A DNA stretch of 64,000 bases from Arabidopsis thaliana (Eukaryota > Streptophyta > Magnoliopsida > Brassicales > Brassicaceae), in contig NC_003075.7 of NCBI RefSeq assembly GCF_000001735.4, forward strand, positions 11,037,001 to 11,101,000. The letters are read 5' to 3'. This document shows positions 1 to 64,000 of the stretch, in pieces. Position numbers and translations under genes: made by a program. Under the pieces are notes generated by a model. It did no database searches, was not told where the DNA came from, and worked only from the letters and a program-made list of their open reading frames with translations. The stretch's first letter is position 1; the number at the start of each line of letters is the position of its first letter.

Positions 1-2170
1 GGGCTTAGCTTCGACCTCACAGATGCACAATCCAATAGGGTGAACCCCAGGTTCCCAGGTTCACTCCATCCTATGAACCAAGAAGGCAGACCGCCTATGC
101 CTCCCTCGACGTTGTCGGGTCATGTCTCGAGACCCGCAACCTTAGATCACGATGGACAGTTAGATGATATCTATCTGAAACTCCGAGAAATCGGATCCCA
201 GGTCCACAGAGCCAGCAGTTCGGCTCCAGAGATCGACCGAATGATCGAAGAAACCCAGGACTCCTTTCACAGATCGGGTTACACGCACGAGAATCCTCTA
301 AGTGAAGCTTAGGATTCCGATCTATGAGGGCGGAAGCGATCCTAAACAGTATGACTTCTTTCATAACAGTCGCTAAAGCTCACTTTTCGGACGAACTCCG
401 TGATATAGGCTGCTGCCAGCTCTTCGTCGAGGGACTTACCGGAAACGCTTTAACCTGCTTTTCCAGATTAGAGGCGAACTCAATTGATAACTTCACCCAG
501 TTGTCAACTGCCTTCCTGAAACAATACCGGGTATTTATTCAGCCAGGGGCCTCTAGTTCCGATCTATGGAGCATGACTCAAGAAAATGGCGAGACACTGA
601 ACGACTACCTAGGTCGTTTCAAAGAAATACTGTCTAGTTACCATCACGGACGAAGCCGCGGTGGCTGCTTTTAGGAAGGGGCTGCTCCAAGGATCCCGCT
701 GAGAAAAGACCTCGCAATAAGAGAACCGCGAGATCTCGATGACGCCCTCCATAGAGCTTCACGATATGCTTTCCTGGAGGAGGAAGACGCAAAGTTGGCG
801 AGCAAATCCCAACCGCCAAAGGCCAAGGAAAAGGCGCGGGGAGATTATCAAGAACCGCGTCAACACTATGACCCAAAGGCAAACAAGCGAGGAACGATCG
901 TCGCCGCAGTCGATTCGGAAGACCGACCTCAACAGCCGGCGGAGGACATTCCACTGAAGAGTGTAAACATCTTCTGAATATCCTCGGAAAATATAAATCC
1001 GGCGAAGTAGAGGCGGTCTACCATCCCAAGAATGGGAAAAATAAACGCAAGAGCGGCTCCAAACAGTCCCAGGCGGGACCAACGCATGAAGAACAACACG
1101 TGGATCACCGACTGCTCCTCGAGGACGATCGTGTGGAGGAGGCGAGGGTCCCGGAGAACGAACTCCCCGGTCCCCCGAAGAGATGGAGAGGACAGCAACC
1201 GCAGCGAGCTCCAGACCATCCCCGCGGAAGGATCTCCATGATTATGGCCGGACTATCTGACGATGAGGATTCAGTCTCGGCTTTAAAGAAGCGAGCTCGA
1301 CAAGTATGCAGCGTTAGGGTTGCCCCAGAAGCCGAGCCATTAAGCCAGGAACCCATCATCTTTACTTCGGAGGATGCGAGCGGGATTCAGCATCCTCATA
1401 ACGATGCATTGGTCATCAAACTGGTAATGGAGGACTTCGACGTAGAACGAATCCTAATCGATACCGGCAGCTCGGTCAATCTGATGTTCCTGAAGACCCT
1501 TTTTAAAATGGGAATCTCTGAAAGCAAAATAATGCCTAAGATCCGCCCTATGACGGGATACGACGGCGAGGCAAAAATGTCAATAGGAGAGATCAAACTC
1601 CAGGTCCAAGTGGGCGGCATCACACAAAAGACCAAGTTCGTCGTCATCGACTCGGAACCAATCTACAATGCCATTCTGGGGAGTCCTTGGATCTATTCGA
1701 TGAAGGCGATCCCCTCGACGTACCACCTTTGCTTGAAGTTCCCGATAAACACAGGAATCTTCATACTATACGGCAACCAGAAGGTCTCACGGACATGTTA
1801 CGTGATCGAGAAGAAGCAGCGAAAGAAGGAAATCTTATAGCAATTAAAGGACGAAGAGCGAGCTGCACCGTCGGAGCGACCAGCTCGCGAGTCAATGAAG
1901 GCGCCAAGTTGCAAGATTATCCAGGTCAACATCGACGAGTCGGATCCATCTCGGACGGTTGGTATCGGAAGCGAACTAGGAGAGAAAGGAAGAGCTGATC
2001 GCCTTCTTGAAATCGAGGTCGTCATCTTTTGCTTGGTCTACGAAAGATATGACAGGAAACGCTCCGGAGGTAACCTGTCATAAGCTCAACACGGATCCAA
2101 CCTTCGAACCAGTTCGCAACAAGCGAAGGCGCCTGGGGTCAGACCGCGCCAAAGCTGTCCAAGACGAGGT
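1..2170 (+). mobile_element. Ty3/gypsy (Tat-lineage) gag-protease-RT fragment
   Basis: This is an old LTR-retrotransposon fragment on the plus strand, entering from beyond the left edge. A gag domain of the retrotransposon type lies at about 320-700, with the typical helix-rich block containing EGLTGNA and a downstream FLKQY. A retropepsin-like aspartic protease lies at about 1370-1800, with its DTGSS active-site motif encoded at 1460-1474. The start of a reverse transcriptase (FAWS/DMTG block and a CHKLN segment) lies at about 2020-2160. Most of pol, including the RT catalytic core, RNase H and integrase, is absent. The order and the RT leader resemble plant Tat-lineage elements. It is clearly broken, with at least four interruptions besides the lost pol. 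No LTR pair is visible, so it cannot be dated here. Confidence 0.75.
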
Positions 2171-2466
2171 CGAGCGCCAAAGCAATCAGAGTTCGGAAGT
2201 ACTGCAGCTCGCGGCATTGATCCCCATGCAGAAATCCGACCTGAGCAATCAAAGCAACGAAATTCTTAAAAATCATCCCGATATCGAAAACACGAACCAA
2301 AGCAATCCTTACCTGGTTAACAAAGTTCTGACACTCCGTGGTATCAGCATCAGTAGCGGCTGGCCCAAGATAGAACAGAGAAGGCGTCCTGGGAATGAAG
2401 TCCCCATCAGCAATGATTGTTGGATTCTTCTCCTTTGAGGCGGCAGCAGCATCTCGATCACAGTCC
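2171..2466. other. Unassigned stretch next to the gypsy fragment
   Basis: Homology to the RT leader fades at about 2170. What follows on the plus strand does not resemble pol. The minus strand here is open in one frame over roughly 2139-2495 and looks protein-like, with an acidic GDFIP segment, but I cannot name it. It may continue the minus-strand reading frame on its right. Confidence 0.3.
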
Positions 2467-2841
2467 TCACAATATGACAAAAGAATGTCCGGCATCGGAG
2501 CCAGAAGCTGAAAACCATTCTTGAGCCAATGGCGAGGATGCGACTCTCTCTAGCATAGCCATTTTTCGAGCGATATCAGACTTTCGTTCGTCATAGTACC
2601 TCAACATCTCGCGGTATTCCTTATGTCTTGACTCGACACATGACAAGAAACCCTCGGCTTCACGTCTTTCCTTCGAGCTCGCCTGGAAAAGAAGAGTCCA
2701 GGGAACTCGAAGGTTATTGAAGAACGGCATCCCACGTTCAATCGCCTCAGCATTCGAGAAAGTCGGAACATTTTTGCCAACAAAGGAAGACGATCCAGCA
2801 CTCTCCATCTTGCAAATAGGAGGAAAAGTCCGGTGAAGCAA
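2467..2841 (-). CDS. Unrecognised minus-strand reading frame with its own TATA box
   Basis: An open frame of 124 aa runs on the minus strand. I do not recognise the family. An inner methionine (residue 12, encoded from 2808) is the more likely start, because a TATAAATA-like box lies at about 2865-2873 and the outer ATG would fall at the expected transcription start. The middle part (residues about 50-110) is rich in charged residues (ERREAEGF, YYDERKSD) and is predicted helical. It sits antisense to the gypsy fragment, which is where Tat elements carry additional antisense ORFs, so it may belong to a retroelement. A captured host fragment is the alternative. Confidence 0.3.
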   Translation of the reverse strand: MLHRTFPPICKMESAGSSSFVGKNVPTFSNAEAIERGMPFFNNLRVPWTLLFQASSKERREAEGFLSCVESRHKEYREMLRYYDERKSDIARKMAMLERVASSPLAQEWFSASGSDAGHSFVIL

Positions 2842-2905
2842 TTGTTGATCAACAAAGAAGTATTTATAGAAGCAAATACAGAAATCGAATTGGGAATTTT
2901 CTTAA

Positions 2906-3011
2906 ATGCGATCTGGAAATTCTCTTTCCTTTTCCGAGAAACACTAATATTTGCATTTTCTCCAAAACTGGGAAAATGGGAATTTACTTGATTACGGGTT
3001 GACTTCCCTCA
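2906..3011 (+). repeat. Left arm of a ~106-bp inverted repeat
   Basis: Read on the opposite strand this segment matches 5604-5711 almost base for base. Both copies contain the block GTCAACCCGTAATCAAG or its complement and a CCAGATCGCAT end. The arms flank 2.6 kb that contains oppositely oriented aORF pieces, so an inversion or head-to-head joining of two element copies is the simplest origin. Confidence 0.8.
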
Positions 3012-3453
3012 ATTTCCTTTTCCAAAAAAATGACAAAGCTCATAAATGGAAAACATAGAGAAAATACTATTCTGCCTCGGAAACAGGCAAGATGGAAAAT
3101 CATCGAAAATAGAAGTTAAAAGTAAAACACCGCCCCGAAAGTGGGTCCACGGTTAAATATGAGTTTTGAAATCGCCCCGAAAGTTGGGTCCACGATCGAT
3201 GTATCAAAATAAATTACAAAGACGATCTGAATCCCCTCAATTTCCTTTTCCAAAAAAATGACAAAGCTCATAAATGGAAAACATAGAGAAAATACTATTC
3301 TGCCTCGGAAACAGGCAAGATGGAAAATCATCGAAAATAGAAGTTAAAAGTAAAACACCGCCCCGAAAGTGGGTCCACGGTTAAATATGAGTTTTGAAAT
3401 CGCCCCGAAAGTTGGGTCCACGATCGATGTATCAAAATAAATTACAAAGACGA
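3006..3453. repeat. Tandem duplication, 228-bp period, two copies
   Basis: Copy 1 spans 3006-3225 and copy 2 spans 3234-3453; I saw no differences between them. Each contains two related short blocks, GCCCCGAAAGTGGGTCCACG and a near copy with one extra base, so the unit is itself a degenerate double. The near-identity makes the duplication young compared with the surrounding fossil sequence. Confidence 0.85.
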
Positions 3454-3458
3454 CCTAT

Positions 3459-4038
3459 TCAGATCGTCTGGCTCGCCTCTTCATCGCTTACACGTCGAAT
3501 ATCACTACCGCAAACAAGGTCGACATTCGAGCCGTGCTGGTCCGCCACTGGAGCAACTTGAGAGGTTTGCCTCGAAAAACCAAGCTGATCTGGAGACATG
3601 TTCAGGTCTTCATCCCCAAGCTCGATGACGTTCAAAGCATTGACTTCGTCGGACGCCCTTTTGGTTAACTCCTTAAGGCTGCTGAGTTCGGATGCCGCAA
3701 TCTTCGCGCCTCTCTGCATCAGAATACCTACTATCTCCTCAGCACCTTTGGCCTGATTCTCAGCATCCACCTTTGGCCCGACAAGGTCCTCTTGCTCCTT
3801 GAGATAAGCCTTTACTCTATCAAGACGAGCTTGGGCTTTCTTTGTAGTACGGGTGACCTTAGAAGCTCGATCATTCCGCAGTCTGTTGCACTCCCGCTCC
3901 CCGTGCTCCTTCGCAGCAACCAACGCGACTTGAAGATCGCTGATCTCTTTCTGAAGAGCAGCTTCTCGACCATTGAGCCTGTTGACCTCGTCGTTCAACG
4001 AGCTCATCTCCGCCTTGTGTGGCTCCGGAGATCGCCCG
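3459..4038 (-). mobile_element. Tat-type aORF fragment, coiled-coil C-terminal part (copy A)
   Basis: The minus strand is open for 194 codons and encodes a highly charged, heptad-like helix (LNDEVNRLN, ALQKEISDLQ, KKAQARLDRVKAYLKEQ), then an acidic tail with a GDEDLNMSP segment. This resembles the coiled-coil plus DFD-motif C-terminus of the DUF1204-type proteins found elsewhere in the window, without being a close copy of them. It is antisense to the gag fragment on its left, as expected for the additional antisense ORF of Tat elements. A second copy lies at 9238-9702. At 4038 it meets a plus-strand aORF piece head to head. Treated as an element fossil. Confidence 0.55.
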
Positions 4039-5631
4039 CTCACTTACATGATTCCCGGAGAAAATGAGCGTCCATGGAATCCCCCTCGAGGGTACGTCTG
4101 TATGTATGAAGCCTACTTCAGACAATGTCACCTCTGGTTTCCAATTCCGTCTCTGATCATCTCCTTTCTGAGTCGCCGTCATATGGCGTTCCCCCAGCTT
4201 ACTCCGGCGGCGATCTGCAATTTTGTTGCCGCTCTGACCTTTGGCGCTGAAGAAGGTTACCTGGTAAACGTTCGTTGTTTTGAGGAAATGACGACGTTGA
4301 AAGCTATCAGGTCGCCCGGCTATTGGGTGGTGAACAACCGCCCAAAGCATAACTTTCTTCCCGGTCCCAAAGTCAGTAACTTCAAGAACTGGGAAGAATA
4401 TTACTTCTACGTCAGGTCCGACCTCGAATCGTATGAGCGTCCGTTCTCGGGGAGGAAAAGGATGTGGACGGAGTTTCCTGGTAGATTTCTTTTAAATAGA
4501 TAGGGTAAAGACATGTCGATCCGTACTAGATTCTCATAGCCGTTTCTTTTGTTGCAGATCGGTACAGGCCTAGTCCGGAGTTTCCCGTTGAGTTCGAAGG
4601 AGTTTTAGAGGCAATCTACCGAGCTCGACATCACGAGGTCGCGCGTCAACAGGATAATGGGGAAGGTCCGGAAATCCTTCATTAGCTTTGCTGCCGGGCT
4701 TTTAAATATGCCACCTCCCCCAGCTCCCATCGAAGAGACTCGGCCTTTGGACGGAGAGGCGGCTACGTCAAATCCTCCCATTAATGCCGGCCCTTCCGGT
4801 GTTGATCAGGTCTCCCGTGAGACGGTCAATCCGGATTCTCAAGACAGGATGTGTTTTGAAGGGGCCGGCGTCGTTCCAGCTCAAGAGATCGCCAAGTGCG
4901 ATCAAAATCAATCTGTTCAGGTCGTCGAACCTGAAGTTCAAAGTGTTACCGGCGACCGCTCCGTCGTCGTTTATGCCGCCGCGTCAGCGAGCGAAGAGGT
5001 CAACGCGGGCCTAACTATCCTTGATCAAGACAAGGATGAAACCGTTGCGGAGCTCGGGATTTCCAGGAGGTCCCGTGAGGAGAAAGGGAAACGAGTGGCT
5101 ACCCAATCCAAGAAGAGGTCAGCTTCTGAAGCCGGTTTAGATGAAACTGCTGCTCCGAAAACATTCCGCCTGTCGCGAGGTGAGACTCTCAACTCCGACC
5201 AGTTTACGTTCAAGTATTCTGGCGAGAAATTCCTTGAGAGAGATCAGGAGGCCGCCAGTCATCTTTGGCGTAATTTGATGCTCCCCGGGACGAAAGATTT
5301 TCCTAATCCCGACGACGGCCCTTCCGGTGTTGATCAGGTCTCCCATGAGACGGTCAATCCGGATTCTCAAGACAGGCTGTGTCTTGAAGGGGACGGCGTC
5401 GTTCCAGCTCAAGAGATCGCCGAGGGCGATCTAAATCAATCTGTTCAGGTCGTCGAACCTGAAGTTCAAAGTGTTAGCGGCGACCGCTCCGTCGTCGTTT
5501 ATGCCGCCGCGCCAGCGAGCGAAGAGGTCAACGCGGGCCTAACTATCCTTGATCTAGACAAGGATGAAACCGTTGCGGAGCTCGGGATTTCCAGGAGGTC
5601 CCGTGAGGGAAGTCAACCCGTAATCAAGTAA
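4039..5631 (+). mobile_element. Tat-type aORF fragment with gypsy-associated PF04195-like domain
   Basis: A plus-strand fossil of the additional ORF carried by Tat-lineage retrotransposons. The first part (about 4045-4490) has the plant 'putative gypsy type transposon' look: CMYEAYFRQC, FPIPSLI, QLTPAAICNFVAAL and a WVVNNR block. The later part (about 4657-5631) is a low-complexity acidic segment. It contains an internal duplication of about 95 codons with a 528-bp offset (copies near 4789-5080 and 5317-5600), which starts GPSGVDQV and ends GISRRSRE. The domain assignment is from memory of the family. The fragment is incomplete, ends in the right arm of the inverted repeat, and lacks the DFD-type C-terminus. 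Confidence 0.55.
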
Positions 5632-5711
5632 ATTCCCATTTTCCCAGTTTTGGAGAAAATGCAAATATTAGTGTTTCTCGGAAAAGGAAAATGAGAATTT
5701 CCAGATCGCAT
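5604..5711 (-). repeat. Right arm of the ~106-bp inverted repeat
   Basis: Reverse complement of 2906-3011, with two extra bases. The plus-strand aORF frame runs into it, which shows that the arm became attached after, or together with, truncation of that ORF. Confidence 0.8.
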
Positions 5712-6287
5712 CTGCAGACGAGCAGTTAGCTAGGCGAAGTGCAGACGAGCTGGGAGCTAGGAAAGCTACAGTCGAACTGGGAGCTAGGAAGGTCGGTTGA
5801 CTTATGTCGACCACTCTTATCTTTCAGACTTTTATATTTGAATAAAATGTTTGTCCTTAAGAACAAGTTCATGTTTTTTTTTTTTTTGTGAACCTCCGTC
5901 GGTTGATTACGTATTAACCATATCGGATTCCCAATCTTGAAATTAGGTTTTAAATCGACTAAATTATAAGCCATCTGCAAGCTTTGAGCTCGGCTTTCGA
6001 CCGATTTTTTCTGTCTAAGTTCGGGTTAGATGTTAAGTGCGAGACTGAGCTCGGCTTTATAAATAAAAGTATTCGGCGTGTACTGGGCGAGAGACGTCTC
6101 TCGGCTTATGCCCAGTAGGCCTATGTATAATTTAAAGAGGCGGACTCAGCATATTAGTTGTGGAGCGAGATGCTGGGCTCGGCTTACTCCCCGTAGAGCA
6201 TCTGTTCGGCAGATCGCGAAATACAGGGTTCGGCTTATATTTCTGTCCGAACCAGAGCTTAAGTGCGAGAAAACTGGTCTCGGCTAT

Positions 6288-6318
6288 CCCTATTAGAAAA
6301 ATTAAGTTTCTAATAGGG
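6288..6318. other. Perfect 12-bp stem hairpin
   Basis: CCCTATTAGAAA at 6288-6299 is followed by a 7-nt loop and its exact complement TTTCTAATAGGG at 6307-6318. It lies at the end of the CTCGGCTT minisatellite. The function is unknown. Confidence 0.7.
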
Positions 6319-7004
6319 CGTGGATTATTTCACCACTGCATCCATGTGAGACGCGCATCGAACACCTGGCCAGGGTGCCGAGAGTTGATTTATTACAGAT
6401 CTTAAAGCGAATTCCGTATTGAGAATGCAAACTTTAATTTTATTAAGTGGTATAGCTGCATCCTTACGAAGGATTGCCTAGTTAGGGATCAAGCCATTCA
6501 TAGTTCGAGTTCTAATGGAGAGGTCGGATTACCGAGCTCGTGTTTTTTTTTTTTTTTTTTTTTTTTTTTGCATAGACGAGTGTTTCGAAAATCTATGCAA
6601 AAAAATACAGATAATGCATGTATATGATTGAGTGATGTTTGTTAGATTATAATCGATAACACTTATCTCAGCGGTTTGGAGATGGAGATGATGACATCAA
6701 CGATATGGACGATCTGAATATCCGAAATTGTAAACGTCGATGGATGAAAATCTACATTTGAGATGTTCGTTAGAGAAGATCTCATCTTTGCGTAGAAAGA
6801 GAAAAGCAATGATGAAAGCTAGTGATATAAGCGAAAATGTCAATCAAGCTTAACTAATATGTAAGAAAGTAATTGAACTTATCTTTTATGTGGGAGGTCG
6901 TCGAGACGGAGACAGAATTGGAGATCGCATCATTGATGAATGAGTGGAAGCCTTGAGCGATTGCTAGTGATGATCCATTGTCTGTACTTCCTTTTGCTGA
7001 TTTG

Positions 7005-7340
7005 TAGAAGAACTGATAACTTCCGTTTGAACCGTTAAATTATTGATCCCACCGTTGAATCTTTAGCTGATAGTCGCACGAAGATTTTGTCCGAATTTTA
7101 GTCAGATCGGATATTGCCTGAGGCTTCTACCGTCTTATGAAGTTGCTGTGACAGTTTATTTTTCTTCCTTTGGCTGATTCGGAGATGCATTAATAACTTT
7201 ATTCTGAACCGTTGATTTCTCGATCCCACCGTTGAATCATTATCTAGTAGCGTCAAGAATCACTGTAAATTTATAGCTTGATCGGACGTCGTATGTATCT
7301 TCCATGATCCTCTGAAGTCGCTACGACAAAGTCGTTTTTT
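7005..7340. repeat. Diverged tandem modules, ~177-bp period
   Basis: Two modules share GATCCCACCGTTGAATC (from 7045 and 7222), a preceding GAACCGTT block and a later GATCGGA block, giving a period of 177 bp. They are clearly diverged, so the duplication is old. Confidence 0.6.
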
Positions 7341-8229
7341 CTTGATTTCTGCAGTTTGGATGATTCTGGGCCAACTTTGAAGGTGATTTGCAGATGGAGA
7401 TTAACACGAATTGGTAATCCGCTTACGGGAAATGATTCCTTGTAGTGAGATCTTCGCTAAGAGTACTTAGTTAGACCTTAGGTCTTTCTGATGCGTCGGG
7501 AAAATGTCTCGCAAAAGCTCTAGTTGCACATCAAATTTTGTTTCAGACTAGGCACATTGAGGACTATTCCAATTGTTTCTTGTACAGGAAGCAAGATGAA
7601 TAACTTCTTGATCTTGAGTCCGTTTGACGAACAGTCAGGTGTGGTGGACTATCGGATTGATAGTGGTCACGTTGGAGCCTTTGTATCGGGTTTTCGACCT
7701 TATCTCCGGCGCCGGAGAGCTTCTCAACCTACCATCTCCACTCTGCTTTTAAATTCCTTCCTTTGCTATATTTGTTTTTGGTTTCGGTTGCTCCGGTAGC
7801 AACATACGATCCTCAGTGAATATAGGAGGCAGTATCCAGTGATGCTTACTCTTTGGCTGACTTCTGGTGATCTTTCTTCTTTACTTCTCTTTCCTTTGAA
7901 TTTTCATTACACGACATGATTTTGTGAGATCTGAACAACGTCTTGTGATTAAGGAAGATAAAGCAGAAGCTCTCCAAGGCGAGGAAGGGACGATTTTTCT
8001 TAGATATATGTTGCGTTCTATGCCTCTGACACATGGTCCGTGGTGATGAGGCGTGGCGATGACGTGAAGCTTTTTAAATTGAAGACCATCGGTGACGAGG
8101 TGAAGACGTGAAGCCTAAGATGGGAATGTTGGTGGAATCGTCCTGGAAACGACGATGGACGTAAAATCGGTCACAAAGGTGGCTGATCTGATAGCCGCAG
8201 ACATGCATCTTTGGGCTACAGCCAGGACG

Positions 8230-8872
8230 TGCTTGTCGCAGAAAAACAGTAATAACTCTTGTTAAACGTAATCAATTGAGGCAAGGATGAATCCGTTAGA
8301 AAGATAAGCCTTGTAGCTTCAAAATGATGTGCAGATCGGCTCCTGGTTCCTTTTAGATCGCCGGGAAATCGATCTGAAAGCAGACAGATCGGGTGTAGAC
8401 GGATCTGTGTCTCGATAAACAACGCATGCTTGAGAGAGAAACCTATAACTCTCGGAAGACAGCACCAAATGGAGCAAAATCGATCTTGTTGGAAAGATAA
8501 GCCTCAGAGCTTCATGATGATATTAAGATGGGCTCTTGATGTTTTCTGAATCGTTGGGAGTTTGCTTTCTAAGCCACAGTTCGAATCTGCGATTTGACAG
8601 GTGTCATATGTTTCATTGAAACAGTGATAACGCTTAGTAAACAGCTCGGAATTGGATGAGGTCGGTCTCTATTGAAAGATAAGCCTCGGGGCTCAGTTGA
8701 CACTTAGATCGCCTCGTGATGCCTTTTAGATCGCCGGGAATTTGATTCCGAGGTCAACAGATCGGATATAGCTCGATCTGTATTTTATCAGTCTTCTGCA
8801 GATAAACGGCAGTATCTCCGAGAAAACAGACCCTAACGAAGTGAGCTGGGGCTTGTTAAAAAGAGGAGCCTC
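8230..8872. repeat. Diverged tandem modules, ~185-bp period, about 3.5 copies
   Basis: A GAAAGATAAGCCT core recurs near 8299, 8492 and 8674, with a weaker copy near 8857, at spacings of 182-193 bp. Each is preceded by an ATAAC(T/G) segment, and two are followed by TTTTAGATCGCCGGGAA. The general layout is similar to the modules at 7005-7340. The last module is cut by the LINE fragment. Confidence 0.6.
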
Positions 8873-9238
8873 AGCCTATGCAATGTGCTTTTCAAGATCA
8901 TCACTAAGACGATGGTAGAGCGTCTGAAACCTTTAATGACAAATCTGATTGGTCCGGCTCAAGCTAGTTTTATCCCCGGGAGAGTAAGTACGGATAATAT
9001 AGTGTTCGTTCAAGAAGCAGTCCATTCCATGAGAAGAAAAAAAGGGGTAAAGGGCTGGATGCTTTTGAAGTTGGATTTGGAGAAGGCTTATGATAGGATC
9101 CGATGGGATTATCTGGAGGATACACTTATTTCTGCGGGGTTCCCCGAAGTTTGGGTAAGATGGATAATGTGCTGTGTGTCGGGCCCGGAGATGAGTTTGT
9201 TGTGGAATGGAGAGAGAACAGACTCCTTCAAGCCGTTA
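8873..9238 (+). mobile_element. L1-type LINE reverse transcriptase fragment
   Basis: About 120 codons of an L1-clade non-LTR reverse transcriptase. The frame begins with the SLCNVLFKIITK block, followed by LIGPAQASFIPGR, the motif-A block KLDLEKAYDRIRWDYL with its catalytic Asp, and a GPEMSLLWNG segment. The YADD box, the endonuclease domain and the 3' end are missing, so only an internal slice survives, and the frame is open through it. The sequence switches abruptly at 9238 into the duplicated aORF piece. Arabidopsis annotation, as I recall it, places an RT-related gene (At4g20520) directly before the CRRSP cluster, which fits this fragment. Confidence 0.85.
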
Positions 9239-9702
9239 CAAGGTCGACATTCGAGCCGTGCTGGTCCGTCACTGGAGCAACTTGAGAGGTTTGCCTCGAA
9301 AAACCAAGCTGATCTGGAGACATGTTCAGGTCTTCATCCCCAAGCTCGATGACGTTCAAAGCATTGACTTCGTCGGACGCCCTTTTGGTTAACTCCTTAA
9401 GGCTGCTGAGTTCGGATGCCGCAATCTTCGCGCCTCTCTGCATCAGAATACCTACTATCTCCTCAGCACCTTTGGCCTGATTCTCAGCATCCACCTTTGG
9501 CCCGACGAGGTCCTCTTGCTCCTTGAGATAAGCCTTTACTCTATCAAGACGAGCTTGGGCTTTCTTTGTAGTACGGGCGACCTTAGAAGCTCGATCATTC
9601 CGCAGTCTGTTGCACTCCCGCTCCCCGTGCTCCTTCGCAGCAACCAACGCGACTTGAAGATCGCTGATCTCTTTCTGAAGAGCAGCTTCCGGAGATCGCC
9701 CG
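9238..9702 (-). mobile_element. Tat-type aORF fragment, coiled-coil C-terminal part (copy B)
   Basis: A near-identical second copy of the minus-strand coiled-coil piece at 3514-4038, shorter inside by 67 bp relative to copy A. It begins inside the LINE fragment junction and ends at the same CGGAGATCGCCCG block as copy A, where it meets a plus-strand aORF piece head to head. The duplication is young compared with the decay of the surrounding elements. Confidence 0.6.
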
Positions 9703-9705
9703 GAG

Positions 9706-10716
9706 CACGTTTGGTGCAAGGAGGGTTGCTCCTGAAGTGGGTCGTGCGGATGCTTCTAAACGACCGCGGGTAAGCGACCATAGATGGGGCTTTCGTTACG
9801 ACGATATGGCTGCTCCCTTTACTTCTAATTCTGTTGCTTGTGCTGAGCTTCTTCGTGAAATTGGTCGTGGCTCGGGTATTCCTTCGATGCCCTTAGACTT
9901 GAAGGAGGAGAAAGTTTTCGCCGGAGCGGCCAGGAAGTCGATCGAGGTATGCTCACCTTCTGGGTTTGATTCCAATTTTTTCTTTGAATTGCATTCGCTT
10001 GACACGCTCTTTGTCCAGGCGATCGCCGAATGGGATCGTTTGACTTATTTGTACGAGCGTTGTGTTCGGAGCCTTTCCGTAGAGGCTACTAACGCGAAAG
10101 ATGCCCATGAGGCTTTGGCCGTTGAAAAGGAAAAAGTAGCTCAGGCGCTGGCCGACCTGGCAAGGTCTCAAGACGACGCCAAGGAGATGAAGAGGAAATA
10201 TGACGAGTTAGCTGGTCGCGCTCTTTCGGAGATGAAGAGGCTTCGAGAACGTCGACTTGAATATGCTGAATTTGTCCGGAGATCGGCCCTTGATAAGATG
10301 GCGGAGCTCGTTCAGAAGCGATTGGATCGTATTAAAGCTCATATTGACGATACGAAGGCGGCAGAACCAAAGTTTCTTGAATTCAACCAAGTATCTGGGA
10401 ATATCAAGACTCTCGAGGCGTTGGTCGAAGGTGGCGAAGTGGAGATGAAGTCGGATGACAGATGTTAAGATTGGTAGCGGATGCAGAGGAATTGGAGGCC
10501 GAGGTGAAAGCTTTTGGTATCACCGATCTTATGGACGGCGACTTCGATGTTCGTACTTTATTTGCCGAGCTGAGTCCTGATAATCGTAATTCCGTTCCAC
10601 CGCCGACTGAAGGGGAAGATCTCGCGGATGGACGAGGTGAGTGCGAAGGCCAAGCTGGTGAAAGAATCGTTGGTCAAACTGAAGTTCGAGACGAGATCGC
10701 GGATGCTAGAGACTGA
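9706..10716 (+). mobile_element. Tat-type aORF (DUF1204) fragment, array unit 1
   Basis: Left-most copy of the retroelement-derived fragment built into the array. It matches 62044-63055 along its whole length, so it reaches 209 bp further left than the fragments of units 2-14, which begin at a junction scar. The encoded protein is a charged coiled coil (AHEALAVEKEKVAQALADLA, KRLRERRLEYAEF) ending in a DGDFDVRTLF block. That is the conserved DFD motif I associate with the Arabidopsis DUF1204 family, and such proteins occur as additional antisense ORFs of Tat-lineage gypsy elements. The frame is broken in this copy. Roughly 70 bp beyond 10716 may still be element DNA. Confidence 0.7.
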
Positions 10717-10953
10717 TATTCCAGGAGGCTAAGCCAAAGGGAAGAAGCGGAGCTCAGATGCCTAAAGAGATCCCAATATGGCAAAACAAAAAATATTCTA
10801 AAAACTGAATAATCAACGAATTTTATATTATGTGACCAAAAAATGAAAACAGAAACTATGTAACAATCATCAAATACAGTGTTTTCAGCATTTATTTTTT
10901 TCTAAATTTTCCAGCAACATACAAACATAACGTTACTACTAGACATAAAAATA

Positions 10954-11182
10954 CTCCCTCTGTTCCAAGTTATTTGATGGTTTGGATTTTTTTATTTGTT
11001 CCATAAGATTGATGTTTTGTAAAAATTAAATATGATTATTAATCTTGTTTGTTGCCAATAGTGAAAGGAGAGAGGTAATAGTAATATTATTAAACTATTA
11101 AAATAGTAATTAAAATTAAATAGAAAAGTTACTTTTTCTTAATTTATGTGCGAAACTTAAAACATCAAACTTACAGAGAGAG
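10954..11182. mobile_element. Stowaway-like MITE, unit 1
   Basis: A 229-bp noncoding DNA element. The left end is CTCCCTCTGTTCC and the right end, reverse complemented, is CTCTCTCTGTAAG; both continue into a TTTGATG(T/G)TTT block, giving terminal inverted repeats of about 25 bp with a small gap. TA flanks both sides (10952-10953 and 11183-11184), as in Tc1/mariner insertions. The CTCCCTC end is the hallmark of plant Stowaway MITEs. It lies about 445 bp upstream of the CRRSP start and was amplified with the unit. Confidence 0.85.
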
Positions 11183-11322
11183 TAATATATAACATGATAT
11201 GAGATGAAACTGTACGGTGTCGTTGCATAATTACATAAACTAGTTATAAACTCACACACTGCCTTCATTTCAGGTCGAGACAGAACTTATTGTGTGATTT
11301 AAATCAGACAAACCTTCGAACT

Positions 11323-11328
11323 TTGACT
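11323..11328 (+). promoter_or_regulatory. W-box-like TTGACT in the CRRSP promoter
   Basis: The core lies inside GAACTTTGACTTTTTCAT, which is kept word for word in the diverged CRRSP promoter at 57721-57738, and as TTGATT in the third promoter remnant near 60200. W-boxes bind WRKY factors and are common in DUF26 defence genes. Its function here is inferred from conservation. Confidence 0.5.
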
Positions 11329-11549
11329 TTTTCATCGCCTCCTGTCCCTTCGCCGCAAAATACTAGTCTAAACGCTCAACTCCTCTCTCCTGTCTTATAA
11401 ACTTTTTTTTTTAGAAAATGAGATGATCAATCGAATTTTGTTGTGTGTGACCTCAAACTGACAACTTCCAGTAATTGTAATATTACCAATTTTTTTTATC
11501 AAAAAGATGAACTTCACTTTAGAGCAATAGCAATCCCTCGAGTCTCCCC

Positions 11550-11558
11550 TATATAAAG
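11550..11558 (+). promoter_or_regulatory. TATA box of array CRRSP genes
   Basis: TATATAAAG stands 77 bp before the chosen ATG at 11627. An in-frame ATG at 11585 is only 27 bp after the box, at or before the expected transcription start, so the inner ATG is preferred. The same box recurs at 14809, 18068, 21327, 24586, 27845, 31104, 34363, 37622, 40881, 45727, 48986, 52245, 55504 and 63889. Confidence 0.75.
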
Positions 11559-11626
11559 ATTCCAACTCCTTAACGATTCATCTAATGAAAAAACACACAC
11601 ACCAAAAATATCAGATATCTCAAACA

Positions 11627-12639
11627 ATGTCTTCAGTTTTTGGATCTGTCCATATCTTGGCCATGATAGCCATACAACTCCTCCTTACACACAGTGTTTC
11701 ATCTCTGAACCTTACCAATGCGTATCTGCACCACAAATGCAGCAACACTCAAGGAAAATATAAGCAGGGGAGCGCGTTCGAGAAAAATCTCAACTTAGTC
11801 CTCAGTACCATCACCTCGATTGGAAATTTTCGTGACGGTTTCCGCTACACCGAAGAAGGTGAGGATCCCAATAACGTCTTTGTCATGTTCCAGTGTCGCG
11901 GCGACTCCTACTGGTCCAAGTGCCCCCCTTGCATTAGCACCGCCGTCTCTGGGGTAATTGTGACTTCAATATTATAAATTAGCAGTCATATAGTTACATG
12001 TAAAAATTACGATGAGCACACACGTCGGTTAATTTTTTCTGTCAAATCTTAAATATGTGGGCAATGATCCTGATACTTTATATAAATGATTGAATTGAGA
12101 CAAAACTGATAGACATTAAAGGCTAGTTAAAAAATACTGATTAAACAATGCAATATTGTTCTTGATATATATATGTACGTATATGTATGTGACAGCTTCG
12201 TAGGAGATGTCCAAGAAATAAGGGAGCAATAATATGGTATGACCAATGTCTTTTAAAGATATCTTCAGTTGCCTCCTTCAATAAGATAGATTATGAGAAC
12301 GATTTCTATTTGTCCAACCCAAACAACATGAGTGATCGGGGGTTGTTCAACAAGGAGACGTCGGCTCTCCTGGAGAAGCTGGCATATAAAGCCTCCGATA
12401 GAAACAACTTGGATGGTAAACAATTGGTGTTGTACGCAGCAGGGGAGAAGAGAATTGGGACAAAGAAGGTGTATGCAATGGTGCAGTGTACGAAAGACTT
12501 AATATTTACAAAGTGCTTTGAGTGTTTGGAAGGGATTTTGAGGAAGTTTCCACAGTGTTGTGACGGTAAACGAGGAGGGAGAGTTTTCGGTACGAGCTGT
12601 AACTTTAGGTATGAGTTATATCCTTTTCTTAGAAACTAA
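11627..12639 (+). CDS. CRRSP: Cysteine-rich repeat secretory protein (DUF26), array copy 1
   Basis: Two-exon host gene: exon 1 11627-11953, 242-bp GT-AG intron in phase 0, exon 2 12196-12639; 256 aa, the usual CRRSP length. Residues 1-26 form a signal peptide with a leucine-rich core ending SVSS. DUF26 domain 1 has C38, then C90-X8-C99-X2-C102, C114 and C127. Domain 2 has C207-X8-C216-X2-C219, the CC pair 230-231 and C244, and ends RYELYPF. There is no membrane segment or kinase, so the product should be secreted to the apoplast. Related DUF26 proteins (ginkbilobin-2) bind mannose. The equivalent Arg/Glu pair is present in domain 2 (R238, E249) but absent from domain 1, by hand alignment. An upstream in-frame ATG at 11585 would add 14 residues; the TATA spacing argues against it. 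AATAAA lies at 12745-12750. I believe this is one of the identical Arabidopsis chromosome 4 CRRSPs (about numbers 41-53) but cannot assign the number. Confidence 0.96.
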
Positions 12640-13153
12640 CAGCAACAACAGTACAATGAGAGCTCCATATTAAATGAAAGGGTTCTAGAGATAAACAGTC
12701 TTATAATATACACTGTGTTGCATTTTAGTACGTGAACTTGAGCGAATAAATGTACTTTCCTCTTTGTGATTTTTGTTTTTTTTTTGTGAACTTGAGTTAT
12801 TAAGAGGAAATCTTCAAGTAAAGAATTTATCTAATAGTATATACATCCCACATAGAATACCAAATAGCTCAGCTCATACAAACTCTCTCATAATGAGAGA
12901 AAAAAATCCTGAAATAAGGGTAAGAAAAACTCTTATGCCTCAAGGTTTTAGTAAATCTCATAATTTTGGCCGAACCACAAAAAGAGACGTGCGAAACAAA
13001 ATAGTAGAAAATTGATTTCCCGAATCGACAAACATGGACTAAACTATATGTATGATACATAACTGGTCGTACTTACAATGATGATACTTGGTTTCACGAA
13101 GACGAGGGAGCCTGGAGATGAATGATGGTGATAAGGCCATGTGTCATCACCAA
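12640..13153. other. 3' flank of the CRRSP gene up to the unit junction
   Basis: Holds the likely polyadenylation signal AATAAA (12745-12750), short T and A runs and no credible gene. Small open frames on both strands here recur unchanged in every unit but have no protein-like composition or known homology. The unit ends in the CATGTGTCATCACC scar. The same stretch follows every array gene. Confidence 0.7.
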
Positions 13154-13975
13154 AAGGAGGGTTGCTCCTGAAGTTTTCGCCGGAGCGGCCAGGAAGTCGA
13201 TCGAGGTATGCTCACCTTCTGGGTTTGATTCCAATTTTTTCTTTGAATTGCATTCGCTTGACACGCTCTTTGTCCAGGCGATCGCCGAATGGGATCGTTT
13301 GACTTATTTGTACGAGCGTTGTGTTCGGAGCCTTTCCGTAGAGGCTACTAACGCGAAAGATGCCCATGAGGCTTTGGCCGTTGAAAAGGAAAAAGTAGCT
13401 CAGGCGCTGGCCGACCTGGCAAGGTCTCAAGACGACGCCAAGGAGATGAAGAGGAAATATGACGAGTTAGCTGGTCGCGCTCTTTCGGAGATGAAGAGGC
13501 TTCGAGAACGTCGACTTGAATATGCTGAATTTGTCCGGAGATCGGCCCTTGATAAGATGGCGGAGCTCGTTCAGAAGCGATTGGATCGTATTAAAGCTCA
13601 TATTGACGATACGAAGGCGGCAGAACCAAAGTTTCTTGAATTCAACCAAGTATCTGGGAATATCAAGACTCTCGAGGCGTTGGTCGAAGGTGGCGAAGTG
13701 GAGATGAAGTCGGATGACAGATGTTAAGATTGGTAGCGGATGCAGAGGAATTGGAGGCCGAGGTGAAAGCTTTTGGTATCACCGATCTTATGGACGGCGA
13801 CTTCGATGTTCGTACTTTATTTGCCGAGCTGAGTCCTGATAATCGTAATTCCGTTCCACCGCCGACTGAAGGGGAAGATCTCGCGGATGGACGAGGTGAG
13901 TGCGAAGGCCAAGCTGGTGAAAGAATCGTTGGTCAAACTGAAGTTCGAGACGAGATCGCGGATGCTAGAGACTGA
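13154..13975 (+). mobile_element. Tat-type aORF (DUF1204) fragment, array unit 2
   Basis: First copy with the constant left scar: AAGGAGGGTTGCTCCTGAAG is joined directly to TTTTCGCC, omitting 181 bp that unit 1 and the 61.7-kb copy still have between these blocks. Otherwise it matches unit 1, including the DFD block near its end. The frame is broken. Confidence 0.7.
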
Positions 13976-14212
13976 TATTCCAGGAGGCTAAGCCAAAGGG
14001 AAGAAGCGGAGCTCAGATGCCTAAAGAGATCCCAATATGGCAAAACAAAAAATATTCTAAAAACTGAATAATCAACGAATTTTATATTATGTGACCAAAA
14101 AATGAAAACAGAAACTATGTAACAATCATCAAATACAGTGTTTTCAGCATTTATTTTTTTCTAAATTTTCCAGCAACATACAAACATAACGTTACTACTA
14201 GACATAAAAATA

Positions 14213-14441
14213 CTCCCTCTGTTCCAAGTTATTTGATGGTTTGGATTTTTTTATTTGTTCCATAAGATTGATGTTTTGTAAAAATTAAATATGATTATTA
14301 ATCTTGTTTGTTGCCAATAGTGAAAGGAGAGAGGTAATAGTAATATTATTAAACTATTAAAATAGTAATTAAAATTAAATAGAAAAGTTACTTTTTCTTA
14401 ATTTATGTGCGAAACTTAAAACATCAAACTTACAGAGAGAG
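14213..14441. mobile_element. Stowaway-like MITE, unit 2
   Basis: Copy of the 229-bp element at the same place in the unit, 445 bp before the CRRSP terminal repeat-to-gene interval ends, flanked by TA. Confidence 0.85.
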
Positions 14442-14885
14442 TAATATATAACATGATATGAGATGAAACTGTACGGTGTCGTTGCATAATTACATAAACT
14501 AGTTATAAACTCACACACTGCCTTCATTTCAGGTCGAGACAGAACTTATTGTGTGATTTAAATCAGACAAACCTTCGAACTTTGACTTTTTCATCGCCTC
14601 CTGTCCCTTCGCCGCAAAATACTAGTCTAAACGCTCAACTCCTCTCTCCTGTCTTATAAACTTTTTTTTTTAGAAAATGAGATGATCAATCGAATTTTGT
14701 TGTGTGTGACCTCAAACTGACAACTTCCAGTAATTGTAATATTACCAATTTTTTTTATCAAAAAGATGAACTTCACTTTAGAGCAATAGCAATCCCTCGA
14801 GTCTCCCCTATATAAAGATTCCAACTCCTTAACGATTCATCTAATGAAAAAACACACACACCAAAAATATCAGATATCTCAAACA

Positions 14886-15898
14886 ATGTCTTCAGTTTTT
14901 GGATCTGTCCATATCTTGGCCATGATAGCCATACAACTCCTCCTTACACACAGTGTTTCATCTCTGAACCTTACCAATGCGTATCTGCACCACAAATGCA
15001 GCAACACTCAAGGAAAATATAAGCAGGGGAGCGCGTTCGAGAAAAATCTCAACTTAGTCCTCAGTACCATCACCTCGATTGGAAATTTTCGTGACGGTTT
15101 CCGCTACACCGAAGAAGGTGAGGATCCCAATAACGTCTTTGTCATGTTCCAGTGTCGCGGCGACTCCTACTGGTCCAAGTGCCCCCCTTGCATTAGCACC
15201 GCCGTCTCTGGGGTAATTGTGACTTCAATATTATAAATTAGCAGTCATATAGTTACATGTAAAAATTACGATGAGCACACACGTCGGTTAATTTTTTCTG
15301 TCAAATCTTAAATATGTGGGCAATGATCCTGATACTTTATATAAATGATTGAATTGAGACAAAACTGATAGACATTAAAGGCTAGTTAAAAAATACTGAT
15401 TAAACAATGCAATATTGTTCTTGATATATATATGTACGTATATGTATGTGACAGCTTCGTAGGAGATGTCCAAGAAATAAGGGAGCAATAATATGGTATG
15501 ACCAATGTCTTTTAAAGATATCTTCAGTTGCCTCCTTCAATAAGATAGATTATGAGAACGATTTCTATTTGTCCAACCCAAACAACATGAGTGATCGGGG
15601 GTTGTTCAACAAGGAGACGTCGGCTCTCCTGGAGAAGCTGGCATATAAAGCCTCCGATAGAAACAACTTGGATGGTAAACAATTGGTGTTGTACGCAGCA
15701 GGGGAGAAGAGAATTGGGACAAAGAAGGTGTATGCAATGGTGCAGTGTACGAAAGACTTAATATTTACAAAGTGCTTTGAGTGTTTGGAAGGGATTTTGA
15801 GGAAGTTTCCACAGTGTTGTGACGGTAAACGAGGAGGGAGAGTTTTCGGTACGAGCTGTAACTTTAGGTATGAGTTATATCCTTTTCTTAGAAACTAA
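14886..15898 (+). CDS. CRRSP: CRRSP (DUF26), array copy 2
   Basis: Exons 14886-15212 and 15455-15898; translates to the same 256 aa as copy 1. TATA box at 14809. Confidence 0.96.
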
Positions 15899-16412
15899 CA
15901 GCAACAACAGTACAATGAGAGCTCCATATTAAATGAAAGGGTTCTAGAGATAAACAGTCTTATAATATACACTGTGTTGCATTTTAGTACGTGAACTTGA
16001 GCGAATAAATGTACTTTCCTCTTTGTGATTTTTGTTTTTTTTTTGTGAACTTGAGTTATTAAGAGGAAATCTTCAAGTAAAGAATTTATCTAATAGTATA
16101 TACATCCCACATAGAATACCAAATAGCTCAGCTCATACAAACTCTCTCATAATGAGAGAAAAAAATCCTGAAATAAGGGTAAGAAAAACTCTTATGCCTC
16201 AAGGTTTTAGTAAATCTCATAATTTTGGCCGAACCACAAAAAGAGACGTGCGAAACAAAATAGTAGAAAATTGATTTCCCGAATCGACAAACATGGACTA
16301 AACTATATGTATGATACATAACTGGTCGTACTTACAATGATGATACTTGGTTTCACGAAGACGAGGGAGCCTGGAGATGAATGATGGTGATAAGGCCATG
16401 TGTCATCACCAA

Positions 16413-17234
16413 AAGGAGGGTTGCTCCTGAAGTTTTCGCCGGAGCGGCCAGGAAGTCGATCGAGGTATGCTCACCTTCTGGGTTTGATTCCAATTTTTTC
16501 TTTGAATTGCATTCGCTTGACACGCTCTTTGTCCAGGCGATCGCCGAATGGGATCGTTTGACTTATTTGTACGAGCGTTGTGTTCGGAGCCTTTCCGTAG
16601 AGGCTACTAACGCGAAAGATGCCCATGAGGCTTTGGCCGTTGAAAAGGAAAAAGTAGCTCAGGCGCTGGCCGACCTGGCAAGGTCTCAAGACGACGCCAA
16701 GGAGATGAAGAGGAAATATGACGAGTTAGCTGGTCGCGCTCTTTCGGAGATGAAGAGGCTTCGAGAACGTCGACTTGAATATGCTGAATTTGTCCGGAGA
16801 TCGGCCCTTGATAAGATGGCGGAGCTCGTTCAGAAGCGATTGGATCGTATTAAAGCTCATATTGACGATACGAAGGCGGCAGAACCAAAGTTTCTTGAAT
16901 TCAACCAAGTATCTGGGAATATCAAGACTCTCGAGGCGTTGGTCGAAGGTGGCGAAGTGGAGATGAAGTCGGATGACAGATGTTAAGATTGGTAGCGGAT
17001 GCAGAGGAATTGGAGGCCGAGGTGAAAGCTTTTGGTATCACCGATCTTATGGACGGCGACTTCGATGTTCGTACTTTATTTGCCGAGCTGAGTCCTGATA
17101 ATCGTAATTCCGTTCCACCGCCGACTGAAGGGGAAGATCTCGCGGATGGACGAGGTGAGTGCGAAGGCCAAGCTGGTGAAAGAATCGTTGGTCAAACTGA
17201 AGTTCGAGACGAGATCGCGGATGCTAGAGACTGA
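16413..17234 (+). mobile_element. Tat-type aORF (DUF1204) fragment, array unit 3
   Basis: Matches the unit 2 fragment, with the same left scar; broken. Confidence 0.7.
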
Positions 17235-17471
17235 TATTCCAGGAGGCTAAGCCAAAGGGAAGAAGCGGAGCTCAGATGCCTAAAGAGATCCCAATATGGC
17301 AAAACAAAAAATATTCTAAAAACTGAATAATCAACGAATTTTATATTATGTGACCAAAAAATGAAAACAGAAACTATGTAACAATCATCAAATACAGTGT
17401 TTTCAGCATTTATTTTTTTCTAAATTTTCCAGCAACATACAAACATAACGTTACTACTAGACATAAAAATA

Positions 17472-17700
17472 CTCCCTCTGTTCCAAGTTATTTGATGGTT
17501 TGGATTTTTTTATTTGTTCCATAAGATTGATGTTTTGTAAAAATTAAATATGATTATTAATCTTGTTTGTTGCCAATAGTGAAAGGAGAGAGGTAATAGT
17601 AATATTATTAAACTATTAAAATAGTAATTAAAATTAAATAGAAAAGTTACTTTTTCTTAATTTATGTGCGAAACTTAAAACATCAAACTTACAGAGAGAG
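17472..17700. mobile_element. Stowaway-like MITE, unit 3
   Basis: 229-bp copy, same TA flanks and position within the unit. Confidence 0.85.
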
Positions 17701-18144
17701 TAATATATAACATGATATGAGATGAAACTGTACGGTGTCGTTGCATAATTACATAAACTAGTTATAAACTCACACACTGCCTTCATTTCAGGTCGAGACA
17801 GAACTTATTGTGTGATTTAAATCAGACAAACCTTCGAACTTTGACTTTTTCATCGCCTCCTGTCCCTTCGCCGCAAAATACTAGTCTAAACGCTCAACTC
17901 CTCTCTCCTGTCTTATAAACTTTTTTTTTTAGAAAATGAGATGATCAATCGAATTTTGTTGTGTGTGACCTCAAACTGACAACTTCCAGTAATTGTAATA
18001 TTACCAATTTTTTTTATCAAAAAGATGAACTTCACTTTAGAGCAATAGCAATCCCTCGAGTCTCCCCTATATAAAGATTCCAACTCCTTAACGATTCATC
18101 TAATGAAAAAACACACACACCAAAAATATCAGATATCTCAAACA

Positions 18145-19157
18145 ATGTCTTCAGTTTTTGGATCTGTCCATATCTTGGCCATGATAGCCATACAACTCCT
18201 CCTTACACACAGTGTTTCATCTCTGAACCTTACCAATGCGTATCTGCACCACAAATGCAGCAACACTCAAGGAAAATATAAGCAGGGGAGCGCGTTCGAG
18301 AAAAATCTCAACTTAGTCCTCAGTACCATCACCTCGATTGGAAATTTTCGTGACGGTTTCCGCTACACCGAAGAAGGTGAGGATCCCAATAACGTCTTTG
18401 TCATGTTCCAGTGTCGCGGCGACTCCTACTGGTCCAAGTGCCCCCCTTGCATTAGCACCGCCGTCTCTGGGGTAATTGTGACTTCAATATTATAAATTAG
18501 CAGTCATATAGTTACATGTAAAAATTACGATGAGCACACACGTCGGTTAATTTTTTCTGTCAAATCTTAAATATGTGGGCAATGATCCTGATACTTTATA
18601 TAAATGATTGAATTGAGACAAAACTGATAGACATTAAAGGCTAGTTAAAAAATACTGATTAAACAATGCAATATTGTTCTTGATATATATATGTACGTAT
18701 ATGTATGTGACAGCTTCGTAGGAGATGTCCAAGAAATAAGGGAGCAATAATATGGTATGACCAATGTCTTTTAAAGATATCTTCAGTTGCCTCCTTCAAT
18801 AAGATAGATTATGAGAACGATTTCTATTTGTCCAACCCAAACAACATGAGTGATCGGGGGTTGTTCAACAAGGAGACGTCGGCTCTCCTGGAGAAGCTGG
18901 CATATAAAGCCTCCGATAGAAACAACTTGGATGGTAAACAATTGGTGTTGTACGCAGCAGGGGAGAAGAGAATTGGGACAAAGAAGGTGTATGCAATGGT
19001 GCAGTGTACGAAAGACTTAATATTTACAAAGTGCTTTGAGTGTTTGGAAGGGATTTTGAGGAAGTTTCCACAGTGTTGTGACGGTAAACGAGGAGGGAGA
19101 GTTTTCGGTACGAGCTGTAACTTTAGGTATGAGTTATATCCTTTTCTTAGAAACTAA
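18145..19157 (+). CDS. CRRSP: CRRSP (DUF26), array copy 3
   Basis: Exons 18145-18471 and 18714-19157; 256 aa, same translation as copy 1. TATA box at 18068. Confidence 0.96.
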
Positions 19158-19671
19158 CAGCAACAACAGTACAATGAGAGCTCCATATTAAATGAAAGGG
19201 TTCTAGAGATAAACAGTCTTATAATATACACTGTGTTGCATTTTAGTACGTGAACTTGAGCGAATAAATGTACTTTCCTCTTTGTGATTTTTGTTTTTTT
19301 TTTGTGAACTTGAGTTATTAAGAGGAAATCTTCAAGTAAAGAATTTATCTAATAGTATATACATCCCACATAGAATACCAAATAGCTCAGCTCATACAAA
19401 CTCTCTCATAATGAGAGAAAAAAATCCTGAAATAAGGGTAAGAAAAACTCTTATGCCTCAAGGTTTTAGTAAATCTCATAATTTTGGCCGAACCACAAAA
19501 AGAGACGTGCGAAACAAAATAGTAGAAAATTGATTTCCCGAATCGACAAACATGGACTAAACTATATGTATGATACATAACTGGTCGTACTTACAATGAT
19601 GATACTTGGTTTCACGAAGACGAGGGAGCCTGGAGATGAATGATGGTGATAAGGCCATGTGTCATCACCAA

Positions 19672-20493
19672 AAGGAGGGTTGCTCCTGAAGTTTTCGCCG
19701 GAGCGGCCAGGAAGTCGATCGAGGTATGCTCACCTTCTGGGTTTGATTCCAATTTTTTCTTTGAATTGCATTCGCTTGACACGCTCTTTGTCCAGGCGAT
19801 CGCCGAATGGGATCGTTTGACTTATTTGTACGAGCGTTGTGTTCGGAGCCTTTCCGTAGAGGCTACTAACGCGAAAGATGCCCATGAGGCTTTGGCCGTT
19901 GAAAAGGAAAAAGTAGCTCAGGCGCTGGCCGACCTGGCAAGGTCTCAAGACGACGCCAAGGAGATGAAGAGGAAATATGACGAGTTAGCTGGTCGCGCTC
20001 TTTCGGAGATGAAGAGGCTTCGAGAACGTCGACTTGAATATGCTGAATTTGTCCGGAGATCGGCCCTTGATAAGATGGCGGAGCTCGTTCAGAAGCGATT
20101 GGATCGTATTAAAGCTCATATTGACGATACGAAGGCGGCAGAACCAAAGTTTCTTGAATTCAACCAAGTATCTGGGAATATCAAGACTCTCGAGGCGTTG
20201 GTCGAAGGTGGCGAAGTGGAGATGAAGTCGGATGACAGATGTTAAGATTGGTAGCGGATGCAGAGGAATTGGAGGCCGAGGTGAAAGCTTTTGGTATCAC
20301 CGATCTTATGGACGGCGACTTCGATGTTCGTACTTTATTTGCCGAGCTGAGTCCTGATAATCGTAATTCCGTTCCACCGCCGACTGAAGGGGAAGATCTC
20401 GCGGATGGACGAGGTGAGTGCGAAGGCCAAGCTGGTGAAAGAATCGTTGGTCAAACTGAAGTTCGAGACGAGATCGCGGATGCTAGAGACTGA
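19672..20493 (+). mobile_element. Tat-type aORF (DUF1204) fragment, array unit 4
   Basis: Matches the unit 2 fragment, with the same left scar; broken. Confidence 0.7.
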
Positions 20494-20730
20494 TATTCCA
20501 GGAGGCTAAGCCAAAGGGAAGAAGCGGAGCTCAGATGCCTAAAGAGATCCCAATATGGCAAAACAAAAAATATTCTAAAAACTGAATAATCAACGAATTT
20601 TATATTATGTGACCAAAAAATGAAAACAGAAACTATGTAACAATCATCAAATACAGTGTTTTCAGCATTTATTTTTTTCTAAATTTTCCAGCAACATACA
20701 AACATAACGTTACTACTAGACATAAAAATA

Positions 20731-20959
20731 CTCCCTCTGTTCCAAGTTATTTGATGGTTTGGATTTTTTTATTTGTTCCATAAGATTGATGTTTTGTAAA
20801 AATTAAATATGATTATTAATCTTGTTTGTTGCCAATAGTGAAAGGAGAGAGGTAATAGTAATATTATTAAACTATTAAAATAGTAATTAAAATTAAATAG
20901 AAAAGTTACTTTTTCTTAATTTATGTGCGAAACTTAAAACATCAAACTTACAGAGAGAG
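20731..20959. mobile_element. Stowaway-like MITE, unit 4
   Basis: 229-bp copy, same TA flanks and position within the unit. Confidence 0.85.
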
Positions 20960-21403
20960 TAATATATAACATGATATGAGATGAAACTGTACGGTGTCGT
21001 TGCATAATTACATAAACTAGTTATAAACTCACACACTGCCTTCATTTCAGGTCGAGACAGAACTTATTGTGTGATTTAAATCAGACAAACCTTCGAACTT
21101 TGACTTTTTCATCGCCTCCTGTCCCTTCGCCGCAAAATACTAGTCTAAACGCTCAACTCCTCTCTCCTGTCTTATAAACTTTTTTTTTTAGAAAATGAGA
21201 TGATCAATCGAATTTTGTTGTGTGTGACCTCAAACTGACAACTTCCAGTAATTGTAATATTACCAATTTTTTTTATCAAAAAGATGAACTTCACTTTAGA
21301 GCAATAGCAATCCCTCGAGTCTCCCCTATATAAAGATTCCAACTCCTTAACGATTCATCTAATGAAAAAACACACACACCAAAAATATCAGATATCTCAA
21401 ACA

Positions 21404-22416
21404 ATGTCTTCAGTTTTTGGATCTGTCCATATCTTGGCCATGATAGCCATACAACTCCTCCTTACACACAGTGTTTCATCTCTGAACCTTACCAATGCGT
21501 ATCTGCACCACAAATGCAGCAACACTCAAGGAAAATATAAGCAGGGGAGCGCGTTCGAGAAAAATCTCAACTTAGTCCTCAGTACCATCACCTCGATTGG
21601 AAATTTTCGTGACGGTTTCCGCTACACCGAAGAAGGTGAGGATCCCAATAACGTCTTTGTCATGTTCCAGTGTCGCGGCGACTCCTACTGGTCCAAGTGC
21701 CCCCCTTGCATTAGCACCGCCGTCTCTGGGGTAATTGTGACTTCAATATTATAAATTAGCAGTCATATAGTTACATGTAAAAATTACGATGAGCACACAC
21801 GTCGGTTAATTTTTTCTGTCAAATCTTAAATATGTGGGCAATGATCCTGATACTTTATATAAATGATTGAATTGAGACAAAACTGATAGACATTAAAGGC
21901 TAGTTAAAAAATACTGATTAAACAATGCAATATTGTTCTTGATATATATATGTACGTATATGTATGTGACAGCTTCGTAGGAGATGTCCAAGAAATAAGG
22001 GAGCAATAATATGGTATGACCAATGTCTTTTAAAGATATCTTCAGTTGCCTCCTTCAATAAGATAGATTATGAGAACGATTTCTATTTGTCCAACCCAAA
22101 CAACATGAGTGATCGGGGGTTGTTCAACAAGGAGACGTCGGCTCTCCTGGAGAAGCTGGCATATAAAGCCTCCGATAGAAACAACTTGGATGGTAAACAA
22201 TTGGTGTTGTACGCAGCAGGGGAGAAGAGAATTGGGACAAAGAAGGTGTATGCAATGGTGCAGTGTACGAAAGACTTAATATTTACAAAGTGCTTTGAGT
22301 GTTTGGAAGGGATTTTGAGGAAGTTTCCACAGTGTTGTGACGGTAAACGAGGAGGGAGAGTTTTCGGTACGAGCTGTAACTTTAGGTATGAGTTATATCC
22401 TTTTCTTAGAAACTAA
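21404..22416 (+). CDS. CRRSP: CRRSP (DUF26), array copy 4
   Basis: Exons 21404-21730 and 21973-22416; 256 aa, same translation as copy 1. TATA box at 21327. Confidence 0.96.
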
Positions 22417-22930
22417 CAGCAACAACAGTACAATGAGAGCTCCATATTAAATGAAAGGGTTCTAGAGATAAACAGTCTTATAATATACACTGTGTTGCAT
22501 TTTAGTACGTGAACTTGAGCGAATAAATGTACTTTCCTCTTTGTGATTTTTGTTTTTTTTTTGTGAACTTGAGTTATTAAGAGGAAATCTTCAAGTAAAG
22601 AATTTATCTAATAGTATATACATCCCACATAGAATACCAAATAGCTCAGCTCATACAAACTCTCTCATAATGAGAGAAAAAAATCCTGAAATAAGGGTAA
22701 GAAAAACTCTTATGCCTCAAGGTTTTAGTAAATCTCATAATTTTGGCCGAACCACAAAAAGAGACGTGCGAAACAAAATAGTAGAAAATTGATTTCCCGA
22801 ATCGACAAACATGGACTAAACTATATGTATGATACATAACTGGTCGTACTTACAATGATGATACTTGGTTTCACGAAGACGAGGGAGCCTGGAGATGAAT
22901 GATGGTGATAAGGCCATGTGTCATCACCAA

Positions 22931-23752
22931 AAGGAGGGTTGCTCCTGAAGTTTTCGCCGGAGCGGCCAGGAAGTCGATCGAGGTATGCTCACCTTCTGGG
23001 TTTGATTCCAATTTTTTCTTTGAATTGCATTCGCTTGACACGCTCTTTGTCCAGGCGATCGCCGAATGGGATCGTTTGACTTATTTGTACGAGCGTTGTG
23101 TTCGGAGCCTTTCCGTAGAGGCTACTAACGCGAAAGATGCCCATGAGGCTTTGGCCGTTGAAAAGGAAAAAGTAGCTCAGGCGCTGGCCGACCTGGCAAG
23201 GTCTCAAGACGACGCCAAGGAGATGAAGAGGAAATATGACGAGTTAGCTGGTCGCGCTCTTTCGGAGATGAAGAGGCTTCGAGAACGTCGACTTGAATAT
23301 GCTGAATTTGTCCGGAGATCGGCCCTTGATAAGATGGCGGAGCTCGTTCAGAAGCGATTGGATCGTATTAAAGCTCATATTGACGATACGAAGGCGGCAG
23401 AACCAAAGTTTCTTGAATTCAACCAAGTATCTGGGAATATCAAGACTCTCGAGGCGTTGGTCGAAGGTGGCGAAGTGGAGATGAAGTCGGATGACAGATG
23501 TTAAGATTGGTAGCGGATGCAGAGGAATTGGAGGCCGAGGTGAAAGCTTTTGGTATCACCGATCTTATGGACGGCGACTTCGATGTTCGTACTTTATTTG
23601 CCGAGCTGAGTCCTGATAATCGTAATTCCGTTCCACCGCCGACTGAAGGGGAAGATCTCGCGGATGGACGAGGTGAGTGCGAAGGCCAAGCTGGTGAAAG
23701 AATCGTTGGTCAAACTGAAGTTCGAGACGAGATCGCGGATGCTAGAGACTGA
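22931..23752 (+). mobile_element. Tat-type aORF (DUF1204) fragment, array unit 5
   Basis: Matches the unit 2 fragment, with the same left scar; broken. Confidence 0.7.
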
Positions 23753-23989
23753 TATTCCAGGAGGCTAAGCCAAAGGGAAGAAGCGGAGCTCAGATGCCTA
23801 AAGAGATCCCAATATGGCAAAACAAAAAATATTCTAAAAACTGAATAATCAACGAATTTTATATTATGTGACCAAAAAATGAAAACAGAAACTATGTAAC
23901 AATCATCAAATACAGTGTTTTCAGCATTTATTTTTTTCTAAATTTTCCAGCAACATACAAACATAACGTTACTACTAGACATAAAAATA

Positions 23990-24218
23990 CTCCCTCTGTT
24001 CCAAGTTATTTGATGGTTTGGATTTTTTTATTTGTTCCATAAGATTGATGTTTTGTAAAAATTAAATATGATTATTAATCTTGTTTGTTGCCAATAGTGA
24101 AAGGAGAGAGGTAATAGTAATATTATTAAACTATTAAAATAGTAATTAAAATTAAATAGAAAAGTTACTTTTTCTTAATTTATGTGCGAAACTTAAAACA
24201 TCAAACTTACAGAGAGAG
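23990..24218. mobile_element. Stowaway-like MITE, unit 5
   Basis: 229-bp copy, same TA flanks and position within the unit. Confidence 0.85.
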
Positions 24219-24662
24219 TAATATATAACATGATATGAGATGAAACTGTACGGTGTCGTTGCATAATTACATAAACTAGTTATAAACTCACACACTGCCT
24301 TCATTTCAGGTCGAGACAGAACTTATTGTGTGATTTAAATCAGACAAACCTTCGAACTTTGACTTTTTCATCGCCTCCTGTCCCTTCGCCGCAAAATACT
24401 AGTCTAAACGCTCAACTCCTCTCTCCTGTCTTATAAACTTTTTTTTTTAGAAAATGAGATGATCAATCGAATTTTGTTGTGTGTGACCTCAAACTGACAA
24501 CTTCCAGTAATTGTAATATTACCAATTTTTTTTATCAAAAAGATGAACTTCACTTTAGAGCAATAGCAATCCCTCGAGTCTCCCCTATATAAAGATTCCA
24601 ACTCCTTAACGATTCATCTAATGAAAAAACACACACACCAAAAATATCAGATATCTCAAACA

Positions 24663-25675
24663 ATGTCTTCAGTTTTTGGATCTGTCCATATCTTGGCCAT
24701 GATAGCCATACAACTCCTCCTTACACACAGTGTTTCATCTCTGAACCTTACCAATGCGTATCTGCACCACAAATGCAGCAACACTCAAGGAAAATATAAG
24801 CAGGGGAGCGCGTTCGAGAAAAATCTCAACTTAGTCCTCAGTACCATCACCTCGATTGGAAATTTTCGTGACGGTTTCCGCTACACCGAAGAAGGTGAGG
24901 ATCCCAATAACGTCTTTGTCATGTTCCAGTGTCGCGGCGACTCCTACTGGTCCAAGTGCCCCCCTTGCATTAGCACCGCCGTCTCTGGGGTAATTGTGAC
25001 TTCAATATTATAAATTAGCAGTCATATAGTTACATGTAAAAATTACGATGAGCACACACGTCGGTTAATTTTTTCTGTCAAATCTTAAATATGTGGGCAA
25101 TGATCCTGATACTTTATATAAATGATTGAATTGAGACAAAACTGATAGACATTAAAGGCTAGTTAAAAAATACTGATTAAACAATGCAATATTGTTCTTG
25201 ATATATATATGTACGTATATGTATGTGACAGCTTCGTAGGAGATGTCCAAGAAATAAGGGAGCAATAATATGGTATGACCAATGTCTTTTAAAGATATCT
25301 TCAGTTGCCTCCTTCAATAAGATAGATTATGAGAACGATTTCTATTTGTCCAACCCAAACAACATGAGTGATCGGGGGTTGTTCAACAAGGAGACGTCGG
25401 CTCTCCTGGAGAAGCTGGCATATAAAGCCTCCGATAGAAACAACTTGGATGGTAAACAATTGGTGTTGTACGCAGCAGGGGAGAAGAGAATTGGGACAAA
25501 GAAGGTGTATGCAATGGTGCAGTGTACGAAAGACTTAATATTTACAAAGTGCTTTGAGTGTTTGGAAGGGATTTTGAGGAAGTTTCCACAGTGTTGTGAC
25601 GGTAAACGAGGAGGGAGAGTTTTCGGTACGAGCTGTAACTTTAGGTATGAGTTATATCCTTTTCTTAGAAACTAA
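24663..25675 (+). CDS. CRRSP: CRRSP (DUF26), array copy 5
   Basis: Exons 24663-24989 and 25232-25675; 256 aa, same translation as copy 1. TATA box at 24586. Confidence 0.96.
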
Positions 25676-26189
25676 CAGCAACAACAGTACAATGAGAGCT
25701 CCATATTAAATGAAAGGGTTCTAGAGATAAACAGTCTTATAATATACACTGTGTTGCATTTTAGTACGTGAACTTGAGCGAATAAATGTACTTTCCTCTT
25801 TGTGATTTTTGTTTTTTTTTTGTGAACTTGAGTTATTAAGAGGAAATCTTCAAGTAAAGAATTTATCTAATAGTATATACATCCCACATAGAATACCAAA
25901 TAGCTCAGCTCATACAAACTCTCTCATAATGAGAGAAAAAAATCCTGAAATAAGGGTAAGAAAAACTCTTATGCCTCAAGGTTTTAGTAAATCTCATAAT
26001 TTTGGCCGAACCACAAAAAGAGACGTGCGAAACAAAATAGTAGAAAATTGATTTCCCGAATCGACAAACATGGACTAAACTATATGTATGATACATAACT
26101 GGTCGTACTTACAATGATGATACTTGGTTTCACGAAGACGAGGGAGCCTGGAGATGAATGATGGTGATAAGGCCATGTGTCATCACCAA

Positions 26190-27011
26190 AAGGAGGGTTG
26201 CTCCTGAAGTTTTCGCCGGAGCGGCCAGGAAGTCGATCGAGGTATGCTCACCTTCTGGGTTTGATTCCAATTTTTTCTTTGAATTGCATTCGCTTGACAC
26301 GCTCTTTGTCCAGGCGATCGCCGAATGGGATCGTTTGACTTATTTGTACGAGCGTTGTGTTCGGAGCCTTTCCGTAGAGGCTACTAACGCGAAAGATGCC
26401 CATGAGGCTTTGGCCGTTGAAAAGGAAAAAGTAGCTCAGGCGCTGGCCGACCTGGCAAGGTCTCAAGACGACGCCAAGGAGATGAAGAGGAAATATGACG
26501 AGTTAGCTGGTCGCGCTCTTTCGGAGATGAAGAGGCTTCGAGAACGTCGACTTGAATATGCTGAATTTGTCCGGAGATCGGCCCTTGATAAGATGGCGGA
26601 GCTCGTTCAGAAGCGATTGGATCGTATTAAAGCTCATATTGACGATACGAAGGCGGCAGAACCAAAGTTTCTTGAATTCAACCAAGTATCTGGGAATATC
26701 AAGACTCTCGAGGCGTTGGTCGAAGGTGGCGAAGTGGAGATGAAGTCGGATGACAGATGTTAAGATTGGTAGCGGATGCAGAGGAATTGGAGGCCGAGGT
26801 GAAAGCTTTTGGTATCACCGATCTTATGGACGGCGACTTCGATGTTCGTACTTTATTTGCCGAGCTGAGTCCTGATAATCGTAATTCCGTTCCACCGCCG
26901 ACTGAAGGGGAAGATCTCGCGGATGGACGAGGTGAGTGCGAAGGCCAAGCTGGTGAAAGAATCGTTGGTCAAACTGAAGTTCGAGACGAGATCGCGGATG
27001 CTAGAGACTGA
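26190..27011 (+). mobile_element. Tat-type aORF (DUF1204) fragment, array unit 6
   Basis: Matches the unit 2 fragment, with the same left scar; broken. Confidence 0.7.
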
Positions 27012-27248
27012 TATTCCAGGAGGCTAAGCCAAAGGGAAGAAGCGGAGCTCAGATGCCTAAAGAGATCCCAATATGGCAAAACAAAAAATATTCTAAAAAC
27101 TGAATAATCAACGAATTTTATATTATGTGACCAAAAAATGAAAACAGAAACTATGTAACAATCATCAAATACAGTGTTTTCAGCATTTATTTTTTTCTAA
27201 ATTTTCCAGCAACATACAAACATAACGTTACTACTAGACATAAAAATA

Positions 27249-27477
27249 CTCCCTCTGTTCCAAGTTATTTGATGGTTTGGATTTTTTTATTTGTTCCATA
27301 AGATTGATGTTTTGTAAAAATTAAATATGATTATTAATCTTGTTTGTTGCCAATAGTGAAAGGAGAGAGGTAATAGTAATATTATTAAACTATTAAAATA
27401 GTAATTAAAATTAAATAGAAAAGTTACTTTTTCTTAATTTATGTGCGAAACTTAAAACATCAAACTTACAGAGAGAG
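27249..27477. mobile_element. Stowaway-like MITE, unit 6
   Basis: 229-bp copy, same TA flanks and position within the unit. Confidence 0.85.
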
Positions 27478-27921
27478 TAATATATAACATGATATGAGAT
27501 GAAACTGTACGGTGTCGTTGCATAATTACATAAACTAGTTATAAACTCACACACTGCCTTCATTTCAGGTCGAGACAGAACTTATTGTGTGATTTAAATC
27601 AGACAAACCTTCGAACTTTGACTTTTTCATCGCCTCCTGTCCCTTCGCCGCAAAATACTAGTCTAAACGCTCAACTCCTCTCTCCTGTCTTATAAACTTT
27701 TTTTTTTAGAAAATGAGATGATCAATCGAATTTTGTTGTGTGTGACCTCAAACTGACAACTTCCAGTAATTGTAATATTACCAATTTTTTTTATCAAAAA
27801 GATGAACTTCACTTTAGAGCAATAGCAATCCCTCGAGTCTCCCCTATATAAAGATTCCAACTCCTTAACGATTCATCTAATGAAAAAACACACACACCAA
27901 AAATATCAGATATCTCAAACA

Positions 27922-28934
27922 ATGTCTTCAGTTTTTGGATCTGTCCATATCTTGGCCATGATAGCCATACAACTCCTCCTTACACACAGTGTTTCATCTC
28001 TGAACCTTACCAATGCGTATCTGCACCACAAATGCAGCAACACTCAAGGAAAATATAAGCAGGGGAGCGCGTTCGAGAAAAATCTCAACTTAGTCCTCAG
28101 TACCATCACCTCGATTGGAAATTTTCGTGACGGTTTCCGCTACACCGAAGAAGGTGAGGATCCCAATAACGTCTTTGTCATGTTCCAGTGTCGCGGCGAC
28201 TCCTACTGGTCCAAGTGCCCCCCTTGCATTAGCACCGCCGTCTCTGGGGTAATTGTGACTTCAATATTATAAATTAGCAGTCATATAGTTACATGTAAAA
28301 ATTACGATGAGCACACACGTCGGTTAATTTTTTCTGTCAAATCTTAAATATGTGGGCAATGATCCTGATACTTTATATAAATGATTGAATTGAGACAAAA
28401 CTGATAGACATTAAAGGCTAGTTAAAAAATACTGATTAAACAATGCAATATTGTTCTTGATATATATATGTACGTATATGTATGTGACAGCTTCGTAGGA
28501 GATGTCCAAGAAATAAGGGAGCAATAATATGGTATGACCAATGTCTTTTAAAGATATCTTCAGTTGCCTCCTTCAATAAGATAGATTATGAGAACGATTT
28601 CTATTTGTCCAACCCAAACAACATGAGTGATCGGGGGTTGTTCAACAAGGAGACGTCGGCTCTCCTGGAGAAGCTGGCATATAAAGCCTCCGATAGAAAC
28701 AACTTGGATGGTAAACAATTGGTGTTGTACGCAGCAGGGGAGAAGAGAATTGGGACAAAGAAGGTGTATGCAATGGTGCAGTGTACGAAAGACTTAATAT
28801 TTACAAAGTGCTTTGAGTGTTTGGAAGGGATTTTGAGGAAGTTTCCACAGTGTTGTGACGGTAAACGAGGAGGGAGAGTTTTCGGTACGAGCTGTAACTT
28901 TAGGTATGAGTTATATCCTTTTCTTAGAAACTAA
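27922..28934 (+). CDS. CRRSP: CRRSP (DUF26), array copy 6
   Basis: Exons 27922-28248 and 28491-28934; 256 aa, same translation as copy 1. TATA box at 27845. Confidence 0.96.
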
Positions 28935-29448
28935 CAGCAACAACAGTACAATGAGAGCTCCATATTAAATGAAAGGGTTCTAGAGATAAACAGTCTTATA
29001 ATATACACTGTGTTGCATTTTAGTACGTGAACTTGAGCGAATAAATGTACTTTCCTCTTTGTGATTTTTGTTTTTTTTTTGTGAACTTGAGTTATTAAGA
29101 GGAAATCTTCAAGTAAAGAATTTATCTAATAGTATATACATCCCACATAGAATACCAAATAGCTCAGCTCATACAAACTCTCTCATAATGAGAGAAAAAA
29201 ATCCTGAAATAAGGGTAAGAAAAACTCTTATGCCTCAAGGTTTTAGTAAATCTCATAATTTTGGCCGAACCACAAAAAGAGACGTGCGAAACAAAATAGT
29301 AGAAAATTGATTTCCCGAATCGACAAACATGGACTAAACTATATGTATGATACATAACTGGTCGTACTTACAATGATGATACTTGGTTTCACGAAGACGA
29401 GGGAGCCTGGAGATGAATGATGGTGATAAGGCCATGTGTCATCACCAA

Positions 29449-30270
29449 AAGGAGGGTTGCTCCTGAAGTTTTCGCCGGAGCGGCCAGGAAGTCGATCGAG
29501 GTATGCTCACCTTCTGGGTTTGATTCCAATTTTTTCTTTGAATTGCATTCGCTTGACACGCTCTTTGTCCAGGCGATCGCCGAATGGGATCGTTTGACTT
29601 ATTTGTACGAGCGTTGTGTTCGGAGCCTTTCCGTAGAGGCTACTAACGCGAAAGATGCCCATGAGGCTTTGGCCGTTGAAAAGGAAAAAGTAGCTCAGGC
29701 GCTGGCCGACCTGGCAAGGTCTCAAGACGACGCCAAGGAGATGAAGAGGAAATATGACGAGTTAGCTGGTCGCGCTCTTTCGGAGATGAAGAGGCTTCGA
29801 GAACGTCGACTTGAATATGCTGAATTTGTCCGGAGATCGGCCCTTGATAAGATGGCGGAGCTCGTTCAGAAGCGATTGGATCGTATTAAAGCTCATATTG
29901 ACGATACGAAGGCGGCAGAACCAAAGTTTCTTGAATTCAACCAAGTATCTGGGAATATCAAGACTCTCGAGGCGTTGGTCGAAGGTGGCGAAGTGGAGAT
30001 GAAGTCGGATGACAGATGTTAAGATTGGTAGCGGATGCAGAGGAATTGGAGGCCGAGGTGAAAGCTTTTGGTATCACCGATCTTATGGACGGCGACTTCG
30101 ATGTTCGTACTTTATTTGCCGAGCTGAGTCCTGATAATCGTAATTCCGTTCCACCGCCGACTGAAGGGGAAGATCTCGCGGATGGACGAGGTGAGTGCGA
30201 AGGCCAAGCTGGTGAAAGAATCGTTGGTCAAACTGAAGTTCGAGACGAGATCGCGGATGCTAGAGACTGA
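29449..30270 (+). mobile_element. Tat-type aORF (DUF1204) fragment, array unit 7
   Basis: Matches the unit 2 fragment, with the same left scar; broken. Confidence 0.7.
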
Positions 30271-30507
30271 TATTCCAGGAGGCTAAGCCAAAGGGAAGAA
30301 GCGGAGCTCAGATGCCTAAAGAGATCCCAATATGGCAAAACAAAAAATATTCTAAAAACTGAATAATCAACGAATTTTATATTATGTGACCAAAAAATGA
30401 AAACAGAAACTATGTAACAATCATCAAATACAGTGTTTTCAGCATTTATTTTTTTCTAAATTTTCCAGCAACATACAAACATAACGTTACTACTAGACAT
30501 AAAAATA

Positions 30508-30736
30508 CTCCCTCTGTTCCAAGTTATTTGATGGTTTGGATTTTTTTATTTGTTCCATAAGATTGATGTTTTGTAAAAATTAAATATGATTATTAATCTT
30601 GTTTGTTGCCAATAGTGAAAGGAGAGAGGTAATAGTAATATTATTAAACTATTAAAATAGTAATTAAAATTAAATAGAAAAGTTACTTTTTCTTAATTTA
30701 TGTGCGAAACTTAAAACATCAAACTTACAGAGAGAG
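30508..30736. mobile_element. Stowaway-like MITE, unit 7
   Basis: 229-bp copy, same TA flanks and position within the unit. Confidence 0.85.
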
Positions 30737-31180
30737 TAATATATAACATGATATGAGATGAAACTGTACGGTGTCGTTGCATAATTACATAAACTAGTTA
30801 TAAACTCACACACTGCCTTCATTTCAGGTCGAGACAGAACTTATTGTGTGATTTAAATCAGACAAACCTTCGAACTTTGACTTTTTCATCGCCTCCTGTC
30901 CCTTCGCCGCAAAATACTAGTCTAAACGCTCAACTCCTCTCTCCTGTCTTATAAACTTTTTTTTTTAGAAAATGAGATGATCAATCGAATTTTGTTGTGT
31001 GTGACCTCAAACTGACAACTTCCAGTAATTGTAATATTACCAATTTTTTTTATCAAAAAGATGAACTTCACTTTAGAGCAATAGCAATCCCTCGAGTCTC
31101 CCCTATATAAAGATTCCAACTCCTTAACGATTCATCTAATGAAAAAACACACACACCAAAAATATCAGATATCTCAAACA

Positions 31181-32193
31181 ATGTCTTCAGTTTTTGGATC
31201 TGTCCATATCTTGGCCATGATAGCCATACAACTCCTCCTTACACACAGTGTTTCATCTCTGAACCTTACCAATGCGTATCTGCACCACAAATGCAGCAAC
31301 ACTCAAGGAAAATATAAGCAGGGGAGCGCGTTCGAGAAAAATCTCAACTTAGTCCTCAGTACCATCACCTCGATTGGAAATTTTCGTGACGGTTTCCGCT
31401 ACACCGAAGAAGGTGAGGATCCCAATAACGTCTTTGTCATGTTCCAGTGTCGCGGCGACTCCTACTGGTCCAAGTGCCCCCCTTGCATTAGCACCGCCGT
31501 CTCTGGGGTAATTGTGACTTCAATATTATAAATTAGCAGTCATATAGTTACATGTAAAAATTACGATGAGCACACACGTCGGTTAATTTTTTCTGTCAAA
31601 TCTTAAATATGTGGGCAATGATCCTGATACTTTATATAAATGATTGAATTGAGACAAAACTGATAGACATTAAAGGCTAGTTAAAAAATACTGATTAAAC
31701 AATGCAATATTGTTCTTGATATATATATGTACGTATATGTATGTGACAGCTTCGTAGGAGATGTCCAAGAAATAAGGGAGCAATAATATGGTATGACCAA
31801 TGTCTTTTAAAGATATCTTCAGTTGCCTCCTTCAATAAGATAGATTATGAGAACGATTTCTATTTGTCCAACCCAAACAACATGAGTGATCGGGGGTTGT
31901 TCAACAAGGAGACGTCGGCTCTCCTGGAGAAGCTGGCATATAAAGCCTCCGATAGAAACAACTTGGATGGTAAACAATTGGTGTTGTACGCAGCAGGGGA
32001 GAAGAGAATTGGGACAAAGAAGGTGTATGCAATGGTGCAGTGTACGAAAGACTTAATATTTACAAAGTGCTTTGAGTGTTTGGAAGGGATTTTGAGGAAG
32101 TTTCCACAGTGTTGTGACGGTAAACGAGGAGGGAGAGTTTTCGGTACGAGCTGTAACTTTAGGTATGAGTTATATCCTTTTCTTAGAAACTAA
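31181..32193 (+). CDS. CRRSP: CRRSP (DUF26), array copy 7
   Basis: Exons 31181-31507 and 31750-32193; 256 aa, same translation as copy 1. TATA box at 31104. Confidence 0.96.
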
Positions 32194-32707
32194 CAGCAAC
32201 AACAGTACAATGAGAGCTCCATATTAAATGAAAGGGTTCTAGAGATAAACAGTCTTATAATATACACTGTGTTGCATTTTAGTACGTGAACTTGAGCGAA
32301 TAAATGTACTTTCCTCTTTGTGATTTTTGTTTTTTTTTTGTGAACTTGAGTTATTAAGAGGAAATCTTCAAGTAAAGAATTTATCTAATAGTATATACAT
32401 CCCACATAGAATACCAAATAGCTCAGCTCATACAAACTCTCTCATAATGAGAGAAAAAAATCCTGAAATAAGGGTAAGAAAAACTCTTATGCCTCAAGGT
32501 TTTAGTAAATCTCATAATTTTGGCCGAACCACAAAAAGAGACGTGCGAAACAAAATAGTAGAAAATTGATTTCCCGAATCGACAAACATGGACTAAACTA
32601 TATGTATGATACATAACTGGTCGTACTTACAATGATGATACTTGGTTTCACGAAGACGAGGGAGCCTGGAGATGAATGATGGTGATAAGGCCATGTGTCA
32701 TCACCAA

Positions 32708-33529
32708 AAGGAGGGTTGCTCCTGAAGTTTTCGCCGGAGCGGCCAGGAAGTCGATCGAGGTATGCTCACCTTCTGGGTTTGATTCCAATTTTTTCTTTGA
32801 ATTGCATTCGCTTGACACGCTCTTTGTCCAGGCGATCGCCGAATGGGATCGTTTGACTTATTTGTACGAGCGTTGTGTTCGGAGCCTTTCCGTAGAGGCT
32901 ACTAACGCGAAAGATGCCCATGAGGCTTTGGCCGTTGAAAAGGAAAAAGTAGCTCAGGCGCTGGCCGACCTGGCAAGGTCTCAAGACGACGCCAAGGAGA
33001 TGAAGAGGAAATATGACGAGTTAGCTGGTCGCGCTCTTTCGGAGATGAAGAGGCTTCGAGAACGTCGACTTGAATATGCTGAATTTGTCCGGAGATCGGC
33101 CCTTGATAAGATGGCGGAGCTCGTTCAGAAGCGATTGGATCGTATTAAAGCTCATATTGACGATACGAAGGCGGCAGAACCAAAGTTTCTTGAATTCAAC
33201 CAAGTATCTGGGAATATCAAGACTCTCGAGGCGTTGGTCGAAGGTGGCGAAGTGGAGATGAAGTCGGATGACAGATGTTAAGATTGGTAGCGGATGCAGA
33301 GGAATTGGAGGCCGAGGTGAAAGCTTTTGGTATCACCGATCTTATGGACGGCGACTTCGATGTTCGTACTTTATTTGCCGAGCTGAGTCCTGATAATCGT
33401 AATTCCGTTCCACCGCCGACTGAAGGGGAAGATCTCGCGGATGGACGAGGTGAGTGCGAAGGCCAAGCTGGTGAAAGAATCGTTGGTCAAACTGAAGTTC
33501 GAGACGAGATCGCGGATGCTAGAGACTGA
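32708..33529 (+). mobile_element. Tat-type aORF (DUF1204) fragment, array unit 8
   Basis: Matches the unit 2 fragment, with the same left scar; broken. Confidence 0.7.
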
Positions 33530-33766
33530 TATTCCAGGAGGCTAAGCCAAAGGGAAGAAGCGGAGCTCAGATGCCTAAAGAGATCCCAATATGGCAAAAC
33601 AAAAAATATTCTAAAAACTGAATAATCAACGAATTTTATATTATGTGACCAAAAAATGAAAACAGAAACTATGTAACAATCATCAAATACAGTGTTTTCA
33701 GCATTTATTTTTTTCTAAATTTTCCAGCAACATACAAACATAACGTTACTACTAGACATAAAAATA

Positions 33767-33995
33767 CTCCCTCTGTTCCAAGTTATTTGATGGTTTGGAT
33801 TTTTTTATTTGTTCCATAAGATTGATGTTTTGTAAAAATTAAATATGATTATTAATCTTGTTTGTTGCCAATAGTGAAAGGAGAGAGGTAATAGTAATAT
33901 TATTAAACTATTAAAATAGTAATTAAAATTAAATAGAAAAGTTACTTTTTCTTAATTTATGTGCGAAACTTAAAACATCAAACTTACAGAGAGAG
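33767..33995. mobile_element. Stowaway-like MITE, unit 8
   Basis: 229-bp copy, same TA flanks and position within the unit. Confidence 0.85.
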
Positions 33996-34439
33996 TAATA
34001 TATAACATGATATGAGATGAAACTGTACGGTGTCGTTGCATAATTACATAAACTAGTTATAAACTCACACACTGCCTTCATTTCAGGTCGAGACAGAACT
34101 TATTGTGTGATTTAAATCAGACAAACCTTCGAACTTTGACTTTTTCATCGCCTCCTGTCCCTTCGCCGCAAAATACTAGTCTAAACGCTCAACTCCTCTC
34201 TCCTGTCTTATAAACTTTTTTTTTTAGAAAATGAGATGATCAATCGAATTTTGTTGTGTGTGACCTCAAACTGACAACTTCCAGTAATTGTAATATTACC
34301 AATTTTTTTTATCAAAAAGATGAACTTCACTTTAGAGCAATAGCAATCCCTCGAGTCTCCCCTATATAAAGATTCCAACTCCTTAACGATTCATCTAATG
34401 AAAAAACACACACACCAAAAATATCAGATATCTCAAACA

Positions 34440-35452
34440 ATGTCTTCAGTTTTTGGATCTGTCCATATCTTGGCCATGATAGCCATACAACTCCTCCTTA
34501 CACACAGTGTTTCATCTCTGAACCTTACCAATGCGTATCTGCACCACAAATGCAGCAACACTCAAGGAAAATATAAGCAGGGGAGCGCGTTCGAGAAAAA
34601 TCTCAACTTAGTCCTCAGTACCATCACCTCGATTGGAAATTTTCGTGACGGTTTCCGCTACACCGAAGAAGGTGAGGATCCCAATAACGTCTTTGTCATG
34701 TTCCAGTGTCGCGGCGACTCCTACTGGTCCAAGTGCCCCCCTTGCATTAGCACCGCCGTCTCTGGGGTAATTGTGACTTCAATATTATAAATTAGCAGTC
34801 ATATAGTTACATGTAAAAATTACGATGAGCACACACGTCGGTTAATTTTTTCTGTCAAATCTTAAATATGTGGGCAATGATCCTGATACTTTATATAAAT
34901 GATTGAATTGAGACAAAACTGATAGACATTAAAGGCTAGTTAAAAAATACTGATTAAACAATGCAATATTGTTCTTGATATATATATGTACGTATATGTA
35001 TGTGACAGCTTCGTAGGAGATGTCCAAGAAATAAGGGAGCAATAATATGGTATGACCAATGTCTTTTAAAGATATCTTCAGTTGCCTCCTTCAATAAGAT
35101 AGATTATGAGAACGATTTCTATTTGTCCAACCCAAACAACATGAGTGATCGGGGGTTGTTCAACAAGGAGACGTCGGCTCTCCTGGAGAAGCTGGCATAT
35201 AAAGCCTCCGATAGAAACAACTTGGATGGTAAACAATTGGTGTTGTACGCAGCAGGGGAGAAGAGAATTGGGACAAAGAAGGTGTATGCAATGGTGCAGT
35301 GTACGAAAGACTTAATATTTACAAAGTGCTTTGAGTGTTTGGAAGGGATTTTGAGGAAGTTTCCACAGTGTTGTGACGGTAAACGAGGAGGGAGAGTTTT
35401 CGGTACGAGCTGTAACTTTAGGTATGAGTTATATCCTTTTCTTAGAAACTAA
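34440..35452 (+). CDS. CRRSP: CRRSP (DUF26), array copy 8
   Basis: Exons 34440-34766 and 35009-35452; 256 aa, same translation as copy 1. TATA box at 34363. Confidence 0.96.
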
Positions 35453-35966
35453 CAGCAACAACAGTACAATGAGAGCTCCATATTAAATGAAAGGGTTCTA
35501 GAGATAAACAGTCTTATAATATACACTGTGTTGCATTTTAGTACGTGAACTTGAGCGAATAAATGTACTTTCCTCTTTGTGATTTTTGTTTTTTTTTTGT
35601 GAACTTGAGTTATTAAGAGGAAATCTTCAAGTAAAGAATTTATCTAATAGTATATACATCCCACATAGAATACCAAATAGCTCAGCTCATACAAACTCTC
35701 TCATAATGAGAGAAAAAAATCCTGAAATAAGGGTAAGAAAAACTCTTATGCCTCAAGGTTTTAGTAAATCTCATAATTTTGGCCGAACCACAAAAAGAGA
35801 CGTGCGAAACAAAATAGTAGAAAATTGATTTCCCGAATCGACAAACATGGACTAAACTATATGTATGATACATAACTGGTCGTACTTACAATGATGATAC
35901 TTGGTTTCACGAAGACGAGGGAGCCTGGAGATGAATGATGGTGATAAGGCCATGTGTCATCACCAA

Positions 35967-36788
35967 AAGGAGGGTTGCTCCTGAAGTTTTCGCCGGAGCG
36001 GCCAGGAAGTCGATCGAGGTATGCTCACCTTCTGGGTTTGATTCCAATTTTTTCTTTGAATTGCATTCGCTTGACACGCTCTTTGTCCAGGCGATCGCCG
36101 AATGGGATCGTTTGACTTATTTGTACGAGCGTTGTGTTCGGAGCCTTTCCGTAGAGGCTACTAACGCGAAAGATGCCCATGAGGCTTTGGCCGTTGAAAA
36201 GGAAAAAGTAGCTCAGGCGCTGGCCGACCTGGCAAGGTCTCAAGACGACGCCAAGGAGATGAAGAGGAAATATGACGAGTTAGCTGGTCGCGCTCTTTCG
36301 GAGATGAAGAGGCTTCGAGAACGTCGACTTGAATATGCTGAATTTGTCCGGAGATCGGCCCTTGATAAGATGGCGGAGCTCGTTCAGAAGCGATTGGATC
36401 GTATTAAAGCTCATATTGACGATACGAAGGCGGCAGAACCAAAGTTTCTTGAATTCAACCAAGTATCTGGGAATATCAAGACTCTCGAGGCGTTGGTCGA
36501 AGGTGGCGAAGTGGAGATGAAGTCGGATGACAGATGTTAAGATTGGTAGCGGATGCAGAGGAATTGGAGGCCGAGGTGAAAGCTTTTGGTATCACCGATC
36601 TTATGGACGGCGACTTCGATGTTCGTACTTTATTTGCCGAGCTGAGTCCTGATAATCGTAATTCCGTTCCACCGCCGACTGAAGGGGAAGATCTCGCGGA
36701 TGGACGAGGTGAGTGCGAAGGCCAAGCTGGTGAAAGAATCGTTGGTCAAACTGAAGTTCGAGACGAGATCGCGGATGCTAGAGACTGA
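35967..36788 (+). mobile_element. Tat-type aORF (DUF1204) fragment, array unit 9
   Basis: Matches the unit 2 fragment, with the same left scar; broken. Confidence 0.7.
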
Positions 36789-37025
36789 TATTCCAGGAGG
36801 CTAAGCCAAAGGGAAGAAGCGGAGCTCAGATGCCTAAAGAGATCCCAATATGGCAAAACAAAAAATATTCTAAAAACTGAATAATCAACGAATTTTATAT
36901 TATGTGACCAAAAAATGAAAACAGAAACTATGTAACAATCATCAAATACAGTGTTTTCAGCATTTATTTTTTTCTAAATTTTCCAGCAACATACAAACAT
37001 AACGTTACTACTAGACATAAAAATA

Positions 37026-37254
37026 CTCCCTCTGTTCCAAGTTATTTGATGGTTTGGATTTTTTTATTTGTTCCATAAGATTGATGTTTTGTAAAAATTA
37101 AATATGATTATTAATCTTGTTTGTTGCCAATAGTGAAAGGAGAGAGGTAATAGTAATATTATTAAACTATTAAAATAGTAATTAAAATTAAATAGAAAAG
37201 TTACTTTTTCTTAATTTATGTGCGAAACTTAAAACATCAAACTTACAGAGAGAG
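37026..37254. mobile_element. Stowaway-like MITE, unit 9
   Basis: 229-bp copy, same TA flanks and position within the unit. Confidence 0.85.
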
Positions 37255-37698
37255 TAATATATAACATGATATGAGATGAAACTGTACGGTGTCGTTGCAT
37301 AATTACATAAACTAGTTATAAACTCACACACTGCCTTCATTTCAGGTCGAGACAGAACTTATTGTGTGATTTAAATCAGACAAACCTTCGAACTTTGACT
37401 TTTTCATCGCCTCCTGTCCCTTCGCCGCAAAATACTAGTCTAAACGCTCAACTCCTCTCTCCTGTCTTATAAACTTTTTTTTTTAGAAAATGAGATGATC
37501 AATCGAATTTTGTTGTGTGTGACCTCAAACTGACAACTTCCAGTAATTGTAATATTACCAATTTTTTTTATCAAAAAGATGAACTTCACTTTAGAGCAAT
37601 AGCAATCCCTCGAGTCTCCCCTATATAAAGATTCCAACTCCTTAACGATTCATCTAATGAAAAAACACACACACCAAAAATATCAGATATCTCAAACA

Positions 37699-38711
37699 AT
37701 GTCTTCAGTTTTTGGATCTGTCCATATCTTGGCCATGATAGCCATACAACTCCTCCTTACACACAGTGTTTCATCTCTGAACCTTACCAATGCGTATCTG
37801 CACCACAAATGCAGCAACACTCAAGGAAAATATAAGCAGGGGAGCGCGTTCGAGAAAAATCTCAACTTAGTCCTCAGTACCATCACCTCGATTGGAAATT
37901 TTCGTGACGGTTTCCGCTACACCGAAGAAGGTGAGGATCCCAATAACGTCTTTGTCATGTTCCAGTGTCGCGGCGACTCCTACTGGTCCAAGTGCCCCCC
38001 TTGCATTAGCACCGCCGTCTCTGGGGTAATTGTGACTTCAATATTATAAATTAGCAGTCATATAGTTACATGTAAAAATTACGATGAGCACACACGTCGG
38101 TTAATTTTTTCTGTCAAATCTTAAATATGTGGGCAATGATCCTGATACTTTATATAAATGATTGAATTGAGACAAAACTGATAGACATTAAAGGCTAGTT
38201 AAAAAATACTGATTAAACAATGCAATATTGTTCTTGATATATATATGTACGTATATGTATGTGACAGCTTCGTAGGAGATGTCCAAGAAATAAGGGAGCA
38301 ATAATATGGTATGACCAATGTCTTTTAAAGATATCTTCAGTTGCCTCCTTCAATAAGATAGATTATGAGAACGATTTCTATTTGTCCAACCCAAACAACA
38401 TGAGTGATCGGGGGTTGTTCAACAAGGAGACGTCGGCTCTCCTGGAGAAGCTGGCATATAAAGCCTCCGATAGAAACAACTTGGATGGTAAACAATTGGT
38501 GTTGTACGCAGCAGGGGAGAAGAGAATTGGGACAAAGAAGGTGTATGCAATGGTGCAGTGTACGAAAGACTTAATATTTACAAAGTGCTTTGAGTGTTTG
38601 GAAGGGATTTTGAGGAAGTTTCCACAGTGTTGTGACGGTAAACGAGGAGGGAGAGTTTTCGGTACGAGCTGTAACTTTAGGTATGAGTTATATCCTTTTC
38701 TTAGAAACTAA
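37699..38711 (+). CDS. CRRSP: CRRSP (DUF26), array copy 9
   Basis: Exons 37699-38025 and 38268-38711; 256 aa, same translation as copy 1. TATA box at 37622. Confidence 0.96.
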
Positions 38712-39225
38712 CAGCAACAACAGTACAATGAGAGCTCCATATTAAATGAAAGGGTTCTAGAGATAAACAGTCTTATAATATACACTGTGTTGCATTTTAG
38801 TACGTGAACTTGAGCGAATAAATGTACTTTCCTCTTTGTGATTTTTGTTTTTTTTTTGTGAACTTGAGTTATTAAGAGGAAATCTTCAAGTAAAGAATTT
38901 ATCTAATAGTATATACATCCCACATAGAATACCAAATAGCTCAGCTCATACAAACTCTCTCATAATGAGAGAAAAAAATCCTGAAATAAGGGTAAGAAAA
39001 ACTCTTATGCCTCAAGGTTTTAGTAAATCTCATAATTTTGGCCGAACCACAAAAAGAGACGTGCGAAACAAAATAGTAGAAAATTGATTTCCCGAATCGA
39101 CAAACATGGACTAAACTATATGTATGATACATAACTGGTCGTACTTACAATGATGATACTTGGTTTCACGAAGACGAGGGAGCCTGGAGATGAATGATGG
39201 TGATAAGGCCATGTGTCATCACCAA

Positions 39226-40047
39226 AAGGAGGGTTGCTCCTGAAGTTTTCGCCGGAGCGGCCAGGAAGTCGATCGAGGTATGCTCACCTTCTGGGTTTGA
39301 TTCCAATTTTTTCTTTGAATTGCATTCGCTTGACACGCTCTTTGTCCAGGCGATCGCCGAATGGGATCGTTTGACTTATTTGTACGAGCGTTGTGTTCGG
39401 AGCCTTTCCGTAGAGGCTACTAACGCGAAAGATGCCCATGAGGCTTTGGCCGTTGAAAAGGAAAAAGTAGCTCAGGCGCTGGCCGACCTGGCAAGGTCTC
39501 AAGACGACGCCAAGGAGATGAAGAGGAAATATGACGAGTTAGCTGGTCGCGCTCTTTCGGAGATGAAGAGGCTTCGAGAACGTCGACTTGAATATGCTGA
39601 ATTTGTCCGGAGATCGGCCCTTGATAAGATGGCGGAGCTCGTTCAGAAGCGATTGGATCGTATTAAAGCTCATATTGACGATACGAAGGCGGCAGAACCA
39701 AAGTTTCTTGAATTCAACCAAGTATCTGGGAATATCAAGACTCTCGAGGCGTTGGTCGAAGGTGGCGAAGTGGAGATGAAGTCGGATGACAGATGTTAAG
39801 ATTGGTAGCGGATGCAGAGGAATTGGAGGCCGAGGTGAAAGCTTTTGGTATCACCGATCTTATGGACGGCGACTTCGATGTTCGTACTTTATTTGCCGAG
39901 CTGAGTCCTGATAATCGTAATTCCGTTCCACCGCCGACTGAAGGGGAAGATCTCGCGGATGGACGAGGTGAGTGCGAAGGCCAAGCTGGTGAAAGAATCG
40001 TTGGTCAAACTGAAGTTCGAGACGAGATCGCGGATGCTAGAGACTGA
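39226..40047 (+). mobile_element. Tat-type aORF (DUF1204) fragment, array unit 10
   Basis: Matches the unit 2 fragment, with the same left scar; broken. Confidence 0.7.
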
Positions 40048-40284
40048 TATTCCAGGAGGCTAAGCCAAAGGGAAGAAGCGGAGCTCAGATGCCTAAAGAG
40101 ATCCCAATATGGCAAAACAAAAAATATTCTAAAAACTGAATAATCAACGAATTTTATATTATGTGACCAAAAAATGAAAACAGAAACTATGTAACAATCA
40201 TCAAATACAGTGTTTTCAGCATTTATTTTTTTCTAAATTTTCCAGCAACATACAAACATAACGTTACTACTAGACATAAAAATA

Positions 40285-40513
40285 CTCCCTCTGTTCCAAG
40301 TTATTTGATGGTTTGGATTTTTTTATTTGTTCCATAAGATTGATGTTTTGTAAAAATTAAATATGATTATTAATCTTGTTTGTTGCCAATAGTGAAAGGA
40401 GAGAGGTAATAGTAATATTATTAAACTATTAAAATAGTAATTAAAATTAAATAGAAAAGTTACTTTTTCTTAATTTATGTGCGAAACTTAAAACATCAAA
40501 CTTACAGAGAGAG
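40285..40513. mobile_element. Stowaway-like MITE, unit 10
   Basis: 229-bp copy, same TA flanks and position within the unit. Confidence 0.85.
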
Positions 40514-40957
40514 TAATATATAACATGATATGAGATGAAACTGTACGGTGTCGTTGCATAATTACATAAACTAGTTATAAACTCACACACTGCCTTCATT
40601 TCAGGTCGAGACAGAACTTATTGTGTGATTTAAATCAGACAAACCTTCGAACTTTGACTTTTTCATCGCCTCCTGTCCCTTCGCCGCAAAATACTAGTCT
40701 AAACGCTCAACTCCTCTCTCCTGTCTTATAAACTTTTTTTTTTAGAAAATGAGATGATCAATCGAATTTTGTTGTGTGTGACCTCAAACTGACAACTTCC
40801 AGTAATTGTAATATTACCAATTTTTTTTATCAAAAAGATGAACTTCACTTTAGAGCAATAGCAATCCCTCGAGTCTCCCCTATATAAAGATTCCAACTCC
40901 TTAACGATTCATCTAATGAAAAAACACACACACCAAAAATATCAGATATCTCAAACA

Positions 40958-41970
40958 ATGTCTTCAGTTTTTGGATCTGTCCATATCTTGGCCATGATAG
41001 CCATACAACTCCTCCTTACACACAGTGTTTCATCTCTGAACCTTACCAATGCGTATCTGCACCACAAATGCAGCAACACTCAAGGAAAATATAAGCAGGG
41101 GAGCGCGTTCGAGAAAAATCTCAACTTAGTCCTCAGTACCATCACCTCGATTGGAAATTTTCGTGACGGTTTCCGCTACACCGAAGAAGGTGAGGATCCC
41201 AATAACGTCTTTGTCATGTTCCAGTGTCGCGGCGACTCCTACTGGTCCAAGTGCCCCCCTTGCATTAGCACCGCCGTCTCTGGGGTAATTGTGACTTCAA
41301 TATTATAAATTAGCAGTCATATAGTTACATGTAAAAATTACGATGAGCACACACGTCGGTTAATTTTTTCTGTCAAATCTTAAATATGTGGGCAATGATC
41401 CTGATACTTTATATAAATGATTGAATTGAGACAAAACTGATAGACATTAAAGGCTAGTTAAAAAATACTGATTAAACAATGCAATATTGTTCTTGATATA
41501 TATATGTACGTATATGTATGTGACAGCTTCGTAGGAGATGTCCAAGAAATAAGGGAGCAATAATATGGTATGACCAATGTCTTTTAAAGATATCTTCAGT
41601 TGCCTCCTTCAATAAGATAGATTATGAGAACGATTTCTATTTGTCCAACCCAAACAACATGAGTGATCGGGGGTTGTTCAACAAGGAGACGTCGGCTCTC
41701 CTGGAGAAGCTGGCATATAAAGCCTCCGATAGAAACAACTTGGATGGTAAACAATTGGTGTTGTACGCAGCAGGGGAGAAGAGAATTGGGACAAAGAAGG
41801 TGTATGCAATGGTGCAGTGTACGAAAGACTTAATATTTACAAAGTGCTTTGAGTGTTTGGAAGGGATTTTGAGGAAGTTTCCACAGTGTTGTGACGGTAA
41901 ACGAGGAGGGAGAGTTTTCGGTACGAGCTGTAACTTTAGGTATGAGTTATATCCTTTTCTTAGAAACTAA
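40958..41970 (+). CDS. CRRSP: CRRSP (DUF26), array copy 10
   Basis: Exons 40958-41284 and 41527-41970; 256 aa, same translation as copy 1. TATA box at 40881. Confidence 0.96.
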
Positions 41971-42484
41971 CAGCAACAACAGTACAATGAGAGCTCCATA
42001 TTAAATGAAAGGGTTCTAGAGATAAACAGTCTTATAATATACACTGTGTTGCATTTTAGTACGTGAACTTGAGCGAATAAATGTACTTTCCTCTTTGTGA
42101 TTTTTGTTTTTTTTTTGTGAACTTGAGTTATTAAGAGGAAATCTTCAAGTAAAGAATTTATCTAATAGTATATACATCCCACATAGAATACCAAATAGCT
42201 CAGCTCATACAAACTCTCTCATAATGAGAGAAAAAAATCCTGAAATAAGGGTAAGAAAAACTCTTATGCCTCAAGGTTTTAGTAAATCTCATAATTTTGG
42301 CCGAACCACAAAAAGAGACGTGCGAAACAAAATAGTAGAAAATTGATTTCCCGAATCGACAAACATGGACTAAACTATATGTATGATACATAACTGGTCG
42401 TACTTACAATGATGATACTTGGTTTCACGAAGACGAGGGAGCCTGGAGATGAATGATGGTGATAAGGCCATGTGTCATCACCAA

Positions 42485-43306
42485 AAGGAGGGTTGCTCCT
42501 GAAGTTTTCGCCGGAGCGGCCAGGAAGTCGATCGAGGTATGCTCACCTTCTGGGTTTGATTCCAATTTTTTCTTTGAATTGCATTCGCTTGACACGCTCT
42601 TTGTCCAGGCGATCGCCGAATGGGATCGTTTGACTTATTTGTACGAGCGTTGTGTTCGGAGCCTTTCCGTAGAGGCTACTAACGCGAAAGATGCCCATGA
42701 GGCTTTGGCCGTTGAAAAGGAAAAAGTAGCTCAGGCGCTGGCCGACCTGGCAAGGTCTCAAGACGACGCCAAGGAGATGAAGAGGAAATATGACGAGTTA
42801 GCTGGTCGCGCTCTTTCGGAGATGAAGAGGCTTCGAGAACGTCGACTTGAATATGCTGAATTTGTCCGGAGATCGGCCCTTGATAAGATGGCGGAGCTCG
42901 TTCAGAAGCGATTGGATCGTATTAAAGCTCATATTGACGATACGAAGGCGGCAGAACCAAAGTTTCTTGAATTCAACCAAGTATCTGGGAATATCAAGAC
43001 TCTCGAGGCGTTGGTCGAAGGTGGCGAAGTGGAGATGAAGTCGGATGACAGATGTTAAGATTGGTAGCGGATGCAGAGGAATTGGAGGCCGAGGTGAAAG
43101 CTTTTGGTATCACCGATCTTATGGACGGCGACTTCGATGTTCGTACTTTATTTGCCGAGCTGAGTCCTGATAATCGTAATTCCGTTCCACCGCCGACTGA
43201 AGGGGAAGATCTCGCGGATGGACGAGGTGAGTGCGAAGGCCAAGCTGGTGAAAGAATCGTTGGTCAAACTGAAGTTCGAGACGAGATCGCGGATGCTAGA
43301 GACTGA
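42485..43306 (+). mobile_element. Tat-type aORF (DUF1204) fragment, array unit 11
   Basis: Matches the unit 2 fragment, with the same left scar; broken. It ends 183 bp before the Mutator-like insertion. Confidence 0.7.
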
Positions 43307-43489
43307 TATTCCAGGAGGCTAAGCCAAAGGGAAGAAGCGGAGCTCAGATGCCTAAAGAGATCCCAATATGGCAAAACAAAAAATATTCTAAAAACTGAAT
43401 AATCAACGAATTTTATATTATGTGACCAAAAAATGAAAACAGAAACTATGTAACAATCATCAAATACAGTGTTTTCAGCATTTATTTTT

Positions 43490-45067
43490 GGGAAATTTAC
43501 TAGAGTAACCCATATTTTATACATAATGACCCAAAAGGAATGCTAAAAATATGAGTTATTTGAGTAATAATTATACCTAAATTATCCTTGTTTTCCTTTG
43601 CAGAGAAAAACAATATTACAGAAATGCCATTACTATTTAATTCCAGCAAGGCAATAAAACCACATTTATTTACGAAAATGCCATCGTCGTTTTTGGTAAA
43701 TCTGTGGCTCTTGTTGCGACGGATTTGTTATCGATCACAGATTTGTTGGTCAACCACAGATTTTTTACAACAGACTTGTTTTGTACCACAGACTTTACTT
43801 TGTTATGTTACGCCAGATTTTTTTTTTTTCGCAGATTTTTTAACCGTGACTGATTTGTTTCATATAGTCTCCACAGATTTTATTTAAATTTCAAAAGTAA
43901 GAATGTTGAAACCAAATCTGTCACTGATTTGTTTTCCGGACCACAGATTTTTCTTTATGGTGGCAACAGATTTTCTATTTGCACCCAAAAATCTGTTGTG
44001 TTATAACAGATTTGTTAACCTCGAAAAATGTTATATAGGCATGACAGAGTTGTTTTGTGTAATCACAGATTTAATTAACTTGTTAACAAATCTGGTGTTT
44101 TACAACAGATTTTTGTTAAAAAATAAAATTACTACACAGTCACATAGTGATAACAGATTTGTTTTTAGTGATGACAGTTTTGTTTTTCAGTGTCAAAGCA
44201 TAACAGATTTACTCATGTCAATGTTATGGCCGATTTGTTTATGACTAGAATAACCTTTTTAGTAATAACAGACTTTTTATGGCAGATTTATTTTTAAAAT
44301 TTCGAAATTTTTTGTTATATGAGATTTATTAGCTAGCCCTCAATTAAATTATTTCCGGTCTGATTGTATGTTAAATCCGGTTTGACTGAATTTTTTTTTT
44401 TTTTGAAAAAGAAATAACGTTACGACAGACTTTTATTAATGTCGGCAGATTTTTACATAATATTGTCATATTTGAATTTTAATGAATTTTATTAGTCATG
44501 ATAAATTCTCCAAGGGTTTTCATAACCGTTTTTTTTCTTCTTCTATTCCTACCATCAAATCAATTATTTGTGAATTGATACATGTCAAAATATTATTGGT
44601 AAGCTAAAACAAGTCAATTTATCAAAATTAAATTGTTTTTCTTTAGTATTTTTAAAATCAAAAACGAAATATGTGAAGAAGATTCTTCTTTATCTAAATT
44701 TTGTTCAAAATTATTCTTTTAAAAAAAGTTTGTTCTCACGTTAACTGGATTTTCGTTTTTGTTTTAATTATATAATATAGGTTTTGGTTTTCTTTTTTAT
44801 CCACGATTTCTTTTTTGATTTTATAATTCTGTTGAAAAATAATTTGGTTTTGCTGATTTGTCAAAATTTTATTGGTGGAGTGACTTGTGTTTTAAAATAT
44901 AAAAGATTTGTTTTATTTTTTATTTTTTGTTTTAATTTGATTACAATTAATCATTAAGGTTATTTCGTCTTTTTACCAAAGATATGGGTTACTACAGTTT
45001 TTGAAACCAAACGTGTGTCATTTAAGTTATTTATGTTAAGAGTTGAGTCAATCTAAGCAAATCTTAC
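43490..45067. mobile_element. Mutator-like (VANDAL-type?) non-autonomous insertion, 1,578 bp
   Basis: Compared with the other 13 units, unit 11 has exactly 1,587 extra bases. TTTATTTTT stands on both sides (43481-43489 and 45068-45076), a 9-bp target duplication as made by Mutator-like elements. The left end reads GGGAAATTTACTAGAGTAAC. The right end, reverse complemented, reads GTAAGATTTGCTTAGATTGA, only loosely similar, so long terminal inverted repeats are lacking. This resembles the VANDAL group of Arabidopsis MULEs. The inside is AT-rich and has no transposase. Its left half carries about 25 copies of a CAGATTT-type motif. It interrupts the stretch upstream of CRRSP copy 11, ending 737 bp before that gene's ATG, and is absent from all other units. 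A poly-T target leaves a base or two of doubt about the ends. Confidence 0.85.
43697..44458 (+). repeat. Cluster of CAGATTT(GTT) motifs inside the insertion
   Basis: Around 25 occurrences of CAGATTT or close variants (CAGACTT, TGATTTGTT) are spaced mostly 15-60 bp apart, commonly preceded by AA or AC and followed by GTT or TTT. A few, such as AAATCTG, are on the other strand. Intervening DNA is not repeated, so this is a motif array and not a simple satellite. Such clusters of short motifs are known in VANDAL elements as binding sites of anti-silencing VANC proteins; that this is the role here is inference. Confidence 0.65.
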
Positions 45068-45130
45068 TTTATTTTTTTCTAAATTTTCCAGCAACATACA
45101 AACATAACGTTACTACTAGACATAAAAATA

Positions 45131-45359
45131 CTCCCTCTGTTCCAAGTTATTTGATGGTTTGGATTTTTTTATTTGTTCCATAAGATTGATGTTTTGTAAA
45201 AATTAAATATGATTATTAATCTTGTTTGTTGCCAATAGTGAAAGGAGAGAGGTAATAGTAATATTATTAAACTATTAAAATAGTAATTAAAATTAAATAG
45301 AAAAGTTACTTTTTCTTAATTTATGTGCGAAACTTAAAACATCAAACTTACAGAGAGAG
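45131..45359. mobile_element. Stowaway-like MITE, unit 11
   Basis: 229-bp copy, 63 bp to the right of the Mutator-like insertion, so this unit's upstream region carries two DNA transposons. Confidence 0.85.
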
Positions 45360-45803
45360 TAATATATAACATGATATGAGATGAAACTGTACGGTGTCGT
45401 TGCATAATTACATAAACTAGTTATAAACTCACACACTGCCTTCATTTCAGGTCGAGACAGAACTTATTGTGTGATTTAAATCAGACAAACCTTCGAACTT
45501 TGACTTTTTCATCGCCTCCTGTCCCTTCGCCGCAAAATACTAGTCTAAACGCTCAACTCCTCTCTCCTGTCTTATAAACTTTTTTTTTTAGAAAATGAGA
45601 TGATCAATCGAATTTTGTTGTGTGTGACCTCAAACTGACAACTTCCAGTAATTGTAATATTACCAATTTTTTTTATCAAAAAGATGAACTTCACTTTAGA
45701 GCAATAGCAATCCCTCGAGTCTCCCCTATATAAAGATTCCAACTCCTTAACGATTCATCTAATGAAAAAACACACACACCAAAAATATCAGATATCTCAA
45801 ACA

Positions 45804-46816
45804 ATGTCTTCAGTTTTTGGATCTGTCCATATCTTGGCCATGATAGCCATACAACTCCTCCTTACACACAGTGTTTCATCTCTGAACCTTACCAATGCGT
45901 ATCTGCACCACAAATGCAGCAACACTCAAGGAAAATATAAGCAGGGGAGCGCGTTCGAGAAAAATCTCAACTTAGTCCTCAGTACCATCACCTCGATTGG
46001 AAATTTTCGTGACGGTTTCCGCTACACCGAAGAAGGTGAGGATCCCAATAACGTCTTTGTCATGTTCCAGTGTCGCGGCGACTCCTACTGGTCCAAGTGC
46101 CCCCCTTGCATTAGCACCGCCGTCTCTGGGGTAATTGTGACTTCAATATTATAAATTAGCAGTCATATAGTTACATGTAAAAATTACGATGAGCACACAC
46201 GTCGGTTAATTTTTTCTGTCAAATCTTAAATATGTGGGCAATGATCCTGATACTTTATATAAATGATTGAATTGAGACAAAACTGATAGACATTAAAGGC
46301 TAGTTAAAAAATACTGATTAAACAATGCAATATTGTTCTTGATATATATATGTACGTATATGTATGTGACAGCTTCGTAGGAGATGTCCAAGAAATAAGG
46401 GAGCAATAATATGGTATGACCAATGTCTTTTAAAGATATCTTCAGTTGCCTCCTTCAATAAGATAGATTATGAGAACGATTTCTATTTGTCCAACCCAAA
46501 CAACATGAGTGATCGGGGGTTGTTCAACAAGGAGACGTCGGCTCTCCTGGAGAAGCTGGCATATAAAGCCTCCGATAGAAACAACTTGGATGGTAAACAA
46601 TTGGTGTTGTACGCAGCAGGGGAGAAGAGAATTGGGACAAAGAAGGTGTATGCAATGGTGCAGTGTACGAAAGACTTAATATTTACAAAGTGCTTTGAGT
46701 GTTTGGAAGGGATTTTGAGGAAGTTTCCACAGTGTTGTGACGGTAAACGAGGAGGGAGAGTTTTCGGTACGAGCTGTAACTTTAGGTATGAGTTATATCC
46801 TTTTCTTAGAAACTAA
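45804..46816 (+). CDS. CRRSP: CRRSP (DUF26), array copy 11
   Basis: Exons 45804-46130 and 46373-46816; 256 aa, same translation as copy 1. TATA box at 45727. The proximal promoter, including the W-box and MITE, is intact; the Mutator-like insertion separates it from the aORF fragment further upstream. Confidence 0.96.
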
Positions 46817-47330
46817 CAGCAACAACAGTACAATGAGAGCTCCATATTAAATGAAAGGGTTCTAGAGATAAACAGTCTTATAATATACACTGTGTTGCAT
46901 TTTAGTACGTGAACTTGAGCGAATAAATGTACTTTCCTCTTTGTGATTTTTGTTTTTTTTTTGTGAACTTGAGTTATTAAGAGGAAATCTTCAAGTAAAG
47001 AATTTATCTAATAGTATATACATCCCACATAGAATACCAAATAGCTCAGCTCATACAAACTCTCTCATAATGAGAGAAAAAAATCCTGAAATAAGGGTAA
47101 GAAAAACTCTTATGCCTCAAGGTTTTAGTAAATCTCATAATTTTGGCCGAACCACAAAAAGAGACGTGCGAAACAAAATAGTAGAAAATTGATTTCCCGA
47201 ATCGACAAACATGGACTAAACTATATGTATGATACATAACTGGTCGTACTTACAATGATGATACTTGGTTTCACGAAGACGAGGGAGCCTGGAGATGAAT
47301 GATGGTGATAAGGCCATGTGTCATCACCAA

Positions 47331-48152
47331 AAGGAGGGTTGCTCCTGAAGTTTTCGCCGGAGCGGCCAGGAAGTCGATCGAGGTATGCTCACCTTCTGGG
47401 TTTGATTCCAATTTTTTCTTTGAATTGCATTCGCTTGACACGCTCTTTGTCCAGGCGATCGCCGAATGGGATCGTTTGACTTATTTGTACGAGCGTTGTG
47501 TTCGGAGCCTTTCCGTAGAGGCTACTAACGCGAAAGATGCCCATGAGGCTTTGGCCGTTGAAAAGGAAAAAGTAGCTCAGGCGCTGGCCGACCTGGCAAG
47601 GTCTCAAGACGACGCCAAGGAGATGAAGAGGAAATATGACGAGTTAGCTGGTCGCGCTCTTTCGGAGATGAAGAGGCTTCGAGAACGTCGACTTGAATAT
47701 GCTGAATTTGTCCGGAGATCGGCCCTTGATAAGATGGCGGAGCTCGTTCAGAAGCGATTGGATCGTATTAAAGCTCATATTGACGATACGAAGGCGGCAG
47801 AACCAAAGTTTCTTGAATTCAACCAAGTATCTGGGAATATCAAGACTCTCGAGGCGTTGGTCGAAGGTGGCGAAGTGGAGATGAAGTCGGATGACAGATG
47901 TTAAGATTGGTAGCGGATGCAGAGGAATTGGAGGCCGAGGTGAAAGCTTTTGGTATCACCGATCTTATGGACGGCGACTTCGATGTTCGTACTTTATTTG
48001 CCGAGCTGAGTCCTGATAATCGTAATTCCGTTCCACCGCCGACTGAAGGGGAAGATCTCGCGGATGGACGAGGTGAGTGCGAAGGCCAAGCTGGTGAAAG
48101 AATCGTTGGTCAAACTGAAGTTCGAGACGAGATCGCGGATGCTAGAGACTGA
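47331..48152 (+). mobile_element. Tat-type aORF (DUF1204) fragment, array unit 12
   Basis: Matches the unit 2 fragment, with the same left scar; broken. Confidence 0.7.
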
Positions 48153-48389
48153 TATTCCAGGAGGCTAAGCCAAAGGGAAGAAGCGGAGCTCAGATGCCTA
48201 AAGAGATCCCAATATGGCAAAACAAAAAATATTCTAAAAACTGAATAATCAACGAATTTTATATTATGTGACCAAAAAATGAAAACAGAAACTATGTAAC
48301 AATCATCAAATACAGTGTTTTCAGCATTTATTTTTTTCTAAATTTTCCAGCAACATACAAACATAACGTTACTACTAGACATAAAAATA

Positions 48390-48618
48390 CTCCCTCTGTT
48401 CCAAGTTATTTGATGGTTTGGATTTTTTTATTTGTTCCATAAGATTGATGTTTTGTAAAAATTAAATATGATTATTAATCTTGTTTGTTGCCAATAGTGA
48501 AAGGAGAGAGGTAATAGTAATATTATTAAACTATTAAAATAGTAATTAAAATTAAATAGAAAAGTTACTTTTTCTTAATTTATGTGCGAAACTTAAAACA
48601 TCAAACTTACAGAGAGAG
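48390..48618. mobile_element. Stowaway-like MITE, unit 12
   Basis: 229-bp copy, same TA flanks and position within the unit. Confidence 0.85.
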
Positions 48619-49062
48619 TAATATATAACATGATATGAGATGAAACTGTACGGTGTCGTTGCATAATTACATAAACTAGTTATAAACTCACACACTGCCT
48701 TCATTTCAGGTCGAGACAGAACTTATTGTGTGATTTAAATCAGACAAACCTTCGAACTTTGACTTTTTCATCGCCTCCTGTCCCTTCGCCGCAAAATACT
48801 AGTCTAAACGCTCAACTCCTCTCTCCTGTCTTATAAACTTTTTTTTTTAGAAAATGAGATGATCAATCGAATTTTGTTGTGTGTGACCTCAAACTGACAA
48901 CTTCCAGTAATTGTAATATTACCAATTTTTTTTATCAAAAAGATGAACTTCACTTTAGAGCAATAGCAATCCCTCGAGTCTCCCCTATATAAAGATTCCA
49001 ACTCCTTAACGATTCATCTAATGAAAAAACACACACACCAAAAATATCAGATATCTCAAACA

Positions 49063-50075
49063 ATGTCTTCAGTTTTTGGATCTGTCCATATCTTGGCCAT
49101 GATAGCCATACAACTCCTCCTTACACACAGTGTTTCATCTCTGAACCTTACCAATGCGTATCTGCACCACAAATGCAGCAACACTCAAGGAAAATATAAG
49201 CAGGGGAGCGCGTTCGAGAAAAATCTCAACTTAGTCCTCAGTACCATCACCTCGATTGGAAATTTTCGTGACGGTTTCCGCTACACCGAAGAAGGTGAGG
49301 ATCCCAATAACGTCTTTGTCATGTTCCAGTGTCGCGGCGACTCCTACTGGTCCAAGTGCCCCCCTTGCATTAGCACCGCCGTCTCTGGGGTAATTGTGAC
49401 TTCAATATTATAAATTAGCAGTCATATAGTTACATGTAAAAATTACGATGAGCACACACGTCGGTTAATTTTTTCTGTCAAATCTTAAATATGTGGGCAA
49501 TGATCCTGATACTTTATATAAATGATTGAATTGAGACAAAACTGATAGACATTAAAGGCTAGTTAAAAAATACTGATTAAACAATGCAATATTGTTCTTG
49601 ATATATATATGTACGTATATGTATGTGACAGCTTCGTAGGAGATGTCCAAGAAATAAGGGAGCAATAATATGGTATGACCAATGTCTTTTAAAGATATCT
49701 TCAGTTGCCTCCTTCAATAAGATAGATTATGAGAACGATTTCTATTTGTCCAACCCAAACAACATGAGTGATCGGGGGTTGTTCAACAAGGAGACGTCGG
49801 CTCTCCTGGAGAAGCTGGCATATAAAGCCTCCGATAGAAACAACTTGGATGGTAAACAATTGGTGTTGTACGCAGCAGGGGAGAAGAGAATTGGGACAAA
49901 GAAGGTGTATGCAATGGTGCAGTGTACGAAAGACTTAATATTTACAAAGTGCTTTGAGTGTTTGGAAGGGATTTTGAGGAAGTTTCCACAGTGTTGTGAC
50001 GGTAAACGAGGAGGGAGAGTTTTCGGTACGAGCTGTAACTTTAGGTATGAGTTATATCCTTTTCTTAGAAACTAA
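49063..50075 (+). CDS. CRRSP: CRRSP (DUF26), array copy 12
   Basis: Exons 49063-49389 and 49632-50075; 256 aa, same translation as copy 1. TATA box at 48986. Confidence 0.96.
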
Positions 50076-50589
50076 CAGCAACAACAGTACAATGAGAGCT
50101 CCATATTAAATGAAAGGGTTCTAGAGATAAACAGTCTTATAATATACACTGTGTTGCATTTTAGTACGTGAACTTGAGCGAATAAATGTACTTTCCTCTT
50201 TGTGATTTTTGTTTTTTTTTTGTGAACTTGAGTTATTAAGAGGAAATCTTCAAGTAAAGAATTTATCTAATAGTATATACATCCCACATAGAATACCAAA
50301 TAGCTCAGCTCATACAAACTCTCTCATAATGAGAGAAAAAAATCCTGAAATAAGGGTAAGAAAAACTCTTATGCCTCAAGGTTTTAGTAAATCTCATAAT
50401 TTTGGCCGAACCACAAAAAGAGACGTGCGAAACAAAATAGTAGAAAATTGATTTCCCGAATCGACAAACATGGACTAAACTATATGTATGATACATAACT
50501 GGTCGTACTTACAATGATGATACTTGGTTTCACGAAGACGAGGGAGCCTGGAGATGAATGATGGTGATAAGGCCATGTGTCATCACCAA

Positions 50590-51411
50590 AAGGAGGGTTG
50601 CTCCTGAAGTTTTCGCCGGAGCGGCCAGGAAGTCGATCGAGGTATGCTCACCTTCTGGGTTTGATTCCAATTTTTTCTTTGAATTGCATTCGCTTGACAC
50701 GCTCTTTGTCCAGGCGATCGCCGAATGGGATCGTTTGACTTATTTGTACGAGCGTTGTGTTCGGAGCCTTTCCGTAGAGGCTACTAACGCGAAAGATGCC
50801 CATGAGGCTTTGGCCGTTGAAAAGGAAAAAGTAGCTCAGGCGCTGGCCGACCTGGCAAGGTCTCAAGACGACGCCAAGGAGATGAAGAGGAAATATGACG
50901 AGTTAGCTGGTCGCGCTCTTTCGGAGATGAAGAGGCTTCGAGAACGTCGACTTGAATATGCTGAATTTGTCCGGAGATCGGCCCTTGATAAGATGGCGGA
51001 GCTCGTTCAGAAGCGATTGGATCGTATTAAAGCTCATATTGACGATACGAAGGCGGCAGAACCAAAGTTTCTTGAATTCAACCAAGTATCTGGGAATATC
51101 AAGACTCTCGAGGCGTTGGTCGAAGGTGGCGAAGTGGAGATGAAGTCGGATGACAGATGTTAAGATTGGTAGCGGATGCAGAGGAATTGGAGGCCGAGGT
51201 GAAAGCTTTTGGTATCACCGATCTTATGGACGGCGACTTCGATGTTCGTACTTTATTTGCCGAGCTGAGTCCTGATAATCGTAATTCCGTTCCACCGCCG
51301 ACTGAAGGGGAAGATCTCGCGGATGGACGAGGTGAGTGCGAAGGCCAAGCTGGTGAAAGAATCGTTGGTCAAACTGAAGTTCGAGACGAGATCGCGGATG
51401 CTAGAGACTGA
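50590..51411 (+). mobile_element. Tat-type aORF (DUF1204) fragment, array unit 13
   Basis: Matches the unit 2 fragment, with the same left scar; broken. Confidence 0.7.
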
Positions 51412-51648
51412 TATTCCAGGAGGCTAAGCCAAAGGGAAGAAGCGGAGCTCAGATGCCTAAAGAGATCCCAATATGGCAAAACAAAAAATATTCTAAAAAC
51501 TGAATAATCAACGAATTTTATATTATGTGACCAAAAAATGAAAACAGAAACTATGTAACAATCATCAAATACAGTGTTTTCAGCATTTATTTTTTTCTAA
51601 ATTTTCCAGCAACATACAAACATAACGTTACTACTAGACATAAAAATA

Positions 51649-51877
51649 CTCCCTCTGTTCCAAGTTATTTGATGGTTTGGATTTTTTTATTTGTTCCATA
51701 AGATTGATGTTTTGTAAAAATTAAATATGATTATTAATCTTGTTTGTTGCCAATAGTGAAAGGAGAGAGGTAATAGTAATATTATTAAACTATTAAAATA
51801 GTAATTAAAATTAAATAGAAAAGTTACTTTTTCTTAATTTATGTGCGAAACTTAAAACATCAAACTTACAGAGAGAG
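51649..51877. mobile_element. Stowaway-like MITE, unit 13
   Basis: 229-bp copy, same TA flanks and position within the unit. Confidence 0.85.
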
Positions 51878-52321
51878 TAATATATAACATGATATGAGAT
51901 GAAACTGTACGGTGTCGTTGCATAATTACATAAACTAGTTATAAACTCACACACTGCCTTCATTTCAGGTCGAGACAGAACTTATTGTGTGATTTAAATC
52001 AGACAAACCTTCGAACTTTGACTTTTTCATCGCCTCCTGTCCCTTCGCCGCAAAATACTAGTCTAAACGCTCAACTCCTCTCTCCTGTCTTATAAACTTT
52101 TTTTTTTAGAAAATGAGATGATCAATCGAATTTTGTTGTGTGTGACCTCAAACTGACAACTTCCAGTAATTGTAATATTACCAATTTTTTTTATCAAAAA
52201 GATGAACTTCACTTTAGAGCAATAGCAATCCCTCGAGTCTCCCCTATATAAAGATTCCAACTCCTTAACGATTCATCTAATGAAAAAACACACACACCAA
52301 AAATATCAGATATCTCAAACA

Positions 52322-53334
52322 ATGTCTTCAGTTTTTGGATCTGTCCATATCTTGGCCATGATAGCCATACAACTCCTCCTTACACACAGTGTTTCATCTC
52401 TGAACCTTACCAATGCGTATCTGCACCACAAATGCAGCAACACTCAAGGAAAATATAAGCAGGGGAGCGCGTTCGAGAAAAATCTCAACTTAGTCCTCAG
52501 TACCATCACCTCGATTGGAAATTTTCGTGACGGTTTCCGCTACACCGAAGAAGGTGAGGATCCCAATAACGTCTTTGTCATGTTCCAGTGTCGCGGCGAC
52601 TCCTACTGGTCCAAGTGCCCCCCTTGCATTAGCACCGCCGTCTCTGGGGTAATTGTGACTTCAATATTATAAATTAGCAGTCATATAGTTACATGTAAAA
52701 ATTACGATGAGCACACACGTCGGTTAATTTTTTCTGTCAAATCTTAAATATGTGGGCAATGATCCTGATACTTTATATAAATGATTGAATTGAGACAAAA
52801 CTGATAGACATTAAAGGCTAGTTAAAAAATACTGATTAAACAATGCAATATTGTTCTTGATATATATATGTACGTATATGTATGTGACAGCTTCGTAGGA
52901 GATGTCCAAGAAATAAGGGAGCAATAATATGGTATGACCAATGTCTTTTAAAGATATCTTCAGTTGCCTCCTTCAATAAGATAGATTATGAGAACGATTT
53001 CTATTTGTCCAACCCAAACAACATGAGTGATCGGGGGTTGTTCAACAAGGAGACGTCGGCTCTCCTGGAGAAGCTGGCATATAAAGCCTCCGATAGAAAC
53101 AACTTGGATGGTAAACAATTGGTGTTGTACGCAGCAGGGGAGAAGAGAATTGGGACAAAGAAGGTGTATGCAATGGTGCAGTGTACGAAAGACTTAATAT
53201 TTACAAAGTGCTTTGAGTGTTTGGAAGGGATTTTGAGGAAGTTTCCACAGTGTTGTGACGGTAAACGAGGAGGGAGAGTTTTCGGTACGAGCTGTAACTT
53301 TAGGTATGAGTTATATCCTTTTCTTAGAAACTAA
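52322..53334 (+). CDS. CRRSP: CRRSP (DUF26), array copy 13
   Basis: Exons 52322-52648 and 52891-53334; 256 aa, same translation as copy 1. TATA box at 52245. Confidence 0.96.
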
Positions 53335-53848
53335 CAGCAACAACAGTACAATGAGAGCTCCATATTAAATGAAAGGGTTCTAGAGATAAACAGTCTTATA
53401 ATATACACTGTGTTGCATTTTAGTACGTGAACTTGAGCGAATAAATGTACTTTCCTCTTTGTGATTTTTGTTTTTTTTTTGTGAACTTGAGTTATTAAGA
53501 GGAAATCTTCAAGTAAAGAATTTATCTAATAGTATATACATCCCACATAGAATACCAAATAGCTCAGCTCATACAAACTCTCTCATAATGAGAGAAAAAA
53601 ATCCTGAAATAAGGGTAAGAAAAACTCTTATGCCTCAAGGTTTTAGTAAATCTCATAATTTTGGCCGAACCACAAAAAGAGACGTGCGAAACAAAATAGT
53701 AGAAAATTGATTTCCCGAATCGACAAACATGGACTAAACTATATGTATGATACATAACTGGTCGTACTTACAATGATGATACTTGGTTTCACGAAGACGA
53801 GGGAGCCTGGAGATGAATGATGGTGATAAGGCCATGTGTCATCACCAA

Positions 53849-54671
53849 AAGGAGGGTTGCTCCTGAAGTTTTCGCCGGAGCGGCCAGGAAGTCGATCGAG
53901 GTATGCTCACCTTCTGGGTTTGATTCCAATTTTTTCTTTGAATTGCATTCGCTTGACACGCTCTTTGTCCAGGCGATCGCCGAATGGGATCGTTTGACTT
54001 ATTTGTACGAGCGTTGTGTTCGGAGCCTTTCCGTAGAGGCTACTAACGCGAAAGATGCCCATGAGGCTTTGGCCGTTGAAAAGGAAAAAGTAGCTCAGGC
54101 GCTGGCCGACCTGGCAAGGTCTCAAGACGACGCCAAGGAGATGAAGAGGAAATATGACGAGTTAGCTGGTCGCGCTCTTTCGGAGATGAAGAGGCTTCGA
54201 GAACGTCGACTTGAATATGCTGAATTTGTCCGGAGATCGGCCCTTGATAAGATGGCGGAGCTCGTTCAGAAGCGATTGGATCGTATTAAAGCTCATATTG
54301 ACGATACGAAGGCGGCAGAACCAAAGTTTCTTGAATTCAACCAAGTATCTGGGAATATCAAGACTCTCGAGGCGTTGGTCGAAGGTGGCGAAGTGGAGAT
54401 GAAGTCGGATGACACGATGTTAAGATTGGTAGCGGATACAGAGGAATTGGAGGCCGAGGTGAAAGCTTTTGGTATCACCGATCTTATGGACGGCGACTTC
54501 GATGTTCGTACTTTATTTGCCGAGCTGAGTCCTGATAATCGTAATTCCGTTCCACCGCCGACTAAAGGGGAAGATCTCGCGGATGGACGAGGTGAGTGCG
54601 AAGGCCAAGCTGGTGAAAGAATCGTTGGTCAAACTGAAGTTCGAGACGAGATCGCGGATGCTAGAGACTGA
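53849..54671 (+). mobile_element. Tat-type aORF (DUF1204) fragment, array unit 14 (edge copy)
   Basis: The right-edge copy differs from the others at a few bases. Its frame reads openly from the scar through the DFD block to the usual end, unlike units 1-13. It is still a truncated fragment because the left part of the aORF is missing. Confidence 0.7.
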
Positions 54672-54908
54672 TATTCCAGGAGGCTAAGCCAAAGGGAAGA
54701 AGCGGAGCTCAGATGCCTAAAGAGATCCCAATATGGCAAAACAAAAAATATTCTAAAAACTGAATAATCAACGAATTTTATATTATGTGACCAAAAAATG
54801 AAAACAGAAACTATGTAACAATCATCAAATACAGTGTTTTCAGCATTTATTTTTTTCTAAATTTTCCAGCAACATACAAACATAACGTTACTACTAGACA
54901 TAAAAATA

Positions 54909-55137
54909 CTCCCTCTGTTCCAAGTTATTTGATGGTTTGGATTTTTTTATTTGTTCCATAAGATTGATGTTTTGTAAAAATTAAATATGATTATTAATCT
55001 TGTTTGTTGCCAATAGTGAAAGGAGAGAGGTAATAGTAATATTATTAAACTATTAAAATAGTAATTAAAATTAAATAGAAAAGTTACTTTTTCTTAATTT
55101 ATGTGCGAAACTTAAAACATCAAACTTACAGAGAGAG
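54909..55137. mobile_element. Stowaway-like MITE, unit 14
   Basis: 229-bp copy in the edge unit, TA flanks kept. Confidence 0.85.
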
Positions 55138-55580
55138 TAATATATAACATGATATGAGATGAAACTGTACGGTGTCGTTGCATAATTACATAAACTAGTT
55201 ATAAACTCACACACTGCCTTCATTTCAGGTCGAGACAGAACTTATTGTGTGATTTAAATCAGACAAACCTTCGAACTTTGACTTTTTCATCGCCTCCTGT
55301 CCCTTCGCCGCAAAATACTAGTCTAAACGCTCAACTCCTCTCTCCTGTCTTATAAACTTTTTTTTTTAGAAAATGAGATGATCAATCGAATTTTGTTGTG
55401 TGTGACCTCAAACTGACAACTTCCAGTAATTGTAATATTACCAATTTTTTTATAAAAAAGATGAACTTCACTTTAGAGCAATAGCAATCCCTCGAGTCTC
55501 CCCTATATAAAGATTCCAACTCCTTAACGATTCATCTAATGAAAAAACACACACACCAAAAATATCAGATATCTCAAACA

Positions 55581-56621
55581 ATGTCTTCAGTTTTTGGATC
55601 TGTCCATATCTTGGCCATGATAGCCATACAACTCCTCCTTACACACAGTGTTTCATCTCTGAACCTTACCAATGCGTATCTGCACCACAAATGCAGCAAC
55701 ACTCAAGGAAAATATAAGCAGGGGAGCGCGTTCGAGAAAAATCTCAACTTAGTCCTCAGTACCATCACCTCGATTGGAAATTTTCGTGACGGTTTCCGCT
55801 ACACCGAAGAAGGTGAGGATCCCAATAACGTCTTTGTCATGTTCCAGTGTCGCGGCGACTCCTACTGGTCCAAGTGCCCCCCTTGCATTAGCACCGCCGT
55901 CTCTGGGGTAATTGTGACTTCAATATTATAAATTAGCAGTCATATAGTTACATGTAAAAATTACGATGAGCACACACGTCGGTTAATTTTTTTTGTCAAA
56001 TCTTAAATATGTGGGCAATGATCCTGATACTTTATATAAATGATTGAATTGAGACAAAACTGATAGACATTAAAGGCTAGTTAAAAACTACTGATTAAAC
56101 AATGCAATATTGTTCTTGATATATATGTACGTATATGTATGTGACAGCTTCGTAGGAGATGTCCAAGAAATAAGGGAGCAATAATATGGTATGACCAATG
56201 TCTTTTAAAGATATCTTCAGTTGCCTCCTTCAATAAGATAGATTATGAGAACGATTTCTATTTGTCCAACCCAAACAACATGAGTGATCGGGGGTTGTTC
56301 AACAAGGAGACGTCGGCTCTCCTGGAGAAGCTGGCATATAAAGCCTCCGATAGAAACAACTTGGATGGTAAACAATTGGTGTTGTACGCAGCAGGGGAGA
56401 AGAGAATTGGGACAAAGAAGGTGTATGCAATGGTGCAGTGTACGAAAGACTTAATATTTACAAAGTGCTTTGAGTGTTTGGAAGGGATTTTGAGGAAGTT
56501 TCCACAGTGTTGTGACGGTAAACGAGGAGGGAGAGTTTTCGGTACGAGCTGTAACTTTAGGTATGAGTTATATCCTTTTCTTAGAAACTACAGCAACAGT
56601 ACAATGAGAGCTCCATATTAA
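55581..56621 (+). CDS. CRRSP: CRRSP (DUF26), array copy 14, with extended C-terminus
   Basis: Exons 55581-55907 and 56148-56621, with a 240-bp intron, two bases shorter than in the other copies. Residues 1-256 are the same as copy 1. In place of the usual TAA after the final Asn codon the frame reads on as [10 protein letters not shown], giving 266 aa. The change is a small loss of bases in the CAACAACAG tract just after the normal end. Other differences lie upstream (near 55447) and in the intron. The tail carries an N-S-T glycosylation sequon, so the product may differ slightly from the rest. TATA box at 55504. Confidence 0.94.
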
Positions 56622-57725
56622 ATGAAAGGGTTCTAGAGATAAACAGTCTTATAATATACACTGTGTTGCATTTTAGTACGTGAACTTGAGCGAATAAATG
56701 TACTTTCCTCTTTGTGATTTTTGTTTTTTTTTTGTGAACTTGAGTTATTAAGAGGAAATCTTCAAGTAAAGAATTTATCTAATAGTATATACATCCCACA
56801 TAGAATACCAAATAGCTCAGCTCATACAAACTCTCTCATAATGAGAGAAAAAAATCCTGAAATAAGGGTAAGAAAAACTCTTATGCCTCAAGGTTTTAGT
56901 AAATCTCATAATTTTGGCCGAACCACAAAAAGAGACGTGCGAAACAAAATAGTAGAAAATTGATTTCCCGAATCGACAAACATGGACTAAACTATATGTA
57001 TGATACATAACTGGTCGTACTTACAATGATGATACTTGGTTTCACGAAGACGAGGGAGCCTGGAGATGAATGATGGTGATAAGGCCATGTGGCATCATGT
57101 CTTGTGCCGGAGTCGATGTATGTAGAAGTCGGAAGAAATAGTAAATTCACATTTATCAGCTTCATGATAACTTCATTTGCCAACAATTTTTAGTATATGC
57201 TAACATTAATACGCTTGGATGTATATATTCATCATTTGTTTACAAAAAAATAAAAATCCACAAGACATAAATTAGTGTTTGATAGAAACCAAATAGTAAA
57301 TAATTACAATATTCTTAGTCACTTAGAAATCTATGTAATATGCCTAAATTAATCTTTTACTCTCTTCTCGTAGCATTATACTTTTTATTTTATTTTAGAC
57401 TCTGAGATGAAAGACAATGCTATTACAGTGTCGAAATCACATTATCTTGAATAGTCTAATTCTTTTGAATGCAACCATGCTCTACGTGAAGTAGAGTTAC
57501 AATATCTTTGGATTAAAAAATATGAGCTAATTGCAATGGAAATGAGATAACTACAATTGAAAATTAACCTTCTTTCACAGGGACACTACGCATGAAAGTT
57601 AAAACATCTTAGCCCAAAATCCCCAGAGCCAAAATTCTATTGCTCCTGTACAAAACCAGCGGTGCACTACAAGTTTGGTATGATTCTATTTTCTCAGAGT
57701 TTTAACTTAGTAAAGTATTTGAACT

Positions 57726-57731
57726 TTGACT
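57726..57731 (+). promoter_or_regulatory. W-box-like TTGACT, diverged CRRSP promoter
   Basis: Part of an 18-bp block identical to the array promoters, although most surrounding promoter sequence has diverged. This points to a constrained site. Confidence 0.5.
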
Positions 57732-57935
57732 TTTTCATATGCTCTCCACATCCCTCGCCGAAAATACCAAACTCCTCTCTCTTGGTTGTTACAGACGAAA
57801 AACAAAATCTTCTCCAAACTAAAATGATCAAATCCAGTTTTGTATAAGGTAACCAAAAAGGAATTGAATACCGTCTTGAAAAACTAGTGACCAAAATATT
57901 GAAGCCAATCAGCTAAAATTCTTCCTAGTCTCCTG

Positions 57936-57945
57936 TATATATAAA
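57936..57945 (+). promoter_or_regulatory. TATA box of the diverged CRRSP gene
   Basis: TATATATAAA lies 82 bp before the chosen ATG (58027). The in-frame ATG at 57997 is 52 bp after the box and remains possible. A CCTTAACG(A/C)TTCAT block follows the TATA box both here and in the array. Confidence 0.7.
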
Positions 57946-58026
57946 CATCACACCTTAACGCTTCATTTATACTAAAAAACAAAAAACACCCGACTCTTGA
58001 AAAAAATAAGCAAAACAAAATACAAT

Positions 58027-59307
58027 ATGTACCCTTCATGTTCTCTTTTACAACGTCTCGTTTGGTTCCCTTTCTTAGCCTTGGTGGCCACACAACTCCT
58101 ATTTATACGCAATGTTTCGTCCCTGAACCTGACCAATGAGTATCTGCATCACAAATGTCTCGTTAGTGAAGGGAAATATAAACCAGGAAGCAAGTACGAG
58201 TATATCCTTAACGATCACATCCGTTTTCTCGCAGCCGGAAATTTTCGCTCAGGTTCCATGCACATGACAAGTGGTCTAAAACCCAATGCTGTAACCATCC
58301 TCTACCAGTGCCGCGGTGACTCCTATAATTCTAAGTGCCGCTCTTGCTATGCTGCCGGCATCTCCGGGGTAACATTACTTACTCTCTTCATATCATATTA
58401 AATGTTATTTTAGCCAAAACAAATTGTTTTAAATAAGAAATATTATGTTCTGTGATTATTTGTATACAACAATTTATGTTTGATTCAAGATTTTCTTGTG
58501 CCCAACAGCCCTCAAGGCTTTTAAGTCTGTCCATCGCGACCAATTCAATGACCCTAGCGTACAATTTATCAAATTAGGTAAATAGGAAGGGTAATGAATG
58601 GTATTGTTTTTTTATGTCTAACAGATTCTTCATTCACATTTTCAACTTATGAAAGCCTATTTTCTAATACAGATTCATGAATTAGTTAGAAAGCACAAAC
58701 GCACAATGATTGTTTCTTATATATTTATATTTATTTAATAATATTTTAGCTATTATTTCATAATTTAATGTATTAATTATTTTAACACGTCAAAACATGA
58801 ATTAATTATGTAAAATGTAAATGACAGCTTCGTAGGCGATGTCCGAGAAACAAAGGTGGGATAATATGGTTCGATCAGTGTTTTGTTGAGATTACTTCAA
58901 TCAGTGTCATCGACTTCAACATCTCAAAGATCAATTACGAGAACAATTTCCCCTTACACAACCCGAACAGGGTAAGTGGCGATATAAAGTCATTCAACAA
59001 TGAGACAATGGCTCTCCTCAAAGAGTTGGCGTTGAAAGCAAATAATAAAGACAACATGGACAATGGCAAGATGGCACTGTACGCATCAGGGGAGAAGAGG
59101 GTCGGGACAAAGAAGGTGTACGCAATGGTTCAGTGTATGAGAGATCTAGTTAAGCCTAAGATGTGTAAGGAGTGTTTGGAAAGCATTATAAAGGAGTTTC
59201 CCGAGTGTTGCGACGGTAAACAAGGAGGGAGGATTTTGGGTACGAGCTGTGATTTTAGGTATGAACTTTACCCTTTTCTAAGGACTTCAGATTCAAAAAC
59301 TGTTTGA
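58027..59307 (+). CDS. CRRSP: Diverged cysteine-rich repeat secretory protein (DUF26)
   Basis: Exons 58027-58368 and 58828-59307, with a 459-bp GT-AG intron at the same phase-0 position as in the array genes; 273 aa. The signal peptide ends near NVSS (about residue 31). Domain 1 has HHKC, then C-X8-C-X2-C inside [13 protein letters not shown], and CPRNKG...DQC. Domain 2 keeps a [16 protein letters not shown] block and ends RYELYPF, but its motif is C-X9-C-X2-C, one residue longer than the family rule (MRDLVKPKM between the first two cysteines). The Arg/Glu pair before RYE is kept. It carries a short tail after RYELYPFL. It is a paralogue outside the homogenised array and is probably ancestral in layout. 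An alternative start at 57997 would add 10 residues. Confidence 0.93.
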
Positions 59308-60270
59308 TGACGATGCACAACACATTCTCTTGACACCTTACTTATTTTACTTCAGTTCCGGTTTTTTGAGCTTTTTACTAGTTTTTATTTATATTGTTTA
59401 TTCTTGGATTTCCCTTTGTGCTGGTTTAGATCACATGTGCCTATGACTAAGATCCCAAGCTGTGTTTTTCCTCACTCTTTATTTGGTTATTAATTACAGT
59501 TGTTGGCTATGAATAAGAAGCTCTATTATTCTTGACATCTTAAATTTGTTAACATAGAACTCCGTTTTCTAATTTATTGTTGGCGACTAAATAGCGTCAC
59601 GTGTAGTTAATTTAGACGAATATTTCCGCGTCATTGCTTAATCTGAGTCATGATCCTACAATTTCCAAGTCATTCAACGGGTAAAACTACTCCCTGATTG
59701 ACAAGATAATTTTGTGATTATCCGTAGCTCTATCAAACCTGTAATTAAGATAATGCAAACTTCTAACAAGCAAGAAATATTTAACCGATCATAAAGATTA
59801 TGTACTGGATATAAGCGTCAGTTATGGTGAATATATATTCAGCATAAATAATTTTTCATCACCCATATTATGTCGTTCAAGAAGATTCATGATGTATTTC
59901 CGTTGTGTTACGTTTATCCTATTGAAAAAATCTGTGATGTCAAATGTATTTGGATCAACGAATCCTCGTAGCGTTAGAAAGTTTCCACTCTATCGCAATG
60001 CATGGGTTTTAGCTAATTTCCATGGAACATTTTCTTTTTTAAAGGAAGTCTACGTTACTATACGTATGAAAGTTAAAACAGCTTCACAAATCACAAGATC
60101 CCAACACCCAAAATCATCCTGCTCCTTGCACAAAACCGGCCAGTGCGTATCCTATGATTATGTTTTCTAAAAGTTTTAATTTAGTAAAAGGCGTTGAACT
60201 TTGATTTTTTCATCTGCCCTCCCCATCCCTCGCCGAAAATTCTAAAATCCTCTCTCATTTCTGTTACAGC
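59308..60270. other. 3' flank and promoter remnant of a third CRRSP-type gene
   Basis: 59308-60055 is AT-rich with no gene seen. From about 60060 it parallels the promoter at 57590-57790: GAAAGTTAAAACA, GCTCCTTGCACAAAACCGG, AGTTTTAATTTAGTAAA, then GTTGAACTTTGATTTTTTCAT and CCCTCGCCGAAAATTCTA. It stops at 60270, where the LTR begins. The TATA box and coding part of this third gene are not present next to it. Confidence 0.7.
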
Positions 60271-61167
60271 TGTTGATGCACGAATCACACAAGTACGAAA
60301 ATGGGATCTCTAGGGAAGGAAGAAGAATCTTTCTATTAATGACGAGCCCGCGACTTAGGCGAATTGGACGGATTACAAAGGATGATTTCTTCAACAAGCA
60401 TAAATAGAGTAAGAACGAGCCGATTGTAGATGAAAGACGAGCTTGAGGCCGGAAGACGATCTTGATATCCGAGGAAGAATAGAGTTTATTCGTTTTATAG
60501 CTGAACCTTGTAAAAGGCTGCCTACGTACCCTTAGAAAGGGATCAAGCCACACGTAGTTCATATCGCGATAAACGAGCTAGGCCATTACTGGAGGAAGGT
60601 CGTATGTCGAGTTAGGCAGTTTTAGGGATGATCCGGCGGATAAGTGACGAGTTGAATAGCTTCTTGAGACGTGCGAGTAGGTTAGTTACTTTGGGCGGGC
60701 AAGTCGGCGAGACACTTCGGACGGACGAGTAAACGAGCTACTCAAGATAGATGGGCAAACGAGGTACTTCGGACGGGTGAGCTGACGAGCTGCTTGAGAC
60801 GGGCGATCTGATAAGCTGCTTGAGACGGGCCGGCTGGCGAGATACTTCGGACGGGTGAGCTGACGAGCTGCTTGAGACGGGCGGGCTGATGAGCTACTTG
60901 AGACGGACCGGCTGACGAGATGCTTCAGACGGGTGAGATGACGAGCTGGTTGAGACGGGCGATCTGACGAGTTGGTCTTTGTCTCTAAGTGTCCTCGCGG
61001 AATCCCCCCCCTTTGACAAGACATGCTATTCCGTATTTATAGCCTTCTGCGTGTAGGGCACTCCTCCAGGGTTTTGACGAGCCTACCCTCTTGACTTAAC
61101 ATTCTGCTTAGGCCTTTGACTTGGATTTGGGCCTTGGGCCAAGCAAGCCCAAATCTAACCCCTAACA
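60271..61167 (-). mobile_element. Tat-type LTR (897 bp), 3' LTR of a minus-strand gypsy element
   Basis: Bounded by TGTTGATG on the plus-strand left and CCCTAACA on the right, so it starts TG and ends CA on either strand. Read on the minus strand, a purine-rich GGATTGGGGGGCAAC directly precedes it, as a polypurine tract precedes a 3' LTR. The internal region therefore lies to the right, on the minus strand. The GCTGCCTACGTACCC...GGGATCAAGCCA block at about 60510-60563 resembles one near 6464-6515. No partner LTR is in the window, so age by LTR comparison is not possible. It cuts off the CRRSP promoter remnant on its left. Confidence 0.75.
60700..60980. repeat. 26-bp minisatellite inside the LTR, with 78-bp higher order
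   Basis: The unit GAGCTGACGAGCTGCTTGAG plus ACGGGC (26 bp) recurs about eight to ten times. Variant types follow in the order A-B-C (starts GAGCTG, GATCTG or GGGCTG, CGGCTG), so a 78-bp block of three units repeats. Because 78 divides by three, the minus strand stays open over 112 codons with a periodic SRPSQAARQLTRPKYL-like pattern. I regard that as a by-product. Confidence 0.75.
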
Positions 61168-61666
61168 GTTGCCCCCCAATCCTGATGCACTGTTGATGAC
61201 GTGGATCAGGATTTCAAGTGTTCGACTCTTAACCGAAGGAAACGAAAGGTCGCGCATGGGGAAAACGCGATGTCCAGCTTTCTTTTGCATTTTTCGAGGC
61301 TCCAATATCTAGGCGTTGCATGGCCGTTGTGGCATAGGTGATCATTACAACGCTATTCCCATAGGCGTAATGAGCTTGTCTCGGGAATTGCTTATGCGTC
61401 TTCTATAAGTACTGTCCTCCTTTGATCGTTTCACCCTTCAATCGCTTTAGCAGAGGTACGAGTTCTTTCTCTCTTTTGTCTTGTTTTGATTCGTTATTTC
61501 TTTGGTTTCGATGTCGTTGGGTTCGAATTCTTCTCGGCTCGTCCCCGGTCGGACTCATACTGGCGCCCTGGGCGATTCGTCGACTCGATCGGCCAAGTGT
61601 GAAGACGACGGCTCGTCGTTCGTCTAGAGGTCGATCTCGTCAGAATTTAGGTACGCACTTCATCAA
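61168..61666 (+). promoter_or_regulatory. Polypurine tract and promoter/leader of the aORF
   Basis: 61168-61182 is the complement of the polypurine tract. A TATAAG box lies at 61404-61409 on the plus strand, followed by pyrimidine-rich leader DNA with splice-donor-like GGTACG sites. This is where Tat-lineage elements carry the promoter of their antisense ORF. No other gene is seen. Confidence 0.5.
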
Positions 61667-63055
61667 ATGAGACTTCACTTCTATTACGATGCTGTGGCTT
61701 ATCCGCCGTTGTCTTTTCCTTTGCTTATAGCGACTCGTTGGAAGATGGGAAGGATAAACCTAGACGCGATCCCCAACTACTCGAGGAAATACAAGGAGAA
61801 GAGAGCCGTTTCGGAGACTCCGCAGCCGTCTCTTTCCGAGGGACAACAGATTGCAGAAGCTACAAGGAGAAGCCTCTTGGATCAGGTCGGTCGTCGTGTG
61901 TTTGAGCCGGGATGTTCGAATCCTACTGGAATGGCTTCTGAGAAGACGCGAGAAGAGGTTGAGGTTGTCGTCCCTTCCGAGATGCGAGGCGATGGTCAGG
62001 TTGCAAGGAGGGAGCTCGTACTTGGTCTTCAGAATTCGTCTGGCACGTTTGGTGCAAGGAGGGTTGCTCCTGAAGTGGGTCGTGCGGATGCTTCTAAACG
62101 ACCGCGGGTAAGCGACCATAGATGGGGCTTTCGTTACGACGATATGGCTGCTCCCTTTACTTCTAATTCTGTCGCTTGTGCTGAGCTTCTTCGTGAAATT
62201 GGTCGTGGCTCGGGTATTCCTTCGATGCCCTTAGACTTGAAGGAGGAGAAAGTTTTCGCCGGAGCGGCCAGGAAGTCGATCGAGGTATGCTCACCTTCTG
62301 GGTTTGATTCCAATTTTTTCTTTGAATTGCATTCGCTTGACACGCTCTTTGTCCAGGCGATCGCCGAATGGGATCGTTTGACTTATTTGTACGAGCGTTG
62401 TGTTCGGAGCCTTTCCGTAGACGCTACTAACGCGAAAGATGCCCATGAGGCTTTGGCCGTTGAAAAGGAAAAAGTAGCTCAGGCGCTGGCCGACCTGGCA
62501 AGGTCTCAAGACGACGCCAAGGAGATGAAGAGGAAATATGACGAGTTAGCTGGTCGCGCTCTTTCGGAGATGAAGAGGCTTCGAGAACGTCGACTTGAAT
62601 ATGCTGAATTTGTCCGGAGATCGGCCCTTGATAAGATGGCGGAGCTCGTTCAGAAGCGATTGGATCGTATTAAAGCTCATATTGACGATACGAAGGCGGC
62701 AGAACCAAAGTTTCTTGAATTCAACCAAGTATCTGGGAATATCAAGACTCTCGAGGCGTTGGTCGAAGGTGGCGAAGTGGAGATGAAGTCGGATGACATG
62801 ATGTTAAGATTGGTAGCGGATGCAGAGGAATTGGAGGCCGAGGTGAAAGCTTTTGGTATCACCGATCTTATGGACGGCGACTTCGATGTTCGTACTTTAT
62901 TTGCCGAGCTGAGTCCTGATAATCGTAATTCCGTTCCACCGCCGACTGAAGGGGAAGATCTCGCGGATGGACGAGGTGAGTGCGAAGGCCAAGCTGGTGA
63001 AAGAATCGTTGGTCAAACTGAAGTTCGAGACGAGATCGCGGATGCTAGAGACTGA
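61667..63055 (+). CDS. Tat-type additional antisense ORF protein (DUF1204-like), open 462 codons
   Basis: An open frame opposite to the element defined by the LTR on its left, the position of aORFs in Tat-lineage gypsy elements. The first ~25 residues may be leader or intron translation; MGRINLDAIPNYSRKY at about residue 27 is a plausible true start. Basic and low-complexity residues run to about 190, a charged coiled coil spans about 225-370, and the DGDFDVRTLF motif (DUF1204 signature, from memory) lies near residue 410. An in-frame GT-AG segment at 62285-62356 may be an intron. It looks whole in this stretch, but the gypsy-associated N-terminal domain seen at 4039-4490 is not present. It matches the array's aORF fragments from 62044 on. 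The function of aORF proteins is unknown. Confidence 0.6.
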   Translation: MRLHFYYDAVAYPPLSFPLLIATRWKMGRINLDAIPNYSRKYKEKRAVSETPQPSLSEGQQIAEATRRSLLDQVGRRVFEPGCSNPTGMASEKTREEVEVVVPSEMRGDGQVARRELVLGLQNSSGTFGARRVAPEVGRADASKRPRVSDHRWGFRYDDMAAPFTSNSVACAELLREIGRGSGIPSMPLDLKEEKVFAGAARKSIEVCSPSGFDSNFFFELHSLDTLFVQAIAEWDRLTYLYERCVRSLSVDATNAKDAHEALAVEKEKVAQALADLARSQDDAKEMKRKYDELAGRALSEMKRLRERRLEYAEFVRRSALDKMAELVQKRLDRIKAHIDDTKAAEPKFLEFNQVSGNIKTLEALVEGGEVEMKSDDMMLRLVADAEELEAEVKAFGITDLMDGDFDVRTLFAELSPDNRNSVPPPTEGEDLADGRGECEGQAGERIVGQTEVRDEIADARD

Positions 63056-63292
63056 TATTCCAGGAGGCTAAGCCAAAGGGAAGAAGCGGAGCTCAGATGC
63101 CTAAAGAGATCCCAATATGGCAAAACAAAAAATATTCTAAAAACTGAATAATCAACGAATTTTATATTATGTGACCAAAAAATGAAAACAGAAACTATGT
63201 AACAATCATCAAATACAGTGTTTTCAGCATTTATTTTTTTCTAAATTTTCCAGCAACATACAAACATAACGTTACTACTAGACATAAAAATA

Positions 63293-63521
63293 CTCCCTCT
63301 GTTCCAAGTTATTTGATGGTTTGGATTTTTTTATTTGTTCCATAAGATTGATGTTTTGTAAAAATTAAATATGATTATTAATCTTGTTTGTTGCCAATAG
63401 TGAAAGGAGAGAGGTAATAGTAATATTATTAAACTATTAAAATAGTAATTAAAATTAAATAGAAAAGTTACTTTTTCTTAATTTATGTGCGAAACTTAAA
63501 ACATCAAACTTACAGAGAGAG
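63293..63521. mobile_element. Stowaway-like MITE, right-edge unit
   Basis: 229-bp copy with TA flanks upstream of the partial sixteenth CRRSP gene. It shows that the MITE was present in the unit before amplification. Confidence 0.85.
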
Positions 63522-63965
63522 TAATATATAACATGATATGAGATGAAACTGTACGGTGTCGTTGCATAATTACATAAACTAGTTATAAACTCACACACTG
63601 CCTTCATTTCAGGTCGAGACAGAACTTATTGTGTGATTTAAATCAGACAAACCTTCGAACTTTGACTTTTTCATCGCCTCCTGTCCCTTCGCCGCAAAAT
63701 ACTAGTCTAAACGCTCAACTCCTCTCTCCTGTCTTATAAACTTTTTTTTTTAGAAAATGAGATGATCAATCGAATTTTGTTGTGTGTGACCTCAAACTGA
63801 CAACTTCCAGTAATTGTAATATTACCAATTTTTTTTATCAAAAAGATGAACTTCACTTTAGAGCAATAGCAATCCCTCGAGTCTCCCCTATATAAAGATT
63901 CCAACTCCTTAACGATTCATCTAATGAAAAAACACACACACCAAAAATATCAGATATCTCAAACA

Positions 63966-64000
63966 ATGTCTTCAGTTTTTGGATCTGTCCATATCTTGGC
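63966..64000 (+). CDS. CRRSP: CRRSP (DUF26), partial, cut by the window end
   Basis: The first 11 codons ([11 protein letters not shown]) match array copy 1, with TATA box at 63889 and the same upstream in-frame ATG at 63924. The rest lies outside the window. Confidence 0.9.
   Translation, partial: MSSVFGSVHIL

Follow-up and report, generated by a model that had tools for sequence, protein, structure and literature searches.

The CRRSP genes At4g20530 to At4g20670 of Arabidopsis thaliana have already been described as a tandem repeat (PMC2642726, PMC3568094). The available text of the first report counts 14 genes (PMC2642726), and that of the second gives 13 genes that are identical and three that nearly are (PMC3568094). 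By gene order, this is the locus analysed here. The array itself is thus known, and homogenised tandem arrays in general are a familiar type of structure. The accessible parts of both accounts are silent on an origin from chromosome 3, on the Tat and MITE content of the repeat, on the insert in unit 11, and on units 15 and 16. Literature searches by gene ID and topic, with most subscription journals lying outside them, found no published anatomy or origin of the array. Likewise, no paper on its copy-number variation among accessions was found in the literature searched (main texts), and the main text of a 69-accession pan-genome paper, in its available part, holds no word starting with AT4G20 (PMC11096106). 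Available passages on AT4G20510 (PMC6591975) and AT4G20520 (PMC8239388) concern neighbouring gene numbers, and we set aside a passage that gives At4g20550 to ERF1 (PMC5344996), the number being apparently in error.

The CRRSP cluster around AT3G21960 on chromosome 3 is alike in that it holds tandem DUF26 genes, including relatives of both genes of our locus (A and B, below) in the same order. According to the available text of PMC5318451, this cluster lies within a copy-number variant of about 50 kb and 21 genes, its copy number differs between accessions, and AT3G21960 is multiallelic. The AT3G21960 probe coordinates given there (Chr3 7,737,420-7,737,467 and 7,737,872-7,737,929) fall inside the two exon matches of a chromosome 3 CRRSP (7,737,192-7,737,497 and 7,737,690-7,738,145). 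Unlike the chromosome 4 locus, the cluster showed no letter-identical array in genome matches to the unit and to the CRRSP exons.

Layout of the array and content of its unit

The window, that is, the whole stretch of 64,000 nucleotides that was analysed, is reference-type sequence of A. thaliana chromosome 4, 11.037-11.101 Mb (contig positions 11,037,001-11,101,000). Window features are given on the + strand, except the MITE and the unit 11 insert, to which no strand is assigned. The first unit begins at 9912, and the unit length is exactly 3,259 bp. Comparison of the window with itself at a lag of 3,259 gave 0 mismatches over 9912-40230, and per-kilobase identity at this lag is about 0.23-0.28 well beyond the array limits. 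Units 1-10 (9912-42501) and units 12 and 13 (47348-53865) are letter-identical, with 3259/3259 bases equal to unit 1 in each. Unit 11 (42502-47347) is split by an insert at 43490-45067 and equals unit 1 once these 1,578 bp and one copy of a 9-bp target duplication are removed. Unit 14 (53866-57097) is a variant with 6 mismatches by BLAST, or 7 by global alignment, and 8 gap bases; it is without the final 21 bases of the unit and keeps a chromosome 3-like 3' flank that continues into gene B. NdeI has no site within the array, and its flanking sites at about 8607 and 57738 would release a fragment of about 49 kb. Altogether, a fixed period with near-identity in coding and non-coding DNA is what was found, as in other homogenised tandem arrays. 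The initial annotation had described fourteen units and an exact 3,259-bp period across 45 kb. The period is indeed exact, but the array is interrupted once, by the insert in unit 11; fourteen units do stand at 9912-57097, but a fifteenth and a partial sixteenth beyond 62 kb had been missed. Unit 15 occupies 62250-64000 inside the window and ends outside it at 65509, with 3 differences, one of which stops its gene after 56 codons. The partial unit 16 (65510-66330, 821 bp, outside the window) follows directly.

From left to right, each unit consists of a Tat antisense-ORF (aORF) fragment, chromosome 3-type DNA, a MITE, a promoter, a two-exon CRRSP gene, and a 3' flank with the junction. All three parts first proposed to have been amplified together, a CRRSP gene, an aORF fragment and a MITE, are present in the units, which bears the proposal out. 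Gene A of unit 1 (11627-12639; exon 1 11627-11953, exon 2 12196-12639, splice sites set by inspection) encodes 256 aa, and it follows from gene order and the available text of PMC2642726 that this gene is At4g20530. Its protein has two PF01657 (DUF26) stretches (E 6.5e-38), each with C-X8-C-X2-C, which is the make-up of a double-domain CRRSP. The N-terminus is hydrophobic by eye, no Pfam family other than PF01657 matched with an E of 1 or below, and 6gre and 6grf are the only related solved structures within an E of 0.001. Frames are open in 14/14 genes of units 1-14. Among the 15 genes examined (units 1-15), the predicted single product of 13 genes was recovered as the same 256 aa in units 1-13 (13/13); the product of unit 14 is 10 residues longer (266 aa), and that of unit 15 is the stopped one.

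A promoter block (11310-11363, around AACTTTGACTTTTTCAT) is common to gene A, gene B and several genes of the chromosome 3 cluster. The "complete promoter" attributed to the unit goes as far as this block and conservation with chromosome 3 carry it. The MITE (10951-11172 in unit 1) is repeated in every unit, occurs in at least 11 other genomic places (40/81 candidates scored) and is absent from the chromosome 3 relative, in agreement with its earlier placement in the amplified unit. From its terminal CTCCCTC motif, we take it to be Stowaway-like. The 1,578-bp insert of unit 11 is flanked by the 9-bp target duplication TTTATTTTT, and its family is dispersed, with 37 genome matches (the insert counted, and some matches being fragments of a single copy) and a best other match of 98%. 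By the length rule for target duplications, it is presumably MULE-like. Since the insert is present in one unit only, the arrival of this mobile element in unit 11 probably postdates the formation of the array.

The left aORF piece (9705-10720) is joined to chromosome 3-type DNA at about 10720. Its part 9912-10720 is repeated in every unit, and 9705-9911 recurs in full only at 62043-62249, with 1 difference in 207. The fragment matches PF06721/DUF1204 (E 3.6e-76). This domain also occurs in a chromosome 1 element, where gag and pol lie on the + strand and DUF1204 on the - strand, between pol and the 3' repeat; the pol of this element comprises RT, integrase and RNase H domains of two kinds, all on one strand, and the element's flanking repeats are 94-99% identical. 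Dual RNase H is a mark of the Tat lineage. These results sustain the Tat-type identity first given to the fragment: the lineage's antisense ORF, opposite to gag-pol and between pol and the 3' LTR, is found in the chromosome 1 relative, the aORF part alone being identified at the array locus. In units 1-13 the frame of the aORF is broken, and a 475-aa frame is open beside unit 15.

This open aORF (DUF1204, 61628-63055) belongs to a right-hand stretch of mobile-element DNA (60271-63061). As 19/68 other genome matches to the DNA adjoining 60270/60271 also start within 3 bases of this point, it can be regarded as an element end. The element ending at 60271 may be the one that holds the aORF: a chromosome 4 copy (L006) with the same element end and aORF in the same order speaks for it, and the chromosome 1 Tat copy, where a weak 83-bp match to 60485-60564 sits between pol and the aORF, outside the repeat, speaks against it. 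At another locus examined in the Tat test (C5), no retroelement domain was found in the 3 long frames scanned, out of 4. The 452-bp repeats at 3514 and 9238 were considered as LTRs and dropped, their ends being unlike LTR ends.

Relationship to chromosome 3 and origin of the unit

The nearest relative elsewhere in the genome is on chromosome 3. Positions 54678-60270 are colinear with chromosome 3 7748739-7754085 and contain both CRRSP genes, A and B, together with a third gene's truncated promoter, with 87% identity over 54678-54899 and 96% over 55138-60270. The two left-hand chromosome 3 neighbours of gene A are 74-75% identical to the unit. Gene B (57976-59307, the frames holding its two exons) is, by gene order, probably AT4G20670/CRRSP41. 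Counted over 55138-60270, with the 87% block excluded, divergence falls from 3.2% (104/3241) in the left part (55138-58378) to 0.2% (4/1892) in 58379-60270, and the score observed for a change-point at 58378 was reached by 0/2000 uniform random placements. The simplest reading of the 0.2% tract would be a recent ectopic conversion or exchange between chromosomes 3 and 4 over gene B, although the right end could also have been copied separately and recently.

The novel junction between units (13150-13170) joins the 3' flank of gene A to 17 bp of Tat aORF, as at 9718-9734, and then to Tat from 9912. In the complete units other than unit 14, the flank ends at CATCA and a few bases precede the 17-bp Tat stretch; 177 bp of Tat are missing between the copy of 9718-9734 and 9912, with a 4-bp homology (AAGT) at the break. 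This structure resembles a tandem duplication joined through short homologies, combined with a deletion. Unit 15 starts with the full Tat sequence (62043-62249) and ends in an array-type junction at 65509/65510. This combination suggests a homologous exchange that carried a unit to the Tat piece on the right, or one that ran the opposite way.

Based on these observations, a two-gene piece of the chromosome 3 CRRSP cluster may have been copied beside or into a Tat retroelement on chromosome 4; homology with chromosome 3 is observed, and the direction and route are the parts we infer. The 3' flank of gene A would then have been joined to the Tat aORF through short homologies, giving a 3,259-bp unit with Tat sequence at both its ends. 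With the same Tat piece present in every unit, the unit could have been multiplied, and kept identical, through unequal crossing-over and gene conversion, and a single ectopic exchange may have placed units 15-16, with the novel junction, beside the right-hand Tat piece. This reading of copying, junction and exchange is supported by the zero differences in 13 units, the colinearity of genes A and B, the homologies at the junction, the 65509/65510 junction, the fall in divergence and the shared promoter block. The predicted outcome is one secreted double-DUF26 protein encoded by 13 identical genes and a slightly longer one. Altogether, we consider a chromosome 3-derived pair, Tat capture, and a pollen-coat-type CRRSP that recently underwent unequal exchange or homogenisation to be the best overall explanation, with a probability of roughly 0.55.

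The age of these events can be bounded from a mutation rate of 7e-9 per site per generation, assuming that each copy is correctly represented in the assembly. From the zero differences over 13 x 3,259 bp, the upper 95% bound is then about 10,000 generations under a star-like expansion, or about 66,000 generations for a single pair of units, and the left part of the segment shared by chromosomes 3 and 4 corresponds to about 2.3 million generations. Under the same proviso, 13 units without a difference support the very recent amplification or homogenisation that had been proposed.

Possible chance expansion and reliability of the assembly

The array may also have grown by chance exchange between Tat pieces, its copy number having no effect on the plant. 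This explanation deserves serious weight, even if we would not bet on it. Identity extends over the intron, the MITE and the Tat DNA, so that there is no sign of protein selection within the array, and the gene of unit 15 is already stopped. Moreover, gene A and its chromosome 3 counterpart (pN 0.013, 8/607.5; pS 0.031, 5/160.5) differ by too few changes to show selection. The open frames of all genes in units 1-14 count against chance expansion, although a young array would show them anyway.

Short-read assembly of the clone could have created the unit count or the complete identity of the units, but we consider this unlikely. Thirteen units without one difference fit such an artefact, as does the 33.6-kb stretch 9912-43489, which has no internal anchor, and a consensus pasted into a collapsed repeat would also give zero variation. 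Nevertheless, the unit 11 insert and the variant units 14-16 serve as anchors. In addition, the available text on a Col-0 ONT/HiFi assembly compared with TAIR10.1 reports 0 non-centromeric misassemblies by QUAST, at a size threshold of 500 kb, and one misassembly by gene lift-over, on chromosome 5, the array being unnamed in that text (PMC9510872). Two further partly available reports, of a reduction of the family by normalisation (PMC3568094) and of family signal in a ChIP-chip negative control (PMC2642726), fit a repeated family and measure no copy number.

Likely role of the product and meaning of the array

We favour a pollen-coat-type CRRSP over a defence lectin as the array product. This preference draws on pollen-coat data for the neighbours, on the value for At4g20530 and on the lack of binding by AT4G20670. 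In the available texts, AT4G20670/CRRSP41 and AT3G21920/CRRSP18 are abundant pollen-coat proteins of sporophytic origin, barely detectable in ms1 and ms188 (PMC7410184), a pollen-coat proteome lists 7 A. thaliana CRRSPs (PMC9856046), and At4g20530 shows a microarray change of -7.70 in agp6 agp11 pollen tubes (PMC3546934). CRRSP41 and CRRSP18 are numbered in the chromosome 4 and chromosome 3 clusters, and the likeness to the probable CRRSP41 locus includes the promoter block common to genes A and B. They differ in having been seen as protein in the pollen coat, whereas the array product is known from its genes and one microarray value. Judging from these neighbours, the array protein would most likely be a tapetum-made component of the pollen coat, its amount scaling with copy number.

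The product had been annotated as probably defence-related and lectin-like, which now looks weak. A defence array, in which the identical genes would supply more of an apoplastic antifungal protein that binds mannose, seems improbable to us: PF01657 bears the name Stress-antifung, and Gnk2 and two maize CRRSPs are among DUF26 proteins with antifungal roles elsewhere, binding mannose and acting against fungi (PMC6368629, available text), but PDLP5 does not bind mannose (same source), AT4G20670 bound neither mannose nor CBM1 (PMC9521807, available text), and the few expression clues are pollen-related (PMC3546934, PMC7410184).

Going further than the pollen-coat reading itself, the Tat fragment might serve recombination as a handle in a gene accordion that is still active, in which a pollen-coat CRRSP unit expands, stays identical and spreads to another Tat piece, dose being set by a copy number that differs among accessions. 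We regard this extension as speculative. Short-read and array data over these genes are not assignable to one locus. Should the copy number prove both real and variable, the array would serve as a clean dosage series, supplied by nature, for a secreted plant protein, and unequal exchange could be measured directly at this site.

A chromosome 4–chromosome 3 tract over gene B

Comparison of the chromosome 4 and chromosome 3 sequences revealed that window positions 58379-60270 are near-identical to approximately 7752195-7754085 of chromosome 3, in the colinear relative there (locus L005), and that the adjoining tract is 3.2% diverged from chromosome 3. This pattern probably reflects ectopic conversion between the two chromosomes over CRRSP gene B (57976-59307).

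Repeated sequences on chromosomes 3 and 4

Two CRRSP genes of the chromosome 3 cluster, at 7720722-7721708 and 7723319-7724305, gave equal or nearly equal match scores, and they are perhaps a recent duplicate pair.

A stretch of roughly 6 kb in the flank left of the array (window 2906-9239) has a second copy to the right of the array (approximately 2991-9095 of locus L003), mostly inverted and about 97% identical. The same flank also carries a tandem duplication of 228 bp at 3000-3456, with about 99-100% identity.

Right-hand element DNA and its chromosome 1 copies

The mobile-element sequence at the right of the window contains 26-bp and 78-bp short tandem repeats at 60649-60971. Partial copies of this DNA lie on chromosome 1 at 8778784, 8801312, 8815690, and 8830068. 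The last three are spaced by exactly 14,378 bp, and they may represent another large and very uniform tandem array.
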